Below, one piece after another: positions 1 through 64,000 of a stretch of 64,000 nt of DNA (the stretch's first letter is position 1; every line of letters starts with the position of its first letter). Below the pieces are notes generated by a model. It had not been told where the DNA came from, made no database searches, and worked only from the letters and a program-made list of their open reading frames with translations. Source of the stretch: Rufibacter sp. DG15C. GTDB lineage: Bacteria; Bacteroidota; Bacteroidia; Cytophagales; Hymenobacteraceae. A program made the position numbers and the translations under genes. Where the stretch lies: assembly GCF_001577755.1 (NCBI RefSeq), contig NZ_CP010776.1:1798001-1862000 (forward strand). The letters are read 5' to 3'.

Positions 1-582
1 GCCAGAGCCGCCCGCGCCGCCGAGGCCGCCGCCAGAGCCAAAGCTGCTCGTGAAGCCGCCGCTGCCGCCAAAGCGGGTAAGCCAGTACCTGCAGCCTCAG
101 ACAATGATGAACCTGCCGCCCCGCGTAGTAGTAACAAAGTAGCCCTTACCCCGGAAGGCGAATTAGTGTCTTCAAACTTCGCCGGCAACAAAGGGAAGTT
201 TGCCTGGCCAGTGGAGCGTGGGTTTATTTCGCAGCGCTTCGGGCGTCATGCCCACCCGGTTTTGAAAGGCGTGGTGATAGAAAACCGCGGACTGGATATT
301 CAGACGGGGGCCAATGAGAAAGTGCGCACCATCTTTGGCGGCAAAGTCTTGGCGGTACAGACCATCCCGGGCATGAACAACATCGTCATGATTCAGCACG
401 GCGAGTATTTCACGGTCTATGCTAAACTGCGCAGCGTGAACGTCTCTGAAGGCCAGCAACTAAGTGCTAAAGATGTGATTGGCACCGTGTACACAGACCA
501 GGAAGGCACCTCAGAACTGCAGTTCCAAATCTGGAAGAACCAAACCAACCTCAATCCAGAAGGCTGGTTGCTACGGAAGTAA
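1..582 (+). CDS. EnvC-like murein hydrolase activator with LytM/M23 domain (5' end outside window)
   Basis: The frame is open from base 1 to the TAA at 580-582, so this is the last 193 residues of a longer protein. The first 30 or so residues are an Ala/Arg/Glu/Lys-rich helical linker, as in the coiled coil of EnvC/NlpD-type proteins. A LytM domain follows (about residue 65 to the end). The metal and catalytic positions of active M23 peptidases look lost: the HxGxD-like site reads NRGLD and the HxH site reads ELQFQ. This fits a non-catalytic activator that switches on a periplasmic amidase at the septum, as known for EnvC. The family assignment is firm; the activator role is inferred. A GTG at 166 would start the bare domain but is probably internal. 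Confidence 0.82.
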   Translation, partial: ARAARAAEAAARAKAAREAAAAAKAGKPVPAASDNDEPAAPRSSNKVALTPEGELVSSNFAGNKGKFAWPVERGFISQRFGRHAHPVLKGVVIENRGLDIQTGANEKVRTIFGGKVLAVQTIPGMNNIVMIQHGEYFTVYAKLRSVNVSEGQQLSAKDVIGTVYTDQEGTSELQFQIWKNQTNLNPEGWLLRK

Positions 583-592
583 TTCATCTTCC

Positions 593-740
593 TTTGTCAT
601 CCTGAAAGGACCTTGTGGGCCAGCTGTAAGGACGTTGCCTAAGTGCAGATGAATAGTTTTATTCGGGATGTTAATATAGAGTTCAACTGCTTAGTTAAAG
701 CCTGTCTAGTTCGATCATAAGGTCCTTTCAGGATGACAAA
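593..740. repeat. TGTCATCC-family inverted-repeat element, copy A
   Basis: The ends 593-614 and 719-740 are perfect 22-bp inverted repeats starting TTTGTCATCCTGAAAGG. The interior has no open frame. Next to the right end lies CTGTCTAGTTCG, which recurs beside the right ends of copies C and D, so the conserved end is longer than the 22 bp. Confidence 0.85.
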
Positions 741-772
741 AGTGAGAGGATTCGCTAGTAGAGTCTAAATAC

Positions 773-813
773 AAAAGAGAAGGCCGATGCTATTGTAGCA
801 TCGGTTCTCTTTT
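773..813. terminator. bidirectional hairpin terminator
   Basis: The stem GGCCGATGCT / AGCATCGG is flanked by AAAAGAGAA and TTCTCTTTT, giving a T-rich tail on either strand. It serves the converging EnvC-like gene and the minus-strand gene ending at 920. Confidence 0.75.
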
Positions 814-822
814 GACAATATT

Positions 823-864
823 GCCGTTTTTGGCCTCTTTTCTGAAAAACAAGCCAAAAACGGC
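823..864. repeat. PAL palindrome 1
   Basis: The outer stem GCCGTTTTTGGC / GCCAAAAACGGC is perfect over 12 bp, around a TTTTCTGAAAA core. Confidence 0.85.
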
Positions 865-919
865 AGCTTTGGTATCTGAAAGTATTATTGAAGTATCGTT
901 AGAAGAAGTTTCTCTTCAT

Positions 920-1549
920 CTAGCTAATCCATGTTGTTCTGCACCAATCAGTGACATTTCCATCTTTATTAAGGAGAATATAATAAGATAGTCCTGCTGG
1001 GTCGTGAGTCGCATGGGTGTTAATGTACACCAGATAGAGTTCGTCAAACTCTATTGCGTTATAAACAGTGATGTAGTGGGCAGAGCCAAAAAGGTCATAT
1101 CTCCATTTTCTCCAGTAATGGTTGATTTTTCCATATCTGATTTTCCTGTTCTTTCCCTTAGAGACTTTTGTAAACACTTTAGGTACAGTTAACTTTGAAT
1201 TCGAGTAGTCGAAGGTGGTGTCAATTAAATGGTTTTGCAGTTGCTTCTCAAGTGATGATATTTTCTTTACCCAGTTGATTCCGCTTGTCTGCACACCGGC
1301 TCTTTCTTTATTCTTATTCTCGCTTATCTTACAAAAAGATAGCATCCAGAGCGTGCTTTTAGATGATTCTATATCATGAAAACCAAGTATCACTTTGCCG
1401 TCGTATCGAAAGCTACTTACTTTCCTTTCTTTAGGTAAAATATCAGTCCCAAGGAAGTTGACTGCGCTCTGCTCAATACTCAAATCCTTTTTCTGTGAAT
1501 AAGCATCAAAGCAACTCAAGTAGAGAAACAGTAGTAGTATCTTTTTCAA
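920..1549 (-). CDS. hypothetical secreted protein, 209 aa
   Basis: The N-terminus (MKKILLLFLYLSCFDAYSQ) is a typical signal peptide with likely cleavage after YSQ or just before it, so the product is probably periplasmic or outer-membrane associated. I do not recognise the family. The mature part is rich in Lys, Ser, Tyr and Trp and has no visible motif. Its base composition is more AT-rich than the RsmI-like gene 20 bp upstream, which suggests a recent or poorly conserved gene. It is the last gene on this strand before a terminator. Confidence 0.6.
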   Translation of the reverse strand: MKKILLLFLYLSCFDAYSQKKDLSIEQSAVNFLGTDILPKERKVSSFRYDGKVILGFHDIESSKSTLWMLSFCKISENKNKERAGVQTSGINWVKKISSLEKQLQNHLIDTTFDYSNSKLTVPKVFTKVSKGKNRKIRYGKINHYWRKWRYDLFGSAHYITVYNAIEFDELYLVYINTHATHDPAGLSYYILLNKDGNVTDWCRTTWIS

Positions 1550-1569
1550 CCTTTATTATTAATGTTAAC

Positions 1570-2283
1570 CTACCGTTTATAAATCAAAAACACCGCCGGC
1601 TGTTTGTGCAGATCTGGAACTTTGCCTTTCCAGTTAGCCACGGTCTTGGTTTGGATGAATTCATTGGGGCCGGTGATGTTGGCTGCAATGCAGAGTTTGG
1701 TGTCCTTGCTTAAGTTCTGTAGCAGGTCCTCAATCATCTGGCGGTTGCGGTAGGGCGTCTCCATGAAAATCTGGGTTTGGTCTTTCTGCTGCATCTCCTT
1801 CTCCAGTCCGCGCAAAGCTTGTAACCGGTCCCGTTTTTCAATAGGCAAATACCCATGAAACGCGAAGGACTGTCCATTGAAGCCAGACGCCATCAAACCC
1901 ATCAAAATCGCTGAAGGTCCTACTAAGGGCACTACTTTGATGCCGTTCTGGTGTGCCAACCGAGCCAGTTCTGCGCCGGGGTCTGCCACGCCGGGACAAC
2001 CCGCCTCAGAGACTACGCCGCCGTCCTGGCCTGCCAGCAAGGGCTTCAGCGCTGCCGACAGTTCAGTGTCTGACGAGTCTTTGTCAATGACCGTAATCTG
2101 CAATTCTTCAATGACCTGCGTTGGTGCAATGGATTTGATGTAGCGGCGGGCCGTGCGGGCATTCTCCACTAGAAAGTACTTTAATTGCGCGGTGACTTCA
2201 GCCACTTGCCGGCAAATGACGGCGTTGGCGGTATCTTCTGCCAAGACCGTGGGGATGAGGAATAGGGTGCCTTTGGTGCTCAT
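1570..2283 (-). CDS. RsmI-like SAM-dependent methyltransferase (tetrapyrrole methylase fold)
   Basis: The 237-aa protein begins MSTKGTLFLIPTVL and carries the features of the RsmI/YraL family: an early LFLIPT strand, SEAGCPGVADPG near residue 95 (SAM-binding loop) and VPLVGPSAILM near 125. RsmI methylates the 2'-O of C1402 in 16S rRNA. Bacteroidota often carry a second, more divergent member, so the exact substrate is uncertain. The ATG at 2283 is chosen because upstream residues are not family-like and because it lies 1 bp after the stop of the hydrolase gene at 2285, making a tight two-gene operon. Confidence 0.8.
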   Translation of the reverse strand: MSTKGTLFLIPTVLAEDTANAVICRQVAEVTAQLKYFLVENARTARRYIKSIAPTQVIEELQITVIDKDSSDTELSAALKPLLAGQDGGVVSEAGCPGVADPGAELARLAHQNGIKVVPLVGPSAILMGLMASGFNGQSFAFHGYLPIEKRDRLQALRGLEKEMQQKDQTQIFMETPYRNRQMIEDLLQNLSKDTKLCIAANITGPNEFIQTKTVANWKGKVPDLHKQPAVFLIYKR

Positions 2284-2284
2284 C

Positions 2285-3052
2285 TTAGGCTTGCAGGAAC
2301 TGGTTGACGATGGCAAAGAACTCCTGCGGCTTTTCGGCGTGTAGCCAGTGGCCGGCTCCTTCAATGGTTTCTATGCGCGCCTGCGGGAACAACTTTTGAA
2401 TCTCTGCCGTGTCTTGCTCTGGTTTGATGTAACGGGAATTTCCGCCTCTAATAAACAGCGTAGGTTTGTTGAACGGCGTGTCAGAAACTACTTGGTCCAG
2501 GATGCTGGGCAGGTTAGCCTCAATGGCGTCAATGTTCAAGCGCCAGCCGAAGGTGTTGTCCTCTTTGCGGTATAGGTTCTTGAGCAGGAACATGCGCGTG
2601 CCCACGTCACTCTCTTTCTGGGCTAATATGGCATCTGCGTCGTTGCGGCTTTGCAGGGTGTTCAAATCAATGGAGCGTAGACCTTCCAGAATAGCGTCAT
2701 GGTGCGGCGGATAGGCTTTAGGGGCAATGTCCGCGACAATCAACTTAGAGAGTTTGTCTGGGTGTTGCACGGCAAAATTCATAGCTACTTTTCCGCCCAT
2801 GGAATGCCCCAGAATGATAGGGTTCTGGATGTTGTGTTGTTCAATAAACTCAGCCAGGTCATCGGTCATCAACTGGTAGGAGAACTCATCTGAATGCGGA
2901 GAGCGGCCGTGGTTGCGCAGGTCCAGCAGGTACACTTGGTGGGTTTCTGAGAATTGCTTGCCCAAGGTCTGCCAGTTGTCTGAGGTCCCGAAGAGGCCGT
3001 GCATGATGATGAGCGGCGAGCCTTCGCCCAGGGTGCGATAGTGTAATTCCAT
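2285..3052 (-). CDS. alpha/beta-fold hydrolase, YbfF-like
   Basis: The 255-aa protein has a complete alpha/beta-hydrolase core: oxyanion region HGLFGTSDNW, an LLDLRNHGRS motif, the nucleophile elbow GHSMGGK (Ser near residue 103) and the catalytic His in GAGHWLHAEKP near the C-terminus. It matches the short-chain esterase YbfF group; the natural substrate is unknown. It is the first gene of a minus-strand pair with the RsmI-like gene. Confidence 0.82.
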   Translation of the reverse strand: MELHYRTLGEGSPLIIMHGLFGTSDNWQTLGKQFSETHQVYLLDLRNHGRSPHSDEFSYQLMTDDLAEFIEQHNIQNPIILGHSMGGKVAMNFAVQHPDKLSKLIVADIAPKAYPPHHDAILEGLRSIDLNTLQSRNDADAILAQKESDVGTRMFLLKNLYRKEDNTFGWRLNIDAIEANLPSILDQVVSDTPFNKPTLFIRGGNSRYIKPEQDTAEIQKLFPQARIETIEGAGHWLHAEKPQEFFAIVNQFLQA

Positions 3053-3077
3053 ATGAATTGTCCTTAGAGGGAAGTAT

Positions 3078-3104
3078 CGTTTTTGGCCTGTTTTACAGAA
3101 AACA
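3078..3104. repeat. PAL palindrome 2, one degraded arm, overlapping a gene end
   Basis: The left half reads CGTTTTTGGCCTGTTTT and the core ACAGAAAACAG is present, but the right arm has decayed (GATGAATTTCG). The minus-strand gene 3093-3671 takes its last codons and stop from this copy. Confidence 0.65.
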
Positions 3105-3671
3105 GATGAATTTCGTTTTAACCGAGTACGCGGCGCGGGGCCAAAGGGCCTTCAGTTGTTCTAGGTCTATGAGCAAAGAGGTAATGGTCAATTGACTTCC
3201 GTCTGCCAGCGTGAGCGTGAGGTACTTGTAAGGGCTCCAGAAGAAACTGTTGGACGCGCATTTGGTTTCTTGCACCGCGCGCACTTGAGTGGCATCTAAG
3301 TAATACCGTTGGCCCGGCCGTAACAGCAGGGCTACTCCGCTCTTGGCATCAAGCTCCAACGCGCTTTCCTGCTCAAACCGCCAGTACTGGAAGTGCACAA
3401 ACAAGCTAGGCAGGGAGAACAACAGTAAGGCAGACCCAATCCCCGCAGCCAAGCCTTTCTCCAGCATAGTGTCTGTCTGCGCCCTAGGAATCAAACTCAG
3501 AATAGAAGCGCCCAGCCAGGTGCCAATGGCGGACCAGAACACCATCCCGAACTGCCGGGCCGGCGCTAGGTAGTAGACTTTGCTCTTGCGGGAAAAGACC
3601 TTCAGTAGGAAGCCCACCACATAATGCGCCAGCACCAGAAAGGCCGTCATCTTTATGATAGTCCCTATCAT
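3093..3671 (-). CDS. hypothetical membrane protein with PH-like C-terminal domain
   Basis: The 192-aa protein has hydrophobic segments near residues 5-25, 42-62 and 75-95. A soluble C-terminal part of about 90 residues is rich in beta-type sequence (GQRYYLDATQVRAV, YKYLTLTLADGSQLTITSLL), which resembles bacterial PH-like domains. The function is unknown. The final residues KTKFICFL come from a PAL repeat, so the C-terminus appears to have been replaced or extended when the repeat arrived. It sits between the hydrolase and pdxJ on the same strand. Confidence 0.55.
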   Translation of the reverse strand: MIGTIIKMTAFLVLAHYVVGFLLKVFSRKSKVYYLAPARQFGMVFWSAIGTWLGASILSLIPRAQTDTMLEKGLAAGIGSALLLFSLPSLFVHFQYWRFEQESALELDAKSGVALLLRPGQRYYLDATQVRAVQETKCASNSFFWSPYKYLTLTLADGSQLTITSLLIDLEQLKALWPRAAYSVKTKFICFL

Positions 3672-3679
3672 ATGAGGGG

Positions 3680-3717
3680 CGTTTTTGGGCTACTTTTCAG
3701 AAAACAGGCAAAAAACG
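3680..3717. repeat. PAL palindrome 3
   Basis: Arms CGTTTTTGGGCT and AGGCAAAAAACG, two mismatches in the stem; 13 bp from the pdxJ stop codon. Confidence 0.8.
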
Positions 3718-3729
3718 GAAGTTCTAGCA

Positions 3730-4446
3730 TTAGTAGTTGAGTTGGCGCAGGTACAGTTGAATGGTATTCTCCAGGCCAAAATATAGCGCATCACAAATCA
3801 GGGCGTGACCAATGGAAACTTCCTGTAGATTAGGGAGACGCTCTTTCAGGAAACGCAGGTTGTCCAGGTCCAGGTCATGGCCGGCGTTCAGGCCTAGGTT
3901 GCATTGCTGGGCTACTTTGGCGGCCTCGGCGTACGGGGCCACGGCTTTCTCGCGGTCTGCCAGGTACTGAGAGGCGTAGGCCTCGGTGTAGAGTTCTATG
4001 CGGTCTGTGCCCGTCAAGGCGGCGCCTTCTACCTGCTTGTTGTCTGGGTCTACAAAAATGGACGTTCTGATGCCCTGCTCTTTAAACTGCGCGATGATGT
4101 CTACCAGAAAATCTTTGTGCTTGATGGTATCCCAACCAGCGTTAGAGGTGATGGCGTCGGGGGCATCGGGTACCAAGGTTACTTGCTCGGGCTTCACGCT
4201 AAGGACCAGTTGGATGAAGTCTGGCGTGGGGTTTCCTTCAATGTTGAACTCGGTGGTGACGGCGGGTTTCAAGTCCAGAACGTCTTGGTAGCGGATGTGG
4301 CGTTCATCGGGGCGCGGGTGCACGGTGATGCCCTGCGCGCCAAACCGTTCGCAGTCCAATGCCGTTTGAAGAACATTAGGTCGGTTGCCGCCGCGGGCGT
4401 TCCGCAACGTGGCTATTTTATTTATATTTACGCTCAGTTTCGTCAT
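3730..4446 (-). CDS. pdxJ: pyridoxine 5'-phosphate synthase
   Basis: PdxJ condenses 1-deoxy-D-xylulose 5-phosphate with 3-amino-1-hydroxyacetone phosphate to make pyridoxine 5'-phosphate. The 238-aa product has the family start [20 protein letters not shown], then the substrate loops [31 protein letters not shown] and [12 protein letters not shown], and the final [15 protein letters not shown]. The ATG at 4446 is used because the 23 upstream in-frame residues are not part of the family. A candidate promoter lies 40-75 bp upstream. The gene is divergent from the yqeY-type gene at 4572. Confidence 0.95.
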
Positions 4447-4489
4447 GATTGTCGCGTTTGATTTGGTCACTACCCTCATACGGGCTGGG

Positions 4490-4522
4490 CAAAGATAAAA
4501 ACAATTTGACGGCACCCTTCAA
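4490..4522 (-). promoter_or_regulatory. candidate promoter for pdxJ
   Basis: On the minus strand, TATCTTTG (4490-4497) matches the Bacteroidota -7 box TAnnTTTG, with a TTG at 4520-4522 after a 22-bp spacer. Predicted start about 35 bp before the pdxJ ATG. Confidence 0.4.
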
Positions 4523-4571
4523 TAGATGTCTCACGCCGGTTGCCTTTATGGGAGCCTTACAAAATTTAACT

Positions 4572-5033
4572 ATGAGTTTAAAAGCAAACGTAGAAGCAGG
4601 TATCAAGCAAGCCATGCTGGCCAAAGACAAGACCCGTCTGCAAGCCTTAAGAAGCATCAAGTCGCAGATTCTTTTAGCCGAAACCGAGAAAGGCGGCGCC
4701 GAAGAATTGACCCAGGACGCTGAGATGAAACTGTTGACTAAGTCGGCTAAACAGCGCCGCGACTCAGCTGAGATTTACCGCACCCAGGGCCGTCAGGATT
4801 TGGAAGAAGTAGAGTTGGCAGAACTGGCCGTGATTGAGGAGTTTCTGCCTAAGCAACTGGACGAAGGAGATTTGCGTGAGCGTCTTCTGGAAATCATTCA
4901 GCGCGTGGGTGCCTTGGGGCCATCAGACATGGGCAAAGTGATGGGCGTAGCCTCCAGAGAACTGGCCGGCCTAGCCGATGGTAGAGCTATCTCCAGCGCG
5001 GTAAGCGCATTGTTAAACAATACCAACGCCTAA
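4572..5033 (+). CDS. GatB/YqeY domain protein
   Basis: The 153-aa product starts MSLKANVEAGIKQAML and matches the stand-alone YqeY family throughout (RLQALRSIKSQI, AKQRRDSAEIY, EEFLPKQL, and a C-terminal GKVMG..SRELAGLADGR). This family resembles the tail domain of the GatB amidotransferase subunit; its cellular role is unclear. The ATG at 4572 is preferred over the in-frame start at 4449, whose added residues are not family-like. It is 11 bp upstream of the CvpA-type gene, so probably co-transcribed. Confidence 0.88.
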   Translation: MSLKANVEAGIKQAMLAKDKTRLQALRSIKSQILLAETEKGGAEELTQDAEMKLLTKSAKQRRDSAEIYRTQGRQDLEEVELAELAVIEEFLPKQLDEGDLRERLLEIIQRVGALGPSDMGKVMGVASRELAGLADGRAISSAVSALLNNTNA

Positions 5034-5044
5034 GTATTACCTGA

Positions 5045-5554
5045 TTGAGCACGTTTGACATGTTTCTGCTTCTTCCGGTGGCCTATGGCGCCATTAAAGG
5101 GTTGTGGAAAGGCTTGATTTTAGAGGTTGCCTCTCTGGCCGCGTTGGTGATTATCACGGTCTTTGGGGTGAAACTAGTGAGCATGGCGTCTCCTACCATC
5201 AATGAATGGCTGGGCGACAGCGCCGGCTTCTTGCCGTTTTTGCCATATTTACTGGTGTTCATTGCCATCGGGTTTGCGGTGCGTTTCATTGGCCTTCTCT
5301 TGAAGAAGACTGTTAATCTCACGCCGCTGGGGCTGTTGGATAAAGTGGGCGGTGCCTTCTTTGGGGCGCTCAAGTGGGGGTTTGCCGTGTGCCTGCTGGT
5401 GTACTTCGCCAACAACGCCGGGTTAGACACTGCCTTTGCCACCGTGAAGGAATCCTCTGTCTATCCTTTTTACTTAGAGGCCGCGCCCAGCGCCTGGGCC
5501 TTTGTGCAATGGGTGATTCCGGTGGGCAAAGATGCCTTAGGCGCGCTTCAATAA
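5045..5554 (+). CDS. CvpA family membrane protein
   Basis: The 169-aa protein has four hydrophobic segments and the CvpA signature start (FDMFLLLPVAYGAIKGLWKGLILEVASL). Family members are inner-membrane proteins first linked to colicin V production and also to envelope stress resistance. The TTG at 5045 is used because relatives begin a few residues before the first hydrophobic segment; an ATG at 5060 is the alternative. Confidence 0.85.
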   Translation: MSTFDMFLLLPVAYGAIKGLWKGLILEVASLAALVIITVFGVKLVSMASPTINEWLGDSAGFLPFLPYLLVFIAIGFAVRFIGLLLKKTVNLTPLGLLDKVGGAFFGALKWGFAVCLLVYFANNAGLDTAFATVKESSVYPFYLEAAPSAWAFVQWVIPVGKDALGALQ

Positions 5555-5565
5555 AATTTTCCTTT

Positions 5566-5605
5566 CCGTTTTTGGCCTGTTTTCTGAAAAACAGGCCAAA
5601 AACGG
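5566..5605. repeat. PAL palindrome 4, perfect copy
   Basis: The arms CCGTTTTTGGCCTGTTTT and AAAACAGGCCAAAAACGG are perfect 18-bp complements around CTGA; with flanks TTT/AAA the stem is 21 bp. It lies 11 bp after the cvpA stop. No T-tract follows the stem directly, unlike a standard terminator. Best reference copy of the family in this window. Confidence 0.95.
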
Positions 5606-5632
5606 AAATTCTTTTCTTTCAGTATCTACTCT

Positions 5633-6205
5633 GTGCTTCTGCTCCTGGACAATTTTGATTCGTTCACTTACAACCTCTATGACTATTTTAAACAGATAGG
5701 CGTGGAGGTAGAAGTGCGTCGCAACAACGTGTCTTTGGAGGAATTACAGAAGCTTCCCTTAGAAGGTATTGTGCTGTCGCCGGGGCCGGGCACGCCCGAG
5801 AAGGCCGGAGTCATGCCAGCCGTTATTGACTACTACCATGACCGGCTGCCCATGCTGGGGATTTGTTTGGGACACCAGGCCTTGGGGCAGTTCTTTGGCG
5901 GGCAGGTAGTCAAAGCACTCAGGCCCATGCACGGTAAAATCTCTGAGATTACCTGCGCACCAGACCCTTTGTTTGCTAACATGCCGCAGAAGGTGCAGGT
6001 GGTACGCTACCATTCGCTAGTGGTGACAGAGGCGCCGACTTCATTAATACCGCTGGCGCAAACAAAAGAAGGCGAACTGATGGCGTTTAAGCATAACCGA
6101 TTGCCGCTCTATGCGTTGCAGTTCCACCCCGAGGCGGCTTTGACTACTCATGGGCTCACTATGCTTAAAAATTGGGTAGATATTGTTAATATTACAACCC
6201 ACTAG
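5633..6205 (+). CDS. glutamine amidotransferase, anthranilate/aminodeoxychorismate synthase component II
   Basis: The 190-aa class I glutamine amidotransferase has the LLLLDNFDSFTYNLYDYF start, the oxyanion motif SPGPGTPE, the nucleophile loop LGICLGHQALG (Cys near residue 79) and the His/Glu pair in QFHPEA. It supplies ammonia to a chorismate-using partner, making anthranilate (TrpG) or 4-amino-4-deoxychorismate (PabA). No trpE or pabB gene is nearby, so the two cannot be told apart. The GTG at 5633 is the start that keeps the usual N-terminal strand. Confidence 0.88.
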   Translation: MLLLLDNFDSFTYNLYDYFKQIGVEVEVRRNNVSLEELQKLPLEGIVLSPGPGTPEKAGVMPAVIDYYHDRLPMLGICLGHQALGQFFGGQVVKALRPMHGKISEITCAPDPLFANMPQKVQVVRYHSLVVTEAPTSLIPLAQTKEGELMAFKHNRLPLYALQFHPEAALTTHGLTMLKNWVDIVNITTH

Positions 6206-6244
6206 AAGTTTTTAAGTACGATTACCACAACCGATTCTCTACAC

Positions 6245-7009
6245 ATGGACCTGGAAATAAAGAAGGAAGGCGGGTTTGAATTCATAGACGAGGGCGAAGG
6301 CCAAGTGCTGATTCTGTTACACGGGCTTTTTGGCGCGCTCAGTAACTGGCAGGGGGTGGTGTCGCATTTCAGTAAAAATTACCGGGTAGTCATCCCGATG
6401 ATGCCTCTGTATACAATGCCTTTGCCGCAAGCCAGTGTGCCTGGGCTGGTGGAGTTTGTAGAGGAGTTTGTGGCCTTCAAGAACCTGTCTGACTTGACCC
6501 TACTTGGCAACTCCCTGGGTGGACACGTGGCGTTAGAGTATGCCATTAAAAACCCAAGCTATGTGAAGCGCTTAGTTTTAACAGGGAGCTCCGGGTTGTT
6601 TGAAGACTCCATGGGTGGCTCGTTCCCTAAGCGCGGTAACTATGCCTTTGTGAAGGAACGCGTTGAGTATACCTTCTACTACCCAGAGACGGCCACCAAA
6701 GAACTGGTAGACGAGGTCTTTGACATCACCAACAGCAATCCCAAAGTGTTGCGCATCATTTCCATTGCCAAGTCGGCGCAGCGTAACAACATGGCAAAAG
6801 ATTTAGTGAAAATCACAGCGCCTACTTTATTAATCTGGGGTTTGAATGACACCATTACGCCGCCTATTGTGGCGCATGAGTTCAACAGACTCATTCAAAA
6901 CTCAGAACTGCACTTCATAGACCATTGCTGCCACGCCCCCATGATGGAACATCCAGACGCCTTTAACAGTATCTTAGATAGATTTCTGATAAAGACCGCC
7001 TCTGTATGA
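6245..7009 (+). CDS. alpha/beta-fold hydrolase
   Basis: The 254-aa protein shows HGLFGALSNWQ (oxyanion region), the nucleophile elbow GNSLGGHVALEYA (Ser near residue 92), an Asp in LIWGLNDTITP and a late His in DHCCHAPMMEHP. The substrate is unknown. Its stop overlaps the start of the CBS-domain gene by 4 bp (ATGA), so the two are translationally coupled. Confidence 0.82.
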   Translation: MDLEIKKEGGFEFIDEGEGQVLILLHGLFGALSNWQGVVSHFSKNYRVVIPMMPLYTMPLPQASVPGLVEFVEEFVAFKNLSDLTLLGNSLGGHVALEYAIKNPSYVKRLVLTGSSGLFEDSMGGSFPKRGNYAFVKERVEYTFYYPETATKELVDEVFDITNSNPKVLRIISIAKSAQRNNMAKDLVKITAPTLLIWGLNDTITPPIVAHEFNRLIQNSELHFIDHCCHAPMMEHPDAFNSILDRFLIKTASV

Positions 7010-7671
7010 TTGCCGAAGAATTGATTAATCAAATGGTGCCTCCGTTAAAACTCTCTGACTCAGGGGAAAAGGCGGTGAGGTGGATGGAAGAGTTCAGGCT
7101 GAACCAGCTGCCCGTGGTCAAAAACCGGAAATATCTGGGCTTGGTCACGGAAGACGATGTGCTGGAGGCAAAAAATGGTGACCTTGTTTTAGAACAGATT
7201 CCCTTTGACTTTGAGCACGTGCATGTGCAGCAGAACCAGCACTTTTACAGTGTTATGGAACTGGCCATCAAAAACAAGGTGCAGGTAGTACCGGTTCTGG
7301 ATGAATTGCATGAGTACTTAGGGGTCATCACAGTAAGCGACACCATTGCCGCCTTCGGGCAGATGTCTGCTATGCAGGGACAGGGAGGAATTCTGGTGTT
7401 GAGCATGGCGGAACGGGACTACTCGCTCTCGGAGATAAGCCGTCTGGTTGAGTCTAACAACGCCAAGATTTTGAGCGCCTACGTCTCTCCAGATGAGGTA
7501 GATGTTTTTCAGATGAAGCTTACCTTGAAGATCAATACCGCAGACCTTACCAGAATTGTGGCTACGTTAGAGCGCTTCGGGTATAAAATTACGGCTCAGT
7601 TCCAAGATGCAGGCAACACAGATGAGGACCAAGACCGCTTGGATATGCTCATGCGGTATCTAAATGTATAA
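7006..7671 (+). CDS. CBS-domain protein
   Basis: The 221-aa protein has a pair of CBS domains (about residues 5-60 and 70-130; motifs LPVVKNRKYLGLVTEDDVLE and VVPVLDELHEYLGVITVSDTI). These usually bind adenine nucleotides. A C-terminal region of about 80 residues (GILVLSMAERDYSLSEISR onward) is ACT-like in pattern. It is of the AcuB-like type, with no known partner. It follows the hydrolase by overlap and precedes nadK by 54 bp. Confidence 0.8.
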   Translation: MIAEELINQMVPPLKLSDSGEKAVRWMEEFRLNQLPVVKNRKYLGLVTEDDVLEAKNGDLVLEQIPFDFEHVHVQQNQHFYSVMELAIKNKVQVVPVLDELHEYLGVITVSDTIAAFGQMSAMQGQGGILVLSMAERDYSLSEISRLVESNNAKILSAYVSPDEVDVFQMKLTLKINTADLTRIVATLERFGYKITAQFQDAGNTDEDQDRLDMLMRYLNV

Positions 7672-7686
7672 CCTTCTGCTCTCTAG

Positions 7687-7716
7687 TTGGCTTTCTAAAA
7701 GTCTTTCCTATTTCTG
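7687..7716 (+). promoter_or_regulatory. weak candidate promoter before nadK
   Basis: TTGG (7687-7690) and TATTTCTG (7709-7716) are spaced 18 bp and approximate the Bacteroidota consensus with one mismatch in the -7 box. Confidence 0.25.
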
Positions 7717-7725
7717 CAATACCCT

Positions 7726-8604
7726 ATGAAGATAGCAATAGTTGGTAAACCAGTAAAGGAAGAGGTGCTGCCCTATGTGAAGCGTCTCTTTGACAACTTA
7801 TTGCAGCGGGGCATTACCATTACCATCTCAGAAGGCTTCGCAGAATTATTAGAGCCCATGCTGCCTTTACCAGCAACGGTAGAGTATTTTAATAGACAAA
7901 CCAATTTGCAGGATGTCTCCTATATGCTCAGTCTGGGCGGGGATGGTACTCTTTTAGATGCTGTCACTTACGTTGGGGCCTTACAAATACCCATACTGGG
8001 GATCAATATGGGTCGGTTGGGTTTCTTGGCGTCTGTGCCCTACGCCCAGTTAGATGCGTCCATTGAGACCCTGTTAAAAGGGCATTACACGTTTGACGAG
8101 CGCTCGCTCATTCATTTAGACAGTGACCAGGAGGTTTTTGAGGGGATTAATTTCGGGTTGAATGAATTTTCAATATTAAAGCGAGATACTTCCTCCATGA
8201 TTGCCGTGCATACGTATATAGACGGCGAGTATTTAAATTCGTATTGGGCAGATGGGTTGATTGTGGCTACCCCTACAGGATCTACCGGCTATTCTTTGAG
8301 TTGCGGCGGTCCGGTAATGATGCCACAGACAAACAATTTTGTCATCTCTCCCGTATGCCCTCATAATTTGAACGTCCGCCCCTTGGTGGTGTCAGACAGG
8401 AGTGTGATTTCCTTTGAGATAGAAGGGAGGAGCACCAAGTATCTGGTTTCTCTAGATTCCAGATCAAGGCCTGTAGATGCGTCCATTCAATTGGCCATAA
8501 GGCGGGAAGACTTCAATGCACGTTTGGTCAAGCTCAACCAGGTTAATTTCTTAACTACGTTGCGCACAAAAATGCATTGGGGATTAGATCAACGGAATGG
8601 GTAA
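7726..8604 (+). CDS. nadK: NAD kinase
   Basis: NAD kinase phosphorylates NAD to NADP. The 292-aa product carries LSLGGDGTLLDAV (catalytic GGDGT near residue 72), GINMGRLGFLA, the NE motif in FGLNEFSI, and the WADGLIVATPTGSTGYSLSCGGP block, in the expected order and at the expected length. It heads a conserved Bacteroidota gene order leading to uppS and bamA. Confidence 0.95.
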   Translation: MKIAIVGKPVKEEVLPYVKRLFDNLLQRGITITISEGFAELLEPMLPLPATVEYFNRQTNLQDVSYMLSLGGDGTLLDAVTYVGALQIPILGINMGRLGFLASVPYAQLDASIETLLKGHYTFDERSLIHLDSDQEVFEGINFGLNEFSILKRDTSSMIAVHTYIDGEYLNSYWADGLIVATPTGSTGYSLSCGGPVMMPQTNNFVISPVCPHNLNVRPLVVSDRSVISFEIEGRSTKYLVSLDSRSRPVDASIQLAIRREDFNARLVKLNQVNFLTTLRTKMHWGLDQRNG

Positions 8605-8661
8605 CAACCATTTATACATATAATTTGTGTATATAGCTGATCTTTATGTAGAAAAAAATGA

Positions 8662-8669
8662 TAAATTTG
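8662..8669 (+). promoter_or_regulatory. candidate -7 box before the barrel protein gene
   Basis: TAAATTTG is an exact TAnnTTTG, 59 bp before the ATG at 8729, in an AT-rich 124-bp gap. No good -33 TTTG is seen. Confidence 0.3.
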
Positions 8670-8728
8670 CCTGTTGGAGTGCAAGTGTAAATTCCATTTA
8701 GAGTGAATCCAGCAAATAGTTTGACGGC

Positions 8729-9667
8729 ATGAAAAACGTATTCTCAGCATTATTAATTTTATTAACTCTAAGTATTGCGTTTTCGCAAGATGCAGAGGCT
8801 CAGCGGTTTAGAACTAGAAACAGATATAATTCTGTGAGTGTAAGCCTAAACGCAATGAACTATTTTGGTGACGTGACGCCAGAGGCAGACTTTACCAGTT
8901 TACGTTTGAAGTCTACTCGTCCTAGCTTGGCGGTGAGTTACTCAAGAAAGTTCTTTCCTAGAATTTCGGGACGTGCCTCCTTTAGCTGGGGCCGGATTAC
9001 TGGTGATGATGCTAAAAGTGCCTCTCCTGATGAAGCAGAAAACTTGCCTAGATTCAGACGTAACTTAAGCTTTAGAAATGATATCAAAGAGCTGAGTGTA
9101 GTAGGGGTGGTTGATCTATTTGAGAACCGTCGTTCTTATTTGCGCCGTCCAGATTTTACTCCATATGTGTTTGCTGGAGTTGCTGTTCTGCATCATAATC
9201 CAAAGGCTTACTATGATGGTGGTGCCATTGCTACTGGATGGTATGAGTTGCAGCCATTAGGAACTGAAGGGCAATATTCAGACGCAGAAGGGTATCCAGA
9301 GCCTTATTCAAGAGTGCAGTTTGCAATTCCTTTGGGGATTGGAGCTAGATACAGAATAGATAAACGTTGGGATATTGCTCTAGAGATTGGTTGGAGAAAA
9401 ACCTTTACAGATTACTTAGACGATGTAAGCGGTACCTATGCCAATAAAGCTGATTTGAAATCTAATGAAGCCATAGTGCTTTCAGATAGAAGCGCGGAAA
9501 GCGGATTAGGCCCCATAGTTACAACAGGAGGTTATCCGCATTTGAGAGGTTATGGGCTTAAAGGAAATCAGCGTGGTGATATTACAGATGATGACTGGTA
9601 CATCACAACTGGCGTAACTCTAAGTTATATTTTAAGACCTGCAAGAAGAGGACCTAAATTCCGTTAA
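8729..9667 (+). CDS. outer-membrane beta-barrel protein (DUF6089-like), 312 aa
   Basis: A signal peptide (MKNVFSALLILLTLSIAFSQ) precedes alternating polar/aromatic strands. The start NSVSVSLNAMNYFGDVTP and the aromatic-rich end DDDWYITTGVTLSYIL fit a small outer-membrane barrel. It resembles the DUF6089/porin-like proteins found between nadK and uppS in Bacteroidota. The neighbouring 245-aa gene is a paralogue (shared GIGG/NYFGDVTP and DWY..GV.LSY.. patterns). The function is unknown; placement beside bamA suggests a link to the outer membrane. Confidence 0.75.
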   Translation: MKNVFSALLILLTLSIAFSQDAEAQRFRTRNRYNSVSVSLNAMNYFGDVTPEADFTSLRLKSTRPSLAVSYSRKFFPRISGRASFSWGRITGDDAKSASPDEAENLPRFRRNLSFRNDIKELSVVGVVDLFENRRSYLRRPDFTPYVFAGVAVLHHNPKAYYDGGAIATGWYELQPLGTEGQYSDAEGYPEPYSRVQFAIPLGIGARYRIDKRWDIALEIGWRKTFTDYLDDVSGTYANKADLKSNEAIVLSDRSAESGLGPIVTTGGYPHLRGYGLKGNQRGDITDDDWYITTGVTLSYILRPARRGPKFR

Positions 9668-9691
9668 TAGAGAGAATCCAAACTTGACTAA

Positions 9692-10429
9692 ATGAGAATA
9701 CAGATTTTACGGACACTCCTTATTTGCCTTTGGGTCCAAATAGGGAGTGTTTTTTTTATGCATGTTTCTGCTCAGAATACGGAACGAAGTACCAACGAAT
9801 TAGGGATTGGCATTGGCGGAATCACATACAAGGGAGATGTTTCTCCCAGATATAGACTTTTAAGCAATCGTCCGGCGCTTACTCTTTTCTACAAAAGGGA
9901 TGTGTCTAGAGCACTGGTTTTGCGGGGCAGCCTGTTAGCTGGCAAAGTAAAGGCCAAGGATACACAATATGAAGACTTGCCTCTTTCTGATTATAGAAAG
10001 GCAGAGGTGACTACCAGCGTTTTGGAATTGGCAGTTGGGTTTGATTATAACTTCCTGAACTATTATGATTTCAGGAGGCACATTAGATGGACACCCTATT
10101 TTACATTAGGCGTAGCCGGTCTAGCATATAACAACAAAACCACTGCTCCAAATCCGGTTGTTCTCTATCCAGAGAATGGAGGGAACAACGAACCCTATAA
10201 AACCTCTTTTACAATGGCTGTTCCCATTGGGGCGGGGATTAAATATGCTTTGACGCATAGATTGAACCTGGGGGTGGAGTTCGGGGCTCGGTTTCTCTTG
10301 ACAGACAAGTTTGACAACCTCACCAACCAGAATGAGAAAGTCATGAATCCGCATGACAATGATTGGTATTTCTATAACGGGGTAAGCCTCTCATATACCT
10401 TCTATAAAATCAACTGCCCTTTATTTTAA
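9692..10429 (+). CDS. outer-membrane beta-barrel protein (DUF6089-like), 245 aa
   Basis: The N-terminal hydrophobic segment ends VSAQ, a likely signal-peptidase site. The mature protein begins NELGIGIGGITYKGDVSP and ends NDWYFYNGVSLSYTF, the same pattern as the preceding gene, so the pair probably arose by duplication. It lies 24 bp after that gene in the same direction. No catalytic motif is visible. Confidence 0.75.
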   Translation: MRIQILRTLLICLWVQIGSVFFMHVSAQNTERSTNELGIGIGGITYKGDVSPRYRLLSNRPALTLFYKRDVSRALVLRGSLLAGKVKAKDTQYEDLPLSDYRKAEVTTSVLELAVGFDYNFLNYYDFRRHIRWTPYFTLGVAGLAYNNKTTAPNPVVLYPENGGNNEPYKTSFTMAVPIGAGIKYALTHRLNLGVEFGARFLLTDKFDNLTNQNEKVMNPHDNDWYFYNGVSLSYTFYKINCPLF

Positions 10430-10519
10430 AAGAAATCAATGCCTTAATATAAGGTATACTGGAAAGGGTATGTCTAATATTGGCAACCTTTTCCTAAATT
10501 GCATTGAAATTTCTTTTTA

Positions 10520-11272
10520 ATGAGCCTGAAGGAAAAGATAGATCTAGGCAATTTGCCACAACACATTGCCGTTATCATGGACGGAAACGGGCGTTGGGCG
10601 AAGAAAAAAGGCAACCTCCGGATCTTCGGACATCAAAATGCCATTACTGCAGTGCGGGAAACGGTAGAAGCTTCTGCTGAGCTGGGAGTGCAGTATTTGA
10701 CGCTATATGCCTTCTCTACAGAGAACTGGTCACGGCCGAAGCAAGAAGTAGAAGCGTTAATGCAATTGTTGGTAAGCACCATCAGCAAAGAAACTGCTAC
10801 CCTGAATAAGAACAACATTAGGCTGCAGGCTATTGGAGATACAGCCTCACTGCCCAACTCCTGTAGAAAACAATTGGAGGAGGCAATTGCCAAAACCAGT
10901 CAGAATACCAGAATGACGCTGGTGTTGGCCTTGAGTTACAGTGGCCGTTGGGATATTACCAATGCAGTAAAACAGGTAGCACAAGCCGTGAAAACTGGGG
11001 AACTGCTTCCTGAGAACATTACAGAACAAACTGTAGAAAAATATTTGGCCACTGCTGGTATGCCAGATCCAAGTCTGTTGATTAGAACCAGCGGAGAACA
11101 AAGAATCAGTAATTTCCTGCTCTGGCAGTTAGCCTATACAGAATTGTACATCACAGAACTGTTATGGCCAGATTACAGGAAAGAACATCTATATGAAGCC
11201 ATACTTGCCTACCAACAACGGGAGCGCCGTTTTGGAAAAACAAGTGAACAATTACAAAAAGCAAATTCTTAA
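10520..11272 (+). CDS. uppS: undecaprenyl diphosphate synthase
   Basis: This cis-prenyltransferase makes the C55 lipid carrier for peptidoglycan and O-antigen. The 250-aa product has IAVIMDGNGRWAKKKG (catalytic Asp near residue 20), LTLYAFSTENWSRP, and LLIRTSGEQRISNFLLWQLAYTE near the C-terminus. Its TAA overlaps the bamA ATG by one base (TAATG), so the two are coupled. Confidence 0.95.
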   Translation: MSLKEKIDLGNLPQHIAVIMDGNGRWAKKKGNLRIFGHQNAITAVRETVEASAELGVQYLTLYAFSTENWSRPKQEVEALMQLLVSTISKETATLNKNNIRLQAIGDTASLPNSCRKQLEEAIAKTSQNTRMTLVLALSYSGRWDITNAVKQVAQAVKTGELLPENITEQTVEKYLATAGMPDPSLLIRTSGEQRISNFLLWQLAYTELYITELLWPDYRKEHLYEAILAYQQRERRFGKTSEQLQKANS

Positions 11273-13797
11273 TGAGTAAGTATTTTTGGCTGTTATGCCT
11301 ATTAGTTATGTCTAATGCGGCATCAGCACAAGTAAGGCTTGGCGTTGGCAGAAGCACTCCACAACAATCTCCTTCTACGTTAGATTACAGCAATCCCAAA
11401 AGGTACACCATTGGCGGTATCACGGTGAGCGGTGCCAAATTCCTTGACCCTAATACGCTTATCTCCTTGACAGGGTTAGACATAGGGGATGAGATAACAG
11501 TACCCGGTGAAGACATTGGGTTTGCTATCCAGAAATTATGGGACCAGGGTATCTTGGGTGGCGTAGACGTGCGCGCTACTAGCATTGAAGGCAACAAAAT
11601 ATTCTTGGATTTCTTTTTGACAGAGCGTCCTCGCCTGTCAAGGTTTGATTTTACCGGTGCCAGCAAATCACAAGCTGAGGATCTAACGGAAAAAATCTCT
11701 CTGAGCAAAGGTCGTGTGGTAACTGATGCGCTTTTAAGCTCCACCCGTACCGCGGTAGAGAAATTCTACCAAGAGAAAGGATATTTGAATGCCCAAGCCA
11801 CTATCAAACAAAGCCCAGATTCTATTATTGCCAACAGCGTTTCCCTAGATATACAGGTGAACAAAGGCGAGAAAGTAAAGATTGCGGAGCTTAACATTGA
11901 AGGCAACGAGGCCATCAAAGACAGCAAACTCAAAAAGAAGCTGAAAGACACGAAGGAGAAGAAGTTTTACAAACTATTCACTAGCGGCAAATTCCAGCAG
12001 GCTAAGTATGAAGAAGACAAAAAGCTTCTGATTGATTACTATAACACACAAGGCTACCGTGATGCCACCATTGTGTCTGACTCTGTTTATAAAATCAGTG
12101 AAGACCGCATTGGTATTAAGTTGGTCATTGAGGAGGGAAGCAAGTATTTCTACCGTAACATTACCTGGAACGGAAACTACTTATATGATGACGCCTATTT
12201 GAGCCGAGTACTTGGCTTACAGAAAGGTGACGTTTACAACAAAGAAGAACTGGACAAACGTCTCAACTACAATCCTAACGAGTCAGACGTTACTTCTCTT
12301 TACATGGATGATGGTTACTTGTTCTTCCAGATTGAGCCGGTAGAAGTAGCCGTAGAAGGTGACTCTATTGACATTGAAATGCGGTTGAGTGAAGGGTCTC
12401 AAGCCAAAATCAACTCTATCAACGTTTCTGGCAATACCAAAACCAGTGACCACGTGATTTTGCGTGAACTGCGCACCTTACCAGGGCAGAACTTTAGCCG
12501 TGCAGCGTTGATCAGGTCGCAGCGTGAAATTGCCGCTTTGGGATATTTTGACCCAGAGAACATCGGTATGAACCCTATCCCTAATCCAGCCAATGGAACG
12601 GTAGACATTCAATACACGGTAGAGGAACGTCCAAATGATCAGATTACTTTGTCTGGTGGTTGGGGCGGTGGCCTTGGTGCGGTTGGAACAGTAGGTCTTG
12701 TACTGAATAATTTCTCTTTGCGCAAAGCCGGTGATTTCAAACAATGGCGCCCGGTACCGTCAGGTGATGGTCAGCGTCTAGCATTAAACATTCAGGCCAA
12801 CGGAAAGCGCTATCAGTCGTATTCGCTTTCGTTTACAGAGCCGTGGTTAGGTGGTCGTAGACCAAACTCTTTGACAGTAAGCTTGAGCAAGTCTATTCAG
12901 CGCTTCAATGATCTAGACGAATTCAACCAGCAGAGAGAAGCCTATATTGACATCAATGGGGTTTCTGTAAACTTGGGACGTAGGTTAAGATGGCCAGATG
13001 ACTACTTCAGTTTGAGTAACTCATTGTCTTACTACCGTTATAACATGAGCAATGGCTCCACTATCTTTAGGGGCTATGCAGAGGCAGACAGTATAAAAGA
13101 TGCCAACAACTTCTCTTTTATTACTGCCTTCTCTAGAAATAGTATTGACAACCCAACTTTCACCAGATCTGGGGCATCCTTGAGCTTAACGGCCACATTG
13201 ACACCTCCTTATTCTTTGATAAAAGGTAAAACCAACTCCTTCCAGTGGATTGAATTCCATAAATGGATGTTAGATGCGTCTTGGTTCCACACTTTGGCAG
13301 GGAATTTGGTATTGAATACAAGAGCCCACTTCGGGTTTATTGGCACCTACAGTTCAAAAGGAACTATTGGGCCGTTTGAAAGATTTAAACTAGGAGGCTC
13401 TGGCCTGGGCGGTGGTTCTTATATTGTGGCTACTGACTATGTGGGCTTGCGCGGATATGAAGATGAAAGCATCACGCCGCTTTCTGCCAATGGTCAGATT
13501 TCAGCGGGTGGGGTTGCCTTCAACAAATACGTATCTGAGTTACGCTACCTGGTGTCACCAAACCCAGCGGCAACGGTATATGTGTTAGCATTTGCCGAGG
13601 CAGGTAACAACTTCCCTAGCATCAGGACATATGATCCATTCAAGTTGTATCGTTCTGTAGGGGTGGGAGCCAGGGTGTTCATGGCGGCCTTCGGGTTGTT
13701 AGGATTTGACTATGGTTGGGGCTTAGACACCGTGCCGGGTCAGCCAAACGCCAACGGTGGTCAGTTCCACTTTATGATTGGACAGCAGATCAGGTAA
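11272..13797 (+). CDS. bamA: outer-membrane protein assembly factor BamA
   Basis: BamA inserts beta-barrel proteins into the outer membrane. The 841-aa protein starts with a signal peptide ending ASA-Q. Five POTRA-type repeats follow (about residues 45-460, e.g. IGGITVSGAKFLDPNTL, VKIAELNIEGNEAIKDSKL, INSINVSGNTKTSDHVILRELRT). The C-terminal barrel ends in an aromatic-rich strand (GQFHFMIGQQIR). Position between uppS and two ompH genes matches the conserved order in this phylum. Confidence 0.94.
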   Translation: MSKYFWLLCLLVMSNAASAQVRLGVGRSTPQQSPSTLDYSNPKRYTIGGITVSGAKFLDPNTLISLTGLDIGDEITVPGEDIGFAIQKLWDQGILGGVDVRATSIEGNKIFLDFFLTERPRLSRFDFTGASKSQAEDLTEKISLSKGRVVTDALLSSTRTAVEKFYQEKGYLNAQATIKQSPDSIIANSVSLDIQVNKGEKVKIAELNIEGNEAIKDSKLKKKLKDTKEKKFYKLFTSGKFQQAKYEEDKKLLIDYYNTQGYRDATIVSDSVYKISEDRIGIKLVIEEGSKYFYRNITWNGNYLYDDAYLSRVLGLQKGDVYNKEELDKRLNYNPNESDVTSLYMDDGYLFFQIEPVEVAVEGDSIDIEMRLSEGSQAKINSINVSGNTKTSDHVILRELRTLPGQNFSRAALIRSQREIAALGYFDPENIGMNPIPNPANGTVDIQYTVEERPNDQITLSGGWGGGLGAVGTVGLVLNNFSLRKAGDFKQWRPVPSGDGQRLALNIQANGKRYQSYSLSFTEPWLGGRRPNSLTVSLSKSIQRFNDLDEFNQQREAYIDINGVSVNLGRRLRWPDDYFSLSNSLSYYRYNMSNGSTIFRGYAEADSIKDANNFSFITAFSRNSIDNPTFTRSGASLSLTATLTPPYSLIKGKTNSFQWIEFHKWMLDASWFHTLAGNLVLNTRAHFGFIGTYSSKGTIGPFERFKLGGSGLGGGSYIVATDYVGLRGYEDESITPLSANGQISAGGVAFNKYVSELRYLVSPNPAATVYVLAFAEAGNNFPSIRTYDPFKLYRSVGVGARVFMAAFGLLGFDYGWGLDTVPGQPNANGGQFHFMIGQQIR

Positions 13798-13815
13798 TAT
13801 AAAAGAGGAGATAGC

Positions 13816-14502
13816 ATGAAAAGAACGCTTGGTTTTCTATTGGTAGTGACATTGTTCCTGGTGAGCAGTCAGACCTCCCATGCGCAACGGTTCGGCTATA
13901 TTGACTCAGAATTTATCCTGCAAAAGATGCCTGCATATTCTAATGCCCAAGCTGAGGTAGACAAGTTGTCTGCCGCCTGGCAAAAGGAAATTGAGAACAT
14001 GCGGGCAGAGGTTGAGAAGCTTAAGAAAGCGTATCAGGCAGAAGAGATTTTGCTTACCTCAGAAATGAAAACCAAGCGCTTGGAGGAAATCACCAAGAAG
14101 GAGAACGAGGTGAGAGAGTACCAGCGCAAGATGTTCGGATTTGAAGGAAGCCTGTTCAAAAAGCGTGAAGAAATGATCAGGCCAGCCCAGGACCAGCTGT
14201 TTGAAGCCGTTGAAAAGGTGGTGAGACAGAAAGGCCTGAGCTTTATATTTGATAAGTCATCCAGAGACGTGGTGATGCTGTACACAGACCCACGTCATGA
14301 TTACACAGAGTATGTGCTGGAAGAACTGGGACTGGCGTCTAAGGAAGCCAATTCACAGGGAGCCAGACCGGCAGATGCTTTGATAGACAAACCAGAAGAC
14401 ATACCTCCGTTGCCTGAGGCGGCCACAGAGAATTCGCCTTCTAAGAACACCAAGCCTGCCTCCGGCACTAAAAAGCCGCCAGTTAAAAAGAAAAACAATT
14501 AA
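13816..14502 (+). CDS. OmpH/Skp family periplasmic chaperone, 228 aa
   Basis: A signal peptide (to SHAQ) is followed by RFGYIDSEFILQKMPAYSNAQAEVDKL and a long charged coiled coil (about residues 55-125). The family's C-terminal strand region ends near residue 175. The last 50 residues are a Pro/Lys-rich tail. Skp-type proteins hold unfolded outer-membrane proteins for BamA. A GAGGAG sequence precedes the ATG, an unusually strong ribosome-binding site for this phylum. Confidence 0.9.
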   Translation: MKRTLGFLLVVTLFLVSSQTSHAQRFGYIDSEFILQKMPAYSNAQAEVDKLSAAWQKEIENMRAEVEKLKKAYQAEEILLTSEMKTKRLEEITKKENEVREYQRKMFGFEGSLFKKREEMIRPAQDQLFEAVEKVVRQKGLSFIFDKSSRDVVMLYTDPRHDYTEYVLEELGLASKEANSQGARPADALIDKPEDIPPLPEAATENSPSKNTKPASGTKKPPVKKKNN

Positions 14503-14521
14503 ACAAACAAAGTAACTTACA

Positions 14522-15127
14522 ATGAACAAATTGAAATCTCTGTTGGTGGCCGCTTTTGTATGCGTGAGCATGGCTTCATTTGCACAGACGGGTACCGTTA
14601 AGATTGGTTACACCAACGCGAATTACATTATCAGCCAGTTGCCTGAGAGCCGTCAGATTGAGTCTGATCTGAAAGCGCACAGCGGTCAATTGGAGAAAGA
14701 ACTTCAGAATAAAGTGAAAGATTACCAAGGCAAGTTGGAAGCGTATAACAAAGGAGCTGCCGCCATGACTGACGTGATCAGAGCTGATAGAGAGAAGGAA
14801 TTGACTACGCTTCGTTCTTCTATTGAGGAGTTCCAACGCAACGCAGATGCTTCTTTGCAGAAAAAAGAGCAGGTGGCGCTTGAGCCAGTGATGAACAAAA
14901 TCCAGAAGGCCATTGATGAGGTTGCCAAAGAAAACGGCTATACCCACATCTTTACCGCTGAGGCTTTGTTGTATGGTCCAGAAGACGGAAACAACTTCAC
15001 TGACTTGGTATTGAAGAAATTAGGCGTAACGCCAGGTGCTAAGCCTGCGGGCCCAGCTGCTTCTACTCCTAAGCCAGGTGCTACACCAGCCAAACCAGCT
15101 GCAACGCCAGTTAAGAAGAAAAACTAA
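14522..15127 (+). CDS. OmpH/Skp family periplasmic chaperone, 201 aa
   Basis: A second Skp paralogue lies 19 bp after the first: signal peptide to FAQ, KIGYTNANYIISQLPESRQIESDL, a coiled coil (about 45-115), and the C-terminal GYTHIFTAEALLYG region. It ends in an Ala/Pro/Lys-rich low-complexity tail (about 25 residues). A strong hairpin follows the stop, so the nadK-to-ompH run probably ends here. Confidence 0.9.
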   Translation: MNKLKSLLVAAFVCVSMASFAQTGTVKIGYTNANYIISQLPESRQIESDLKAHSGQLEKELQNKVKDYQGKLEAYNKGAAAMTDVIRADREKELTTLRSSIEEFQRNADASLQKKEQVALEPVMNKIQKAIDEVAKENGYTHIFTAEALLYGPEDGNNFTDLVLKKLGVTPGAKPAGPAASTPKPGATPAKPAATPVKKKN

Positions 15128-15143
15128 ACGGCGTCTTATTTAA

Positions 15144-15182
15144 CGGAAAAGCCGATGGTGATGCACACCATCGGCTTTTCCG
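15144..15182 (+). terminator. hairpin terminator after ompH
   Basis: CGGAAAAGCCGATGGTG pairs with CACCATCGGCTTTTCCG around ATGCA, giving a 17-bp perfect stem whose distal arm contains TTTT. It is directly followed by a PAL element. Confidence 0.75.
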
Positions 15183-15218
15183 TTTTTTGCCTATTTTACC
15201 CAAAACAAGCCAAAAACG
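15181..15218. repeat. PAL palindrome 5, in the rluD leader
   Basis: Arms CGTTTTTTGCCT and AAGCCAAAAACG with few mismatches. It ends 2 bp before the rluD ATG, so this copy is at a gene start, not a gene end. Confidence 0.8.
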
Positions 15219-15220
15219 AC

Positions 15221-16285
15221 ATGATCTCTTCTCTGGACCAGGAAGATGAAGCTGCCAACAGCCTAGATTCTGACGACCTCTTTGAACACCACCGCATTGT
15301 CGTGGACAAAGGACAGGCCCTGCTGCGCGTTGATAAGTTCTTGATGGACCGCTTGCCCAACGTGACACGTAACAAACTGCAGGAAGCTATCAAGGCCGAG
15401 TCTGTGCGGGTGAACGGTCTTTCTATTAAGGCTAGCTACAAGGTAAAGCCCTTGGATGTGATTACCATCACACTAGCAGACCCTCCTCGTGACACAGACA
15501 TAGTACCAGAAGACATTCCTTTAAACATTGTCTTTGAGGACGAGGACCTGATGATTATAAACAAGGCCGCTGGCATGGTGGTGCACCCAGCGTACAACAA
15601 CTGGTCTGGCACCTTGGTAAACGGATTGGTGTTTTACCTGCAAAATCTGCCCACCACTCGCAACGGCGAGATCAGGCCAGGTTTGGTGCACCGCATAGAC
15701 AAGGACACGTCAGGGTTGCTTGTAATAGCCAAGACTGAATTGGCCATGGCGCACCTGGCACGGCAGTTCTATGACCACTCCATTGAGCGCACCTATTATG
15801 CATTGGTGTGGGGAGTGCCTGCTCAAGAGAAAGGAACCATCACCGGTCACGTGGGGCGCAGTGCCAAAGACCGCAAGGTGATGGCGGTCTATCCAGAGGG
15901 AGACTTCGGGAAGCACGCTGTGACGCACTATGAGGTGCTGGAAAGCTTTGGCTATTGTAGTCTGCTTAAGTGTAACCTGGAGACGGGACGCACGCACCAG
16001 ATTAGAGCGCATATGAAGTACCTAGGGCATCCGTTGTTTAATGATAGTACCTACGGCGGGGATAAGATTGTCAAAGGCCAACATACGGGCTCTTATAAGG
16101 CTTTCGTGCAGAATACGTTTGATGCTTTGCCTAGGCAGGCACTGCATGCCAAATCCCTAGGCTTTATTCATCCAAGAACCCATGAATTCCTGCAATTTGA
16201 GTCTGACCTACCCGAAGACTTCTTAGCCGGGTTAGCTAAGTGGCGTCAATACGGGAAACTCTTAGAAGACCGAGCTCAGCAGTAA
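15221..16285 (+). CDS. rluD: RluD-type large-subunit pseudouridine synthase
   Basis: The enzyme makes pseudouridines in 23S rRNA. The product has an N-terminal S4 domain (RVDKFLMDRLPNVTRNKLQEAI, about 30-95) and the RluA-family catalytic motif VHRIDKDTSGLLVIAKT (Asp near residue 155), followed by GRTHQIRAHMKYLGHPL. The ATG at 15221 gives 354 aa and is preferred: the in-frame ATG at 15155 would place a terminator and the whole PAL element inside the coding region. RluD rather than RluC is inferred from the S4 domain and length. Confidence 0.9.
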   Translation: MISSLDQEDEAANSLDSDDLFEHHRIVVDKGQALLRVDKFLMDRLPNVTRNKLQEAIKAESVRVNGLSIKASYKVKPLDVITITLADPPRDTDIVPEDIPLNIVFEDEDLMIINKAAGMVVHPAYNNWSGTLVNGLVFYLQNLPTTRNGEIRPGLVHRIDKDTSGLLVIAKTELAMAHLARQFYDHSIERTYYALVWGVPAQEKGTITGHVGRSAKDRKVMAVYPEGDFGKHAVTHYEVLESFGYCSLLKCNLETGRTHQIRAHMKYLGHPLFNDSTYGGDKIVKGQHTGSYKAFVQNTFDALPRQALHAKSLGFIHPRTHEFLQFESDLPEDFLAGLAKWRQYGKLLEDRAQQ

Positions 16286-16288
16286 GAA

Positions 16289-16327
16289 CCGTTTTTGGCC
16301 TGTTTTCTAGAAAGTAGCCTAAAAACG
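16289..16327. repeat. PAL palindrome 6
   Basis: The left arm is canonical (CCGTTTTTGGCCTGTTTT) and the right is AGCCTAAAAACG, the form seen in copy 8. Starts 4 bp after the rluD stop. Confidence 0.85.
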
Positions 16328-16334
16328 AAGCCAT

Positions 16335-16370
16335 AAAAAAGGGTCGCTCTAAGCTAGAGCGACCCTTTTC
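16335..16370. terminator. bidirectional terminator between converging genes
   Basis: AAAAAAGGGTCGCTCT pairs with AGAGCGACCCTTTT around AAGCT, giving T-tails on both strands. Serves rluD (plus) and the TPR gene (minus). Confidence 0.85.
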
Positions 16371-16389
16371 TGTTAATAGGTGTTTGATA

Positions 16390-17862
16390 TTACTTCAGCG
16401 CTTTCAAGCCATTGATGGCATCAGCGTTGGTTGGATCTAAGGCTTGGGCCTCTAACCAGTACTTGGTGGCGTTGGCTTTGTCCTTCTTAGTGTAATAGTA
16501 GTAGCCTAAGTAGTTGTTGGCAATCACCAAGTCCTTCTTGTATTTCTCTTTGTCAGCTGAGGTCAACTCAATGAACTTCTCATAGTGAGGCTTAGCCAGT
16601 CCTTGCTTGCTGTCAGTGTCAATGTAGGCATTAGCACGGGCTCTCCAGAAGTGACCGTACGCGTAGTTCGGGTTCTTGGTGGTGATGATAGTATAAATGC
16701 TATCTGCCGTCTGGAACTGGTTGTTCAACTCATGCGCCTGACCAAAGTAGAACAAGTCTGTGTTGGTAGGAGGAGTAGTGCTGAACTTCGCCTTATACGC
16801 TTCTATGGCCTTAGGATAGTTCTTCAGCTTGGTGTACTGCTTCGCTAGTAAATCATCATACAAAGGATTCTTAGGATCTACCTGTTTGGCCTTCATAATC
16901 AAGTCTACCGCCTCTTGGTTTTTGTTGTTCGCCACCAAGGCGTTGGCATAGTACTCATAGTCAGAAGGAATACGCTTAGACTCATCATACTTGCTGAAGT
17001 AGGCAGTCATAGCCTCCAAAGCCTTCTCGTTCTGCTTGGTGTCTACTAAAATGTAGCCCTTCAGACGGTTCATGGCAATGTTGTTAGGATCTACCTTTAG
17101 CGTATTGTCTATCTCTGCTTGTGCCGCGGTGTAATCTTTGGTCAAATACAAGATAGAGGCATACTTGGCACGCGTCTCTGGCGTGTTCTCAGCCATGGTC
17201 ACGTACTTCTTGATGTACTCAGCGCTCTTAGGCAACTGGTCTGCACGGTAGTACAGCTCCGCAAATTCTAAGTAAGCCGGTGCGTAGTTGGCGTCTGCCG
17301 CAATGGCCGCGTCTAAAGACTCCTTAGCCGCTGTAAAGTTACGGGACTGGCCATACAACTGACCTCTGCGTAAATGGGCTTTGGCAAATTTAGGGTTGGC
17401 TGCAATGGCTTTGTCATAGTTAGAAAGCGCCTTGCCACCATCTTTGCTCTGCTTTAAGTACGCATCGCCTAAGGCTACAAAGGCTGCAGCATTCTTAGGA
17501 TCTTTCTTTACCGCTTCTTCCAATACTTTAATGGCTGGTGCCAAGTCTTTAGCGTCTGCGTCTACATACGCTTCACCAATGCTAGCCATCACACTTGCAT
17601 CTTTGTTCTTGGTGAGGGCCAAGGCTTTGTCAAAGAACTGTTGCGCTCCAGCGGCATCACCTTTCAGTAACGCCTCTTTGCCTTGTTTCACTAAACCCAT
17701 GGCAGGGCTGTCCTGCATAAGGTTTGTATAGGATACGTAAGCTGAGGAAGCACTATTTTCAAACTCACCAGAACGTTGCCCGTCTACACCATAGGCAAGG
17801 ACTCCGGCAGTTGGCAAGAAAGCCACTGCTAAAATCCCATACTTTTTCCAGTTCTTAATCAT
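16390..17862 (-). CDS. tetratricopeptide-repeat protein, 490 aa
   Basis: An N-terminal hydrophobic segment (about residues 9-25) looks like a signal peptide or anchor. Around ten TPR units follow (e.g. GAQQFFDKALALTKN, AFVALGDAYLK, AHLRRGQLYGQSRNF, NYAYGHFWRARANAYI). Such proteins act as scaffolds in the periplasm. It is last in a run with exbB, exbD, tonB and a PstS-like lipoprotein, an arrangement seen in other Bacteroidota, which suggests a role in TonB-linked envelope function. The partner is unknown. Confidence 0.85.
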   Translation of the reverse strand: MIKNWKKYGILAVAFLPTAGVLAYGVDGQRSGEFENSASSAYVSYTNLMQDSPAMGLVKQGKEALLKGDAAGAQQFFDKALALTKNKDASVMASIGEAYVDADAKDLAPAIKVLEEAVKKDPKNAAAFVALGDAYLKQSKDGGKALSNYDKAIAANPKFAKAHLRRGQLYGQSRNFTAAKESLDAAIAADANYAPAYLEFAELYYRADQLPKSAEYIKKYVTMAENTPETRAKYASILYLTKDYTAAQAEIDNTLKVDPNNIAMNRLKGYILVDTKQNEKALEAMTAYFSKYDESKRIPSDYEYYANALVANNKNQEAVDLIMKAKQVDPKNPLYDDLLAKQYTKLKNYPKAIEAYKAKFSTTPPTNTDLFYFGQAHELNNQFQTADSIYTIITTKNPNYAYGHFWRARANAYIDTDSKQGLAKPHYEKFIELTSADKEKYKKDLVIANNYLGYYYYTKKDKANATKYWLEAQALDPTNADAINGLKALK

Positions 17863-17909
17863 TGTGTTGTGTGTGGTTAGAGTTATAAGTAATTGTTGTA
17901 AGCTGTTGT

Positions 17910-18866
17910 CTATTCTTCTTCTTCAGAGAAACCTACAATCCGTACCGGCATAGAGGCTGGCACCAATCCAGATTTCAATACTATTCGTTGACCTTTGTCT
18001 CCTGCCACAAAGGATGCAAAACCTGTGCCAAGACCTGTTCTAGCTTCACGGCTTATAATAAAAACCTGTCTGGTTAAAGGATAAGTTCCTTGAGCCAGGT
18101 AGGCTTGGTAGGGCTGTACGTAATCCTCAACGGACGTGGGGGCGTTTTTAGTGCTAATGCCTACCACATTTACCTTTTTCAAGAAACTGGTGGTGGTGGT
18201 GTCATCGCGGTCACTTATCCAGTTCACCCCAATCACGCCAATGGCATTTTTGTTCTGGGCAATGTAGTCTACCAGGTTTCTATTAGACTTGGTAGCATAG
18301 GTATTAGAAGGCAAAGGCTTCTTGAGGTTGATAGAATCCAAGATGTAGCGCGCCGTGCTAGAGTTGCTGTTGTCAAAGACAATGGTGATGGGGCCGCTGG
18401 CCTTGGCACCGCTCACTTGACGCCAATCCGTGAATTTACCGGTAAAGATGTCGCGCACCTGCTGGAGCGTCAACGTTGTGTCTGTGTTGGATTTGTTGAT
18501 GATTAGGGCAATACCGTCTGTGGCAATATGTATGACGGTGGGGGTAATCTTTTCCCGGGCAAAAGCGTCTTTTTCTTCTTGGTTTAAGCGGCGGGTAGCC
18601 ACTGCCAGGCGTATGCTGTCCTGCAGAAGCGCTTGCATTACTAGTCCCTCTGACTGGTACACAGGCTTAATCTTGGCGTACTTGTATAGACCCATAAAGG
18701 TGTCTATATGGGACTCCAGAATAGGGGCGAAGGACTCATCCACTCCAATTTTAATCTCACCAGAGGTAGGAGTGTCAGCAGGGGAGGAGCCGCCTTGGTT
18801 ACAGGATAGAAACGTGCAAACAATAGCGATGACTCCTAGACGGAATAAAATATTAAACTTCTTCAT
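17910..18866 (-). CDS. PstS-like phosphate-binding lipoprotein
   Basis: The 318-aa product has a lipoprotein signal peptide (TFLSCNQ, Cys near residue 22) and a periplasmic-binding domain of the PstS type (GEIKIGVDESFAPIL, IALIINKSNTDTTLTLQQVRDIFTGKFTDW, DNSNSSTARYI, AIGVIGVNWISD). No pstCAB transporter genes are adjacent. It sits in a TonB/ExbBD operon instead, so a role other than ABC phosphate import is possible. Its start overlaps the preceding small gene by 14 bp. Confidence 0.82.
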   Translation of the reverse strand: MKKFNILFRLGVIAIVCTFLSCNQGGSSPADTPTSGEIKIGVDESFAPILESHIDTFMGLYKYAKIKPVYQSEGLVMQALLQDSIRLAVATRRLNQEEKDAFAREKITPTVIHIATDGIALIINKSNTDTTLTLQQVRDIFTGKFTDWRQVSGAKASGPITIVFDNSNSSTARYILDSINLKKPLPSNTYATKSNRNLVDYIAQNKNAIGVIGVNWISDRDDTTTTSFLKKVNVVGISTKNAPTSVEDYVQPYQAYLAQGTYPLTRQVFIISREARTGLGTGFASFVAGDKGQRIVLKSGLVPASMPVRIVGFSEEEE

Positions 18867-19110
18867 CTCTGCTGGAAGGCTTTTTAAAGTAGAGTTGATA
18901 GCTTCTCACAAATCTAAACAAACCATATAAGAACAGCATTCCGCCAAAGATGTATTTGCTGTTCTGGGCGACGTTCAATTGTTCTTGGCTGGAGAATATC
19001 ACAAAAAGGCCAACACCCAGATACACCAGAGCCATGAACATGGAGGCGTATTTTAAGGCAGAGCCCGATTTGGCACGCGCTGGTTTGACCGGTCTTTGGT
19101 AATTCTCCAT
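18853..19110 (-). CDS. small membrane protein with two membrane segments
   Basis: The 85-aa protein has a basic N-terminus and two hydrophobic segments (about residues 22-40 and 52-68). No family is recognised with certainty. It overlaps the PstS-like gene by 14 bp and follows tonB by about 140 bp on the same strand. Confidence 0.65.
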   Translation of the reverse strand: MENYQRPVKPARAKSGSALKYASMFMALVYLGVGLFVIFSSQEQLNVAQNSKYIFGGMLFLYGLFRFVRSYQLYFKKPSSRDEEV

Positions 19111-19170
19111 AGGATAGTATACGTTTTATTTAGAGTTTCTAGCAAGAACCTGTTTGGCCTTTCACTTAAA

Positions 19171-19222
19171 AAAGAACTCCGGAAACAAACCATGCCGTGG
19201 CTTAGTTTATTTCCGGAGTTGG
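19171..19222. terminator. hairpin after tonB
   Basis: AACTCCGGAAA and TTTCCGGAGTT form an 11-bp stem with a long loop, 30 bp beyond the tonB stop. It may partly separate exbB-exbD-tonB from the downstream genes. Confidence 0.5.
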
Positions 19223-19251
19223 GTAAGCCTTTCAGCGTTGTGCTGAATTAA

Positions 19252-20073
19252 TTATTTGATGGCAATACGGTAAGGGATTGTGTATTTCACAGACACCTTA
19301 CGGCCGTTTTGCTCACCTGGATTCCATCTTGGCATGCTCTTCACAACGCGAACAGCTTCCTCGTCTAATCCATAACCAAGCTTCTTCAAGATCTGTACAT
19401 CAGATACTTCTCCTGTTGGGCCTACTACAATAGAGAGAACTACGGTACCTTCAACACCTGCGCGCAAAGCGGCAGATGGAACGCGGTAATTTTTCTGAAG
19501 GTATTTGTACATGGCATCTTGTCCACCTGGGAATTCAGGCATCTTTTCTACCGCTACATATACTTTGTCTTCAAAAACCTCTTCTACTGGACCTGTGCCT
19601 TCGTCAATACCTTCTAAGGTTGGCGGCGCATTAGGATCCCCTTTTACAGTTTCAGTTCCTGCGTCAACTTCTTTCAGTTGCTCTTGGTCCGGAATTTCTT
19701 CCTCGCGTACTTCTTCGTCACGTTTTACAACCGGTGGCGTAAACTTGATAGTTGAACGCACGGGCGGCGGTGGTGGTGGCGCATCTGGTGGTGGTGGCGG
19801 TGGCGGAACCACTTTCTCTACAGACGGTGGCGCTTCTAAGTCCACTACTGTGATTTTTGGTGGCGCTTTCACCACATCACTATCACCAAAAAGCGCTTTC
19901 CTGATTACCGGAGCACCTAAGGCTATCACAAACAGAACAATGGCAATGACAATGGCTCTGTTAATGTGAGTGTTGTAAATCTTACGAAGGCGATACGCAC
20001 CGTACTCTTTGTTACGGCCTTCAAAGACCATATCATCAAGAGAAGCGGTAGCTAAATAATTGCTATTGTCCAT
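19252..20073 (-). CDS. tonB: TonB energy transducer
   Basis: TonB passes proton-motive energy from ExbB/ExbD to outer-membrane receptors. The 273-aa protein has a cytoplasmic start and a single membrane segment (about 34-55). A proline stretch (about residues 85-105) spans the periplasm, and a C-terminal TonB domain runs from about 175 to the end (YRVPSAALRAGVEGTVVLSIVV, MPRWNPGEQNGRKVSVKYTIP). Its ATG overlaps the exbD stop (TAATG). Confidence 0.94.
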   Translation of the reverse strand: MDNSNYLATASLDDMVFEGRNKEYGAYRLRKIYNTHINRAIVIAIVLFVIALGAPVIRKALFGDSDVVKAPPKITVVDLEAPPSVEKVVPPPPPPPDAPPPPPPVRSTIKFTPPVVKRDEEVREEEIPDQEQLKEVDAGTETVKGDPNAPPTLEGIDEGTGPVEEVFEDKVYVAVEKMPEFPGGQDAMYKYLQKNYRVPSAALRAGVEGTVVLSIVVGPTGEVSDVQILKKLGYGLDEEAVRVVKSMPRWNPGEQNGRKVSVKYTIPYRIAIK

Positions 20074-20594
20074 TATCTACCTCCTTTTTGTGTAAGTAAA
20101 GTGGCATCTGCATTGTCCATTTCTACAATGGCGTACTTCTTGGTATTGGTAATGGTCATCTCATCCAAGACATCCACCACGTTCTTATACGTAGAAGTTT
20201 CATCTGGCTTAATCAGAACCACAAGCTTAGGGTTTGCCTGAGTAGCCTCAAGAACAATTTTACGGATACCGTTTTTAGACCAGTCAGACTGGATTAAGTC
20301 AACTGGGTTTACGCCATCATTCAAGCCTTTGTAATAGAAGATTTTGTCTTCATCTCCTAAGAGAATAGTCATTGCATTGGATGCTTTCAATGGCAACTGC
20401 TCTTCTATGTTCTTTGGCTTAACCGGCATGTTGATCTCCATCGTTTGCGGCTTCGCAAGCGTGGTAGTCATCACGAAGAATGTTAGCAAAAGAAAGCCCA
20501 AGTCCACCATAGGTGTCATGTCAATGCGAGTTGACATTTTCTTGGCCCGTTTCTTACCGCCTGAGTCTCCGGACTGCTGTTGTATTTCTGCCAT
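20073..20594 (-). CDS. ExbD-family proton channel subunit, 173 aa
   Basis: One membrane segment near residues 25-45 contains the conserved Asp of ExbD/TolR (DMTPMVDLGFLLLTFFVM). A periplasmic domain follows (PDETSTYKNVVDVLDEM, KYAIVEMD). It is the second of two tandem exbD genes, overlapping tonB by one base. Confidence 0.92.
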   Translation of the reverse strand: MAEIQQQSGDSGGKKRAKKMSTRIDMTPMVDLGFLLLTFFVMTTTLAKPQTMEINMPVKPKNIEEQLPLKASNAMTILLGDEDKIFYYKGLNDGVNPVDLIQSDWSKNGIRKIVLEATQANPKLVVLIKPDETSTYKNVVDVLDEMTITNTKKYAIVEMDNADATLLTQKGGR

Positions 20595-20608
20595 GTCGTT
20601 AACTTAGG

Positions 20609-21211
20609 TTAAAGGGTCGGTCTGGTTTCCATGTCGGTTACCAGGTTGAACCGGTTAATCTTTTTCTCTTGCAAGATCTCAATCACACGTCCTACGGCTG
20701 GGTAGTCAGAAGAACCGTCACCTTTCACGGCCACAATGGCCTTAGGGTTAGAGTATCTGGTCTGCATGATCCAGTCGCCTAGTTCGTTTCTAAGAGAGTC
20801 TGTAGGGATGCCTGGCTGGTTTACTCGCTTCTGCTCCTCAGGAGTCATGTTCAAGAAAGACTTTAAGCTGGCAATTGGCACACCAAAACTAGCACTTCTA
20901 GAGAAAAGCTCTTTCTCCTCGTTAGTAAAGGCAATACCGTACTTCTCTCCCATTTTTTCAATGAGTTTACGTCGGGTGTTGGTTCCGTCTACGTTGTAGA
21001 AAACACGTCCTTCTTTTCCAACAGAGATGGTAATCACGTCAGAGTCAGGGAGTTTGATTTCAGATACAGAAGACGGAGTGTCCACCACCAGCACTTCTTC
21101 TGGTGCGAACTTCGAAATAAGCATGAAGAACGTTACCAGAAGGAATGCTAAGTCCACCATGGGCGTCATGTCCAGGGAGGGTGATGTTCTATGTACTTTT
21201 ACTTTAGGCAT
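20609..21211 (-). CDS. ExbD-family proton channel subunit, 200 aa
   Basis: It has the same fold as the next gene (DMTPMVDLAFLLVTFFML near residue 15), but with about 60 extra residues in the periplasmic part (about 85-140, including FLNMTPEEQKRVNQPG). Two unequal ExbD paralogues in one operon are common in Bacteroidota; ExbD works as a dimer, so a heterodimer is possible but not shown. It lies 28 bp after exbB. Confidence 0.92.
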   Translation of the reverse strand: MPKVKVHRTSPSLDMTPMVDLAFLLVTFFMLISKFAPEEVLVVDTPSSVSEIKLPDSDVITISVGKEGRVFYNVDGTNTRRKLIEKMGEKYGIAFTNEEKELFSRSASFGVPIASLKSFLNMTPEEQKRVNQPGIPTDSLRNELGDWIMQTRYSNPKAIVAVKGDGSSDYPAVGRVIEILQEKKINRFNLVTDMETRPTL

Positions 21212-21239
21212 TTTTCCTTCTATTAACTTAAAAAGCTAA

Positions 21240-22094
21240 TTACATTCTGTTGCTTTCACCATGCTGAGCGGCATACGTCTGAATGATGCTGAAAGAAGCC
21301 TCATCAATGCTGTATGTCAACTCATCAATTTTGCTGGTGAAGTAGTTGTAGGCAACGATAGCGATGGTTGAACCAGTAATACCAAGAGCCGTGTTGATCA
21401 AGGCCTCAGAGATACCGTTTGCCAGCTGTGTTGCATCTGGGGCTCCACCTGCAGTTGCAAGGGCCGCGAACGCTTTAATCATACCCAATACTGTACCAAT
21501 AAGACCTACTAGTGTAGAGATAGAGGCAATAGTAGAGATGATTACCAAGTTTTTCTCAAGCATTGGCAACTCAAGGGCAGTAGTCTCTTCAATTTCTTTC
21601 TGGATAGCCAAAATACGCTGATCCTTAGTCATTGATGTGTCAGTGTGCATTTCTTGGTACTTCAAAAGACCGGCTTTCACCACGTTGGCTACAGAACCTT
21701 TTTGCTGATCGCAAAGGGCAATAGCACCATTGATATCATTCACGTTCAATTTCTGACGTACGTTGCGCACAAACTGCTCAAGACCTTTAGTACCTTTTGC
21801 TTTAGAGATTGTCAAGAAACGCTCAATAGCAAACGCTACTACCAGGATAACGATAGAGATCAAGATAGGAACGATGAAACCACCTTTGTACACCTGACCT
21901 AGGTAATTACCAGGAAGTGGGTGATTGGCATTGTCTCCACCTTCAAAGTTAGCTGGGTTACCAAGGATGAACATATAAATCAAGATAGCAGCGATAATTG
22001 CAATCGGAATTACGATGCTGGCGAACATTGAGCCTGCTTTGCCGTCTTTTTTCTGTACTGGTTTTGCAGTTGCAGGTGCACTCTTTTTTTCCAT
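21240..22094 (-). CDS. exbB: MotA/TolQ/ExbB proton channel protein
   Basis: The 284-aa inner-membrane protein has three membrane segments in the ExbB arrangement (about 22-45, 78-100, 190-245). The conserved channel block is IISTIASISTLVGLIGTVLGMIKAF with the following ISEALINTALGI. It assembles as a pentamer around ExbD. It is first in the operon exbB-exbD-exbD-tonB. Confidence 0.94.
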   Translation of the reverse strand: MEKKSAPATAKPVQKKDGKAGSMFASIVIPIAIIAAILIYMFILGNPANFEGGDNANHPLPGNYLGQVYKGGFIVPILISIVILVVAFAIERFLTISKAKGTKGLEQFVRNVRQKLNVNDINGAIALCDQQKGSVANVVKAGLLKYQEMHTDTSMTKDQRILAIQKEIEETTALELPMLEKNLVIISTIASISTLVGLIGTVLGMIKAFAALATAGGAPDATQLANGISEALINTALGITGSTIAIVAYNYFTSKIDELTYSIDEASFSIIQTYAAQHGESNRM

Positions 22095-22272
22095 TGTGTC
22101 TAAGAATTTAGGTTTAGTTGTTTTGTGTTACTCTGTGAGTTGTTAAAAAATTTGTTATTACTAAAAACGCTCATAAACGCTATTCCCATCTGTTTGTTCC
22201 AAAACTTTGAAACCTAGCTTGTCTCTTCATGAGCAACATAAATACAAGCCTAGGGATTTTAATGCAAAATAT

Positions 22273-22280
22273 CAAATATA
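22273..22280 (-). promoter_or_regulatory. weak candidate -7 box upstream of exbB
   Basis: TATATTTG on the minus strand is an exact TAnnTTTG, about 180 bp before the exbB ATG, with no clear -33 box. The 252-bp gap holds no gene and no PAL element. Confidence 0.25.
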
Positions 22281-22346
22281 GTGGTAAAAAACATTAGTTC
22301 TTTACCGGTATACTCTAAGATAATTGCAATTAAAATCTATTTTAGA

Positions 22347-23159
22347 TTAAAGTTGCTTGGCTTGGTTCCAGTAAACTTCCATTTGCTCCAAGGTTAGCTC
22401 ATTTATCTTTTTCCCTTCTTGCTGGGCGCAGGCTTCAATGTGCTGGAATCGTTTGATAAACTTAATGTTGGTCTTCTCTAACGCTTCTTCTGGGTTTAAA
22501 TCTAGAAAACGGGCGTAATTAATTAAAGAAAACAAAACATCTCCCAATTCATCTGTGGCCTTGGCCGTGTTTTCTGGGCTAAAGGAAGGAGCTTCCACCT
22601 CGGCCTTAAACTCAGCTAGCTCTTCTTCTACCTTCTCCCAAACCTGATTGGGCGTGTCCCAGTCAAAACCTACCCCGCGGGCCTTCTCCTGTATTCTCAT
22701 GGCTTTCACCAATGAGGGTAACGAGGCAGGAACGCCGGACAAAACAGATTTATTTCCCTCTTTGAGCTTGAGGCTCTCCCAGTTTTTCTTTACCTGCTCT
22801 TCTGTAGTAGCCTCTGCGTCACCGTAGATATGCGGGTGCCTAAACACCAGTTTGTCACATTGGGCGTGCAGCACATCGGCTAAATCAAAAGCGCCTTGCT
22901 CAGAGGCAATCTTGGCGTAAAAGGCCAAGTGCAGCATCACATCTCCCAATTCCTTTTTGATCTCAGGCAGGTCTTCTTTTAAAATGGCGTCTGAGAGCTC
23001 ATAGGTTTCTTCAATGGTGAGGTGCCGCAAGGTGGCCATGGTCTGCTTCTGGTCCCAGGGGCATTTCTCCCGCAGGTCATCCAAGATGTCCAAGAGTCGG
23101 TTAAAAGCATCTAGCTGGGCTTGGCGGGCGGCAGTCATGGGTCTACGCTGTTCTTCCAT
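22347..23159 (-). CDS. mazG: nucleoside triphosphate pyrophosphohydrolase MazG
   Basis: MazG hydrolyses NTPs and dNTPs to monophosphates. The product has two tandem MazG domains: LREKCPWDQKQTMATLRHLTIEETYEL..ELGDVMLH near the N-terminus, and a second with EKVEEELAEFKAE..DELGDVLFSLINYAR. Both keep the EExxE and ELGD metal-binding patterns. The ATG at 23159 gives 270 aa. If the candidate promoter at 23164-23171 is right, the ATG at 23138 (263 aa) may be the true start. Confidence 0.93.
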   Translation of the reverse strand: MEEQRRPMTAARQAQLDAFNRLLDILDDLREKCPWDQKQTMATLRHLTIEETYELSDAILKEDLPEIKKELGDVMLHLAFYAKIASEQGAFDLADVLHAQCDKLVFRHPHIYGDAEATTEEQVKKNWESLKLKEGNKSVLSGVPASLPSLVKAMRIQEKARGVGFDWDTPNQVWEKVEEELAEFKAEVEAPSFSPENTAKATDELGDVLFSLINYARFLDLNPEEALEKTNIKFIKRFQHIEACAQQEGKKINELTLEQMEVYWNQAKQL

Positions 23160-23163
23160 AAGC

Positions 23164-23196
23164 CAAAGATACATCCAAACCCAAATGAATAACCAA
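23164..23196 (-). promoter_or_regulatory. candidate promoter for mazG
   Basis: TATCTTTG on the minus strand (23164-23171) with TTG at 23194-23196, spacer 22 bp; the same geometry as the pdxJ candidate. Confidence 0.35.
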
Positions 23197-23445
23197 TGCT
23201 TGACGGTAACTTAATCTTTTAGTAACACATATAACAACAACTAAACCTTCTTAGGCACGTTTGGGGCCGTAGCAGCTAACTGCTGTCTATCTTATATATA
23301 AGTACTGCGGGCGTATGCATCTTTCGTTTCGTTTAAGGGATTCTGACTATAAGATGCAGGGGTCTCCCATTATCCATAAAAAGATTTTAAATTTTTTTTA
23401 AGCTGCTGGTAGGGGAGGGGGTCATCTGGCGGTCTATGGATAGCG

Positions 23446-23540
23446 GCACCTGCCATTTTGTAAAAGAGAAAATGTCCGTTTTTGGCCTGCTTTCTGTAAA
23501 ACAGGCCAAAAACGGCAAGGGCACACCAGATGGCAGGTGC
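23446..23540. repeat. nested inverted repeat around PAL 7
   Basis: GCACCTGCCAT (23446-23456) and ATGGCAGGTGC (23530-23540) are perfect 11-bp inverted repeats enclosing a PAL copy. ATTTTGT and ACAAAAT next to them extend the symmetry loosely. Confidence 0.7.
23476..23515. repeat. PAL palindrome 7
   Basis: Arms CCGTTTTTGGCCTG and CAGGCCAAAAACGG are perfect over 14 bp. The only copy in the window not close to a gene end or start. Confidence 0.9.
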
Positions 23541-23693
23541 TCCACAAAATTGGGGTAGGGAGTAGTGGCTCCACTAATATTATTAGTAATCCCCTTGTGT
23601 GGCCTTATAAGGGCTAAGGGCAAGAATATAAACCAGTTGGGGTGTTTTTTGAAATCAAGTATTTATAAGGGATTGGCAGGGATGTCATCAAAC

Positions 23694-23726
23694 TTTCAAA
23701 TAATAGGCAAGGTTTTGCTACTTTTG
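23694..23726 (+). promoter_or_regulatory. candidate promoter for glmM
   Basis: TACTTTTG (23719-23726) is an exact TAnnTTTG; TTTC at 23694-23697 is 21 bp upstream. The predicted transcript starts about 15 bp before the GTG at 23748. Confidence 0.5.
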
Positions 23727-23747
23727 TAGGATATAATTGAAGAACAC

Positions 23748-25139
23748 GTGGCGTTAATAAAATCTATTTCAGGAATAAGAGGTACCATTGGCGGGGAAGT
23801 AGGCGAAGCACTTACACCATTAGATGTAGTTAAATTTGCGGCCGCTTTTGGCACGTGGGTACTACAGACCACCAATAACAACAACATTGTCATAGGCCGT
23901 GACGCCCGTCTCTCCGGAGACATGGTGAACCGACTGGTAGTGGCCACCTTGCAGGGCTTGGGCATCAATGTGATTGACTTGGGTCTTTCCACCACCCCAA
24001 CCGTAGAGATGGCCGTGCCTGCTAAGAAAGCCGGCGGCGGGATTATCTTGACGGCCAGCCACAACCCCAAGCAATGGAATGCGCTTAAGCTCTTGAACCA
24101 GCACGGCGAATTCATCAATGACCAGGAAGGTAAACTGGTGTTGGAGTTGGCAGAAAAAGAGTCGTTCCAATTTGCCGAGGTAACCAAACTGGGCAAGTAC
24201 ACCCAAAGCGATAAGTTCCTGAAGCGTCACATTAAGGCCATTACAGATTTACCTTTGGTAGACGTAGAGGCCATCAAAGCCGCCAACTTTAAAGTAGTGG
24301 TAGACGCGGTGAACTCCTGCGGAGGTTTTGCGGTGCCACAACTCTTGGAGGCCTTAGGCGTGACGCAGATTGAGAAATTATACTGTGAGCCAGACGGCAA
24401 CTTTCCGCATAACCCAGAGCCGCTGCCTGAGAACCTAGGCGAAATCTCCCGTATGATGGAGAAAGGCAAGTTTGACCTGGGCATTGTAGTGGACCCAGAC
24501 GTGGACCGCCTGGCCTTGGTCAATGAAGACGGCAGCATGTTCGGGGAGGAATACACCCTGGTGGCCGTGTCTGACTACGTGTTGCAGAATACGCCGGGCA
24601 ATACCGTTTCTAACCTTTCCTCTACCCGCGCGTTGCGTGATGTGACTGAGAAATCGGGCGGTACGTACTTTGCCTCTGCCGTTGGCGAGGTGAACGTGGT
24701 AAACATGATGAAAGCCCAGAACGCGGTAATTGGCGGCGAAGGGAACGGAGGCATCATCTATCCAGAGCTGCACTACGGCCGTGACGCCTTGGTGGGCATT
24801 GCCTTGTTCTTGACGCACCTGGCTAAGTCTGGTTTGAGCATCTCTAGGTTAAGAGCCAAGTATCCTAATTACTATATCTCTAAAAACAAGATTGAATTAA
24901 CGCCAGACATTGACGTGGACGCGGTGTTGGCCAAAGTGCAGAAGCAGTATGCCAAGCAACCAGTCAACACCATTGACGGCGTTAAGATTGAGTTTGACAA
25001 AGAATGGGTGCATTTGCGCAAGTCCAACACGGAGCCCATCATCAGAATCTACGCTGAGTCTGACTCACTTTCTACGGCAGACCACCTGGCCAATAAAATC
25101 ATTGGTGATATCAAAGACATCATCTCTGAGAAAGCATAA
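23748..25139 (+). CDS. glmM: phosphoglucosamine mutase
   Basis: GlmM converts glucosamine 6-phosphate to glucosamine 1-phosphate for cell-wall synthesis. The 463-aa product has FGTWV and IVIGRDARLSGDM at the N-terminus, the active-site serine loop TASHNPKQWNALK (Ser104), the metal loop VDPDVDRLALV, the sugar loop GGEGNGG and the phosphate-binding RKSNTEPIIRIYAES. The start is a GTG; the reading frame begins with the family-typical ALIKSISGIRGTIGG. A related phosphomannomutase activity cannot be excluded. Confidence 0.9.
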   Translation: MALIKSISGIRGTIGGEVGEALTPLDVVKFAAAFGTWVLQTTNNNNIVIGRDARLSGDMVNRLVVATLQGLGINVIDLGLSTTPTVEMAVPAKKAGGGIILTASHNPKQWNALKLLNQHGEFINDQEGKLVLELAEKESFQFAEVTKLGKYTQSDKFLKRHIKAITDLPLVDVEAIKAANFKVVVDAVNSCGGFAVPQLLEALGVTQIEKLYCEPDGNFPHNPEPLPENLGEISRMMEKGKFDLGIVVDPDVDRLALVNEDGSMFGEEYTLVAVSDYVLQNTPGNTVSNLSSTRALRDVTEKSGGTYFASAVGEVNVVNMMKAQNAVIGGEGNGGIIYPELHYGRDALVGIALFLTHLAKSGLSISRLRAKYPNYYISKNKIELTPDIDVDAVLAKVQKQYAKQPVNTIDGVKIEFDKEWVHLRKSNTEPIIRIYAESDSLSTADHLANKIIGDIKDIISEKA

Positions 25140-25144
25140 GTAAG

Positions 25145-25183
25145 AGGCCGCACCCGTTTGAGAGAACTAAGTGCGGCCTTTTT
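25145..25183 (+). terminator. terminator after glmM
   Basis: AGGCCGCAC and GTGCGGCCT form a 9-bp stem followed by TTTT, 6 bp after the glmM stop. Confidence 0.85.
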
Positions 25184-25268
25184 CCCTTTATACCCTATAT
25201 ATTGCATGTGTATGCACCTCCCAAATTGTTTCATCTGTTGCTGTTGCCATAATTAATACCTTTTCACC

Positions 25269-26411
25269 ATGCGAGTTTACCTGGACAATGCGGCCACCAC
25301 GCCCTTAGACAAAGAAGTTTTTGAGACCATGGCTCCCTTTATGCTGGAGCACTATGGCAACCCTTCCTCCATTCACTCGCACGGTAGGCAGGTGCGCGCC
25401 GCCATTGAAGGCGCCCGCAAAACCGTAGCCAGCTTGATCAATACCTCACCGGCAGAGATTTTCTTCACGTCGGGTGGCACAGAGGCAGACAACGCAGCCA
25501 TTATCTGCACCATCCGTAGTTTGGGCTTACAGCAGGCCGTTACCTCACCTTTAGAGCATCACGCGGTGTTGCACTCCTTTGAGTCATTGGAGAAGCGCGG
25601 CGAAGTGCAGGTAACCATGCTGCGAGTAAGTGACAAGGGAGAGTTGGACCTGGCGCACCTAGAGGAAACGTTGGCCAGCCAGCCGCGCACCTTGGTGTCC
25701 CTTATGCACGCCAACAATGAGATAGGCAATCTTAATGACCTGCAAGCCATTGCAGACATCTGCAAGAAGTATGACGCCGTGTTGCACTCAGACACCGTGC
25801 AGACCATGGGCCATTACAAGCATGACGTACAAGAGCTGGGCCTCAATTTCTTGGTGGGCTCAGGGCATAAATTTCACGGGCCTAAGGGCGTGGGCTTTAT
25901 CTATGTAGATTCGGCTATTAAAATCCATCCCTTGATTCAGGGCGGGTCACAGGAGCGCAACATGCGCGGTGGCACAGAGAACGTGTACGGCATCATTGGT
26001 TTGGCCAAAGCCCTGGAGATTGCCTACCGTGACATGGACGAGCACCACCGCCACATCCAGAGCCTGAAAGACCGCATGATTCATAAACTGCGCGAGGAGA
26101 TTGAAGACGTGCAATTCAACGGCTTGTCTGCCGAAGGCGATAAAAGCCTATACACCGTCTTGAACGTGAGCCTGCCGGCCTCAGAGATGAATGAAATGCT
26201 GTTGTTCAACCTGGACATCAACAAGATCTCAGCCTCTGGCGGGAGCGCCTGCACCAGCGGCGTAGACTTGGGTTCACACGTGTTGCGCGCCATGAACGCA
26301 GACATGAACCGCGGCAACGTGCGTTTCTCGTTCAGCAAATACAACACCGCAGAAGAGATTGACTACACGGTGGCCACGCTAGCCAAGCTGTACCAGAAAG
26401 TAACAGTGTAA
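25269..26411 (+). CDS. cysteine desulfurase (NifS/IscS family)
   Basis: This PLP enzyme releases sulfur from cysteine for Fe-S clusters and tRNA thiolation. The 380-aa product has YLDNAATTPLD at the start, TSGGTEADNAAI, HANNEIGN, the PLP lysine in SGHKFHGPKG and the catalytic cysteine loop SGGSACTSG near residue 325. IscS, NifS and a more general desulfurase cannot be told apart from sequence alone; no iscU is adjacent. Confidence 0.92.
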   Translation: MRVYLDNAATTPLDKEVFETMAPFMLEHYGNPSSIHSHGRQVRAAIEGARKTVASLINTSPAEIFFTSGGTEADNAAIICTIRSLGLQQAVTSPLEHHAVLHSFESLEKRGEVQVTMLRVSDKGELDLAHLEETLASQPRTLVSLMHANNEIGNLNDLQAIADICKKYDAVLHSDTVQTMGHYKHDVQELGLNFLVGSGHKFHGPKGVGFIYVDSAIKIHPLIQGGSQERNMRGGTENVYGIIGLAKALEIAYRDMDEHHRHIQSLKDRMIHKLREEIEDVQFNGLSAEGDKSLYTVLNVSLPASEMNEMLLFNLDINKISASGGSACTSGVDLGSHVLRAMNADMNRGNVRFSFSKYNTAEEIDYTVATLAKLYQKVTV

Positions 26412-26431
26412 TCTACATTCAGTTTCAAAGT

Positions 26432-26462
26432 GAGAGCCCCGCCTTATAAGCGGGGCTTTCGT
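26432..26462 (+). terminator. terminator after cysteine desulfurase
   Basis: AGCCCCGC and GCGGGGCT pair around CTTATAA, followed by TTCGTTTTT. The T-rich tail is supplied by the start of PAL 8. Confidence 0.8.
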
Positions 26463-26497
26463 TTTTAGGCTGTTTCCCCAGAAATAGCCTAAAAACG
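26460..26497. repeat. PAL palindrome 8, compensated arms
   Basis: Arms CGTTTTTAGGCT and AGCCTAAAAACG are perfect complements but differ from the reference at two paired positions. Confidence 0.9.
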
Positions 26498-26548
26498 ACT
26501 TATGCGTGTGGAACATGATTTTTAGAGGTTAAAGCAGGTATTTTGAAA

Positions 26549-26577
26549 TTGTTTCGGTCAGTTAGCCGTATAATTCG
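26549..26577 (+). promoter_or_regulatory. weak candidate promoter for triple-PAS kinase
   Basis: TTG (26549-26551), 19-bp spacer, TAATTCG (26571-26577): an imperfect match to the phylum consensus, 110 bp before the ATG. Confidence 0.25.
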
Positions 26578-26687
26578 TCTAAGATTAGGAACACTAGAAC
26601 CTAATACCAGAAGTTAATGTTTTAACCAAACGTATTTTGTGTAGTATTACCACAGGATAGTGTGCACCCCATCCTTTCAGCAGCAGT

Positions 26688-28628
26688 ATGAATCCAGAAT
26701 TAGAGCTCGTTTCAAATTATAGTCAAGAGAATCAAAAGGAGGACATTTATAGGCTGTTGATTGAAGGCATTAAGGACTATGCCATTTTCCTGATAGACCC
26801 CGAAGGCCATATAGCCACCTGGAACGCAGGTGCCAAGAAAATAAATCAGTATGACCAGGAAGAGGTCATGGGCAAGCACTTCTCTGTGTTCTATACGCCA
26901 GAATCCATTGCCAAAAACTACCCAGCGTATGAGTTAGAGCAAGCCTTAAAGAACGGCCGCTTTGAGGACGAGGGCTGGCGGGTGCGCAAGGACGGTATTG
27001 TCTTCTGGGCCAACGTCATCTTTACGCCCATCTACAATGAAAGCGGCAAACACCTGGGCTTTTCCAAGATTACCCGTGACCTCTCTGAACGCAAGAAGGC
27101 CGAGGACGACCTCTACAAAGCCTATGAAAATCTAAAAGACAGCGAAGAACGGTTCCGGCGCTTGGTAGAAGGCGTTACAGACTACGCCATCTTCATGCTG
27201 GACTCTGCCGGCCACGTGGCCACCTGGAACGAGGGCGCCCGTCGCATAAAAGGGTATGAGGCCCATGAGATCATCGGGAAGTACTTCGGTAAGTTTTATA
27301 GCCGTGATTCTGTGCTGGACGGGTATCCAGAATATGAGTTGAAGGAAGCCCGCGCCCACGGCCGCTTTGAGGACGAGGGCTGGCGTTACCGCAAAGATGG
27401 CACCGCTTTCTGGGCCAATGTGATCATCACCGCCATTTACAATGACAAGAAGGAGCTGATTGGCTTCTCTAAAATCACCCGCGACCTTACCGAGAAGAAG
27501 CAACTGGAGGAACAACTCTTCAGGACCAACGAGGAACTGCGCGAAAGCGAAGAAAAGTCCAGACTTCTGATAGACAGCGTGCAGGACTATGCCATTCTCA
27601 TGCTCAACACAGAGGGCTATATCATGAGCTGGAACACTGGCGCCGAACGCATTAAAGGCTACACGGCCCAGGAGGTGATAGGCAAGCACTTTTCTGTCTT
27701 TTACCCTAGAGAGGCTATTGAAAATGGGTTTCCGGCGTTTGAGCTGAGCAAAGCCATACAAGACGGCCGCTTTGAGGACGAGGGCTGGCGCGTACGCAAG
27801 GACGGGGCCGCCTTCTGGGCCAACGTGGTCTTATCACCGGTGTACAACTCAGACCATAGGCTGCTGGGCTTCGCGAAGATTACCAGAGACTTAACAGAGC
27901 GCCGCCGCAACGAGGACCTCATGCAGAAAAACAAGGAGCTGGTGCGCATCAACAACGACCTAGACAATTTTGTGTACACGGCCTCGCATGACCTCAAATC
28001 CCCAATCGCTAACCTAGAAGGGCTGCTGCTTGCCTTAAAAGAGGACTTGGGCGCAAACTGTGTGCCGCACCAGAACATTTTGTCCATGATGGACGGCTCT
28101 CTGCAAACCCTGCGCAAAGTGATCAATGACCTTTCTGAGGTAACCAAGCTGCAGCAGGCAAAAGATGAGATAGAGCACGTGAACCTGCTACAGCTGCTAG
28201 AAGAAGTGAAGGCCAACCTGCGGGATACCATCAAAACCAGCAACGCCGAAATTGTAGTGGGGGATATGGACTATGAAATGCTATCCTATTCCCGAAAGAA
28301 CATGCGCAGCATTCTGTATAACCTGGTGTCTAACGCCATCAAGTACCGCGACCCGCAACGTGCGCCCAAGGTGACGCTCAGTACCAAGGTGTCAGAAAAT
28401 GGGGACTTCATTCTCTCTATCATAGACAACGGGCTAGGGATTCCAGCACACCAAGTACCTAAGATTTTTGCCATGTACAAGCGTGTGCATGACCATGTAG
28501 AAGGCACGGGTATTGGTCTTTATTTGGTTAAAAAGATTCTGGACAACTCTGGCGACGACATCAAAGTGTTCAGCACGGTAGGGCAGGGCACCGCTTTCCA
28601 TTTGCATTTCAAAAACCAGAAGGTTTAA
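26688..28628 (+). CDS. sensor histidine kinase with three tandem PAS domains
   Basis: The 646-aa protein has no membrane segment, so it is probably cytoplasmic. Three PAS domains (about 20-135, 155-270, 290-405) repeat with an exact 135-residue period. Each contains DYAI, W-N-G-A and an identical GRFEDEGWR block (from residues 90, 225 and 360). A HisKA domain follows with FVYTASHDLKSP (His434), then an HATPase domain with NLVSNAIKYRD, DNGLGIP and GTGIGLYLV. The kinase half is closely similar to the CHASE kinase at 47768. No response regulator is adjacent. PAS ligand unknown. Confidence 0.92.
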   Translation: MNPELELVSNYSQENQKEDIYRLLIEGIKDYAIFLIDPEGHIATWNAGAKKINQYDQEEVMGKHFSVFYTPESIAKNYPAYELEQALKNGRFEDEGWRVRKDGIVFWANVIFTPIYNESGKHLGFSKITRDLSERKKAEDDLYKAYENLKDSEERFRRLVEGVTDYAIFMLDSAGHVATWNEGARRIKGYEAHEIIGKYFGKFYSRDSVLDGYPEYELKEARAHGRFEDEGWRYRKDGTAFWANVIITAIYNDKKELIGFSKITRDLTEKKQLEEQLFRTNEELRESEEKSRLLIDSVQDYAILMLNTEGYIMSWNTGAERIKGYTAQEVIGKHFSVFYPREAIENGFPAFELSKAIQDGRFEDEGWRVRKDGAAFWANVVLSPVYNSDHRLLGFAKITRDLTERRRNEDLMQKNKELVRINNDLDNFVYTASHDLKSPIANLEGLLLALKEDLGANCVPHQNILSMMDGSLQTLRKVINDLSEVTKLQQAKDEIEHVNLLQLLEEVKANLRDTIKTSNAEIVVGDMDYEMLSYSRKNMRSILYNLVSNAIKYRDPQRAPKVTLSTKVSENGDFILSIIDNGLGIPAHQVPKIFAMYKRVHDHVEGTGIGLYLVKKILDNSGDDIKVFSTVGQGTAFHLHFKNQKV

Positions 28629-28652
28629 TAAGAGGTAGATTTTAAAGAATCA

Positions 28653-28697
28653 CATTTCCGCTAGGGATAGAGCCATGTTCTAACCTTAGCGGAAATT
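28653..28697. terminator. hairpin after triple-PAS kinase
   Basis: ATTTCCGCTAGGG pairs with CCTTAGCGGAAAT around a 19-bp loop with one mismatch; TTGTTTTTA follows, shared with PAL 9. Confidence 0.65.
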
Positions 28698-28698
28698 T

Positions 28699-28735
28699 GT
28701 TTTTAGCCTCTTTCCCAGAAAACAACCCAAAAACG
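28699..28735. repeat. PAL palindrome 9
   Basis: GTTTTTAGCCTCTTTCCC with right arm AACCCAAAAACG; imperfect. It follows a hairpin, like copies 5, 8 and 20. Confidence 0.75.
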
Positions 28736-28777
28736 CCTGCCCAGAAAATGCCTAGCTATAAATAAACTGGGAACGTT

Positions 28778-28785
28778 TAGCTTTG
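28778..28785 (+). promoter_or_regulatory. candidate -7 box for the Sua5-type gene
   Basis: TAGCTTTG is an exact TAnnTTTG, 20 bp before the ATG at 28805. No clear -33 box. Confidence 0.35.
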
Positions 28786-28804
28786 TAGGATTATTTAGGT
28801 TCTC

Positions 28805-29776
28805 ATGGCACTTATAGGCAAAGACATACCAACGGCAGTTTCTTATTTAACCCAGGGCAATTTAGTGGCTATCCCTACTGAGACGGTGTACGGACTAGCC
28901 GCCAACGCCTATGATGAGGCCGCCGTGGTCAAAATCTTTGAAGCCAAGAACCGCCCCGCCTTTGACCCGCTCATTGTGCATACCCACTCCATCCAGGAAC
29001 TAGAGAAGATTGCCCGCCAGGTGCCGGACGTAGCCTATAAACTAGCCGAGCGCTTCATGCCCGGCCCTCTTACGCTCATTCTCCCCAAGTCAGAAAAAGT
29101 GCCTTTGCTGGTGACCTCGGGCCATGACTCAGTGGGCATCAGAATCCCTAACCATCCACTCACGCTAGAATTGTTGAGGCAATTACCGTTCCCTTTGGCC
29201 GCGCCCAGCGCCAACCCGTTTGGCTACGTGAGCCCCACCACTGCCCAGCACGTGCAGGACCAACTAGGCGACCGCATTCCCTACATCTTGGACGGCGGCG
29301 CCAGCCACATAGGCATTGAGTCTACTATCATTAGAGTTGTGGGTGATGAAGTGGAAGTGTTGCGCTTAGGCGGATTAGCCTTGGAAGAACTGGAAGAGGT
29401 GGTGAGCATCTCGAAGGCCAATATCAAAACCTCCAGCTCAAACCCCGCCGCGCCCGGCATGCTGAGCAGTCACTACAATCCCGGCAAAAAAGTGTTCTTA
29501 GGCGATGTGGCTCAAAATCTGGAAAGGATAGAAGATAAATCCAGAGTAGGTATCATCTCTTTAGATAAGCAGTTCTCCGGCATTCCTGCCCAGCACCAAA
29601 TCCAACTCTCAGTCACAGGTGACTTAAGCGAAGCGGCCCGAAACCTGTTCTCAGCCTTACGCCAACTAGACACTCCTACAGTAGACATCATCCTAGCGGA
29701 ACGTATGCCAAACCAAGACTTGGGTCTTGCCATCAATGACCGTTTACAACGCGCCAGTTTTCAAGGAGAAGAGTAA
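28805..29776 (+). CDS. L-threonylcarbamoyladenylate synthase, Sua5/YrdC type
   Basis: This enzyme makes threonylcarbamoyl-AMP for the t6A37 modification of tRNAs that read ANN codons. The 323-aa product has an N-terminal YrdC domain (VAIPTETVYGLAANAYD, FEAKNRPAFDPLIVH, PGPLTLILPKS, APSANPFGYVSPTTA). A C-terminal Sua5 domain follows (PGMLSSHYNPGK and after), making it the long Sua5 form rather than the short TsaC form. Confidence 0.93.
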   Translation: MALIGKDIPTAVSYLTQGNLVAIPTETVYGLAANAYDEAAVVKIFEAKNRPAFDPLIVHTHSIQELEKIARQVPDVAYKLAERFMPGPLTLILPKSEKVPLLVTSGHDSVGIRIPNHPLTLELLRQLPFPLAAPSANPFGYVSPTTAQHVQDQLGDRIPYILDGGASHIGIESTIIRVVGDEVEVLRLGGLALEELEEVVSISKANIKTSSSNPAAPGMLSSHYNPGKKVFLGDVAQNLERIEDKSRVGIISLDKQFSGIPAQHQIQLSVTGDLSEAARNLFSALRQLDTPTVDIILAERMPNQDLGLAINDRLQRASFQGEE

Positions 29777-29785
29777 TAAGAGCAA

Positions 29786-29824
29786 CCGTTTTTTACCTAT
29801 TTTCTGGAAATTAGGTAAAAAACG
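29786..29824. repeat. PAL palindrome 10, compensated arms
   Basis: CGTTTTTTACCTA and TAGGTAAAAAACG are perfect over 13 bp although two stem positions differ from the reference. Starts 9 bp after the Sua5-type gene. Confidence 0.9.
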
Positions 29825-29864
29825 AGAAGCATCTCCTTTAAGTAGCCACGCTCATTCAACACAG

Positions 29865-30074
29865 ATTCTCCCCTTGAGGGGAGCGTAGAGGGGTGTTTAC
29901 ACAAGCGGGTGCACATCGCTAATAATTAGGTCATAGGTTTTAATTTGACCTAATCCTGATCTTCTACAATCAACATGAACTCACGGGAAATGCTATTAAA
30001 CACCTACCCGTGGTCTTTTAAATAGATAACCACAAAATGTAGACACCCCTCTACGCTCCCCTCAAGGGGAGAAT
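29865..30074. mobile_element. MITE-like element with 32-bp perfect inverted ends
   Basis: Positions 29865-29896 and 30043-30074 are exact reverse complements over 32 bp. Each end itself contains a small palindrome (CTCCCCTTGAGGGGAG). The 146-bp interior has no open frame but does contain ATTAGGTCA / TGACCTAAT (29925 and 29946). No transposase gene is present, so mobility would need help in trans. No obvious target duplication is seen. Confidence 0.7.
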
Positions 30075-30095
30075 GCACGGTTAGAGGAAGCTATT

Positions 30096-30134
30096 CCATT
30101 TTTGAGCTATTTCCCAGAAAGCAAGCCAAAAACG
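30096..30134. repeat. PAL palindrome 11
   Basis: Left arm CCATTTTTGAGCT and right arm AAGCCAAAAACG, partly decayed. Confidence 0.7.
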
Positions 30135-30142
30135 ACCTCAAC

Positions 30143-30182
30143 AAAAAAGGCTCCCGTTCATCCAAGAACGGGAGCCTTTTAC
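30143..30182 (-). terminator. terminator of the S9 peptidase gene
   Basis: AAAAAAGGCTCCCGTTC and GAACGGGAGCCTTTT form a long stem around ATCCAA, with T-tails on both strands. Lies 20 bp past the minus-strand stop. Confidence 0.85.
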
Positions 30183-30201
30183 TTTCTAAATCCTGAAACG
30201 A

Positions 30202-32400
30202 CTACAAGTTGCGCAAGATAAACTCGGTCATTTTGGTGAAAAGGTGAATGGTAGTATTGCCTCCGCTGATGCCATGGTTCCGGTTAGGGTAGTAGGCACT
30301 TTCAAACGGACGGTTAGCTTTTACCAAGGCGTTGGTCATCTCAATGGAGTTCTGGAAATGCACGTTGTCATCACCAGTGCCATGGATGAGCAGATACTTG
30401 CCTTTCAGGCGGTCTGCGTAGAACACTGGTGAGTTCTTGTCATACCCGTCTGGGTTCTCCTGCGGGGTCTTCAAGAAGCGCTCAGTGTAGATGGTGTCAT
30501 AGAAACGCCAGTTGGTCACCGGGGCCACGGCAATGGCCGCTTTGAACACATCGGCGCCTTTGGTGATGGCCAAAGAGCTCATATACCCCCCGAAGCTCCA
30601 GCCCCAGATGCCAATTCTGCCTTTGTCCACGTACGGCAGGTTGCCCAAATGCTTGGCACCTTCAATCTGGTCAATTACTTCATAATGGCCCAAGTTGCCA
30701 TAGGTCACTTTCTTGAAGTCAGCGCCACGGCCGCCGGTTCCGCGGTTGTCAATCACGGCCACAATGTAGCCTTGGTTGACAAGGTAGCTGTGCCACAGGT
30801 AATTTCTGCCTCTCCAGCTATCCACTACTTCCTGACTGCCCGGGCCGCTGTACTGGAACATCAACACAGGGTATTTCTTGTTCGGGTCAAAATCTGCTGG
30901 TTTGATGGTGTAACCATTCAGGTTCACTCCCTCTGACGTCTTGAACTGGAAGAACTCTGCCTTCGGCAAGTTGTAGTTGGCTAAAGTAGTTTTCAGGCTT
31001 TCGTTGCTCTCCAAAACCTTAATCTGCTTTCCGTCTGAGGTGTGCAAACTTACCACCGTTGGGCTGGTGATGGTAGAGTAGTAGTCCAGATAGTATTTGA
31101 AGTCACGGCTCAGGTTGATGGTGTGCGTTCCTTTGGCCGGGGTCAGGCTTTTCTTGTTCTTGCCGTTCAAGCCCATGCTGTACAGATGGCGCTCCAGGGG
31201 AGAAACCTCGGTAGAGGTGAAGTACACCAAGCCGTTCTTCTCATCCACGCCATAGAAGCTGGCCACTTCCCAGTTGCCTTTGGTAATCTGTCGAACCTGC
31301 TTGCCATTCATGTCATACAGGTACAGGTGGTTGAAGCCGTCTTTCTCTGAGCTATGCACAAACTGCTTACCGTTCTTCAGGTAGGTCAAGTCATCCGTGA
31401 TGTCAATGTAGGCTTTGTCTGTTTCCTTCAAAACTACCTTGCTCTGACCAGTCTGGGTGTTGGCGTGCAGAATCTCCAGGGTGTTCTGCAGGCGGTTCAT
31501 TCTTCTGATAGAAAGAAGGTTAGGCGTGTTGGTCCAGTTGATGCGCGGAATGTATTGGTCGGTCTCATTGCCGGTGTCCATCTTGGTGGTCTTACCAGAG
31601 CCCAGGTCGAAGGTGTAGATGGCCACGGTGGCGTTTTTCTCACCAGCCTTCGGGTATTTGAATTTGTAGTCTGTGGGGTACAAAGGTCCCCAGGTCTGCA
31701 TGTTGTACTCAGGCACCTGGCTCTCATCGAACTTGTAGAAGGCAATCTGGTTGCCCTGCGGTGACCAGAAGAAGGCCTGCGCGAAGCTGAATTCCTCTTC
31801 GTACACCCAGTCCGTACCGCCGTTGATGATGAAGTTCCACTTGCCGTCATTGGTAACTTGGCGCTCCTGCATAGAGGCCAGGTCTACGTAGAACAAGTTG
31901 TTATCTCGCACGAAGGCCACGTACTTGTTGTCTGGCGAAAACGTAGCATATGACTGTTTTCCGCCTTGGCTCAGCTTCTGTAATTTCTTGCTGGCACGGT
32001 CATACACGTAGAAATGACCTTTGCTACTTCTACGATAAATCGGCTCATGCTCGGTCTCAAACAGGATTTTGGTCTCATCTGTGCTGAACGTGAAATCATC
32101 ATAGTTCAGGATTTTACCGTCTACTTTGATGTCCTCGCCCTCAATGATGGTGCTCACCGGCTGACCCGTAGTCACGTCTACCTGCACCACGTCCACGCTC
32201 TGGTTTTTCTGGTCGGCTACCTGGCTGGAGTAGAACTGGCCGTTGCGCATCCAGTTCACGCCGTACACAGACTTGGCCTGGAACGTGCCCTTCCGGAAGA
32301 TGTCTTCTAAATCAAAGCTTCGCTTCTGCTGGGCCTGCGCCTGTAGGGCGGTGCCCACTACGGCCACTGTCAACAGCCAACGTTGTATGGTTTGTCGCAT
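30202..32400 (-). CDS. dipeptidyl peptidase IV family serine peptidase (S9B)
   Basis: The 732-aa protein has a signal peptide (to AQAQ) and is probably periplasmic. The DPP-IV beta-propeller occupies about residues 30-490 and the alpha/beta-hydrolase domain the rest. The catalytic triad is clear: Ser602 in GWSFGGYMS, Asp677 in HGTGDDNVHF and His709 in NRNHGI. The double-Glu DPP-IV motif is present as YEEEFSFA, so removal of N-terminal X-Pro dipeptides is expected. It stands alone between repeat-filled gaps. Confidence 0.93.
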   Translation of the reverse strand: MRQTIQRWLLTVAVVGTALQAQAQQKRSFDLEDIFRKGTFQAKSVYGVNWMRNGQFYSSQVADQKNQSVDVVQVDVTTGQPVSTIIEGEDIKVDGKILNYDDFTFSTDETKILFETEHEPIYRRSSKGHFYVYDRASKKLQKLSQGGKQSYATFSPDNKYVAFVRDNNLFYVDLASMQERQVTNDGKWNFIINGGTDWVYEEEFSFAQAFFWSPQGNQIAFYKFDESQVPEYNMQTWGPLYPTDYKFKYPKAGEKNATVAIYTFDLGSGKTTKMDTGNETDQYIPRINWTNTPNLLSIRRMNRLQNTLEILHANTQTGQSKVVLKETDKAYIDITDDLTYLKNGKQFVHSSEKDGFNHLYLYDMNGKQVRQITKGNWEVASFYGVDEKNGLVYFTSTEVSPLERHLYSMGLNGKNKKSLTPAKGTHTINLSRDFKYYLDYYSTITSPTVVSLHTSDGKQIKVLESNESLKTTLANYNLPKAEFFQFKTSEGVNLNGYTIKPADFDPNKKYPVLMFQYSGPGSQEVVDSWRGRNYLWHSYLVNQGYIVAVIDNRGTGGRGADFKKVTYGNLGHYEVIDQIEGAKHLGNLPYVDKGRIGIWGWSFGGYMSSLAITKGADVFKAAIAVAPVTNWRFYDTIYTERFLKTPQENPDGYDKNSPVFYADRLKGKYLLIHGTGDDNVHFQNSIEMTNALVKANRPFESAYYPNRNHGISGGNTTIHLFTKMTEFILRNL

Positions 32401-32474
32401 TTTAGTTTGTTAGATAGTTCTCAGCCTTAAAAATAGGGATTTATTTCGGCTTTGGCCTAAGAACGATGGGAAGG

Positions 32475-32512
32475 CGTTTTTCGCCTGTTTTGAAGAAAAG
32501 AGGCGAAAAACG
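32475..32512. repeat. PAL palindrome 12, compensated arms
   Basis: CGTTTTTCGCCT and AGGCGAAAAACG are perfect; the G-to-C change in the left arm is matched by C-to-G in the right. Lies 75 bp upstream of the peptidase ATG. Confidence 0.9.
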
Positions 32513-32594
32513 AATTGCTTCGGCTGAGCGGTGGAAAGTTATCTTACTGCGGAAATGTAATAGGTGAGACGCAGTATTCTTTTATTATAATAAC

Positions 32595-33206
32595 TTAATT
32601 CCGGTTGTTCTGCCATAGGTTTTTCCACCAAGACTTCTTGTTTTCACGGCTCTTCTGCTCTGCTTCAAAACGTTCTCTGGCTTTTCTATTTGCTTCTTCT
32701 AGGGCAGAATCTGCCTTCTTATCCAGTTCGAGCCACTCCGGATAATTATCTATTGAATAGTCTTTATAAAGGGCAAGGAAATCAGCTACTCGTTGTCTTA
32801 CAGATTCTAGGCTACCATGAACCTTAGTGTGGGCCATGTCAAAGTATTCTGCAATTGTATAGATTTCCCAAACCTCTGATTCAGATAATTCTACATTGTT
32901 TAGAAGATGGTACATTGTCTTGACAATAGCCTCAAGTTCATCTCCCTGTGTAAATCTTTTATGAAGAAGGCCAAGAATAGCTTTCCCATTTGCTAGCATG
33001 GCTGAATCTAATTCTTCACCAATTAGGGTGATGGCGTCATTTTTTGATTTGGCGAGGGATAATTCAATGAAGAAATAGTCAGGCTCATTTTTAGTTAGAA
33101 TGAAGCCATCTGCCCATTTAGTAACCTCAACTTTGTCAATAACTCCCGCCGCTAAGCCTGCTTTAAACAAAGCCAAAAGCTCTTTGTAATCCTTGGGGTT
33201 GGTCAT
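32595..33206 (-). CDS. hypothetical protein, 203 aa
   Basis: I do not recognise it. It is soluble and mostly helical, starting MTNPKDYKELLALFKAG and ending in a basic, Trp-containing tail (about 165-203, SRENKKSWWKNLWQ). It is AT-rich compared with the aldehyde dehydrogenase gene just upstream. The ATG at 33206 avoids overlap with that gene; an in-frame start at 33245 would overlap it by 16 bp. Confidence 0.6.
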   Translation of the reverse strand: MTNPKDYKELLALFKAGLAAGVIDKVEVTKWADGFILTKNEPDYFFIELSLAKSKNDAITLIGEELDSAMLANGKAILGLLHKRFTQGDELEAIVKTMYHLLNNVELSESEVWEIYTIAEYFDMAHTKVHGSLESVRQRVADFLALYKDYSIDNYPEWLELDKKADSALEEANRKARERFEAEQKSRENKKSWWKNLWQNNRN

Positions 33207-33229
33207 TTTTATAATTGGGTTGATATGGA

Positions 33230-34672
33230 CTACAACTTCACGCACACATTCTGCGCCTCAGTGAAGAAGCGAAGGGCTTCCCAACCGCCTTCACGGCCCA
33301 CACCGCTTTGCTTCATTCCCCCAAAAGGGGTGCGCAAATCTCTCAATAACCAAGTGTTTACCCAGACCATGCCGGCATGCAGTTGATGTGAGACGCGATG
33401 GGCGCGGGTAAGGTCATTGGTCCAGACGGAGGCGGAGAGGCCGTACTCGGTGGCGTTGGCGTAAGAAATGGCGTCTTCCTCAGAATCAAAAGGAATAAGC
33501 GTGACCACTGGCCCGAAGATTTCCTCAGTGTTGGTTCGGCAGGAGTGAGGCAGGTTCTCAAAGACGGTGGGTTGCAGGAAATATCCGTTGGCACATCGGC
33601 CTTCCAGTTGAACGCGTTCCCCGCCTGAGAGCAAAACACCGCCTTCTTGTTTGGCTAGTTCTATATACTGCAAGACTTTCTGCAGGTGCGCTTCTGAGAC
33701 CAAAGCGCCTTGCTTGGTGTCAGCCAGCATAGGGTCGCCCACGGTTAAGGCGTTTACCTTTTCCAGGAAAGCGGTTTTGAATTGCTCATACAGCGGGCGC
33801 TCTATTAGAATGCGGGAGCCGCAGAGACAGATTTGGCCTTGGTTAGAGAAGGCGGCCTGTACCGCGGTGGCCACGGTTTTCTCAAAATCACAATCAGCGA
33901 AGATGACGGTGGCATTCTTGCCGCCCAGTTCCAAAGACAGTTTCTTGAATAAAGGCGCCGCGGTTCTAGCAATGGTCTTGCCAGTTTGGGTACCGCCTGT
34001 GAAGGAGATGGCTTTGACTGAAGGATGTTCGCAGAGAGGAGCGCCCACCATGGGGCCGGTGCCGTGCACAATGTTCAGGACGCCGGCGGGCAGACCGGCT
34101 TCTATGCACAGCTCAGACAAAAGGTAAGCAGTGTATGGCGTGATTTCTGAAGGCTTAGCGACCACGCAGTTTCCGGCGGCTAGGGCCGGGGCAATCTTCC
34201 AGGTGAACAGATACAAAGGCAGGTTCCACGGGGAAATGCAAGCCACCACGCCCAAGGGTTTGCGCACCGTGTAATTCACGGCAACGCCCTCCATGAAATG
34301 CGACTCAGATGCGAAGTGCTGAATGCCCGTCCCGAAGAAATGCATGTTGCTGCTGGCCCTCGGGATATCCACGGTCTTGGCCAGCCACAGCGGTTTCCCG
34401 TTGTCGGTGGTCTCGGCTTCGGCTAAACGGTCTAGGTGTTGGTCTATGAGCTCAGAAATACGCATCAAATACCTCCCCCGCTTCTCTGCCGACAAATTTG
34501 ACCACGCTGGGAATGCTCCTTCCGCCGCTTCAATGGCCGTCAATACATCCAGCTCCCCAGAATCCGGAATCTGGGAATAGATCTCGCCGGTAGCCGGACT
34601 AATATTATGCAAGTATTGGCCTGAAGCAGGCTCTACCAGTTTTCCGTTGATGTAATTCTGTAGGTGAAGCAT
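33230..34672 (-). CDS. aldehyde dehydrogenase, 2-aminomuconic 6-semialdehyde dehydrogenase type
   Basis: The 480-aa NAD-dependent aldehyde dehydrogenase has SPWNLPLYL (Asn150), LELGGKNATVIF (Glu248) and NQGQICLCGSR (Cys282), followed by EIFGPVVTLIPF. The NQGQICLC pattern and the length match the 2-hydroxymuconic/2-aminomuconic semialdehyde dehydrogenase group. With ACMS decarboxylase, HAAO, kynureninase and KMO within 15 kb, oxidation of 2-aminomuconate semialdehyde to 2-aminomuconate is the likely job. It follows a membrane-protein gene and a short-chain dehydrogenase on the same strand. Confidence 0.82.
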   Translation of the reverse strand: MLHLQNYINGKLVEPASGQYLHNISPATGEIYSQIPDSGELDVLTAIEAAEGAFPAWSNLSAEKRGRYLMRISELIDQHLDRLAEAETTDNGKPLWLAKTVDIPRASSNMHFFGTGIQHFASESHFMEGVAVNYTVRKPLGVVACISPWNLPLYLFTWKIAPALAAGNCVVAKPSEITPYTAYLLSELCIEAGLPAGVLNIVHGTGPMVGAPLCEHPSVKAISFTGGTQTGKTIARTAAPLFKKLSLELGGKNATVIFADCDFEKTVATAVQAAFSNQGQICLCGSRILIERPLYEQFKTAFLEKVNALTVGDPMLADTKQGALVSEAHLQKVLQYIELAKQEGGVLLSGGERVQLEGRCANGYFLQPTVFENLPHSCRTNTEEIFGPVVTLIPFDSEEDAISYANATEYGLSASVWTNDLTRAHRVSHQLHAGMVWVNTWLLRDLRTPFGGMKQSGVGREGGWEALRFFTEAQNVCVKL

Positions 34673-34716
34673 AATGGTGAATGAATTTAAAGTTAATTTA
34701 GCATTATGCCTGTGTG

Positions 34717-35160
34717 TTAAAATGAGCTCTGATTATAAAGGCAATTCCAAAGTAAGTAGTAGAAAATTGTAGAAAGCAGAATGCTACCTATAATTTGTGC
34801 AAAAAGGAGTTTGGTATCTGTATTCTTAAGATACCAAACAATACCTCCAATGGCTGTGCAAATAATTTCAATTAAGAATCCTCCCCATTCATAAAAAATA
34901 ATCAATAGCCATGAAGAAAGAACCAAGCAAAATATACCAAGAGCTACAAAGAAATCAAGGTTAATATTTTGCTTAAATGACCTTGAGACGGTGGCAAAGG
35001 ATACTATTAGGAATGGAGTAAATAGAAGGAACATAATAGGGATTAAATACACAGCCATTCCTCCGGCTCTTACCCAAACTGTAGTTAGGATTATGGAAGC
35101 CAAAGAAAAGCCAATTGCTTGGTAAATGCCGAGCCAGTGGTTAATCCTTTGTAACTCCAT
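34717..35160 (-). CDS. hypothetical integral membrane protein, 147 aa
   Basis: Four hydrophobic segments (about 12-32, 38-58, 68-90, 118-140) fill the protein; no family is recognised. It is AT-rich, unlike its neighbours. Its ATG overlaps the stop of the short-chain dehydrogenase by one base (TAATG), so it is translated with it. This tight coupling despite foreign-looking composition is odd. Confidence 0.6.
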   Translation of the reverse strand: MELQRINHWLGIYQAIGFSLASIILTTVWVRAGGMAVYLIPIMFLLFTPFLIVSFATVSRSFKQNINLDFFVALGIFCLVLSSWLLIIFYEWGGFLIEIICTAIGGIVWYLKNTDTKLLFAQIIGSILLSTIFYYLLWNCLYNQSSF

Positions 35161-35948
35161 TACAGGTTCCCCGTTCTTCCTCCGTCCACAGGTATGTTAA
35201 TGCCATTGATGTACCCAGCGGCTGGCGAGGCAAGGAACGCGGCGGCGGCGGCTACTTCGTGCGCTTCCCCGAAGCGGTTGGCTGGAATCCCAGACAGCAA
35301 CTCGGCTTCCACAGACTGACGCGGTTGGCCGGTTTTCTCCATCTTGGCTTCAATGAGCGAATGGTGGCGGGCGGTGAGCGTTGCCCCGGGCAACACGTTG
35401 TTCACCGTAATCCCGAAGGGTGCCAGCTCAAAGGAAAGCGTCTTCGCCCAGTTGGCCACGGCGCCTCTAATGGTGTTGGACACGCCTAGGCCTTTGATAG
35501 GCTGTTTCACCGAGGTAGAGATGATGTTGATGATGCGGCCGTACTTGGCTTCTATCATGTACGGCACCGTGGCCTGCGCCAGCACGTGGTTGCAGATGAG
35601 GTGCGCCGCGAAGGCGTTTTCAAACTCCTCTACCTGGGCATTGATGGCCGGTCCGCCGGCTGGTCCGCCGGTGTTGTTGACCAAGATGTGGGCCTGTCCC
35701 ATTTCCAGCAAATGCGCCTCAATACGTTCCTGCACCTGTGCGGGGTTGGTGAAATCTGCCACCACGTACCGGTGTTGTTGCCCGGCTACCGTATCCAGTT
35801 CTTGTACCGTTTCCTGCAGGCGGGTCTCGTTGCGGGCTACCAAGGTGACGGTGGCGCCCATGGCCGCCAGCTCCAGGGCAATGGCCTTTCCTATGCCCTG
35901 GGTGCTTCCGCAGACCACGGCGTGCTTGTTCTCTAAGTTCAAGTCCAT
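35160..35948 (-). CDS. short-chain dehydrogenase/reductase with altered active site
   Basis: The 262-aa Rossmann protein has the nucleotide motif GSTQGIGKAIA and NNTGGP, and ends with the family-typical PVDGGRTGNL. The usual YxxxK catalytic pair is not seen: the region reads KGLGVSNTIRGAV, with no Tyr and Arg in place of Lys. It is either a divergent reductase or inactive. It begins a minus-strand run (this gene, membrane protein, ALDH, hypothetical) and is divergent from HAAO, so it may belong to the kynurenine pathway; its substrate is unknown. Confidence 0.8.
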   Translation of the reverse strand: MDLNLENKHAVVCGSTQGIGKAIALELAAMGATVTLVARNETRLQETVQELDTVAGQQHRYVVADFTNPAQVQERIEAHLLEMGQAHILVNNTGGPAGGPAINAQVEEFENAFAAHLICNHVLAQATVPYMIEAKYGRIINIISTSVKQPIKGLGVSNTIRGAVANWAKTLSFELAPFGITVNNVLPGATLTARHHSLIEAKMEKTGQPRQSVEAELLSGIPANRFGEAHEVAAAAAFLASPAAGYINGINIPVDGGRTGNL

Positions 35949-36096
35949 ATGTGAAGATTTCTGAGTCTAATTTACACGTGGTCAAAATAGTGAATTATGC
36001 GGGGAAGTGCCTCCTCTTTGAGAAAGCCTTCTCCTTTTACGAAATTGCCCTGTTGTAATTTGCCCTCCTTGCCCTTTTTCAATGCAGGCCAACCTG

Positions 36097-36136
36097 CCGT
36101 TTTTGGCGTGTTTTCCAGAAAAGAGCCCAAAATCGG
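36097..36136. repeat. PAL palindrome 13, in a divergent promoter region
   Basis: CCGTTTTTGGCGTGTTTT with right arm AGCCCAAAATCGG; several mismatches. Lies between the divergent SDR and HAAO genes, 90 bp from the HAAO ATG. Confidence 0.75.
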
Positions 36137-36225
36137 AGGTCTATCTTTTATGAGAGAGGTTTCGTACCTTGGAACGGTCTCCTCCGCGGAGGTTCTTCCA
36201 TCTTTCACCTTAGATTTTTAGCGCC

Positions 36226-36753
36226 ATGGCCATCCAACCTGCCTTTAACATTCACCAATGGATTGACGAACACCGCCACCTGCTCAAACCGCCGGTGGGC
36301 AACCAGCAGGTCTACAAAGACAACAAAGACTTTATTGTGATGGTGGTAGGCGGACCCAACTCGCGCAAAGATTACCACGTCAACAACGGCGAGGAGTTCT
36401 TCTACCAGCTGGAGGGCGAGATTACCCTCAAGGTCATTGACGAAGGCGAATTCAAGGACATTACCATCAAAGCCGGCGATATCTTCCTGCTTCCGCCCAA
36501 CGTGCCGCACTCGCCGCGCCGGGGACCCAACACCGTGGGCCTGGTTCTGGAGCGCTACCGCGATGAGAAAGAGCTGGATGGTTTCCAGTGGTACTGCGAG
36601 AACTGCAACACCAAACTCTACGAGGAATACATCCCTGTCTCTGACATTGTAGGCCAACTGCCCGTGGTCATGGACGCCTTCTGGGCCTCAGAAGAAAAAC
36701 GCACCTGCAGCAAGTGCGGTGAAGTGATGCAGAAGCCGGCGCCGGTTCAGTAA
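36226..36753 (+). CDS. 3-hydroxyanthranilate 3,4-dioxygenase
   Basis: This Fe(II) cupin opens the ring of 3-hydroxyanthranilate to 2-amino-3-carboxymuconate semialdehyde. At 175 aa it matches the bacterial form. The iron ligands His51, Glu57 and His95 and the substrate-binding Arg47, Arg99 and Glu110 fall at the positions known for the family. The C-terminal rubredoxin-like site is complete, with Cys124/Cys127 and Cys161/Cys164. This is one of the firmest assignments in the window and anchors the kynurenine-pathway reading of the region. Confidence 0.95.
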   Translation: MAIQPAFNIHQWIDEHRHLLKPPVGNQQVYKDNKDFIVMVVGGPNSRKDYHVNNGEEFFYQLEGEITLKVIDEGEFKDITIKAGDIFLLPPNVPHSPRRGPNTVGLVLERYRDEKELDGFQWYCENCNTKLYEEYIPVSDIVGQLPVVMDAFWASEEKRTCSKCGEVMQKPAPVQ

Positions 36754-36783
36754 GCGATAATTCATGATATTATTGAAGTATCT

Positions 36784-37194
36784 GTGTCAAACTTAAACAT
36801 GTTCTTGATGCTCTTCGGACTTATTGTAACCGGCATCTATGCATGTCTTGGATTTTATAAGTTATTCAGGAAGAAAAATTGGACATATAGATTACTAATC
36901 TTTTCAGGTTTGCTAGCTTCCTTTCAGTTGCTTTTGTCAATTATAAAAGATGGTATACTTGCCCCAATTCCTAGCGATACTCTTTATGGGCCCATCACTT
37001 ATATGGTTTCTTATTTGCTGTTGAGGAAGATGTATGTAGCCATTTACAGGGTAGAGCCTACCTATAATAGATGTGCTTGGTATGACCCTGAAGATAAAAG
37101 GAGACAAAACTTGCTAGACATAGTAGTACATGTTCTGCCATTTCTATTAAGCATTACCGTGGCTGTACAATTGGCTATTTTAAAATCTAATTGA
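36784..37194 (+). CDS. hypothetical membrane protein, 136 aa
   Basis: Four hydrophobic segments (about 5-25, 36-52, 65-80, 113-132) and no recognised family. It starts at a GTG, 30 bp after the HAAO stop, and is much more AT-rich than HAAO. It may be co-transcribed with HAAO but shows no link to the pathway. Confidence 0.55.
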   Translation: MSNLNMFLMLFGLIVTGIYACLGFYKLFRKKNWTYRLLIFSGLLASFQLLLSIIKDGILAPIPSDTLYGPITYMVSYLLLRKMYVAIYRVEPTYNRCAWYDPEDKRRQNLLDIVVHVLPFLLSITVAVQLAILKSN

Positions 37195-37208
37195 ATTCTC
37201 TACCCATT

Positions 37209-37230
37209 GTCATCCTGAAAGGACTTTGTG
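37209..37230 (+). repeat. TGTCATCC-family half element, copy B
   Basis: A single end (TGTCATCCTGAAAGGAC, then TTTGTG and a CCCGAACTAGC inner part) with no opposite end nearby, so a remnant. Confidence 0.7.
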
Positions 37231-37306
37231 CCCGAACTAGCTAGGCAGTAGCAAAAGTCAATTGGCCTTCTCTAATTTCCTTAATCAAACTAACATCAAT
37301 TCACTA

Positions 37307-37690
37307 ATGGATAATAATCAAAGAGAACACATCATCCATCAATACTTAGAAGGCTACAATCAGTTTGATGTAGAAAATATGATAGCCCACTTTGATGAGA
37401 ACATTGTCTTTGAAAACGTGTCCAATGGTGAGGTGAATATGTCCTTACATGGCGTAGAGTCTTTCAAAAAGCAGGCCGAGCAGGCAACCACATATTTCTC
37501 TTCCAGAAAGCAAACGCCCATCTCTTTCCAACACCAAGACAACCAGACCGAGGTTGCCCTAGACTATCAGGCCATCCTCGCCATGGATTTCCCCACGGGG
37601 CAAAGGAAAGGCGATGAGCTGAAGCTACAGGGGAAATCCGTGTTTACCTTTTCGGGTGATAAGGTGATTAAGCTGGTGGATATTAGCTAG
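37307..37690 (+). CDS. NTF2/SnoaL-like protein, 127 aa
   Basis: The sequence REHIIHQYLEGYNQFDVENMIAHFDENIVFENVSNGE is typical of the NTF2/SnoaL-like cone fold, with the later strands LDYQAILAMDFPTGQ and GDKVIKLVDIS. Members range from isomerases to binding proteins, so no activity is assigned. The ATG at 37307 is chosen; the in-frame TTG at 37262 adds residues unlike the family. Confidence 0.72.
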   Translation: MDNNQREHIIHQYLEGYNQFDVENMIAHFDENIVFENVSNGEVNMSLHGVESFKKQAEQATTYFSSRKQTPISFQHQDNQTEVALDYQAILAMDFPTGQRKGDELKLQGKSVFTFSGDKVIKLVDIS

Positions 37691-37758
37691 AGACATTTAC
37701 TAAAGGAAAGCCTGTAATTGCACAGCTATAAATGAACGTTATGCCTTAAAAGCCCCAG

Positions 37759-38298
37759 ATGCCAAGACCTCCTGAAAATATCAATGCAGAAATAAGCCCT
37801 AGAGAATTTGAGCTTTTAGTGAAAGATTATCTATTGAACTTAGGGAAAGAGTTAAATACTTTCACTGCCACGCATGATATTAAAATTCATCGAGTTGACG
37901 GGGAATATCAAATAGACGTTTTTGCAGAATTTGAGTTTTTAGGAGCTTCCTTCAAAGTCCTTATTGAATGCAAGAGATATAAAAATAAAGTTAAGAGAGA
38001 GGTTGTTCAGTTACTGTTTGATAAGCTAAGGGCTACTGGTTCACATAAGGGTTTAATATTTTCTACTTCTGGGTTTCAAGAAGGAGCAATCACTTTTGCA
38101 AAAGAGCATGGAATAGCCTTGATAAGAGTAATTGAAGGCAAGTATAATTATTTTACAAAGTCTACTAACCATCCAAACTTTCAGCCTCCACCTTGGGCGG
38201 ATACTCCAAAATATGTTGGTGAGTATTGTAATGATAAGTACATAGCATACTTGCAGGATGGACATTTAGAGCCACTTAAAGAATTTCTATTTGACTAA
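37759..38298 (+). CDS. Mrr-like restriction endonuclease-fold protein
   Basis: The 179-aa protein carries a PD-(D/E)xK nuclease core of the Mrr type: EFELLVKDYLLNLG, then YQIDVFAEFEF (Asp) and KVLIECKRYKNKVKR (Glu-x-Lys). The Mrr-typical GLIFSTSGFQEGAITFAKEHGIALI follows. No methyltransferase, helicase or specificity subunit is nearby. The gene is AT-rich and looks acquired. It could be a modification-dependent nuclease or a stand-alone nuclease of another function. Confidence 0.75.
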   Translation: MPRPPENINAEISPREFELLVKDYLLNLGKELNTFTATHDIKIHRVDGEYQIDVFAEFEFLGASFKVLIECKRYKNKVKREVVQLLFDKLRATGSHKGLIFSTSGFQEGAITFAKEHGIALIRVIEGKYNYFTKSTNHPNFQPPPWADTPKYVGEYCNDKYIAYLQDGHLEPLKEFLFD

Positions 38299-38346
38299 CC
38301 TCTATGTTTAATATCAGCCAATTGGTGTTCAGATATTTTTCAACAC

Positions 38347-38380
38347 AAAGGCCCGCCTTCTCTAAAGAAAGCGGGCCTTT
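38347..38380. terminator. bidirectional terminator
   Basis: AAAGGCCCGCCTTCT and AGAAAGCGGGCCTTT form the stem, with T-rich tail on both strands, between the converging Mrr-like and yebC genes. Confidence 0.85.
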
Positions 38381-38390
38381 GAATGTATCT

Positions 38391-38429
38391 CCGTTTTTAG
38401 CCTTTTTTTTAGAAAACAGGCCAAAAACC
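38391..38429. repeat. PAL palindrome 14
   Basis: CCGTTTTTAGCC with right arm AGGCCAAAAACC; 5 bp from the yebC stop. Confidence 0.8.
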
Positions 38430-38434
38430 AAAGG

Positions 38435-39169
38435 TTATTCCCCGTCTTCGGCGTCTTCTTTCATGTTGTGGTACACGGCCTGTACGTCTTCGTCTTCTTC
38501 CAGACGGTCCAGGAGCTTGGTCATGTCCTCTTGTTGCTCTGGCGTGAGTTCTTTTAATACCGTTGGGTAGCGCTGTAGCTCAGAGCTTTTTACGTGGAGG
38601 CCGCGCTCTTCCAGAGCCTTTTGCATGGCACCAAAATCCTGGAAAGAGGTTTGGATGATGATTTCGTTTTCCTCTTCGTCTTTGTCAATGCTCTCCAGCC
38701 CGAAGTCAATCAGGTCCAGCTCCAGCTCTTCCAAATCCAGGCCTTCACCGTTCAAATGGAAAACGCCTTTGCGCTCAAAGATAAAGTCAAAGGCTCCCGT
38801 GCGGCCAAGCTCACCACCGGTGCGGTTAAAGTGCATGCGCACGTTAGCCACAGTGCGGTTCACGTTGTCAGTGGCGGTTTCTACCAGGACGGCGACGCCG
38901 TGCGGGCCGTAGCCTTCATATACTACTTCAGAATAGTCGTTTTCTTCCTTGCCCTGGGCGCGCTTGATGGCGGCCTCTACGCGGTCTTTGGGCATGTTCA
39001 CGCCTTTGGCGTTCTGGATGCAGACGCGCAGGCGGGAGTTGGTGTCTGGGTCAGGTCCGCCAGATTTAACGGCCATCACAATCTCTTTCCCTATGCGGGT
39101 GAACTGCTTGGACATCATGTCCCAGCGTTTCATTTTACGGGCTTTCCGAAACTCAAATGCTCTTCCCAT
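38435..39169 (-). CDS. YebC/PmpR family protein
   Basis: The 244-aa product matches the YebC family end to end: MGRAFEFRKARKMKRWDMMSKQFTRIGKEI, NSRLRVCIQNAKGVNMPKDRVEAAIKRA and YEGYGPHGVAVLVETATDNVNRTVANVR. Family members are DNA-binding regulators in some bacteria and help ribosomes through polyproline stretches in others (TACO1-related). It stands as a single gene here. Confidence 0.93.
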   Translation of the reverse strand: MGRAFEFRKARKMKRWDMMSKQFTRIGKEIVMAVKSGGPDPDTNSRLRVCIQNAKGVNMPKDRVEAAIKRAQGKEENDYSEVVYEGYGPHGVAVLVETATDNVNRTVANVRMHFNRTGGELGRTGAFDFIFERKGVFHLNGEGLDLEELELDLIDFGLESIDKDEEENEIIIQTSFQDFGAMQKALEERGLHVKSSELQRYPTVLKELTPEQQEDMTKLLDRLEEDEDVQAVYHNMKEDAEDGE

Positions 39170-39234
39170 TGCGGTTTTCTAAAACTGATTGGTGCAAATA
39201 TCAACAAAAACACGCTACGCCCCAAGCGTTGGGC

Positions 39235-40092
39235 TTACACGTGTTCGGCTAAATATTCCTCTAGCCGGCGCTGTCCTTTTACGGGTGCCACGCAATCGGT
39301 TTTGGTGACTTCCACAAAAAAGGCCGCTTTTTCAAACAGAGACTTGCTCACCAGTTTTATCATGGGCAGAAAGGTGTTGGCCACCCAGTACGGCACCTGC
39401 GGAATAGTGCGGTAATGCCCCACTTTCTTGCCTACCATTCTTATCAAATCCATGCGGGAATAATTGACCGGGCCGCCAAGTTCCACCACCGTGTCTAAAG
39501 AGGTGAGAGCGTTTACGCAGGCTTCGGCCACCTCGTGCTCATGGATGGGGTTGGTGATGTGGTTGCCAGGGCCTACGGAGGCCAGCTGTCCCTTGCGCGC
39601 CATGGGCACTAGCTCTAAAACGGCAGAGAAAAGCGCAGGTGGTTTGATGATGGTGTTGGCAATGCCGCTGTGCTGTAAGTCCCGCGCAAAGTCTTCGTGC
39701 GCTTTGAAGTAGGCCACACTGGGGTGTTTCTCACCGCTGAAAGCGGCTACGTAGATGAATTTCTTTATTTGCCCGTGCTTTTGCGCCAGCTGGAGCATGT
39801 TGAGATTACCTTGATAGTCTACCTCGTGAAAGCAGGTTTTGCTGGTGTCTGCCAGGCTCAGACTTTTACCCAGTGCCGAGATGATGTAGTCCACGCCCTG
39901 GACAAGTTCTGGCGTGAGCGTTTCTTGCTGGGTTGGGTTGCAGATGATGACTTGATGAACGGATGGTTGCAGTTGTTCGGCTTTGAGGGCGGTGCGCGCG
40001 GTGGCTCTAATTGTGAAGCCTTTCTCCCGCAGTACCTCCAGAATGTGAGAACCCAGACAACCGGTGGCTCCTAAGACTAAAACTGTTTTCAT
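39235..40092 (-). CDS. NAD(P)-binding atypical short-chain dehydrogenase
   Basis: The 285-aa protein has the N-terminal motif VLVLGATGCLGSHILEVL of NmrA/NAD(P)H-binding atypical SDRs, then FIYVAAFSGE and YFKAHEDFARDLQHSGIANTIIKP. The C-terminal part (about 215-285) is hydrophobic in places and may touch the membrane. Substrate unknown. It follows ridA on the same strand. Confidence 0.78.
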   Translation of the reverse strand: MKTVLVLGATGCLGSHILEVLREKGFTIRATARTALKAEQLQPSVHQVIICNPTQQETLTPELVQGVDYIISALGKSLSLADTSKTCFHEVDYQGNLNMLQLAQKHGQIKKFIYVAAFSGEKHPSVAYFKAHEDFARDLQHSGIANTIIKPPALFSAVLELVPMARKGQLASVGPGNHITNPIHEHEVAEACVNALTSLDTVVELGGPVNYSRMDLIRMVGKKVGHYRTIPQVPYWVANTFLPMIKLVSKSLFEKAAFFVEVTKTDCVAPVKGQRRLEEYLAEHV

Positions 40093-40148
40093 AGGCCATT
40101 CTTTTGGAGAAAACTGATAATCAATGCATAAGCTAGTGAATTTATTCT

Positions 40149-40175
40149 AGTTTTTCAAAAAATAGCCCAAAAACG
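40149..40175. repeat. PAL palindrome 15, truncated
   Basis: Only AGTTTTTC and the right half AATAGCCCAAAAACG remain; it ends 2 bp from the stop of the RidA-family gene. Confidence 0.6.
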
Positions 40176-40177
40176 AC

Positions 40178-40567
40178 TTACCTGCAGTAAGCCGTCGCCT
40201 CAATTTCTACCAGCAAGGTAGGGTCAATGAGCGCACTCACCTGGACCATGCTGGTCACGGGCCGAATGTCTTTGAAAAACTCCCCATGCGCCCTGCCCAC
40301 TTCCTGCCACTGGCTGATGTCGGTGACAAACATCCGGGTCCGTACCACCTGTTCCAGAGAAGCGCCGGCCTCCTGCAGGACCTTCTCAATCTTCTGCAGA
40401 ATGCAGATGGTTTGCGCGTACACGTCGCCTATTACTTGGCCGTTTTCTACCGCAGTAGTGCCGGCCACTTCAATCAAAGGCCCCACCCGCACCGCGCGTG
40501 AATATCCCACCGTGTTTTCCCAAGGCGCCCCTGAGGAGAATATCTGGCGTGTTGTTTCTGTTGACAT
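40178..40567 (-). CDS. RidA/YjgF-family protein, candidate 2-aminomuconate deaminase
   Basis: The 129-aa protein has the RidA fold ([58 protein letters not shown]). The Arg that holds the substrate carboxylate in true RidA imine deaminases is missing: the VARLPKD-type segment reads VSALIDP. Known 2-aminomuconate deaminases of tryptophan and nitrobenzoate catabolism belong to this superfamily, and the pathway genes surround it, so that role is proposed. It is an inference from context. Confidence 0.75.
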
Positions 40568-40716
40568 AGGTTTAATTGTTAGTTGCTGATTGTTAATTGT
40601 TAGCCAATCTACTTGATAATGACTTAGGCAGAAAAACTATGCAGATATTTTCTTCTGTCATGATAAATGCTTGATAACCACTCATCCGTCCTCCTGAAAA
40701 TGAGACTCCCCTCTAC

Positions 40717-40805
40717 TGTCATCCTGAAAGGACCTTGTGAGAAAGTTGTAGTAGCATTTATAAAGAGTTTGTCTAGTTCGCCCACAAGGTCCTTTCAGGA
40801 TGACA
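40717..40805. repeat. TGTCATCC-family inverted-repeat element, copy C
   Basis: The ends 40717-40739 and 40783-40805 are perfect 23-bp inverted repeats beginning TGTCATCCTGAAAGGACC. The spacer is 43 bp, shorter than in copies A and D, and includes TGTCTAGTTCG before the right end. Confidence 0.9.
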
Positions 40806-40833
40806 AAATGGATAGTTTGAATTGGCACATTGT

Positions 40834-40867
40834 GTTAGCCTCATTTCTGAGAATCAGACCAAAAACG
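40834..40867. repeat. PAL palindrome 16, decayed left arm
   Basis: GTTAGCCTCATTTCTGAGAA then AGACCAAAAACG; the left CGTTTTT is lost. Confidence 0.6.
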
Positions 40868-40919
40868 TTTCTGTTACTATTGAACAACAATCAGCAATCG
40901 ACAATCAACAATCAAATCT

Positions 40920-40957
40920 GTTTTTAGCCTGATTTCCAGAAAATAGCCTAAAAACGG
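40920..40957. repeat. PAL palindrome 17
   Basis: GTTTTTAGCCTGATTTCC with right arm ATAGCCTAAAAACGG. It abuts the AT-rich CAATCAACAATC tract. Confidence 0.8.
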
Positions 40958-41039
40958 AAGCAGAAGTGAATAGCTGTTCCCAGAAAGTGCGCAGATTTTA
41001 TTATTTTGAGCATTCAAGTACACTGCCTACCCTACAATC

Positions 41040-42095
41040 ATGCACCAACCGCTTAAAATAGACATCCACACGCACATCTTGCCCGAGCGCTGGCCAGACT
41101 TGCGGGAACGATATGGATACGGCGGTTTTGTGCGGCTAGAGCACCACAAGCCCTGCTGTGCGCGCATGATGCTGGATGACCGCTTCTTTAGGGAAGTGCA
41201 GGACAATACCTGGGACCCACAGGTGCGCATGCAGGAGTGCAGCCACCACGGCGTGCAGGTGCAGGTCTTGAGCACGGTGCCGGTCATGTTCTCCTACTGG
41301 GCCAAGCCCGAAGACACCTGGGACCTCTCCAAAATCCTGAACGACCACATTGCCGGCGTAGTGGCAGATTACCCCACGCGGTTTGTAGGATTGGGCACCT
41401 TGCCCATGCAGGACAGCAAACTGGCCATTAAAGAGCTGGAGCGGTGTGTGAAGGAACTGGGCCTGGCCGGGGTGCAGATTGGCTCCAACGTCAATGACCT
41501 CAACCTGGATGATGATGCCCTGTTTCCCATCTTTGAAGCCGCCGCTGATTTAGGTGCTGCCGTTTTTGTGCACCCCTGGGACATGATGGGCGAAAAGAAG
41601 ATGCGCAAGTACTGGCTGCCGTGGCTGGTGGGCATGCCCGCCGAAACCTCGCGCGCCATCTGCTCCATGATTTTTGGCGGCGTCTTGGAGCGTCTGCCTC
41701 ATTTGCGCGTAGCCTTCGCGCACGGCGGGGGTTCCTTCCCGTTCACCATCGGCCGCATTCAGCATGGGTTTGACGTTAGGCCAGATTTGTGCGCCGTGGA
41801 CAACAACGTGCCGCCGGTCAATTACCTGGGCAAGTTCTGGATAGACTCCCTCGTGCACTGCCCCAATACCTTAGACTATGTGGTCAAGCAGTTCGGCGCA
41901 GATAAGATTGCCTTGGGCAGTGATTATCCTTTCCCTTTGGGCGAACTGGAACCGGGTAAACTCATTGAGTCTATGCCGTACCCAGACGCGGTGAAGGAAA
42001 TGCTGTTGAGTGGCTCGGCGTTGCAATGGTTGGGTTTGCAGAAAGAACAGTTCCTGCCCAACTCTCTCAAAACATCCCATAGCCCTTCTTTGTAA
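41040..42095 (+). CDS. 2-amino-3-carboxymuconate-6-semialdehyde decarboxylase (ACMSD)
   Basis: ACMSD is a zinc amidohydrolase that decarboxylates the HAAO product and steers it away from quinolinate. The 351-aa product has the metal ligands His10 and His12 (DIHTH), His178 (FVHPWD) and Asp295 (LGSDYPF), and His228 (FAHGG) in the place of the catalytic His. These are very near the positions known for bacterial ACMSD. It lies upstream of kynU on the same strand (103 bp gap). Confidence 0.94.
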   Translation: MHQPLKIDIHTHILPERWPDLRERYGYGGFVRLEHHKPCCARMMLDDRFFREVQDNTWDPQVRMQECSHHGVQVQVLSTVPVMFSYWAKPEDTWDLSKILNDHIAGVVADYPTRFVGLGTLPMQDSKLAIKELERCVKELGLAGVQIGSNVNDLNLDDDALFPIFEAAADLGAAVFVHPWDMMGEKKMRKYWLPWLVGMPAETSRAICSMIFGGVLERLPHLRVAFAHGGGSFPFTIGRIQHGFDVRPDLCAVDNNVPPVNYLGKFWIDSLVHCPNTLDYVVKQFGADKIALGSDYPFPLGELEPGKLIESMPYPDAVKEMLLSGSALQWLGLQKEQFLPNSLKTSHSPSL

Positions 42096-42198
42096 TACAA
42101 TAGCCCGTGCCAGACGGTAATTCCTGTTTAACATTGGGGGTTTCTCCTTAATTTAGCAGGCTAGAGCCGCATGCGTGGTGCTTTACAAATTCAAAGAG

Positions 42199-43473
42199 AT
42201 GACCTTTCAAAATACGTTGGCCTTTGCCCAGGCCCAAGATGCGGCAGATTCGTTACGCAATTTCAGAGAGCAGTTTCACATCCCGCAGCAAAACGGACAG
42301 GACACGGTCTACCTCTGCGGAAACTCTTTAGGGCTTCAGCCTAAATCTGCCAGAGCGGCGGTAGAGGAGGAGATGCACAAGTGGGCTACCCTGGGCGTGG
42401 AAGGACATTTTACCGGAGACACGCCTTGGTTCACCTACCACAAAGCCCTGGCCGGACCCTCTGCCCGCATTGTGGGCGCCAAGCCCGAGGAGGTGGTCAT
42501 CATGAACCAACTCACCGTGAACCTGCACCTCATGCTGGTGTCGTTCTATCAACCCAAAGAAGGCCGCTACAAGATTCTAACCGAAGCCGGTGCTTTCCCC
42601 AGTGACCAGTACGCGCTGGAGACGCAGGTGAAGTTCCATGGCTATACCCCAGAAGACGCCATCATTGAAATCTCGCCGCGCAAAGGGGAGACTACCTGGC
42701 GCAACGAAGACATTCTGCAAGCCATCCAAGAGCACGGCGATGAGCTAGCCTTGGTCATGATGGGCGGCGTGCATTACTACACCGGGCAGGTGTTTGACAT
42801 GGCGGCCATCACCCAAGCGGCGCATGCCATGGGCGCGTTATGCGGTTTTGACTTGGCACACGCGGCAGGCAATGTGCCTTTGCAATTGCATGACTGGGAC
42901 GTGGACTTTGCCGTGTGGTGTACCTACAAATACATGAACTCGGGTCCGGGCGGAACCTCTGGTGCCTTTGTGCATGAGCGTCACGCTAACAATCCCAACC
43001 TGCCGCGCTTTGCCGGTTGGTGGGGCCATGACCAGCAAGAGCGCTTTCAGATGAAGAAGGGTTTTATTCCTATGGCCGGCGCCGAAGGCTGGCAACTTTC
43101 CAACGCACAAATCCTGCCCTTGGCAGTGCATAAAGCGTCTCTGGCCTTGTTTGAAGAAGCCGGCATTAAAAACCTGCGCGCTAAGAGCGAACGCCTGACT
43201 GCCTACTTGGAGTATTTAATCAAAGAGCTGAACCAGCCCAAAGAGCTGCTGGAAATCATCACACCGTCGGCGCCTGAGGCCAGAGGCTGTCAGATTTCCC
43301 TGCTCGTGAACCAGAACGGACGTCAACTGTTTGACACGCTCATGGCCAACGGTTTCATATTAGATTGGCGTGAACCCAACGTGATCAGAGTGGCCCCCAC
43401 ACCTATGTACAACACCTTTGAGGACGTCTATCGGTTCGGGCAGTTTTTGGCAGCACACTTTAGGAATGACTAA
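42199..43473 (+). CDS. kynU: kynureninase
   Basis: This PLP enzyme cleaves (3-hydroxy)kynurenine to (3-hydroxy)anthranilate and alanine. The product has YLCGNSLGLQPKSARA, MNQLTVNLHLML, GGVHYYTGQ, FDLAHAAGN and the PLP lysine in WCTYKYMNSGPGG, then the C-terminal WREPNVIRVAPTPMYN. The ATG at 42199 gives 424 aa; an in-frame GTG at 42175 is possible. The last two codons and the stop lie inside a 31-bp inverted repeat. Confidence 0.95.
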   Translation: MTFQNTLAFAQAQDAADSLRNFREQFHIPQQNGQDTVYLCGNSLGLQPKSARAAVEEEMHKWATLGVEGHFTGDTPWFTYHKALAGPSARIVGAKPEEVVIMNQLTVNLHLMLVSFYQPKEGRYKILTEAGAFPSDQYALETQVKFHGYTPEDAIIEISPRKGETTWRNEDILQAIQEHGDELALVMMGGVHYYTGQVFDMAAITQAAHAMGALCGFDLAHAAGNVPLQLHDWDVDFAVWCTYKYMNSGPGGTSGAFVHERHANNPNLPRFAGWWGHDQQERFQMKKGFIPMAGAEGWQLSNAQILPLAVHKASLALFEEAGIKNLRAKSERLTAYLEYLIKELNQPKELLEIITPSAPEARGCQISLLVNQNGRQLFDTLMANGFILDWREPNVIRVAPTPMYNTFEDVYRFGQFLAAHFRND

Positions 43474-43616
43474 TGATTATTGACCAGTGATTAATACTAA
43501 TTGAATAGGTAAAAGTAAAGAATGGTGACCTTGATTTTGTTCTTATTTGAGGGCTTGCCCACACTAATGATGCTACCCTTCAACTATTAATCACTGGTCA
43601 ATAATCATTAGTCATT
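43465..43616. mobile_element. MITE-like inverted repeat overlapping the kynU stop
   Basis: Positions 43465-43495 and 43586-43616 are exact 31-bp reverse complements, with a 90-bp spacer that has no open frame. The left arm supplies the last codons and TAA of kynU. A PAL element follows 14 bp after the right arm. Confidence 0.75.
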
Positions 43617-43618
43617 AT

Positions 43619-43680
43619 AAAAAACACGTTCGTTTTTGGCCTGCTTTCTAGAAATCAGGCCAAAAACGAACGTGTTTTTT
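43619..43680. terminator. terminator built around PAL 18
   Basis: AAAAAACACGTT before and AACGTGTTTTTT after the PAL copy extend its stem and provide a T-tract on both strands. This is the one place in the window where PAL forms the body of a canonical-looking terminator. Confidence 0.75.
43631..43668. repeat. PAL palindrome 18
   Basis: CGTTTTTGGCCTG and CAGGCCAAAAACG are perfect over 13 bp around a TTTCTAGAAA core. Confidence 0.9.
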
Positions 43681-43735
43681 TATAAGTATTTATACGATGC
43701 TCCCGTATAAGTCTTTCACCCAAGCAGGAGCCTCT

Positions 43736-44989
43736 ATGGATTTGTACCTTCTTACGTTTGTAGTCATCGGCGCGGCGGCGTTGACCATGGCCTGGCTGCC
43801 TACGTTGTTTCAGAAGGTGCCGCTGTCTTATTCAATTCTGTTCATAGTGGTAGGCCTCTTCATCTACCAATTACCCTTGGGCTTGCCAGACCCAGACCCG
43901 CTCCGGAAAAACGACTTGGTGTTGCGCCTGTCAGAATTGTGCGTCATCATCACGCTCATGGGTACGGGCATCAAAATCAACAGAAGACTTACTTGGCAGA
44001 ATTGGCGCGTACCGCTGCGGCTGGTGAGTTGGACTATGTTGCTATGTATTGCAGGATTGGTGGCCCTGGCCTGGTACTTCTTGGGAATGCCGCTGGCCTC
44101 GGCGGTGTTGTTGGCCGCAGCCTTGGCACCTACAGATCCTGTTCTGGCCGCCGATGTGCAGGTGGGTCCTCCCAGTGAGGAGGTAGAGGACCATACTCGG
44201 TTTTCGCTTACCGCAGAGGCCGGCCTTAATGATGGCATGGCATTCCCATTCACGTGGCTGGCTATTGCGCTGGCCGTTGCGGCCCAAGGCGAGGGGGAGC
44301 CTAACTGGCTTTTGCATTGGCTGAGTTATGACGTACTGTACCGGGTGGTGGTAGGCGTGGGGGTAGGTTTCTTGATAGGGAAGGCCATAGCGTACCTCAT
44401 CTTTAAATTGCCCAGAAAAAGTGCCCTCCCCGAAACACGGGACGGTTTTGTGGCCATCTCCACCACCTTGCTGGTCTATGGCCTCACGGAGTTCTTGCAC
44501 GGCTACGGGTTCATTGCCGTGTTCATTACCGGCCTCACCATCAAAAATTCAGAGAAAGACACCACCTATCACCGCGAAATGCATGACTTTACAGACCAGA
44601 TTGAGCGCATGTTGGTAGTGGTAGTTTTGATACTGTTTGGGGGAAGTTTAGGGCATGGCTTACTGGACGCGCTGACCTGGCAGGGTGCACTGGTGGGTCT
44701 ATCCTTTATCTTTTTGATTAGGCCCTTGGCTGGCATGGTGGGCTTGGTTGGCAGCGGGATTAAACGAAGCGAGCGCTGGGCCATCAGCTTCTTCGGGATA
44801 CGGGGGATTGGGTCTATCTTTTACCTGTCTTTTGCCTTTGCGCACGCCAAGTTTATGAACCCAGACGAGATTTGGGCCGTGGCCGGGTTTACCATTCTGG
44901 TGTCCATTATCATGCACGGAATCTTGGCTACACCTATCATGACGTACTTGGACAAGCGCCGTGGTCCCAATGACTTGAAAGTAGAATAA
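43736..44989 (+). CDS. cation:proton antiporter (CPA1/NhaP-like)
   Basis: The protein has about 12 membrane segments. Family signatures are ALAPTDPVLAADVQ, TAEAGLNDGMAFPF (the acidic ion-binding pair) and SFFGIRGIGSIFYL. It exchanges Na+ or K+ for protons at the inner membrane. The ATG at 43736 (417 aa) is preferred because an AGGAG sequence lies just upstream and relatives start near here; an in-frame ATG at 43697 would add 13 residues. The alkB-like gene follows 10 bp later. Confidence 0.88.
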   Translation: MDLYLLTFVVIGAAALTMAWLPTLFQKVPLSYSILFIVVGLFIYQLPLGLPDPDPLRKNDLVLRLSELCVIITLMGTGIKINRRLTWQNWRVPLRLVSWTMLLCIAGLVALAWYFLGMPLASAVLLAAALAPTDPVLAADVQVGPPSEEVEDHTRFSLTAEAGLNDGMAFPFTWLAIALAVAAQGEGEPNWLLHWLSYDVLYRVVVGVGVGFLIGKAIAYLIFKLPRKSALPETRDGFVAISTTLLVYGLTEFLHGYGFIAVFITGLTIKNSEKDTTYHREMHDFTDQIERMLVVVVLILFGGSLGHGLLDALTWQGALVGLSFIFLIRPLAGMVGLVGSGIKRSERWAISFFGIRGIGSIFYLSFAFAHAKFMNPDEIWAVAGFTILVSIIMHGILATPIMTYLDKRRGPNDLKVE

Positions 44990-44999
44990 TCTTTTACTT

Positions 45000-45614
45000 A
45001 TGCCGCTTTCCCCTGAATTTACCTCTCAGTTCGCCGACCAGCTTTTGTCGATGCCAGGGGCAGAAGTCTACCTGCTCCCTGAGTTTATCCCGGTAGAGGA
45101 GCAGCTAGTTTTATGGCGGGCATTGGAACAAGAAGTAGCCTGGCGGCAGGAAGAGATCAAGCTGTTTGGTAAGTCCATTCCGCAGCCCAGGCTCACCGCC
45201 TGGTACGGCGACGAAGGCAAGTCCTACACCTACTCTGGCCTGACCTGGCAGCCGCTTCCCTGGCTTCCAATCTTGTCCCAACTCCGCGAAAAGCTATTGG
45301 AAACCACAGGCATCTCCTTTAACAGCGTCCTGCTCAATCTTTACCGGAACGGCCAAGACAGCATGGGCTGGCACGCAGATGATGAACCAGAATTAGGAAA
45401 GAATCCCGTCATCGCCTCTATTAGTCTAGGCCAAGAACGAAGCTTCCATTTCAGGCACCGCACGCAGACTGGCCTAAAGGAGAAGCTGCTACTTTCCTCA
45501 GGCAGCCTTCTGTTAATGGCTGGAGAGACCCAGCATCACTGGCAACACCAAGTCCCCAAATCTGCCAAGCCGTTGGAGCCTAGGATTAACCTGACGTTTA
45601 GAGTAATCCATTGA
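45000..45614 (+). CDS. AlkB-like 2-oxoglutarate/Fe(II) dioxygenase
   Basis: AlkB-type enzymes repair N-alkylated bases by oxidation. The 204-aa product has the metal motif in GWHADDEPELG (His-x-Asp), a second His in GETQHHWQHQVP and the 2-oxoglutarate-binding RINLTFR, plus LYRNGQDSMGWHAD and FHFRHR typical of the ALKBH2/3-like short bacterial form. It converges on the ogt gene, which repairs O-alkylated bases. Confidence 0.9.
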   Translation: MPLSPEFTSQFADQLLSMPGAEVYLLPEFIPVEEQLVLWRALEQEVAWRQEEIKLFGKSIPQPRLTAWYGDEGKSYTYSGLTWQPLPWLPILSQLREKLLETTGISFNSVLLNLYRNGQDSMGWHADDEPELGKNPVIASISLGQERSFHFRHRTQTGLKEKLLLSSGSLLLMAGETQHHWQHQVPKSAKPLEPRINLTFRVIH

Positions 45615-45710
45615 GAGATGGATTGGTTGGGAGAATGGTTTAGTTGGGCCTTATTTTAAAATCTCCAAATCAACCTATTCACTCACTCATTCAATCTCCC
45701 AATCATTCAA
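45615..45710. repeat. AT-rich GATTG/CAATC low-complexity tract
   Basis: GAGAGATGGATTGGTTGGGAG on the left and CAATCTCCCAATCATTC on the right form a loose inverted arrangement. Similar words occur at 53786-53815 and 56670-56705. No gene. Confidence 0.5.
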
Positions 45711-46241
45711 TTAAAAAAGACTCGTCTGGTACACACCGCTCATCTTGGCCTCATGCACTAGCAGCCATTTCTTGCGCCAGAGTCCCCCGGCATAGCCTAC
45801 CAGTTCTCCCTTCGCGCCAATGACGCGATGGCAGGGCACGATGACCAGCCACGGATTGGCGCCGTTGGCCACGCCCACCGCCCGCACGGCGCCCGGGTTC
45901 TCAAAGCGCTTGGCCAAGCCCAAGTAAGTTTCTGTCTTGCCGGTTGGTATCTGTTGCAAGGCCTGCCAGACCTGCTGCTGAAAAGTGGTGCCCTGCGGTT
46001 GTAAAGGCAAATCAAACGTCTGGCGTTCACCGGCAAAGTAGGCGTTCAACTGCGCTTCGGCCTCTCTTAAAATAGCAGGGATAAAATCAGAATCCGTTTC
46101 TGGCTCGTTTTCTGGAAAAGAGGCCGAAAACAGATGGGTGTCATTGCCGGTCAGGCGAAGCGTTCCCAAGGGACTGGGCAGGTGCAGAACATATGGGGCA
46201 GAGGCGGTAGGCATGATGGAAATTTCAGGAAATTTAGCCAA
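45711..46241 (-). CDS. ogt: methylated-DNA-protein cysteine methyltransferase
   Basis: Ogt transfers alkyl groups from O6-alkylguanine to its own cysteine. The 176-aa product has a short N-terminal domain, GTTFQQQVWQALQQIPTGKTETY, and the active-site IVPCHRVIG (Cys137), followed by GYAGGLWRKKWLL. Residues 37-50 (LFSASFPENEPETD) are encoded by an in-frame PAL copy. In the family this stretch is a variable surface loop before a helix, so the domain should still fold. An ATG at 46214 is an alternative start. Confidence 0.92.
   Translation of the reverse strand: MAKFPEISIMPTASAPYVLHLPSPLGTLRLTGNDTHLFSASFPENEPETDSDFIPAILREAEAQLNAYFAGERQTFDLPLQPQGTTFQQQVWQALQQIPTGKTETYLGLAKRFENPGAVRAVGVANGANPWLVIVPCHRVIGAKGELVGYAGGLWRKKWLLVHEAKMSGVYQTSLF
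46094..46133. repeat. PAL palindrome 19, inside the ogt coding region
   Basis: CCGTTTCTGGCTCGTTTT then CTGGAAAAG and AGGCCGAAAACAG match a PAL consensus at 35 of 40 positions. The copy is in frame in ogt. Read in the same frame, PAL 22 encodes FLASFPENSPKTG, close to the ogt residues FSASFPENEPETD. Confidence 0.85.
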
Positions 46242-46315
46242 GTTTAACCTTTCTAGCCGTAGAGCCCTAGTGTTTGGGTACTGCGTGCCCTAAAATTCAC
46301 CTGGACCCCTCATTT

Positions 46316-47668
46316 ATGGAGAAAGATTCTCAGTTAAGTGTCATGGGCGGAGGCCTGGTTGGCTGTCTGCTGTCCTTGTATCTGGCCAAGCAAGGCTACA
46401 AGGTAGAGGTGTATGAACGCCGTCCAGATCTGCGCAGCGCCGAGTTGGCGGGGGGCAGATCCATCAACTTGGCCTTGAGTGACCGGGGCTGGCGCGCGCT
46501 AGAAACCATTGGCATTGCTGAGGACATCAAGAAAGTGGCCATTCCCATGTACCGCCGCGTGATGCATGACGTGCAGGGCAATCTCTCTTTTCAGCCGTAC
46601 GGGCAGGCAGGGCAGGCCATTTACTCGGTGAGCCGGGGAGGCTTGAACAAAGCCCTATTAGACTTAGCCGAAGCCCAGCCCAACGTGACGCTTCATTTTC
46701 AGGAGCAGGTGCTGGAGGTGGAGCTGAGCAGCAATGAAGTCACTCTTTTAAATACGGGCACGGGGCAGGAGCATAAAATTCAGCCAGACGTGATTTTTGC
46801 CGCAGACGGGGCTTTCTCCATGGTGCGTCTGTCCATGCAGAAGACGGAGCGGTTCAACTATGAGCAGAGCTACCTGGACTACGGCTACAAAGAACTCGCC
46901 ATTCCGCCCGCGCAGGACGGGGGCTGGCAACTAGAGAAGAACGCACTGCACATCTGGCCGCGCGGCCAATACATGATGATTGCCTTGCCCAACATGGATG
47001 GTTCTTTTACCTGCACCATGTTCTTTCCTTATGACGGCGAGGTCTCCTTTAAAGCCTTACAGACAAAAGAGCAGGTAGAAGCCTTCTTCCAGAAGATGTT
47101 TCCAGACGCGGCGGCGCTCATGCCTGAGTTGGCCCAAGAGTTTTTTGAGAACCCAGTAGGCTCACTGGTAACCGTCAAGTGTTTCCCGTGGAGCCATGCC
47201 GGCAAAGTAGTATTGCTGGGTGACGCCGCGCACGCCATTGTGCCTTTTTACGGGCAGGGCATGAACGCCGGCTTTGAGGACTGTACCATTCTGCGGGGCC
47301 TCTTAGAAGAACACGGGTCTGACTGGGAAACCATCTTCAAGACGTTCCAAGAACTGCGCAAGCCCAACACAGACGCCATTGCAGACCTAGCGGTGTACAA
47401 CTTCATAGAGATGCGCGACAAAGTAGCCGACCCTAGGTTCCTGCTACAGAAGAAGATAGAGTCCAAAATCACCGCCCAATACCCAGACGCCTGGCTGCCT
47501 TTGTACAGCATGGTGACCTTTTCACCAGATTTGCCGTATTCTCAGGCGCTGGCCAACGGACAAAGGCAAGAAGAGATCATGCGGCACCTCATGACGCACA
47601 TAGACTCAGAGGCAGATTATGACAAGCCAGAAGTGCAGACGTACCTGCAAAGCCAGCTAGCGGAGTAG
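46316..47668 (+). CDS. kmo: kynurenine 3-monooxygenase
   Basis: This FAD enzyme hydroxylates kynurenine to 3-hydroxykynurenine using NADPH. The 450-aa product has the FAD motif VMGGGLVGCLLSLYLAKQGYKVEVYERRPD, the KMO-typical GGRSINLALSDRGWRAL and MYRRVMHD, and the second FAD motif GDAAHAIVPFYGQGMNAGFEDC. The ATG at 46316 is used; 14 upstream in-frame residues are unlike the family. It is divergent from ogt. Confidence 0.95.
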   Translation: MEKDSQLSVMGGGLVGCLLSLYLAKQGYKVEVYERRPDLRSAELAGGRSINLALSDRGWRALETIGIAEDIKKVAIPMYRRVMHDVQGNLSFQPYGQAGQAIYSVSRGGLNKALLDLAEAQPNVTLHFQEQVLEVELSSNEVTLLNTGTGQEHKIQPDVIFAADGAFSMVRLSMQKTERFNYEQSYLDYGYKELAIPPAQDGGWQLEKNALHIWPRGQYMMIALPNMDGSFTCTMFFPYDGEVSFKALQTKEQVEAFFQKMFPDAAALMPELAQEFFENPVGSLVTVKCFPWSHAGKVVLLGDAAHAIVPFYGQGMNAGFEDCTILRGLLEEHGSDWETIFKTFQELRKPNTDAIADLAVYNFIEMRDKVADPRFLLQKKIESKITAQYPDAWLPLYSMVTFSPDLPYSQALANGQRQEEIMRHLMTHIDSEADYDKPEVQTYLQSQLAE

Positions 47669-47675
47669 CGCTTTT

Positions 47676-47715
47676 CCGTTTTTAGCCTGATTTCCAGGAA
47701 ATAGGCCAAAAACGG
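47676..47715. repeat. PAL palindrome 20
   Basis: CCGTTTTTAGCCTGATTTCC with right arm AGGCCAAAAACGG; starts 7 bp after the kmo stop. Confidence 0.85.
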
Positions 47716-47729
47716 CATGGTGCATTGCG

Positions 47730-47737
47730 TACCTTTG
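47730..47737 (+). promoter_or_regulatory. candidate -7 box for the CHASE kinase
   Basis: TACCTTTG is an exact TAnnTTTG, 30 bp before the ATG. The -33 position would fall in or beside the right arm of PAL 20. Confidence 0.4.
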
Positions 47738-47767
47738 ACCAAGCTTCTAAGAACATAGACCCCCTGC

Positions 47768-50641
47768 ATGCTTATATCTCGGTTAAAAGACTATTACCTG
47801 GCCATTGGCTCCTTTGCGTTGGTGCTGGGAATAACGCTGTACGCGTACTATGTCTCCAAAACCAGTGACCAAGACCGGGACGCCAAGCTGTTTGAGCTGC
47901 GCACCATCCAGGTAAAGACTTCGTTAGAGCGCCGCATGGGCCATTACGTCCAGATCTTGAAAGGAGCCAAAGGGCTTTTCCTTTCCTCAGACACGGTCAC
48001 GCGCCTATACTTTAGAAAATACCAGCAGTCTCTGGAGGTAGAGAAGAACTACCCCGGCATGCAGGGCATTGGGTACGCCACCATGCTCACGCCAGAAGAG
48101 GTGCCCAAGTTGGAGCAGCGCATTCGGGCAGAGGGCTTTCGGCAATTTCAAGTGCTACCCAAAGATTCGCGCGCAGAATATTCGGCTATCTTGTACATAG
48201 AGCCCATGAACGTGCGCAACCTGCGCGCCTTCGGGTTTGACATGTTCAGTGAGCCCACCCGCCGCGAAGCCATGGAAGCCGCCCGGGACTTCGGGAAGCC
48301 CGCCCTCACCGGTAAAGTGAAACTGGTGCAGGAGTTTACCAATGGCGTTCAAGCCGGGTTCTTGATCTACCTGCCTGTCTACGCCAACGGTGCCAACCCC
48401 ACCACCATAGCAGACCGCCGCGCTCAACTAAAAGGCTTCATCTATGCGCCGTTCAGGGCCATGGACTTGATTGAAGGCACCCTGCGCGATGACTTTTCTG
48501 ATGTGAGCATCAGGATCTATGACGGCAAACAGAGTAAGCCAGCAGACTTACTGTACAGCAATGATACTACCACGGCCAAACTAGACGCCAGCGGCCGACA
48601 GCTGCACCGCACAGAGCAAGTGCGGTTGGCGGGCCGCACCTGGACCATAGAGTTCCTGCCCACGCGGTCATTTTCCAATGACCCTGGCATAGACGAACAC
48701 AACCTTATCTTGTTGGCGGGCAGCATCATCAGTTTGCTCATCTTCTTTGTGACCTGGTCCTTACTCAAATACCTGCAGTCTAACCAACTCACCGAACTCA
48801 TCACCAAGAACACCACGGCGGGCCTGTTTCTATTGAACAATGAAGGCTATTGCACCTTTCAGAACCCGGCAGGGCAGCGGCTGCTGGGATTGGACATGGA
48901 GGACTTTAGCAAGAAGCCGTTCCAGGAGGTGGTGCTTTCCAGAGTAGATGCGTCGGCGCAAGGATCCCCGTACACCGCCAGCAAACCCATCACCTTTGAA
49001 GATACCTACTTAGACAAGGCCGGCAAGAGCATTCCAGTGTCCTGCGCCATCCGGTCTGTGACCCAGCGCGGCGAACAGGTGGGGCATATCTTGGAAGTGC
49101 GCAATGTAGCCGAAGAACGCCGTGCCAAACAAGCGCTGGTGGAAAGTGAGGCTCGTTTCCGGAACATGGCAGACAATACCCCGGTCATGGTCTGGATTAC
49201 AGACGCCCACAACCAATGCACCTACGTGAACCGACATTGGCTAGAGTTTACGGGTTCTACCTTGGCTGACAACCTGGGCCGAGGCTGGGAACAGTTCCTG
49301 CACCCAGGAGACACAGACGTGGCTTACAAAGCATATTCTGAGGCCATTAGCAACCACCAGGAATTTAGGAGCGAATACCGTTTGCGCCGCCATGACGGCG
49401 AGTACCGCTGGGTGATTAACACCGGCAGCCCGCGGTTTGAGGACGAAGGGGAGTTCTTAGGTTATATTGGCTCTGTGTCAGACATTACGGAGCGCATTGA
49501 CATGGAGAACCGCCTCAAGAGCAACGCCGAAATGCTGCAGCGCATCTTCATGCAGGTACCCGCCATTGTGGGACTGGTGCGGTTAAGAGACATGACCTAT
49601 ACGTTGGTCAACTCCTATCTAAGCAACCTTTACAACGGCAAAGCCAAAGTAGGAGAAGACGCGTTTGCTGCCCTGCCACCCTCGCAGCGGGAACCGTTCC
49701 GGAAGATTCTGCACATTGTGTCTCAGTCTGGCGAGGCCTACATTGCCCAAGAGGTACCCGTAAAGTTTGATGCTTCAGCCCAAGGCGAGGAGGACGTAAT
49801 CCGGTTCTTCAACATTGTCTATGAGCCCATCTTGGATGACCAGAACCAAGTGGAGTCTGTGCTGACCTTTGCCGTAGAGGTAACCGAGCAGGTGAAAAGC
49901 CGTGAGCAGCTGGCCGTAATTAATGACCAACTGGTCAAGAAAAACGAGGAGCTGTTACGCATCAACAATGACCTGGACAACTTTGTCTACACCGCCTCTC
50001 ATGACTTGCGCTCGCCGCTGTCTAACCTGGAGGCCCTCACCACCGCCCTCATTGACAACGCCGCTACCAAAGACGAGCATGAAGATGACCAGGTACTTTT
50101 AAGAATGGTGGCCGCTTCTATTGGCAAGTTAAAAGGCACCATCATGGACCTCACCGAGATTACCAAGGTGCAAAAGAACTCAGAACAGCAGCCGGTAGAA
50201 GAACTCCTGTTTGCCGAGGTGCTGGCCGGGGTAGAGGAGGACATTGCCCCCTTGATCCATGAGGCCAAAGCCAGAATCAACGCTTCTTTTGAGGTCCAGT
50301 CCATCAGGTATGCACGCAAGAACCTACGCAGTATCCTGTACAATCTGGTGTCCAACGCCGTCAAATACCGTGATCCCCAGCACCCGGCCGTCATCAACCT
50401 GAAAACCCGCCGCGAGGGTGACTACGTGGTGCTCACCGTGCAGGACAATGGCCTGGGCATCAGAAAAGACCAACAGAGTAAGCTGTTCAGCATGTTCCGG
50501 CGTTTACACTCACACGTAGAAGGTACCGGTATTGGCCTTTACATAGTCAAGCGCATCATTGAGAACCATGACGGCCGCATTCAAGTAGACAGCGAAGAAG
50601 GCAAAGGCACCACGTTCACCGTGTACTTCAAGGAGTCCTGA
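47768..50641 (+). CDS. CHASE-domain, multi-PAS sensor histidine kinase
   Basis: The 957-aa protein has a membrane segment (about 12-30), a periplasmic CHASE domain (about 45-290; YRKYQQSLE-like FRKYQQSLEVEKNYPGMQGIGYA, GFLIYLPVY) and a second membrane segment (about 315-335). Three PAS/PAC domains lie at about 345-450, 455-575 and 580-710. A HisKA domain (FVYTASHDLRSP, His near 745) and an HATPase domain (NLVSNAVKYRD, DNGLGI, GTGIGLYIV) follow. CHASE domains sense small extracellular ligands. The kinase half is a close paralogue of that at 26688. No response regulator adjoins it. Confidence 0.93.
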   Translation: MLISRLKDYYLAIGSFALVLGITLYAYYVSKTSDQDRDAKLFELRTIQVKTSLERRMGHYVQILKGAKGLFLSSDTVTRLYFRKYQQSLEVEKNYPGMQGIGYATMLTPEEVPKLEQRIRAEGFRQFQVLPKDSRAEYSAILYIEPMNVRNLRAFGFDMFSEPTRREAMEAARDFGKPALTGKVKLVQEFTNGVQAGFLIYLPVYANGANPTTIADRRAQLKGFIYAPFRAMDLIEGTLRDDFSDVSIRIYDGKQSKPADLLYSNDTTTAKLDASGRQLHRTEQVRLAGRTWTIEFLPTRSFSNDPGIDEHNLILLAGSIISLLIFFVTWSLLKYLQSNQLTELITKNTTAGLFLLNNEGYCTFQNPAGQRLLGLDMEDFSKKPFQEVVLSRVDASAQGSPYTASKPITFEDTYLDKAGKSIPVSCAIRSVTQRGEQVGHILEVRNVAEERRAKQALVESEARFRNMADNTPVMVWITDAHNQCTYVNRHWLEFTGSTLADNLGRGWEQFLHPGDTDVAYKAYSEAISNHQEFRSEYRLRRHDGEYRWVINTGSPRFEDEGEFLGYIGSVSDITERIDMENRLKSNAEMLQRIFMQVPAIVGLVRLRDMTYTLVNSYLSNLYNGKAKVGEDAFAALPPSQREPFRKILHIVSQSGEAYIAQEVPVKFDASAQGEEDVIRFFNIVYEPILDDQNQVESVLTFAVEVTEQVKSREQLAVINDQLVKKNEELLRINNDLDNFVYTASHDLRSPLSNLEALTTALIDNAATKDEHEDDQVLLRMVAASIGKLKGTIMDLTEITKVQKNSEQQPVEELLFAEVLAGVEEDIAPLIHEAKARINASFEVQSIRYARKNLRSILYNLVSNAVKYRDPQHPAVINLKTRREGDYVVLTVQDNGLGIRKDQQSKLFSMFRRLHSHVEGTGIGLYIVKRIIENHDGRIQVDSEEGKGTTFTVYFKES

Positions 50642-50660
50642 AGTTTAGTCTTGAGTCAAT

Positions 50661-50706
50661 AAAAACGAATATCCCCGAGGACAATTCTTCGGGGATATTC
50701 TTTTTT
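50661..50706 (+). terminator. terminator after the CHASE kinase
   Basis: GAATATCCCCGAGGA and TTCTTCGGGGATATTC form a long stem followed by TTTTTT. The T-run also forms the start of PAL 21. Confidence 0.85.
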
Positions 50707-50738
50707 GGGGTATTTCCCAGAAAATAGGCTAAAAACGG
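50701..50738. repeat. PAL palindrome 21, decayed left arm
   Basis: TTTTTTGGGGTATTTCCCAG then ATAGGCTAAAAACGG; 6 bp from the stop of the DUF4252 gene. Confidence 0.7.
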
Positions 50739-50744
50739 AGTGGT

Positions 50745-51308
50745 CTACAAATCCTTGGCCACCAGGTCTGGGTCAATTTTCTGCAGTACCTTCTGAATCA
50801 TGCGCTGGTCCATGTTGCCCTCCACTAGCAGGAGCACAAACCCGTTGCGCCGTTGGCCAAACACGGCCATTTCTTTTACCTTTTGCTGGTCTTCCTTTAC
50901 CTTGAGTTCTAAGCCGGCTGGTCCGTTCAAGGGCAGAGAGCTGTAAGACGGCGTCTTGTACACATTCTGGATTTCGGGTAGAAGACGGTTGGTCAAAAAG
51001 CGCTGGCCCTTGTTGTTTTCTGGTGCGTAGCTGAGCAGCCGTATGCTCTTAATCCCTTGCAGCATGGCGATGGTGGAGTCGTCTAACTGGCTGCCTATTA
51101 TCCTGGTCACCAAACCCACGGGTATGCTACTTGATTTAAAACCGGCTTGGTTGCGGTACTTGTCATAAAACTCAAGGCTGGTCTGAGCCGGAGGCAATTT
51201 GCTGGTGCTGCTACAAGCCTGCGCACCCAATAACACCGCTGTAAACAGGAATAGAATATAGTTCTTGAAGGGATAAGTAGTCGTTAAAACCGAAGGGGTC
51301 GTAGTCAT
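50745..51308 (-). CDS. DUF4252-type lipoprotein, 187 aa
   Basis: The N-terminus has a hydrophobic stretch ending GAQACSS, a lipobox-like site with Cys near residue 32. The rest resembles the DUF4252 family of Bacteroidota outer-membrane lipoproteins (LRLLSYAPENN-like IRLLSYAPENNKGQRF, VKEMAVFGQRRNGFVLLLVEGNMD). The function is unknown. Two PAL elements flank the gene. Confidence 0.72.
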   Translation of the reverse strand: MTTTPSVLTTTYPFKNYILFLFTAVLLGAQACSSTSKLPPAQTSLEFYDKYRNQAGFKSSSIPVGLVTRIIGSQLDDSTIAMLQGIKSIRLLSYAPENNKGQRFLTNRLLPEIQNVYKTPSYSSLPLNGPAGLELKVKEDQQKVKEMAVFGQRRNGFVLLLVEGNMDQRMIQKVLQKIDPDLVAKDL

Positions 51309-51316
51309 AGAATGTT

Positions 51317-51354
51317 GTTTTTAGCCTGTTTTACGGGAAACAGCCCAAAAACGG
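51317..51354. repeat. PAL palindrome 22a (between DUF4252 and GNAT genes)
   Basis: GTTTTTAGCCTGTTTTACGG with right arm CAGCCCAAAAACGG; 9 bp from the GNAT stop. Confidence 0.8.
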
Positions 51355-51363
51355 TCAATCGCT

Positions 51364-51828
51364 CTACTTCTGGTCCAGAAAAGCGGCGGTCTGGTAAGCG
51401 TTGGGCGTGTGCAACTGCATGAAAGGCTCGGCAGAGGGGAGAGGGGTGAACCCGAACTGGGCATACAGGCTATGGGCGTCTCTGGTGGCCAAGAGCCAGC
51501 GCCGCAGGTTTTGCAATTGTGGGTGGGCTTGTAAGGCTTCCAGCATCCATTTAGACAATCCTTGGCCGCGCGATTCTTCCAGTACAAACACATCGCAGAG
51601 GTAGGCAAACGTGGCATAGTCAGTGATGAGGCGGGCGAAGGCTACTTGCTTTTCCTGATGATACACAGCCACGCACAGAGAGTTTTCTACGGCGCGTTCC
51701 ACTGTTTCCCTCGGGATGCCCGGCGACCAATAACTCTGCACCAAATAGCCATGGATGACGTCCAGTTGCAGACGCGCCTTGTCAAAACTCAGGAGATAGT
51801 CGTTGGGGCGGTATTGGTTCAAGTCCAT
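51364..51828 (-). CDS. GNAT-family N-acetyltransferase
   Basis: The 154-aa protein has the GNAT core with VAVYHQEKQVAFARLITDYATFAYLCDVFVLEESRGQGLSKWML (acetyl-CoA loop RGQGLS) and a C-terminal LLATRDAHSLYAQFGFTPL. Its substrate is unknown; this subgroup is often annotated as acting on small amines or proteins. Confidence 0.88.
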   Translation of the reverse strand: MDLNQYRPNDYLLSFDKARLQLDVIHGYLVQSYWSPGIPRETVERAVENSLCVAVYHQEKQVAFARLITDYATFAYLCDVFVLEESRGQGLSKWMLEALQAHPQLQNLRRWLLATRDAHSLYAQFGFTPLPSAEPFMQLHTPNAYQTAAFLDQK

Positions 51829-51862
51829 AGAACAAGATAAGAGGCCAGCAGCTTTTGCGCAA

Positions 51863-52804
51863 CTACAAGCTTTGGATGACCAGCAGACTGGAAATTCCCA
51901 AACCCAGCCACAAAATCACGCCCAGCAACAAGGGCCGAATGCCCACCTGCCGCAAGGTCTCCTTGGCTAGGCCGGCGCCCACCAGAAACAGTGTCAAGGT
52001 AAGGCCACGCTTGGCAGCAAAGGTGATGCCGGCATACAGCGGTTCAAGTTTGATGGGGCCGTAGCTACTGATGAGCATGGTCAATACAAAGCCGCCAATG
52101 AAATAGGGGATAGCCACCTTGGCACCCGACTGCTTAAACGCGAAGGCCGTGAACAAGGCCAGCGGAATAATCCAGAGCGCCCGGGCCAGTTTCACGGTGG
52201 TGGCAACGCGCAAGGCTTCCTCGCCGAAGGTCTGCGCCGCGCCCACCACCGAACTGGTGTCATGAATGGCCAGCGCCGCCCACAGGCCAAAGTCTGGCTG
52301 CGTCATCTGCAATAGATGGCCCACCCACGGGAAGACCAGCAAGGCCACCGAGTTGAGCACGAACACCGTCCCCAGCGCCATGGTCATCTGCTTTTCCTCG
52401 GCGTGGATGAGGGGTGAGACGGCGGCAATGGCGCTGCCGCCACAAATGGCCGTCCCTGCGCTCACCAGATACGCCGTCTTGTAATCTACCCCCAGCCACC
52501 TGCCCAGCAGGTAGCCCGCCGTCAAGGTGAGCGTGATAGAGGCCACCGTCAAGAGTAATCCTTCCTGACTCGCCTGTAAGGCCTGCTGCGCGTTAATGCC
52601 AAAGCCCAGGCCTATGATGGAGTACTGCAACAGCTTCTTGGTGAGCTTGGAAGTAAGCGGCCTGAAGGGGTTGCCCACCGTATTGGCCAAAATAGCACCC
52701 ACTGCCAAAGCCACCGGTGGCGATACCCATGGTGTCAGGCACACCGCGCCCGCTATGATGAAAATAGCCTTAGAAACGTTGGGGGTGGAGATTGCGAGGG
52801 ACAT
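51863..52804 (-). CDS. YeiH/UPF0324 family membrane transporter
   Basis: The 313-aa protein has about ten membrane segments and family motifs (ALAVGAILANTVGNP, LLQYSIIGLGFGINAQQAL, AGTAICGGSAIAAVSPLI, WAALAIHDTSSVVGAA). YeiH-type proteins are proposed sulfate or organosulfur exporters; evidence is limited. It follows a LysR gene by 71 bp on the same strand, whereas in E. coli the related pair is differently arranged. Confidence 0.88.
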   Translation of the reverse strand: MSLAISTPNVSKAIFIIAGAVCLTPWVSPPVALAVGAILANTVGNPFRPLTSKLTKKLLQYSIIGLGFGINAQQALQASQEGLLLTVASITLTLTAGYLLGRWLGVDYKTAYLVSAGTAICGGSAIAAVSPLIHAEEKQMTMALGTVFVLNSVALLVFPWVGHLLQMTQPDFGLWAALAIHDTSSVVGAAQTFGEEALRVATTVKLARALWIIPLALFTAFAFKQSGAKVAIPYFIGGFVLTMLISSYGPIKLEPLYAGITFAAKRGLTLTLFLVGAGLAKETLRQVGIRPLLLGVILWLGLGISSLLVIQSL

Positions 52805-52875
52805 GGGTATTGCAGAAAAGACGATGCAAAAGTACCCGTCCTTTATGCCGCTCGCAAATGAGAAATGGTGATGTG

Positions 52876-53775
52876 CTATTCCGGTAGGTTATACTGGTGT
52901 AGGCAGAACTGCTGAAACAGCTGGGAAAGTCCTTCGGGCTGGCCCACCGGCTGGACAAACCAAAACGACCGCTGCAACCTAAATCCGTCTGGCTGGAGCG
53001 TTACCAGTTTGCCGGTTTCCAACTCCTGCAGAATGGAATACCTGGACAGCAAGGCCACGCAGTCTGAGTGCTGAAGAAACGACTTGATGGTCTCTGAACT
53101 GCCCAAATCCAGCACCACATTCAAATCTGGTAGTCTAAGCTGGTGCACGCGCAGGGCTTCTTCAATGACTTCTAACGTACCCGAGCCGCGCTCCCGCAGG
53201 ACCAGCGGCTGCCGAGCCAGTTCTGGCAAGGTGATACTCCCGGCTTGGGTAAGTGCGTGTCCGGTACGGACCACAGGCACCAACTCGTCGGGCAGGAAAG
53301 GCGTGTACTGGAGTTCTCTTCTATGGCTGAGGCCCTCTACAATGCCCAGGTCAATGTCCTGATGGATGAGTGCCTGTTCCATGGCCTCTGTGTTGCCGTT
53401 GAGCAAGGACAGTTTCACGTGCGGGTACCTTTGATGGAATGCCGACAGCACCGGTGCCATCACGTACTGGGCAATGGTGGTGCTGGCGCCCAAGCGCAAA
53501 TGGCCGCTTACTTGGTCTTTGAGCTTACCCATGGCAAAGGCCACCTCTTCCTGCAGGGCATGTGCTCGCTCAGCAAAGGCCAGCATGGTCTCACCGGCGG
53601 GCGTGAGCTGGATGCGGTTGCCCTTGCGTAGGAACAGACGCAAACCCACCTCGGCCTCTAGTTCCTGCACGCGCTTGGTGGCCGCCGGCTGGGTAATGAA
53701 GAGCTCGCCGGCCGCTTTGGTAAAGCTCAGGTGCTTGGCCACGCTTCTAAAAACCTTCCACCGAAAATCTAGCAT
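52876..53775 (-). CDS. LysR-family transcriptional regulator
   Basis: The 299-aa protein has an N-terminal winged-helix domain (FRSVAKHLSFTKAAGELFITQPAATKRVQELEAEVGLRLF) and a substrate-binding domain (about 90-290). It probably controls the YeiH-type gene immediately downstream, by analogy with YeiE/YeiH. The inducer is unknown. Confidence 0.9.
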   Translation of the reverse strand: MLDFRWKVFRSVAKHLSFTKAAGELFITQPAATKRVQELEAEVGLRLFLRKGNRIQLTPAGETMLAFAERAHALQEEVAFAMGKLKDQVSGHLRLGASTTIAQYVMAPVLSAFHQRYPHVKLSLLNGNTEAMEQALIHQDIDLGIVEGLSHRRELQYTPFLPDELVPVVRTGHALTQAGSITLPELARQPLVLRERGSGTLEVIEEALRVHQLRLPDLNVVLDLGSSETIKSFLQHSDCVALLSRYSILQELETGKLVTLQPDGFRLQRSFWFVQPVGQPEGLSQLFQQFCLHQYNLPE

Positions 53776-53892
53776 GCTTTTTATTGAGAGATTGAATGGT
53801 TGAATGATTGAGAGAATGGGGTGAAATGTACTGATTATTCAATGTGCTTATGGATCCTAAGGGTGAATCAGCAATTAATAATCAACAATCAC

Positions 53893-53932
53893 CCATTTTT
53901 GGCCTCTTTCCCAGAAAACAGCCCAAAAACGG
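53893..53932. repeat. PAL palindrome 22
   Basis: CCATTTTTGGCCTCTTTCCC with right arm CAGCCCAAAAACGG; 2 bp from the LytTR-regulator stop. It abuts an AATCAACAATC tract (53866-53892). Confidence 0.8.
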
Positions 53933-53934
53933 GA

Positions 53935-54717
53935 TTATTGGTCCAGCCAGGCTCTAAAGGTAGAAACCCGCTCGCGGCTCACCAAGACTTCTTCTTGGGT
54001 ATGTTGCCGAAGCACAAGTTTAAGGCGGCTGTTGGTGTAATGGATGATATCTTTGATGGCCGGCAACTGCACCAGGTAGCCGCGGTTTACCCTGAAGAAC
54101 TGCTGCGGGTTGACCAGTTGCTCCAGTTGGTCCATGGTGTAGTCTAGGGCAAAGCGGCGGTTGTCTGTGGTCTGCAGAAAGGTGGCCTTCTCAAAGCTGT
54201 AGAAAAAGTCAATCTCCTCCACCGGAATGGCCCGCAAATGCTCACCCACTTTCAAGACAAACCTATTTTTATACACCGGTGCCGACGGGTTTTGTAGTTG
54301 CTGCAAGGCCTGTTGAAGTACGTGCAAAGAAGCCGCTTGACTGGGTCCAGAAGAAGCGGTAATGCGTTGCAGTTTTTGGAGGGCCTTGGTCAGGTCTTCC
54401 TCGTCAATGGGTTTTAAGAGGTAGTCAATGCTGTTGGCTTTGAAGGCGCGCAGGGCATAGGCATCATAAGCCGTGGTGAAGATGATGGGGCAGTGCACGT
54501 CTACCTGTTCCAGAACCTCAAAGCTCAAGCCGTCGCCTAGCTGGATGTCAAAGAAGGCCACGTCTGGCAAAGGCTGTTCCTTAAAGTACTGCACCGCTTC
54601 CTGCACCGACGCCAGCGTAGCTACCACGGCAAGCGGCACCTCGGTCTGGGCCTGCAGAAGTTGCGTCAAGCGATTGGCGGCCAAGGGTTCGTCTTCTAGG
54701 ATTAAGGCGCGGAGCAT
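53935..54717 (-). CDS. LytTR-family response regulator
   Basis: The 260-aa protein has an N-terminal receiver domain (LILEDEP, phospho-acceptor Asp57 in FFDIQLGDG, TTAYDAYALRAF, Lys in LLKPI) and a C-terminal LytTR DNA-binding domain (VGEHLRAIPVEEIDFFYSFEKATFL, FFRVNRGYLVQL). It forms a pair with the sensor kinase upstream on the same strand, separated by a PAL element. Confidence 0.94.
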   Translation of the reverse strand: MLRALILEDEPLAANRLTQLLQAQTEVPLAVVATLASVQEAVQYFKEQPLPDVAFFDIQLGDGLSFEVLEQVDVHCPIIFTTAYDAYALRAFKANSIDYLLKPIDEEDLTKALQKLQRITASSGPSQAASLHVLQQALQQLQNPSAPVYKNRFVLKVGEHLRAIPVEEIDFFYSFEKATFLQTTDNRRFALDYTMDQLEQLVNPQQFFRVNRGYLVQLPAIKDIIHYTNSRLKLVLRQHTQEEVLVSRERVSTFRAWLDQ

Positions 54718-54743
54718 TTGGTAATTGCTGATGGTTAATTGTT

Positions 54744-54781
54744 GATTTTGGCTTGTTTCCTGGAAAAGAGGCGAAAAACGG
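54744..54781. repeat. PAL palindrome 23, abutting a stop codon
   Basis: Left arm GATTTTGGCTTGTTTCC, right arm AGGCGAAAAACGG. Its last base is directly next to the kinase stop codon (54782-54784). A TTAATTGTTGATT tract lies on the other side. Confidence 0.7.
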
Positions 54782-55825
54782 TTACTGGAAAGTGAGCAAA
54801 GGCAAGCAGACTATAAAGGAGGTATCTGTAGACGCTACTTCCATTTTCCGGTTGGTGAGCATCTGGTAGCGGGCCTGGATGTTGGCAAGGCCCAAGCCGC
54901 TGGGCAGTTCGTGCTGGGTCTTGGGCTGTAGGTTGTTCTCTACCCGCAAAGTATTCCCTTCCATCGTCACCTGAATATGCAAAGGCTCATTGGCTAGTAT
55001 CTTGTTGTGTTTGATGGCATTTTCCAGCAGCATCTGTAGGGCCAGCGGCGGCAGAAAGTAACCGGTGGGTACTTTCTCGGGGAGCGTTACTTGCAAGCCA
55101 TCAGCGTGCCGAATCTGCTGTAAAAACACGTAGCGCTGGGCAAAGGCCAGTTCCTCTTCCAAGGCTACCACTTCTTTGTGTTGAGAGTCCAGAACGTAGC
55201 GGTACACCTCTGACAATTGCTTGATGAACTTGACGGCCAGATCGGGCGAGGGGTGCACCAGGCTGGTGAGGGCGTTGAGGCTGTTGAACAGGAAATGCGG
55301 GTTTACCTGGTTTTTAAGGGCCTCGTATTGCGAGAGGGCGTTTTCTTTCTGGAAACGTTCTGCCTTGACGGCCGCCTCGCGCCAGCTTCGCAAAAAGGAA
55401 ACGGCGTAGACAGACAAGGTGATGAAGAACGTGACCAGCAACTGCGTGAGCATGGTCCACCTGAACCTCATAGAAAGCAAAAGCTCTGCTGAGAGGCCGT
55501 TTAGCAACACAATGTACACCCAGTTGACCAGCAGAATGGCTACCGCCGAGAAGAGGGTGGTAGAGACAATGGTAATTAAAAAGCGCTTCCCTGGATTGTC
55601 TACCCAAGTGACCACCCGGTTGAGGAGAGTTCCTAAGAAGCCATTGCCCAGCCAAAGGATGGAGAACAAGAGAAAGGCGTACGTAAAGTTTCTGACTACC
55701 CAGATGCCGTCAGTGAAGCAGTTGGCGCACAACAGCAACATGTTCAGAACGGCGAAGCCAGAAAAAACAGCCACCCACTTCAGGATAGATTTTACACGCA
55801 GGTCTGGGATAGCAAAATTGGCCAT
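54782..55825 (-). CDS. LytS/YehU-type sensor histidine kinase
   Basis: The 347-aa protein has four membrane segments (about 15-35, 45-65, 83-110, 125-145), a His_kinase domain with NQVNPHFLFNSLNALTSLV (His177) and a C-terminal ATP-binding domain (LLENAIKHNKI, GLGLANIQARYQML). It phosphorylates the LytTR regulator 64 bp downstream by analogy with LytS/LytT. It lies downstream of a TPR gene and a TonB-dependent receptor, suggesting it senses or controls that uptake system. Confidence 0.93.
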   Translation of the reverse strand: MANFAIPDLRVKSILKWVAVFSGFAVLNMLLLCANCFTDGIWVVRNFTYAFLLFSILWLGNGFLGTLLNRVVTWVDNPGKRFLITIVSTTLFSAVAILLVNWVYIVLLNGLSAELLLSMRFRWTMLTQLLVTFFITLSVYAVSFLRSWREAAVKAERFQKENALSQYEALKNQVNPHFLFNSLNALTSLVHPSPDLAVKFIKQLSEVYRYVLDSQHKEVVALEEELAFAQRYVFLQQIRHADGLQVTLPEKVPTGYFLPPLALQMLLENAIKHNKILANEPLHIQVTMEGNTLRVENNLQPKTQHELPSGLGLANIQARYQMLTNRKMEVASTDTSFIVCLPLLTFQ

Positions 55826-55852
55826 GGCTGAAAGGTAAAGATTTTTGGGAAG

Positions 55853-55886
55853 ACCCGCGCGCTCCCAAAAGGAGAAGCGCGCGGGT
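55853..55886. repeat. strong GC-rich hairpin between TPR and kinase genes
   Basis: ACCCGCGCGCT and AGCGCGCGGGT are perfect 11-bp complements around a 12-base loop. No T-tract follows on the minus strand, so this may be an attenuator or RNA-stability element rather than a terminator. Confidence 0.7.
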
Positions 55887-55897
55887 AAAACAAGAGA

Positions 55898-56530
55898 CTA
55901 CTCGCATTTGGCCAACAAGGCCTTGGCGCTGTTCATGCCCCAGCTAGGCGACAGGCTGGTGGCGGGTTGGGCAGCCGCGTATTTCTCCACGGCAGTGGTA
56001 AGCACTGGCTTGGCCACGTCTTTGCCGCCTCCCACCATTTTGGGCATGTTAAAGTAGTGCTGACCCAAGAGAAAATAGGTTCTGGGGTTCTCAGGGTTCA
56101 GGGCCTTGGCTTTCTCCAAAGAGGCCAGCGTGAGGCCAGAATACTTCATGCCGCGGCTCATAGGTGAAACCGACAAGCGGGCCTGGTGCAGATAGCCTTG
56201 CAGGACGTGTAGTTCAGATTCCTTCGGTTCTAGGGTCAAGGCCTTGTCTAGAAACGTTTGTGCCTGGTCCAAAATGGCATCTCGTTGGGTATCTTCCTTC
56301 AGCTGGAAGCTCAATACAATATGGGCATACGTGGCATAGTAGGCCGGCAACCAAGCCTTAGGTTCAGCCGTGGCAATGCGGCTCAGTTTGTTGGCTGCGC
56401 TTTGGGTTTCTTCGGGTGATTGGGAGGCTTTTAATTCAGTGAGCGCCTCACCCAAAGCGGCTTGATAATTTCCTTGAGCCTGTACTAAGAAAGCGAGAAG
56501 TAACAACGGAAGTAAGAGTAATTTTTTCAT
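55898..56530 (-). CDS. TPR-type periplasmic protein, 210 aa
   Basis: A signal peptide (to VQAQ) precedes helical repeats of TPR type (DQAQTFLDKALTLEPKESELHVLQGYLHQAR, LEKAKALNPENPRTYFLLGQHYF). Its position between a TonB-dependent receptor and a LytS/LytT pair, all on the same strand, suggests a helper of that system. Function unknown. Confidence 0.75.
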   Translation of the reverse strand: MKKLLLLPLLLLAFLVQAQGNYQAALGEALTELKASQSPEETQSAANKLSRIATAEPKAWLPAYYATYAHIVLSFQLKEDTQRDAILDQAQTFLDKALTLEPKESELHVLQGYLHQARLSVSPMSRGMKYSGLTLASLEKAKALNPENPRTYFLLGQHYFNMPKMVGGGKDVAKPVLTTAVEKYAAAQPATSLSPSWGMNSAKALLAKCE

Positions 56531-56599
56531 GGAAGTAGATTTTAAGTTGTTGGTTATGAATTAATTGTTGATTGTCAATTGCTGGTGAATTTTAGGTAT

Positions 56600-56639
56600 C
56601 CGTTTTTAGCCTGATTTCTGGGAAAGAGGCCAAAAACGG
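56600..56639. repeat. PAL palindrome 24
   Basis: CCGTTTTTAGCCTGATTTCT with right arm AGGCCAAAAACGG. Tracts of ATTGTTGATTG (before) and CTGCTGATTG (after) flank it. Confidence 0.85.
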
Positions 56640-56699
56640 ATGGTTGGTGACTGCTGATTGTTTAGTGTCAATCTCTCAATCACTCAATCATCCATTCCC

Positions 56700-58853
56700 T
56701 CAATCATGAAGAGAGATAAGCAAGGCCACCAGCGCGAAGCGCTTGGCATCGGGCAGAATGGGTTGCGAGGCAAACTTACCGTCCTGGCCGGGCGTGGCAG
56801 CGTAGCGGTACCCGAACACGTTGTTAAAGCCTAACATATTATTGCAAGCGCCGTGCAGAATCACGTTGTGGCCTTTAATGGTGGTGAGGTAGCTGGCGCT
56901 TACGCTCAGGTCCAGGTAGCTTTTGGTGCGTCCCTGCATGAAGCCTTCTTGGTTGGGATTGTGGAACGGCCGGCCGCTGGTGTAGCTGAAGGTGGTGCCC
57001 ACATAGGTTTTGATGGGGTCTATCATCTGCTTGTACACTAAGCTCAGGTTGTGGGAAGAGGCAAACGACGGACGCGCCAACTCTGGATAGCCTTTGTACA
57101 GACGCTTGCTGTCCAGGAACGAATATGAAATCCAGTAATCACCTTTCTTAATCGTTTCCTGGTCCCGGAAGAAGAACTCCACGCCTCTCGCGTAGCCATG
57201 TCCGCCGTTGGTAATTTGGGTAGCGTTCTGGAGCTCTGGAGCGTTGTACCTAATGAGGTTCTGGTACTGCTTGTGGTAGCCTTCCACCCGTAGCGTGCGT
57301 TTATTAAAGGTGCGCTGGTAGTTTAAAATGTAATGCACGGCCTTCTCAAAGGTGAGCGGTTGTTGGTACTTGAGGTAATCCTGTTCTGGCGTCTGGTAGA
57401 AATGTCCGTAGGCGAAGGAAACCTGACCGTCTTTGCCCGCTTGATAGGCCAGCGCCAACCTAGGCGATAAGGCGTTTCTGCCCAGAAACTGAGAGCGCTC
57501 CCAGCGCAGGCCTGGTCTGGCCACCAGCTTGCTCCCCAGGTACACGTCGGCCTCGGCAAAGCCCGCTATATTCTGGTCGTTCACCAAGCCATTACGTGTG
57601 TCTGCTTTTGGATTCTGCTGGAAGGTCTGGTCATAGTGGCTCAGCTGGGTCTCCAGACCCGTGCGCAACGTCACGGCGTGTCCCAAGTCTCGTATCATAA
57701 CTGCTTTTCCGTTCCAGGTATGCGTGCCGGTATTGACCTGGGTGGTGCCAGCCGTTATGTCTTGGGTGGTGTAGGTATAGGTAGTGCCGGTTTGCAAGGT
57801 CCATTTCTCCTGAAAGACTTCTTCATAAGTGCTGTTCACAAAGAGGTTCTGGTTGGACAGGTTGACGCGGGTAGGTGTTTCTGATGCATTGATGTTCTCC
57901 TGATAAAGGCCTAATTCACTGCTGGTGTAGGTGCCGTACAACTTGAACATGCCGGTGGCTGAGGTTTTCTGTCTGAAGACTACACTCCCGGCTTTGGTCT
58001 CAGGCATCTTGATCCAGTCTTGGCGCTGGGGCACCAGGCTCATGTACGGTTGCAGGTTGGTGTATTCTCCAGACACGGCCAAAGACGTATTCTCCCAACG
58101 CTTGGTGCGGGACAGGCTGGCGCCTACACTCATCAAAGAGATACCGGTCTGGGATTCATCTGGAAGGTCTTGGCTTTGCAAGAGCAGGGCAGAAGAAAGC
58201 GCCTGTCCGTACTCAGCAGAGTAGCCGCCAGAACTGAAGGCCATGCCACTAAACAAGAACGGGGAGAAGCGGCCGCGGGCAGGCACGTCTGGCACGCTGG
58301 CGCTATACGGGTTGGCCACCACCATGCCGTCAATAAACGTCTTGGTTTCATAGCTGTCGCCGCCGCGCACAAACAGCTTTCCTTCTTCGCCCACTTTCTG
58401 GGTGCCAGGCAAGGCGTTGATGGCGCCCATGATGTCGGCAGCGGCGCCGGCGGTGGTGACAATGTCTCTGGAGGTAAGCAAGGCGGAGCGCTTCTCATCG
58501 CTGGCCTCAAACGCCCCCGCCGAAATCTGCACCGCCTGCAACTGGCGGTAATCTGGCTTTAAAATTATGTGCAAGGGTGCCAGCGGCTGGTCCAGGTTAA
58601 TAGACTTCTCCAAAGTGCCAAAGCCCAGGTAACTCACAACCAGTACCTGCGCCCCGGTGCTTTTGGTCTTAAAGGAGAAAGAACCAGCCGCGTCTGTAGA
58701 AGCTCCGTCATACGCGCCCTTCAGCATGACATTGGCGCCAATGATAGGCTGACCGTCGGTGTCTTTTACCTGGCCTTTTACCAGGCTCTGGGCAAATAAC
58801 TGGTGGTCGGTTAGGAGCAGGAAGAAGGAGAGAAGGAGTATAGCGGTTTTCAT
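56700..58853 (-). CDS. TonB-dependent receptor with carboxypeptidase-regulatory-like domain
   Basis: The 717-aa protein has a signal peptide (to LFAQ) and a carboxypeptidase-regulatory-like domain (about 25-105; VKGQVKDTDGQPIIGANVMLKG). A plug domain (about 115-230; DIMGAINALPGTQKVGEEGKLFVRGGDSYETKTFIDGMVV) and a beta barrel follow. No SusD gene is adjacent, so glycan uptake is less likely than uptake of metal complexes, cofactors or peptides. It is first in a minus-strand series: receptor, TPR, sensor kinase, regulator. Confidence 0.92.
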   Translation of the reverse strand: MKTAILLLSFFLLLTDHQLFAQSLVKGQVKDTDGQPIIGANVMLKGAYDGASTDAAGSFSFKTKSTGAQVLVVSYLGFGTLEKSINLDQPLAPLHIILKPDYRQLQAVQISAGAFEASDEKRSALLTSRDIVTTAGAAADIMGAINALPGTQKVGEEGKLFVRGGDSYETKTFIDGMVVANPYSASVPDVPARGRFSPFLFSGMAFSSGGYSAEYGQALSSALLLQSQDLPDESQTGISLMSVGASLSRTKRWENTSLAVSGEYTNLQPYMSLVPQRQDWIKMPETKAGSVVFRQKTSATGMFKLYGTYTSSELGLYQENINASETPTRVNLSNQNLFVNSTYEEVFQEKWTLQTGTTYTYTTQDITAGTTQVNTGTHTWNGKAVMIRDLGHAVTLRTGLETQLSHYDQTFQQNPKADTRNGLVNDQNIAGFAEADVYLGSKLVARPGLRWERSQFLGRNALSPRLALAYQAGKDGQVSFAYGHFYQTPEQDYLKYQQPLTFEKAVHYILNYQRTFNKRTLRVEGYHKQYQNLIRYNAPELQNATQITNGGHGYARGVEFFFRDQETIKKGDYWISYSFLDSKRLYKGYPELARPSFASSHNLSLVYKQMIDPIKTYVGTTFSYTSGRPFHNPNQEGFMQGRTKSYLDLSVSASYLTTIKGHNVILHGACNNMLGFNNVFGYRYAATPGQDGKFASQPILPDAKRFALVALLISLHD

Positions 58854-58989
58854 AGCGGTTGCGGTTAGGTTCTGAGCAAAGGTGCACCGCCCGCCAAGGC
58901 TATGAAATTAAAAGAGGATGAACTGTAGAGAGAGGTAGATGAACTGTCAAGAGGCCATGATGAACGTTTCATGGGATTGAACAGATTCT

Positions 58990-59028
58990 CCGTTTTTGGC
59001 CTCTTTCCGGTAAAACAGCCCAAAAACG
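58990..59028. repeat. PAL palindrome 25
   Basis: CCGTTTTTGGCCTCTTTCC with right arm CAGCCCAAAAACG; next to a terminator hairpin. Confidence 0.8.
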
Positions 59029-59030
59029 AA

Positions 59031-59054
59031 AGAGCCCGCTTACCTGCGGGCTCT
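59031..59054 (-). terminator. terminator of the Lys/Ala-rich gene
   Basis: AGAGCCCGC and GCGGGCTCT pair around TTACCT. On the minus strand TTTCGTTTTT follows, the T-run being supplied by PAL 25. Confidence 0.75.
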
Positions 59055-59080
59055 TCATGGTTATAGTAAGTGGAATGCGA

Positions 59081-59524
59081 TTACGCTTTCTTCTTCTCTT
59101 TGGCAGCGGCTTTTTTAGCGGCCTCTTTTTCTTTGGCAGCGGCGGCTTTCTCCTTGGCGGCTAATTTTTTGGCAGCAGCCTTTTGCTTGGCCTCAGCGGC
59201 TTTGGCTTTTTCCTTTTCTTTGGCGGCTAACGCTTTTTGCTTAGCGGCTTCTTTCTTCTGTTGCTCTTTGGCTTTAGCCGCAGCGGCTTTCTCTTTGTCA
59301 GCGGCCTTCTTAGCGGCCTCCTTTTCTTTAATAGCGGCGGCCTTGGCTTTCTCTTTTTCCTTGGCGGCCTGGGCCTTGGCTAGGCCTTCGGCTTTCTTCT
59401 CAGCGGCCTTTTGCTTGGCCAGCTCTTTCTTTTCTTTCTCCTTGTCTTGTGAAGACTGAGCCTGCGCACTGCCCACAAAAAGGGCCAACACCAACAGCAG
59501 AGAGGTTGCGTACTTCTTCAACAT
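59081..59524 (-). CDS. secreted Lys/Ala/Glu-rich low-complexity protein, 147 aa
   Basis: A signal peptide (MLKKYATSLLLVLALFVGSAQAQ) is followed by about 120 residues made almost only of Lys, Ala and Glu in short repeats (AAKEKEKAKAAE, AAAKEKEAAKKA). These would form one long, highly charged helix. No domain is recognised. It could bind acidic surface polymers or nucleic acids, or be a spacer in the periplasm; none of this is shown. The codon pattern AAG/GCC and repeats suggest growth by slippage. Confidence 0.65.
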   Translation of the reverse strand: MLKKYATSLLLVLALFVGSAQAQSSQDKEKEKKELAKQKAAEKKAEGLAKAQAAKEKEKAKAAAIKEKEAAKKAADKEKAAAAKAKEQQKKEAAKQKALAAKEKEKAKAAEAKQKAAAKKLAAKEKAAAAKEKEAAKKAAAKEKKKA

Positions 59525-59634
59525 AGTAATAATGGGTTTTGTGTTATTTTGCTAAAAGTAGAAAGGAATCAAGAAAGTTTCACCAAGGTGCGGCTTTAAT
59601 AAATTTGTTATGCTTCTAAGCCTCAAGTATAAAT

Positions 59635-59675
59635 CCGTTTTTGGCCTATTTTCTAGGAAAGAGGCCTAAAACAGG
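59635..59675. repeat. PAL palindrome 26
   Basis: CCGTTTTTGGCCTATTTTC with right arm AGGCCTAAAACAGG; its end overlaps the start of the next terminator by 3 bp. Confidence 0.75.
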
Positions 59676-59712
59676 AAGTCCCTACTCTTATGATTGAGAG
59701 TAGGGACTTCCT
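59673..59712 (-). terminator. terminator of asnS
   Basis: AGGAAGTCCCTACTCT and AGAGTAGGGACTTCCT are perfect 16-bp complements. A T-rich stretch follows on the minus strand from PAL 26. Confidence 0.8.
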
Positions 59713-59740
59713 TTATACTTCATTGGTGTGGCTGAACCAA

Positions 59741-61129
59741 TTAAAACTCAGCGCTCTTAGGGAAGCGTGGGAAAGGAATCACGTCTCTGATGTTTGACAT
59801 GCCAGTCACAAACAGCAACAGACGCTCAAAGCCCAGCCCGAAACCGCTGTGCGGGACAGACCCGAAACGGCGGGTGTCCAGGTACCACCACATCTCTTTC
59901 TCTGGGATGTTGAGTTCCTGCATACGGGCTACCAGCTTGTCATAGTTCTCCTCGCGCTGGGAGCCGCCAATGATTTCACCAATGCCCGGGAACAACACGT
60001 CCATGGCGCGCACGGTCTTGTTGTCATCGTTGAGCTTCATGTAGAAAGACTTCACCTCTTTAGGGTAGTTGGTCAAAATCACCGGCTTCTTGAAGTGCTT
60101 CTCTACCAGGTAGCGCTCATGCTCGCTCTGCAGGTCGGTGCCCCATTCTACTTTGTACTCAAACTTCTGCTTGGCGTCGCGTAAGATGGCAATGGCCTCA
60201 GAGTAGGTCAGGCGCTGGAAATCATGCTCCACCACAAAGTTGAGGCGGTTGAGCAGCTCTTTATCATAAAGGTCGTTCAGGAACTGAAGGTCATCCATGC
60301 AGTGGTCCAGGGCGTAGCGTACCAGGTAGCGCAAGAAGTCCTCGGCCAGGTCCATGTTGTCTTCCAACTCATAGAAGGCCATCTCAGGCTCCACCATCCA
60401 GAACTCAGCCAAGTGACGGCTGGTGTTGGAGTTCTCGGCTCTAAAGGTTGGCCCGAAGGTGTAAATCTCAGAAAGCGCCATGGCACACACCTCGCCCTCC
60501 AGCTGGCCCGATACGGTCAGATTGGTAGATTTTCCGAAGAAGTCCTGGGAGAAATCTACTTGGCCGTCTTCGGTGCGTGGTGGGTTGATAGGGTCAAGTG
60601 TAGTTACTCTGAACATCTCGCCAGCACCCTCGGCGTCTGAAGCGGTGATGACCGGCGTATGAATATAAAAGAAACCGTTGTGGTTAAAGTAGCGGTGAAT
60701 GGCAAAGGCCATGGCGTGCCGTATGCGCAAGACCGCGCCAAAGGTGTTGGTACGCGGACGCAGGTGGGCAATCTCCCGAAGAAACTCCAGGGAGTGGCCT
60801 TTCTTCTGCAAAGGATAGGTTTCTGGGTCTGCCAGGCCAATCACCTCAATGGTGCGGGCCTGTATCTCTACAGACTGGCCTTTGCCCTGGCTTTCTACCA
60901 AGGTTCCTACTATAGACACGCTGGCGCCGGTGGTCACGTCGCGCAGAGACTCATCTGTGAACAGATTCATGTCTGCCACCACCTGTATATTATGAATGGT
61001 AGAACCGTCATTGACGGCAATAAACGTTACGTACTTGTTACCGCGCTTGGTGCGCACCCAGCCTTTGAGTAAAACGTCGTGGCCTCTCTCCGCAGATTGG
61101 AGCAATGCTTTTACTTTTGTTCTTTTCAT
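59741..61129 (-). CDS. asnS: asparaginyl-tRNA synthetase
   Basis: AsnS charges tRNA-Asn. The 462-aa product has an N-terminal OB-fold anticodon-binding domain ([25 protein letters not shown]) and a class II core ([53 protein letters not shown]). The class II motif 3 reads [16 protein letters not shown]. The ATG at 61129 begins [10 protein letters not shown], as in relatives; the in-frame start at 61168 lies upstream of it in a repeat-like region. Confidence 0.96.
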
Positions 61130-61133
61130 AATA

Positions 61134-61263
61134 GTATCACGTAGCGCCAAATAGGAAGCGCGTATCAAGTATCACGTATCAGGACAAAGGTAACAGGTAA
61201 GCGTACAAAGTATGAAGTACTTAAAAAGAAAAGTCTTGCTACCTGATCCTTGCTACGTGATAC
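61134..61263. repeat. 12-bp inverted repeat between asnS and rpoN
   Basis: GTATCACGTAGC (61134-61145) and GCTACGTGATAC (61252-61263) are perfect. Related words (GTATCAAGTATCACGTATC) occur between them. No gene. Confidence 0.6.
61185..61192 (-). promoter_or_regulatory. candidate -7 box for asnS
   Basis: TACCTTTG on the minus strand is an exact TAnnTTTG, 56 bp upstream of the asnS ATG. No clear -33 box. Confidence 0.35.
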
Positions 61264-61299
61264 CTCGTGCCCTTGGCACGAAATTCAAAATTAACCTTT

Positions 61300-61332
61300 T
61301 TTGCAAAGCCGTAGTAAAAAACCATAACTTTG
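61300..61332 (+). promoter_or_regulatory. Bacteroidota-type promoter of rpoN
   Basis: TTTG (61300-61303), 21-bp spacer, TAACTTTG (61325-61332): both boxes match the phylum consensus exactly, the best promoter match in the window. Expected start near 61339, 31 bp before the rpoN ATG. Confidence 0.65.
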
Positions 61333-61369
61333 GCCTAGTCCGCGCTTGTGGGGCCGGTGCCGTTCGCCT

Positions 61370-62854
61370 ATGCAGAGACTTGACTTAAAACAGCTTTTAT
61401 CCCAAAAACTATCACCCCAGCAGATACAGTTCATAAAACTGTTGCAGGTGCCTACCGCTGAGCTGGAGGCCCGCATCAAAGAAGAACTGGAGGTAAACCC
61501 TGCCCTGGAAGAAGGTGACGTAGCCGATGATGCCCCCGCCGAGGAGGACACCTCCTCGGATGCGGACGAGGATTTCGACAATACCGAAGATGATTACGCC
61601 GAGGAGGAGATGCGCCGCGACGATGACGACGGCGACCTCAACCTGGAAGAATATATGTCTGATGATGACATTGCCGGCTATAAAATGCAAGGCGATGGCC
61701 CCGGTGAGGAAGAGGAGCGCGAGACGCCCATTGCCTTCACCGGTTCCCTCACCGACTCCCTCATGGACCAACTGGGCTTCCTGAACCTCAATGAGAAACA
61801 GCAGGCCATTGGCGTACAGTTGATTGGCAGCATTGACGAGGAAGGCTACATACGCCGTGACTTGCAGGCCATCTCCAATGACCTAGCCTTTTCCCAAAAC
61901 ATAGAAGCCAGCGTAGAGGAAATTGAAGATGTGCTGCGCCGCATCCAAGCCTTTGACCCGCCCGGCATTGCCGCCCGTGATCTGCAAGAGTGTCTGCTCC
62001 TGCAACTAGAGCGCCGCGACCCAGATGACATCACCGAGGTAGCTGAGCAGATCATCCATGACACCTTTGATGAGTTCACCAAGAAGCACTACGCCCGCAT
62101 TCAGCAGAAACTGGAGCTGGAGGACTATGAGTTGAAGTCGGCGATAGACTTAATCTTGAAGCTCAACCCCAAGCCCGGCGGAAGCGGCGGCGCTACGCGC
62201 GTGCAGTACGTGATTCCAGACTTCATCATCACCAATGAAGAAGGCCAGTTACAACTGTCCTTGAACGCCCGCAACGCGCCAGACCTGCGTATCTCCCGCT
62301 CTTACGCCGACATGTTTGACGCCTATGACAAAAGCTCTAAGACCGACAAGAAGCTCAAGGAGACGGTCACGTTTGTGAAGCAGAAGCTGGACTCAGCCAA
62401 ATGGTTCATTGACGCCATCAAACAACGCCAGAATACGCTCCTGCGCACCATGGAATCTATCATGAAGCGCCAGTATGAGTATTTCCTGGACGGGGATGAG
62501 AGCAAGCTGCGGCCCATGATTTTGAAAGACATCGCCGAGGACATAGGCATGGACATTTCAACCGTGAGCCGCGTGGCCAACAGCAAGAGCGTGCAGACGG
62601 AGTTTGGCATTATTCCTTTGAAATTCTTCTTCTCTGAAGGTATTGCCACCGACGCCGGCGAGGAGGCCAGTAGCCGTGAGGTGAAAGCCATCCTCAAAGA
62701 CATCATTGAGAAGGAAAACAAGCGCAAGCCTCTCTCAGATGACAAGATTGAAAAAATGCTCAACGAGAAAGGCTACAACATAGCCCGCCGCACAGTGGCC
62801 AAGTACCGTGAGCAGCTCAACATACCGGTAGCGCGTTTGCGCAAAGAACTGTAA
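61370..62854 (+). CDS. rpoN: RNA polymerase sigma-54 factor
   Basis: The 494-aa product has the activator-interacting region I (LDLKQLLSQKLSPQQIQFIKLLQVP), a very acidic region II (about residues 48-125), the core-binding domain, the helix-turn-helix and the C-terminal RpoN box (ARRTVAKYREQLNIP). The ATG at 61370 is chosen because region I begins there; 8 upstream in-frame residues are unlike the family. Sigma-54 needs enhancer-binding ATPases, none of which is in the window. Confidence 0.95.
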   Translation: MQRLDLKQLLSQKLSPQQIQFIKLLQVPTAELEARIKEELEVNPALEEGDVADDAPAEEDTSSDADEDFDNTEDDYAEEEMRRDDDDGDLNLEEYMSDDDIAGYKMQGDGPGEEEERETPIAFTGSLTDSLMDQLGFLNLNEKQQAIGVQLIGSIDEEGYIRRDLQAISNDLAFSQNIEASVEEIEDVLRRIQAFDPPGIAARDLQECLLLQLERRDPDDITEVAEQIIHDTFDEFTKKHYARIQQKLELEDYELKSAIDLILKLNPKPGGSGGATRVQYVIPDFIITNEEGQLQLSLNARNAPDLRISRSYADMFDAYDKSSKTDKKLKETVTFVKQKLDSAKWFIDAIKQRQNTLLRTMESIMKRQYEYFLDGDESKLRPMILKDIAEDIGMDISTVSRVANSKSVQTEFGIIPLKFFFSEGIATDAGEEASSREVKAILKDIIEKENKRKPLSDDKIEKMLNEKGYNIARRTVAKYREQLNIPVARLRKEL

Positions 62855-62867
62855 GCGCTGGCGCTTC

Positions 62868-62999
62868 AATTAATAATTAACAATTAAGAATTTGAGAGAT
62901 AGATCATTTGCACCTTAACTTGTGCCTACTTTTTGTATTTGGAAGAGCTGGTGCGCATGCCGCTAATTCCTAATTATTAATTCTTAATTATTAATTATA
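62868..62999. repeat. AT-rich inverted repeat after rpoN
   Basis: ATTAATAATTAACAATTAAG near 62868-62888 and TTAATTCTTAATTATTAAT near 62978-62997 are imperfect reverse complements. The spacer has no gene; the 3' end abuts the start of the next gene. Confidence 0.55.
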
Positions 63000-63001
63000 A
63001 A

Positions 63002-63622
63002 GTGAATTCCCGCCTCGCGATGGCGTTGTCTGTGGTGTTTCATCCGCTGCTGCTGCCTTCGTACTTGTTCGCCCTGATCTTGTTCTACCTGCCGGTGGGA
63101 GCCTTGACGTTCCCCATGGAAGGGCGACGCTTGGTCTGGATTATGGTCTTCCTGACCACCTTCCTGATACCGGGGTTGGGCGCGTATGCCATGCGGCGGG
63201 CGGGACAAATCTCATCGCTTACGTTAGAGAGCCGGGCAGACCGGCGCTGGCCCTTGCTGTTCGCTGCGGCCTGTTACACTGTTACCACGGTTCTTTTTTA
63301 CCGCCAAAGCTACTTTGACGACCTTTTCTTTTACGTGATGGCCATCATCACGGCCTCTGTCTACATGACGCTGGTCATTAACCAATTCTGGAAGATTAGC
63401 GCACATGCCATAGGAGTAGGCGGTGCCTTGGGGATTTTGGTCCTGCTCTATGATTGGCTCCCCGAACCATATTTGTTTTACCCCGCCGTCATAGGGATTG
63501 CCATTGCCGGGGCAGTTCTCTCTGCCAGGTTGGCCTTAGGAGCCCACAATACCAAACAAGTCTACACCGGTTTTATTCTTGGTTTTCTGCTAGGTGTGAT
63601 TCTTTGGGGTTTGCCTTTTTAA
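63002..63622 (+). CDS. PAP2-like integral membrane protein, 206 aa
   Basis: Six hydrophobic segments fill the protein. The C-terminal half has KISAHAIGVGGALGIL and LALGAHNTKQVYTGFILGFLLG, which recall the SxH and H/Q patches of membrane PAP2 phosphatases, but the full KxxxxxxRP / PSGH / SRxxxxxHxxxD set is not present. It may be a degenerate relative and not an active phosphatase. The GTG at 63002 is used; it directly follows the AT-rich inverted repeat. Confidence 0.65.
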   Translation: MNSRLAMALSVVFHPLLLPSYLFALILFYLPVGALTFPMEGRRLVWIMVFLTTFLIPGLGAYAMRRAGQISSLTLESRADRRWPLLFAAACYTVTTVLFYRQSYFDDLFFYVMAIITASVYMTLVINQFWKISAHAIGVGGALGILVLLYDWLPEPYLFYPAVIGIAIAGAVLSARLALGAHNTKQVYTGFILGFLLGVILWGLPF

Positions 63623-63663
63623 GAGTCAAAAGATATAGGACATAAGACGCAAGATTGTCTTCA

Positions 63664-63708
63664 CAACACACACACACACTCTCTCTCTCTCTTTCTCTCT
63701 TTTTCTCT
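63664..63708. repeat. CA then CT microsatellite
   Basis: A run of CA dinucleotides passes directly into CT and CTTT units, a tract likely to vary in length. It abuts the left end of the TGTCATCC element. Confidence 0.8.
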
Positions 63709-63954
63709 TGTCATCCTGAAAGGACCTTGTGGGCGGACTAGACAGGCGGTTGAATAAGTGCTATTAAACACAGATTTCCTTCTGTAGAGACCAGGCACAG
63801 CCTTGTCTCCTGCGCATCCACATCTTCCGCTTATGTAAACACCCTTTTCTGAGCTGCGCTCACTGCCTAAAACTCTCGGGCAATTCTCAAGGTGAAAGTC
63901 CGTGCTTATTCAACCGCCTGTCTAGTCCGCCCACAAGGTCCTTTTAGGATGACA
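63709..63954. mobile_element. TGTCATCC-family element, copy D, 50-bp inverted ends
   Basis: The ends 63709-63758 and 63905-63954 are inverted repeats of 50 bp with one mismatch. They begin TGTCATCCTGAAAGG and continue through CGGACTAGACAGGCGG. The 146-bp interior has no open frame. This is the longest and best preserved copy of the family here. Confidence 0.85.
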
Positions 63955-64000
63955 GAAGTAGTGGTGGTTGGTAGGGGTAAAAGGAAACGAAGAATGTACT

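What the first reader, a model, noticed from the sequence alone, without database searches (positions are those of the whole stretch)
823..59675. A 38-40 bp palindromic repeat (PAL) occurs about 27 times, roughly once per 2.4 kb
Seen directly: copies share arms like CCGTTTTTGGCCTGTTTT / AAAACAGGCCAAAAACGG around a TTTCnnGAAA core. They start near 823, 3078, 3680, 5566, 15181, 16289, 23476, 26460, 28699, 29786, 30096, 32475, 36097, 38391, 40149, 40834, 40920, 43631, 46094, 47676, 50701, 51317, 53893, 54744, 56600, 58990 and 59635. The copies are unevenly spread: none lies between 5606 and 15180, or between 16328 and 23475, where long operons run. REP/BIME-type repeats are known in other phyla; I do not know a described family with this sequence.
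Basis: partly seen in the sequence, partly recalled or inferred. Interest (0 to 1): 0.72.

Follow-up and report, generated by a model that had tools for sequence, protein, structure and literature searches.

The report
Palindromic DNA tag at gene ends
Bacteria of the genus Rufibacter carry a 40-letter palindromic DNA tag at many gene ends, on the order of 1,600 copies in this genome, apparently kept in place by selection and looking more like a landing site for a protein than like a folding hairpin or a jumping repeat.

Summary
The repeat is real: all 27 listed copies are present (24 full, 3 weak), far above chance, and no others score in the window. The genome belongs to Rufibacter; sampling suggests about 1,600 copies. 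All 15 congeners held have the family, with shifting consensus; outside the genus it is nearly absent (53 of 53 exact-pattern stretches are Rufibacter). It is not a classical REP: no GTAG/CGTC foot, no Y1 transposase found here, no clear enrichment beside Y1 genes in congeners, no BIME pairing. Copies sit mostly one per gap at 3' gene ends (182 gaps with one, 8 with two; 47 with two or more expected). In the sister species 98 of 102 have a copy in the same gap while flanks diverged. Some columns barely change; the arms vary nearly independently; spacing is rigid; no G·U/A·C bias. This favours a duplex site for a symmetric protein. A terminator stem abuts 41 of 338 copies, using PAL's T-run; in tandem gaps 20 of 20 stand on the incoming-gene side. 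Best reading: protein-bound transcription-unit boundary element, protein unknown. Against: a perfect-palindrome minority and slight stem covariation in four species leave room for a hairpin role or arm copying.

The parts
824..863 (.). PAL copy, convergent gap; terminator-type stem 775-813 alongside
   Evidence: score 59.0
3077..3116 (.). weak/partial PAL copy, between two - genes; the same degraded form is present in sister species G013
   Evidence: 25.7
3679..3718 (.). PAL copy, about 12 bp from the stop of the - gene 3730-4515
   Evidence: 51.4
5566..5605 (.). PAL copy, all 18 stem pairs complementary, about 12 bp after the + stop at 5554
   Evidence: 63.5
15147..15179 (+). terminator-type stem-loop directly abutting the PAL at 15180, whose CCGTTTTT serves as its T-run
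15180..15219 (.). PAL copy; falls inside ORF 15155-16285 as listed, so that gene's true start is probably downstream
   Evidence: 48.6
16289..16328 (.). PAL copy, about 4 bp after the + stop at 16285; terminator-type stem 16337-16369 follows
   Evidence: 58.3
23476..23515 (.). PAL copy, divergent gap
   Evidence: 59.2
26459..26498 (.). PAL copy; right arm looks rewritten as the complement of the left when compared with G013
   Evidence: 48.7
28697..28736 (.). PAL copy, tandem gap
   Evidence: 51.6
29786..29825 (.). PAL copy, about 10 bp after the + stop; no separate copy at the projected place in G013 (the same G013 gap holds the counterpart of 30096)
   Evidence: 46.2
30096..30135 (.). PAL copy; terminator-type stem 30145-30180 lies between it and the stop of the - gene
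   Evidence: 49.0
32474..32513 (.). PAL copy, tandem gap
   Evidence: 46.4
36097..36136 (.). PAL copy, divergent gap
   Evidence: 53.0
38391..38430 (.). PAL copy, about 5 bp from the stop of the - gene; terminator-type stem 38346-38381 alongside
   Evidence: 52.2
40137..40176 (.). weak copy: only one half-site recognisable, also in G013
   Evidence: 20.3
40829..40868 (.). weak/partial PAL copy
   Evidence: 20.7
40918..40957 (.). PAL copy, divergent gap
   Evidence: 54.7
43630..43669 (.). PAL copy inside a 62-bp palindrome 43619-43680 (31-nt arms, 97% complementary)
   Evidence: 60.8
46094..46133 (.). PAL copy (inside ORF 45711-46241, which may not be a gene)
   Evidence: 44.5
47676..47715 (.). 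PAL copy, about 8 bp after the + stop
   Evidence: 59.2
50699..50738 (.). PAL copy, convergent gap, about 7 bp from the - gene's stop
   Evidence: 48.5
51315..51354 (.). PAL copy, tandem - genes, about 10 bp from the stop
   Evidence: 53.6
53893..53932 (.). PAL copy, about 3 bp from the - stop
   Evidence: 56.9
54742..54781 (.). PAL copy, directly next to the - stop
   Evidence: 47.2
56600..56639 (.). PAL copy, tandem gap
   Evidence: 58.0
58990..59029 (.). PAL copy, tandem gap
   Evidence: 54.1
59635..59674 (.). PAL copy, tandem gap
   Evidence: 52.7
59675..59710 (-). terminator-type stem-loop abutting the PAL on the side of the incoming - gene

Best explanation
PAL is a duplex DNA element: two 18-bp half-sites (consensus CGTTTTTGGCCTGTTTTC) in fixed inverted order around a 4-bp centre with a pyrimidine-purine step. 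I think a symmetric (dimeric or tetrameric) DNA-binding protein occupies it, and that it marks the ends of transcription units: the bound protein stops or buffers RNA polymerase in either direction, and the outer T-run can serve as the release tract of an upstream terminator stem. Shown by computation: about one copy per gene-end gap, retention at orthologous places, strong column-specific constraint, rigid half-site geometry, near-independence of the arms in most copies, and abutting terminator stems on the incoming-gene side. Inferred: that a protein binds, and that the effect is on transcription (termination or insulation). The protein is not identified.
For: Geometry: 273 inverted half-site pairs at exactly the PAL spacing, 2 at one base less, none at any other spacing in the range tested; isolated half-sites not above the reversed control, 5 against 7. 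Near-independent arms: Watson-Crick pairing 72.9% over 20 pairs against 72.2 +- 0.3% with 3' letters re-dealt, 339 distinct copies; no excess in the 24 window copies, in G013 or in G012. No RNA strand signature: 236 G.U against 221 A.C cells in 189 transcription-oriented tandem copies, and both arms about equally conserved (columns 1, 4, 9 and 15 differ at uncorrected p 0.003-0.05). Selection per copy: 98 of 102 own copies lie in gaps that hold a copy in sister G013 (counted one to one within gaps, at most 94 of 102); in 74 one-to-one pairs columns 5, 6, 16, 17 change in 0-3%, columns 1, 9, 11, 14, 18, 20 in 30-37%, and 20-bp flanks compared without gaps are 51% identical on average against 82% for PAL. 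Gene ends: a copy in 72 of 98 convergent, 176 of 330 tandem and 27 of 88 divergent gaps of 40 bp or more; 137 of 187 tandem copies with unequal distances lie nearer the upstream stop. One per gap: 94/182/8 gaps with 0/1/2 copies against 155/83/47 (0/1/2+) for length-weighted random placement. Occupancy 63-73% in the four chromosome quarters. Terminator stems abut 41 of 338 copies (1 of the same flanks shuffled); of the 39 in classified gaps 20 are in tandem gaps, and 20 of 20 lie between the incoming gene's stop and PAL; 19 are in convergent gaps, where either side is an incoming side; 0 of 30 copies in divergent gaps have one.
Against: No protein, footprint or transcript data. A minority of copies are perfect palindromes beyond chance (18 of 18 pairs: 18 against 1.6 expected in G000; also G013 5 against 0.9, G006 5 against 0.2, G012 14 against 3.3 in the larger sample, none in the smaller). 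Whole-stem pairing is slightly but measurably above re-dealt arms in G000 (0.751 against 0.739, z 3.8), G008 and G014 (z 3.3, 3.6), a pooled set (z 3.0) and G006 (13.26 against 12.73 +- 0.14 of 18 pairs). Single pairs: in G000 pairs 1, 7 and 8 have z 3.6-5.5; columns 7-8 in G006 and 8 in G012 z about 4. So pairing, or arm copying, plays some part. In G000/G013 pairs, changes on both sides exceed independence (74 against 57), 17 of them keeping the pair; 10 of 74 pairs are more alike when one copy is reverse-complemented. 30 copies sit in divergent gaps, where an end-of-unit role does not apply. The 88% of copies without an abutting stem would need protein alone to act. Strong stems are not rarer in tandem gaps with PAL (29 of 158) than without (21 of 143).
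Confidence: 0.43

Rival explanations
1. REP-like mobile element: copies were spread as single-strand hairpins by a Y1 (RAYT) transposase and now decay; the 3'-end location is insertion preference or tolerance.
For: Short palindrome, high copy, intergenic and 3' biased like E. coli REPs; copy number at up to 1 mismatch varies 0 to 871 within the genus; congeners carry Y1 proteins, many with the motifs NHLH / YIHQNP, which fit a Bacteroidetes group whose published REPs lack GTAG (PMC6006769 passages); in G013 and G006 one Y1 gene at the same locus has PALs on both sides and G000 has a single PAL and no Y1 gene there; over all 20 fetched Y1 loci PAL lies on both sides in 5, slightly above the 3.3 expected. 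An excess of perfect palindromes could mark young copies; 3 of 106 G013 copies have no counterpart in G000.
Against: No Y1 protein found in G000 although its copies are kept; no clear enrichment of PAL beside Y1 genes: both sides in 5 of 20, with ordinary genes at 26 of 131 in G013, 10 of 20 in G012, 18 of 84 in G014, 13 of 72 in G008; high positional conservation; site-specific, not uniform, divergence; no GTAG/CGTC foot; no BIME pairing; low strict counts are at least partly a shifted consensus, since G008 (0 at up to 1 mismatch) has 99 diverged copies in 220 kb.
Confidence: 0.2
2. RNA hairpin at mRNA 3' ends: intrinsic terminator, exonuclease block or ribosome-stall element acting after transcription.
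For: Position close after stop codons; predicted RNA fold of a single PAL about -14 kcal/mol; near-perfect copies have slightly more T in the 8 bases after them in the incoming gene's direction (3.26 against 2.63, p 0.008; 5 or more T in 10 of 50 against 37 of 261); small stem excess in G000, G006, G008 and G014.
Against: Pairing only slightly above re-dealt arms, and fold energy not distinguishable from chimeras (-14.0 against -13.1, p 0.20); no G.U over A.C bias when oriented by transcription; T only 36% in the 10 bases after PAL; rigid loop length; terminator stems are separate structures abutting PAL.
Confidence: 0.2
3. Chromosome-architecture site (nucleoid-associated protein, gyrase or similar) that sits between genes because that is where it is tolerated.
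For: Even spread over the chromosome; dyad with T-runs about 11 bp apart in each half and a YR centre (TG 96, CA 97, TA 47, CG 8 of 339); preference for convergent gaps, where supercoiling accumulates (recalled from the REP literature).
Against: One per gap rather than random by length of gap; abutting terminator stems on the incoming side; not found outside this genus.
Confidence: 0.13

Closest known systems
REP elements / REPINs / BIMEs with RAYT (TnpA_REP) transposases
   Same: short (about 40 bp) palindromes, hundreds to thousands of copies, intergenic, 3' of genes, often close to the stop
   Different: no GTAG/CGTC foot, no transposase found in this genome, no clear enrichment beside Y1 genes in congeners, no paired arrangement, fixed dyad spacing, pairing mostly not maintained, positions largely conserved between two species
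Atypical REPs flanking Bacteroidetes TnpA_Y1 subclass 2.6 (RAYT group 5), PMC6006769
   Same: phylum, lack of GTAG, weaker structure; congeners carry proteins with the subclass 2.6 motifs
   Different: PAL is not clearly enriched around those genes; the published sequences are in supplementary files that I could not read, so identity is not excluded
Intrinsic terminators
   Same: gene ends; 41 of 338 copies lend their T-run to an abutting terminator stem
   Different: most copies have no T-run after the palindrome, and the arms do not covary as a stem should
Operator or nucleoid-protein sites such as those of Noc, ParB, SlmA or MatP (recalled, from no call)
   Same: dyad-symmetric duplex sites repeated around a chromosome; the core TTTC-YR-GAAA loosely resembles Noc and parS sites as I recall them
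   Different: many more copies, 40 bp instead of 12-16, about one per gene-end gap; no protein known

Membership tests
REP / RAYT system | short palindrome, high copy, extragenic | tested here: met
   339 copies in 864 kb, 21 with centre inside a called gene
REP / RAYT system | GTAG/GTGG or CGTC tetranucleotide foot | tested here: not met
   no conserved tetranucleotide in the 10 bases either side of 189 tandem copies; palindrome starts NCGT on both strands
REP / RAYT system | cognate Y1 transposase in the genome | tested here: not met
   PF01797 at E 0.001: 0 in G000, 1 to 6 in each of 15 congeners; G013 Y1 protein: no match in G000 at E 10
REP / RAYT system | repeat flanks the transposase gene (REPtron) | tested here: not met
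   all 20 fetched Y1 loci (of 45 matches): PAL on both sides within 500 bp in 5, on at least one side in 15; about 3.3 with both expected from the per-species shares of ordinary genes. A motif filter had kept 13 genes with 2 of 13; it dropped L053, L055 and L072, which have PAL on both sides. Small sample
REP / RAYT system | hairpin pairing conserved | tested here: inconclusive
   bulk of copies not paired beyond chance; perfect-palindrome minority in excess; small whole-stem excess in G000, G006, G008, G014
REP / RAYT system | inverted pairs (BIME/REPIN) | tested here: not met
   smallest spacings 72 and 89 bp; 2 of 298 neighbour spacings under 100 bp
Atypical REP of TnpA_Y1 subclass 2.6 | same sequence as the published atypical structures | not testable with these tools
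Intrinsic terminator | stem followed by T-run in the direction of transcription | tested here: not met
   T 36% in the first 10 bases after PAL against about 30% further on, 189 tandem copies; 5 or more T of 8 in 52 of 347 incoming readings
Uptake sequence (DUS/USS) | single short motifs in excess, paired only sometimes | tested here: not met
   isolated half-sites 5 against 7 in reversed control
MITE | insertion with empty sites and target duplication | tested here: inconclusive
   4 of 102 own and 3 of 106 G013 copies have no copy in the matching gap, none as a clean 40-bp indel; target duplications not tested
Rfam structured RNA | match at gathering threshold | tested here: not met
   0 matches in the window
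Protein-bound dyad site | fixed spacing, half-site constraint, no need for arm-arm covariation | tested here: met
Protein-bound dyad site | a protein that binds it | not tested
   needs pulldown, EMSA or ChIP

The most novel reading that the evidence does not exclude
A bacterial genus uses a dedicated, sequence-specific DNA-binding protein to mark the end of most transcription units: a genome-wide, protein-dependent and direction-independent terminator or insulator (more like eukaryotic Pol I terminator-protein sites, as I recall them, than like hairpins or Rho), with well over a thousand dyads, each under selection, and a consensus that shifts from species to species as the protein changes.
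Probability: 0.25. Interest if true: 0.9.

Novelty: new variant of a known kind. Interest (0 to 1): 0.62.

Why it matters
Repeats at gene ends are usually explained as selfish REPs or as hairpins. Here sequence comparison shows a family of well over a thousand copies, of which the sampled ones largely keep their place and their half-site letters between two species, while pairing is mostly not kept and no transposase was found. That makes 'what selects for gene-end repeats' directly testable: find the protein, remove one site, read transcription across it. If a protein marks transcription-unit ends genome-wide in a bacterium, it is a new way of delimiting transcription. The perfect-palindrome minority also offers a possible natural record of template-switch arm copying at many sites.

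Tried and rejected
REP/RAYT origin: tested by Pfam search, by a protein search with the sister's Y1 protein (the tool notes that an empty answer without a positive genome shows little), and by flank statistics against ordinary genes; not supported. I first took the PAL-Y1-PAL arrangement in G013 and G006 as a REPtron; the controls showed that ordinary genes often have PALs on both sides too. A first count (2 of 13) used a motif filter that dropped three loci with PAL on both sides; the recount over all 20 loci is 5.

RNA hairpin: I expected covariation; not found in the bulk of copies, no G.U bias. I then saw perfect palindromes with off-consensus arms in G014 and G008, re-tested six species and found a mixed picture, so 'no covariation at all' was dropped. 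Three discordant G000/G013 pairs show one arm with 5 changes and the other with 1 or 2, as if one arm had been copied from the other (n = 3 of 80 pairs). Two of the three have the more palindromic copy in G000; the direction of change was not polarised with an outgroup.

Uptake sequence, Rfam family, viral spread (0 stretches in viral contigs), ori-ter organisation: rejected. Sister genera: a species-adapted motif search gave nothing clearly dyad-symmetric (hits/control: G016 5/1, G017 3/2, G018 1/2, G019 0/2, G020 9/1; arm symmetry 0.34, 0.47, 0.55, none, 0.37, against 0.52-0.73 inside the genus). Only 3 to 5 stretches per sister genus were sampled.

First own-genome pattern had the spacer one base short, so its count of 56 is not a copy number. 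The own-genome covariance search scored only 150 of 6,613 candidates and is not a count either. (no match) used a pattern with the wrong core length.

Limits: genes were called by a home-made codon-usage caller (coding fraction 0.78, starts uncertain). Of 339 copies, 298 fell in called gaps of 40 bp or more. '98 of 102' counts gaps: the 102 copies lie in 94 gaps, 90 of which hold at least one G013 copy; one to one at most 94 copies match; without gaps over 1.5 kb, 86 of 92. 74 gave one-to-one pairs; 80 when gaps with equal numbers were included. The candidate binding protein was not sought by phylogenetic profile.

Full report
What was checked. The same matrix never exceeds 1.0 in 864 kb of reversed sequence, while 339 copies score 18 or more. 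Forty evenly spaced 20-kb stretches hold 312 copies, which extrapolates to about 1,600 in the 4.14-Mb chromosome; pattern counts are 604 (up to 1 mismatch) and 1,053 (up to 2).

Where it occurs. A scan of one genome per species for 84,980 species with a strict pattern gave 53 stretches, all from Rufibacter records; records of the window's own genome or very near it may be left out of that scan. The window's genus is taken to be Rufibacter because contigs of its congeners have the lengths of named Rufibacter contigs (G007 C39, 232,692 bases, R. roseus; G001 C35, 92,763 bases, R. ruber). Within the family held here, 16 of 16 genomes of the window's genus, its own included, match at up to 2 mismatches (18 to 1,359 places) and 6 of 188 others have one or two places; an earlier set of 23 genomes outside the genus had none at up to 1 mismatch. 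Viral contigs: none. Low strict counts in some congeners are at least partly a shift of consensus: a species-adapted search finds 99 copies in 220 kb of G008 (0 at up to 1 mismatch) and 127 in 220 kb of G014, with 1 and 2 control hits, at the same kind of places (G008: 17 of 21 convergent gaps, 16 of 86 centres inside called genes). G012 prefers CGTTTTCGGGCTCATTTC as its half-site.

Anatomy. Each copy is two 18-bp half-sites in inverted order with a 4-bp centre. Of half-site pairs, 273 have exactly this spacing, 2 one base less, none another in the range tested; lone half-sites are not above control. The centre is mostly a YR step: TG 96, CA 97, TA 47, CG 8 of 339. The most conserved letters in G000 are T at columns 5-7, 13, 16 and 17 (96% or more), so that the two T-runs of a half-site lie about 11 bp apart; columns 9, 11, 14, 15 and 20 vary.

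Hairpin or duplex. In 339 distinct copies the two arms pair at 72.9% over 20 pairs, against 72.2 +- 0.3% when right-arm letters are re-dealt among copies; single pairs 1, 7 and 8 are above (z 3.6 to 5.5), pairs 9 to 14 are not, and the central pair is below (z -6.3). The tool's own test on the 24 window copies shows no excess (83.3% against 83.6%). In 189 copies oriented by transcription there are 236 G.U and 221 A.C cells, so no RNA strand signature. RNA fold energies do not differ from chimeras of arms. Against a clean result: with a slightly larger G000 set the stem shows 0.751 against 0.739 (z 3.8), G008 and G014 show z 3.3 and 3.6, a pooled set of G006, G007, G009 and G011 z 3.0, while G013 and G012 show none; a larger G006 sample shows 13.26 against 12.73 +- 0.14 of 18 pairs, a larger G012 sample 13.59 against 13.54 +- 0.12. 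There is also a minority of perfect palindromes: in G000 18 copies pair at all 18 positions against 1.6 expected, with a similar excess in G013, G006 and the larger G012 sample. In three ortholog pairs where one species has a near-perfect and the other a poor palindrome, one arm carries 5 changes and the other 1 or 2, as expected if one arm was copied from the other by template switching (a known process; I saw only the start of the abstracts of PMC7202029 and PMC8794818 in a listing). Near-perfect copies have slightly more T after them in the direction of the incoming gene, so some may serve as ordinary terminators.

Selection on each copy. A 244-kb stretch of the window's chromosome was aligned with the sister G013 (chain identity 82.6%). 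Of 102 copies, 98 lie in gaps that hold a copy in G013; of 106 G013 copies, 103 do in reverse. Counted one to one within gaps at most 94 of 102 match. In 74 one-to-one pairs PAL identity is 82% (random pairs 72%), ungapped 20-bp flanks average 51% (median 45%). Columns 5, 6, 16 and 17 changed in 0-3% of pairs, columns 1, 9, 11, 14, 18 and 20 in 30-37%; 10 of 74 pairs are more alike in reverse complement. Neutral decay of old insertions would not spare some columns almost completely and leave neighbours nearly free.

Position. Copies lie in 72 of 98 convergent, 176 of 330 tandem and 27 of 88 divergent gaps of 40 bp or more; in tandem gaps 137 are nearer the upstream stop and 50 nearer the start. 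In 284 convergent and tandem gaps of 80-500 bp, 182 hold one copy and 8 hold two; random placement by length would give 47 with two or more. Occupancy is 63-73% in the quarters of the chromosome. Next to 41 of 338 copies a stem-loop ends within 3 bp of PAL so that PAL's CGTTTTT forms its T-run; shuffled flanks give 1. Of the 39 in classified gaps, 20 are in tandem gaps and all 20 stand between the incoming gene's stop codon and PAL; 19 are in convergent gaps, where both sides are incoming; none of 30 copies in divergent gaps has one. Two examples in the window are at 15147-15179 and 59675-59710.

REP test. No Y1 transposase match was found in the window's genome. The 15 congeners have 1 to 6 each; 13 genes that passed a motif filter carry NHLH- and YIHQNP-type motifs that fit TnpA_Y1 subclass 2.6, said to be flanked by atypical structures without GTAG (PMC6006769; passages and one section read). 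Over all 20 fetched Y1 loci, 5 have PAL on both sides within 500 bp, against about 3.3 expected from the shares among ordinary genes of the same species. PMC3733652, PMC2817692 and PMC12306157 were read only in the passages found by search terms; none of these passages shows this consensus. Paper searches combining REP, RAYT, Bacteroidetes, Cytophagales and Rufibacter terms found no description of it in titles and abstract starts; the library holds open-licence papers only.

Interpretation. Rigid spacing, half-site constraint, near-independent arms and no strand bias point to a duplex site for a symmetric protein; location, the one-per-gap rule and abutting terminator stems point to transcription-unit ends. 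I therefore favour a protein-bound boundary element (termination or insulation), at 0.43, with the protein unknown. REP descent is possible as history but does not explain present constraint. An RNA-hairpin role is possible for the perfect minority.

Noticed in passing
window 595-738, 40717-40805, 63709-63954; single arm at 37208: A second, unrelated repeat: 23-bp inverted ends TGTCATCCTGAAAGGACCTTGTG / CACAAGGTCCTTTCAGGATGACA around 40-200 bp, like a small MITE; 21 ends (up to 1 mismatch) in 864 kb of this genome.
   Followed up: partly
window 26688-28628: PAS-repeat histidine kinase whose gene aligns to the sister species' region in several registers, which may mean that PAS-repeat number or order differs between the two species.
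   Followed up: no
L071 1902-2453, L072 1902-2453, L113 around 2101: A Y1-type transposase gene downstream of a methylmalonyl-CoA-mutase-like gene (name recalled from the sequence, no call) in G013 and G006, with PAL on both sides; in the window's genome the same place has one PAL and no such gene, as if lost between the two PALs.
   Followed up: partly
PAL family, several species: Excess of perfect palindromes with off-consensus but matching arms: possible record of template-switch arm copying.
   Followed up: partly
window 43619-43680: One PAL is embedded in a 62-bp palindrome with 31-nt arms 97% complementary.
   Followed up: no
window 15155-16285: The listed ATG start of this ORF lies upstream of the end of a terminator-type stem and of a PAL, so the true start is probably later.
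   Followed up: no
G039 C1:218562-218597 and five genomes of genus g3: One or two PAL-like places (2 mismatches) in 6 of 188 family genomes outside the genus; chance or transfer, not looked at.
   Followed up: no
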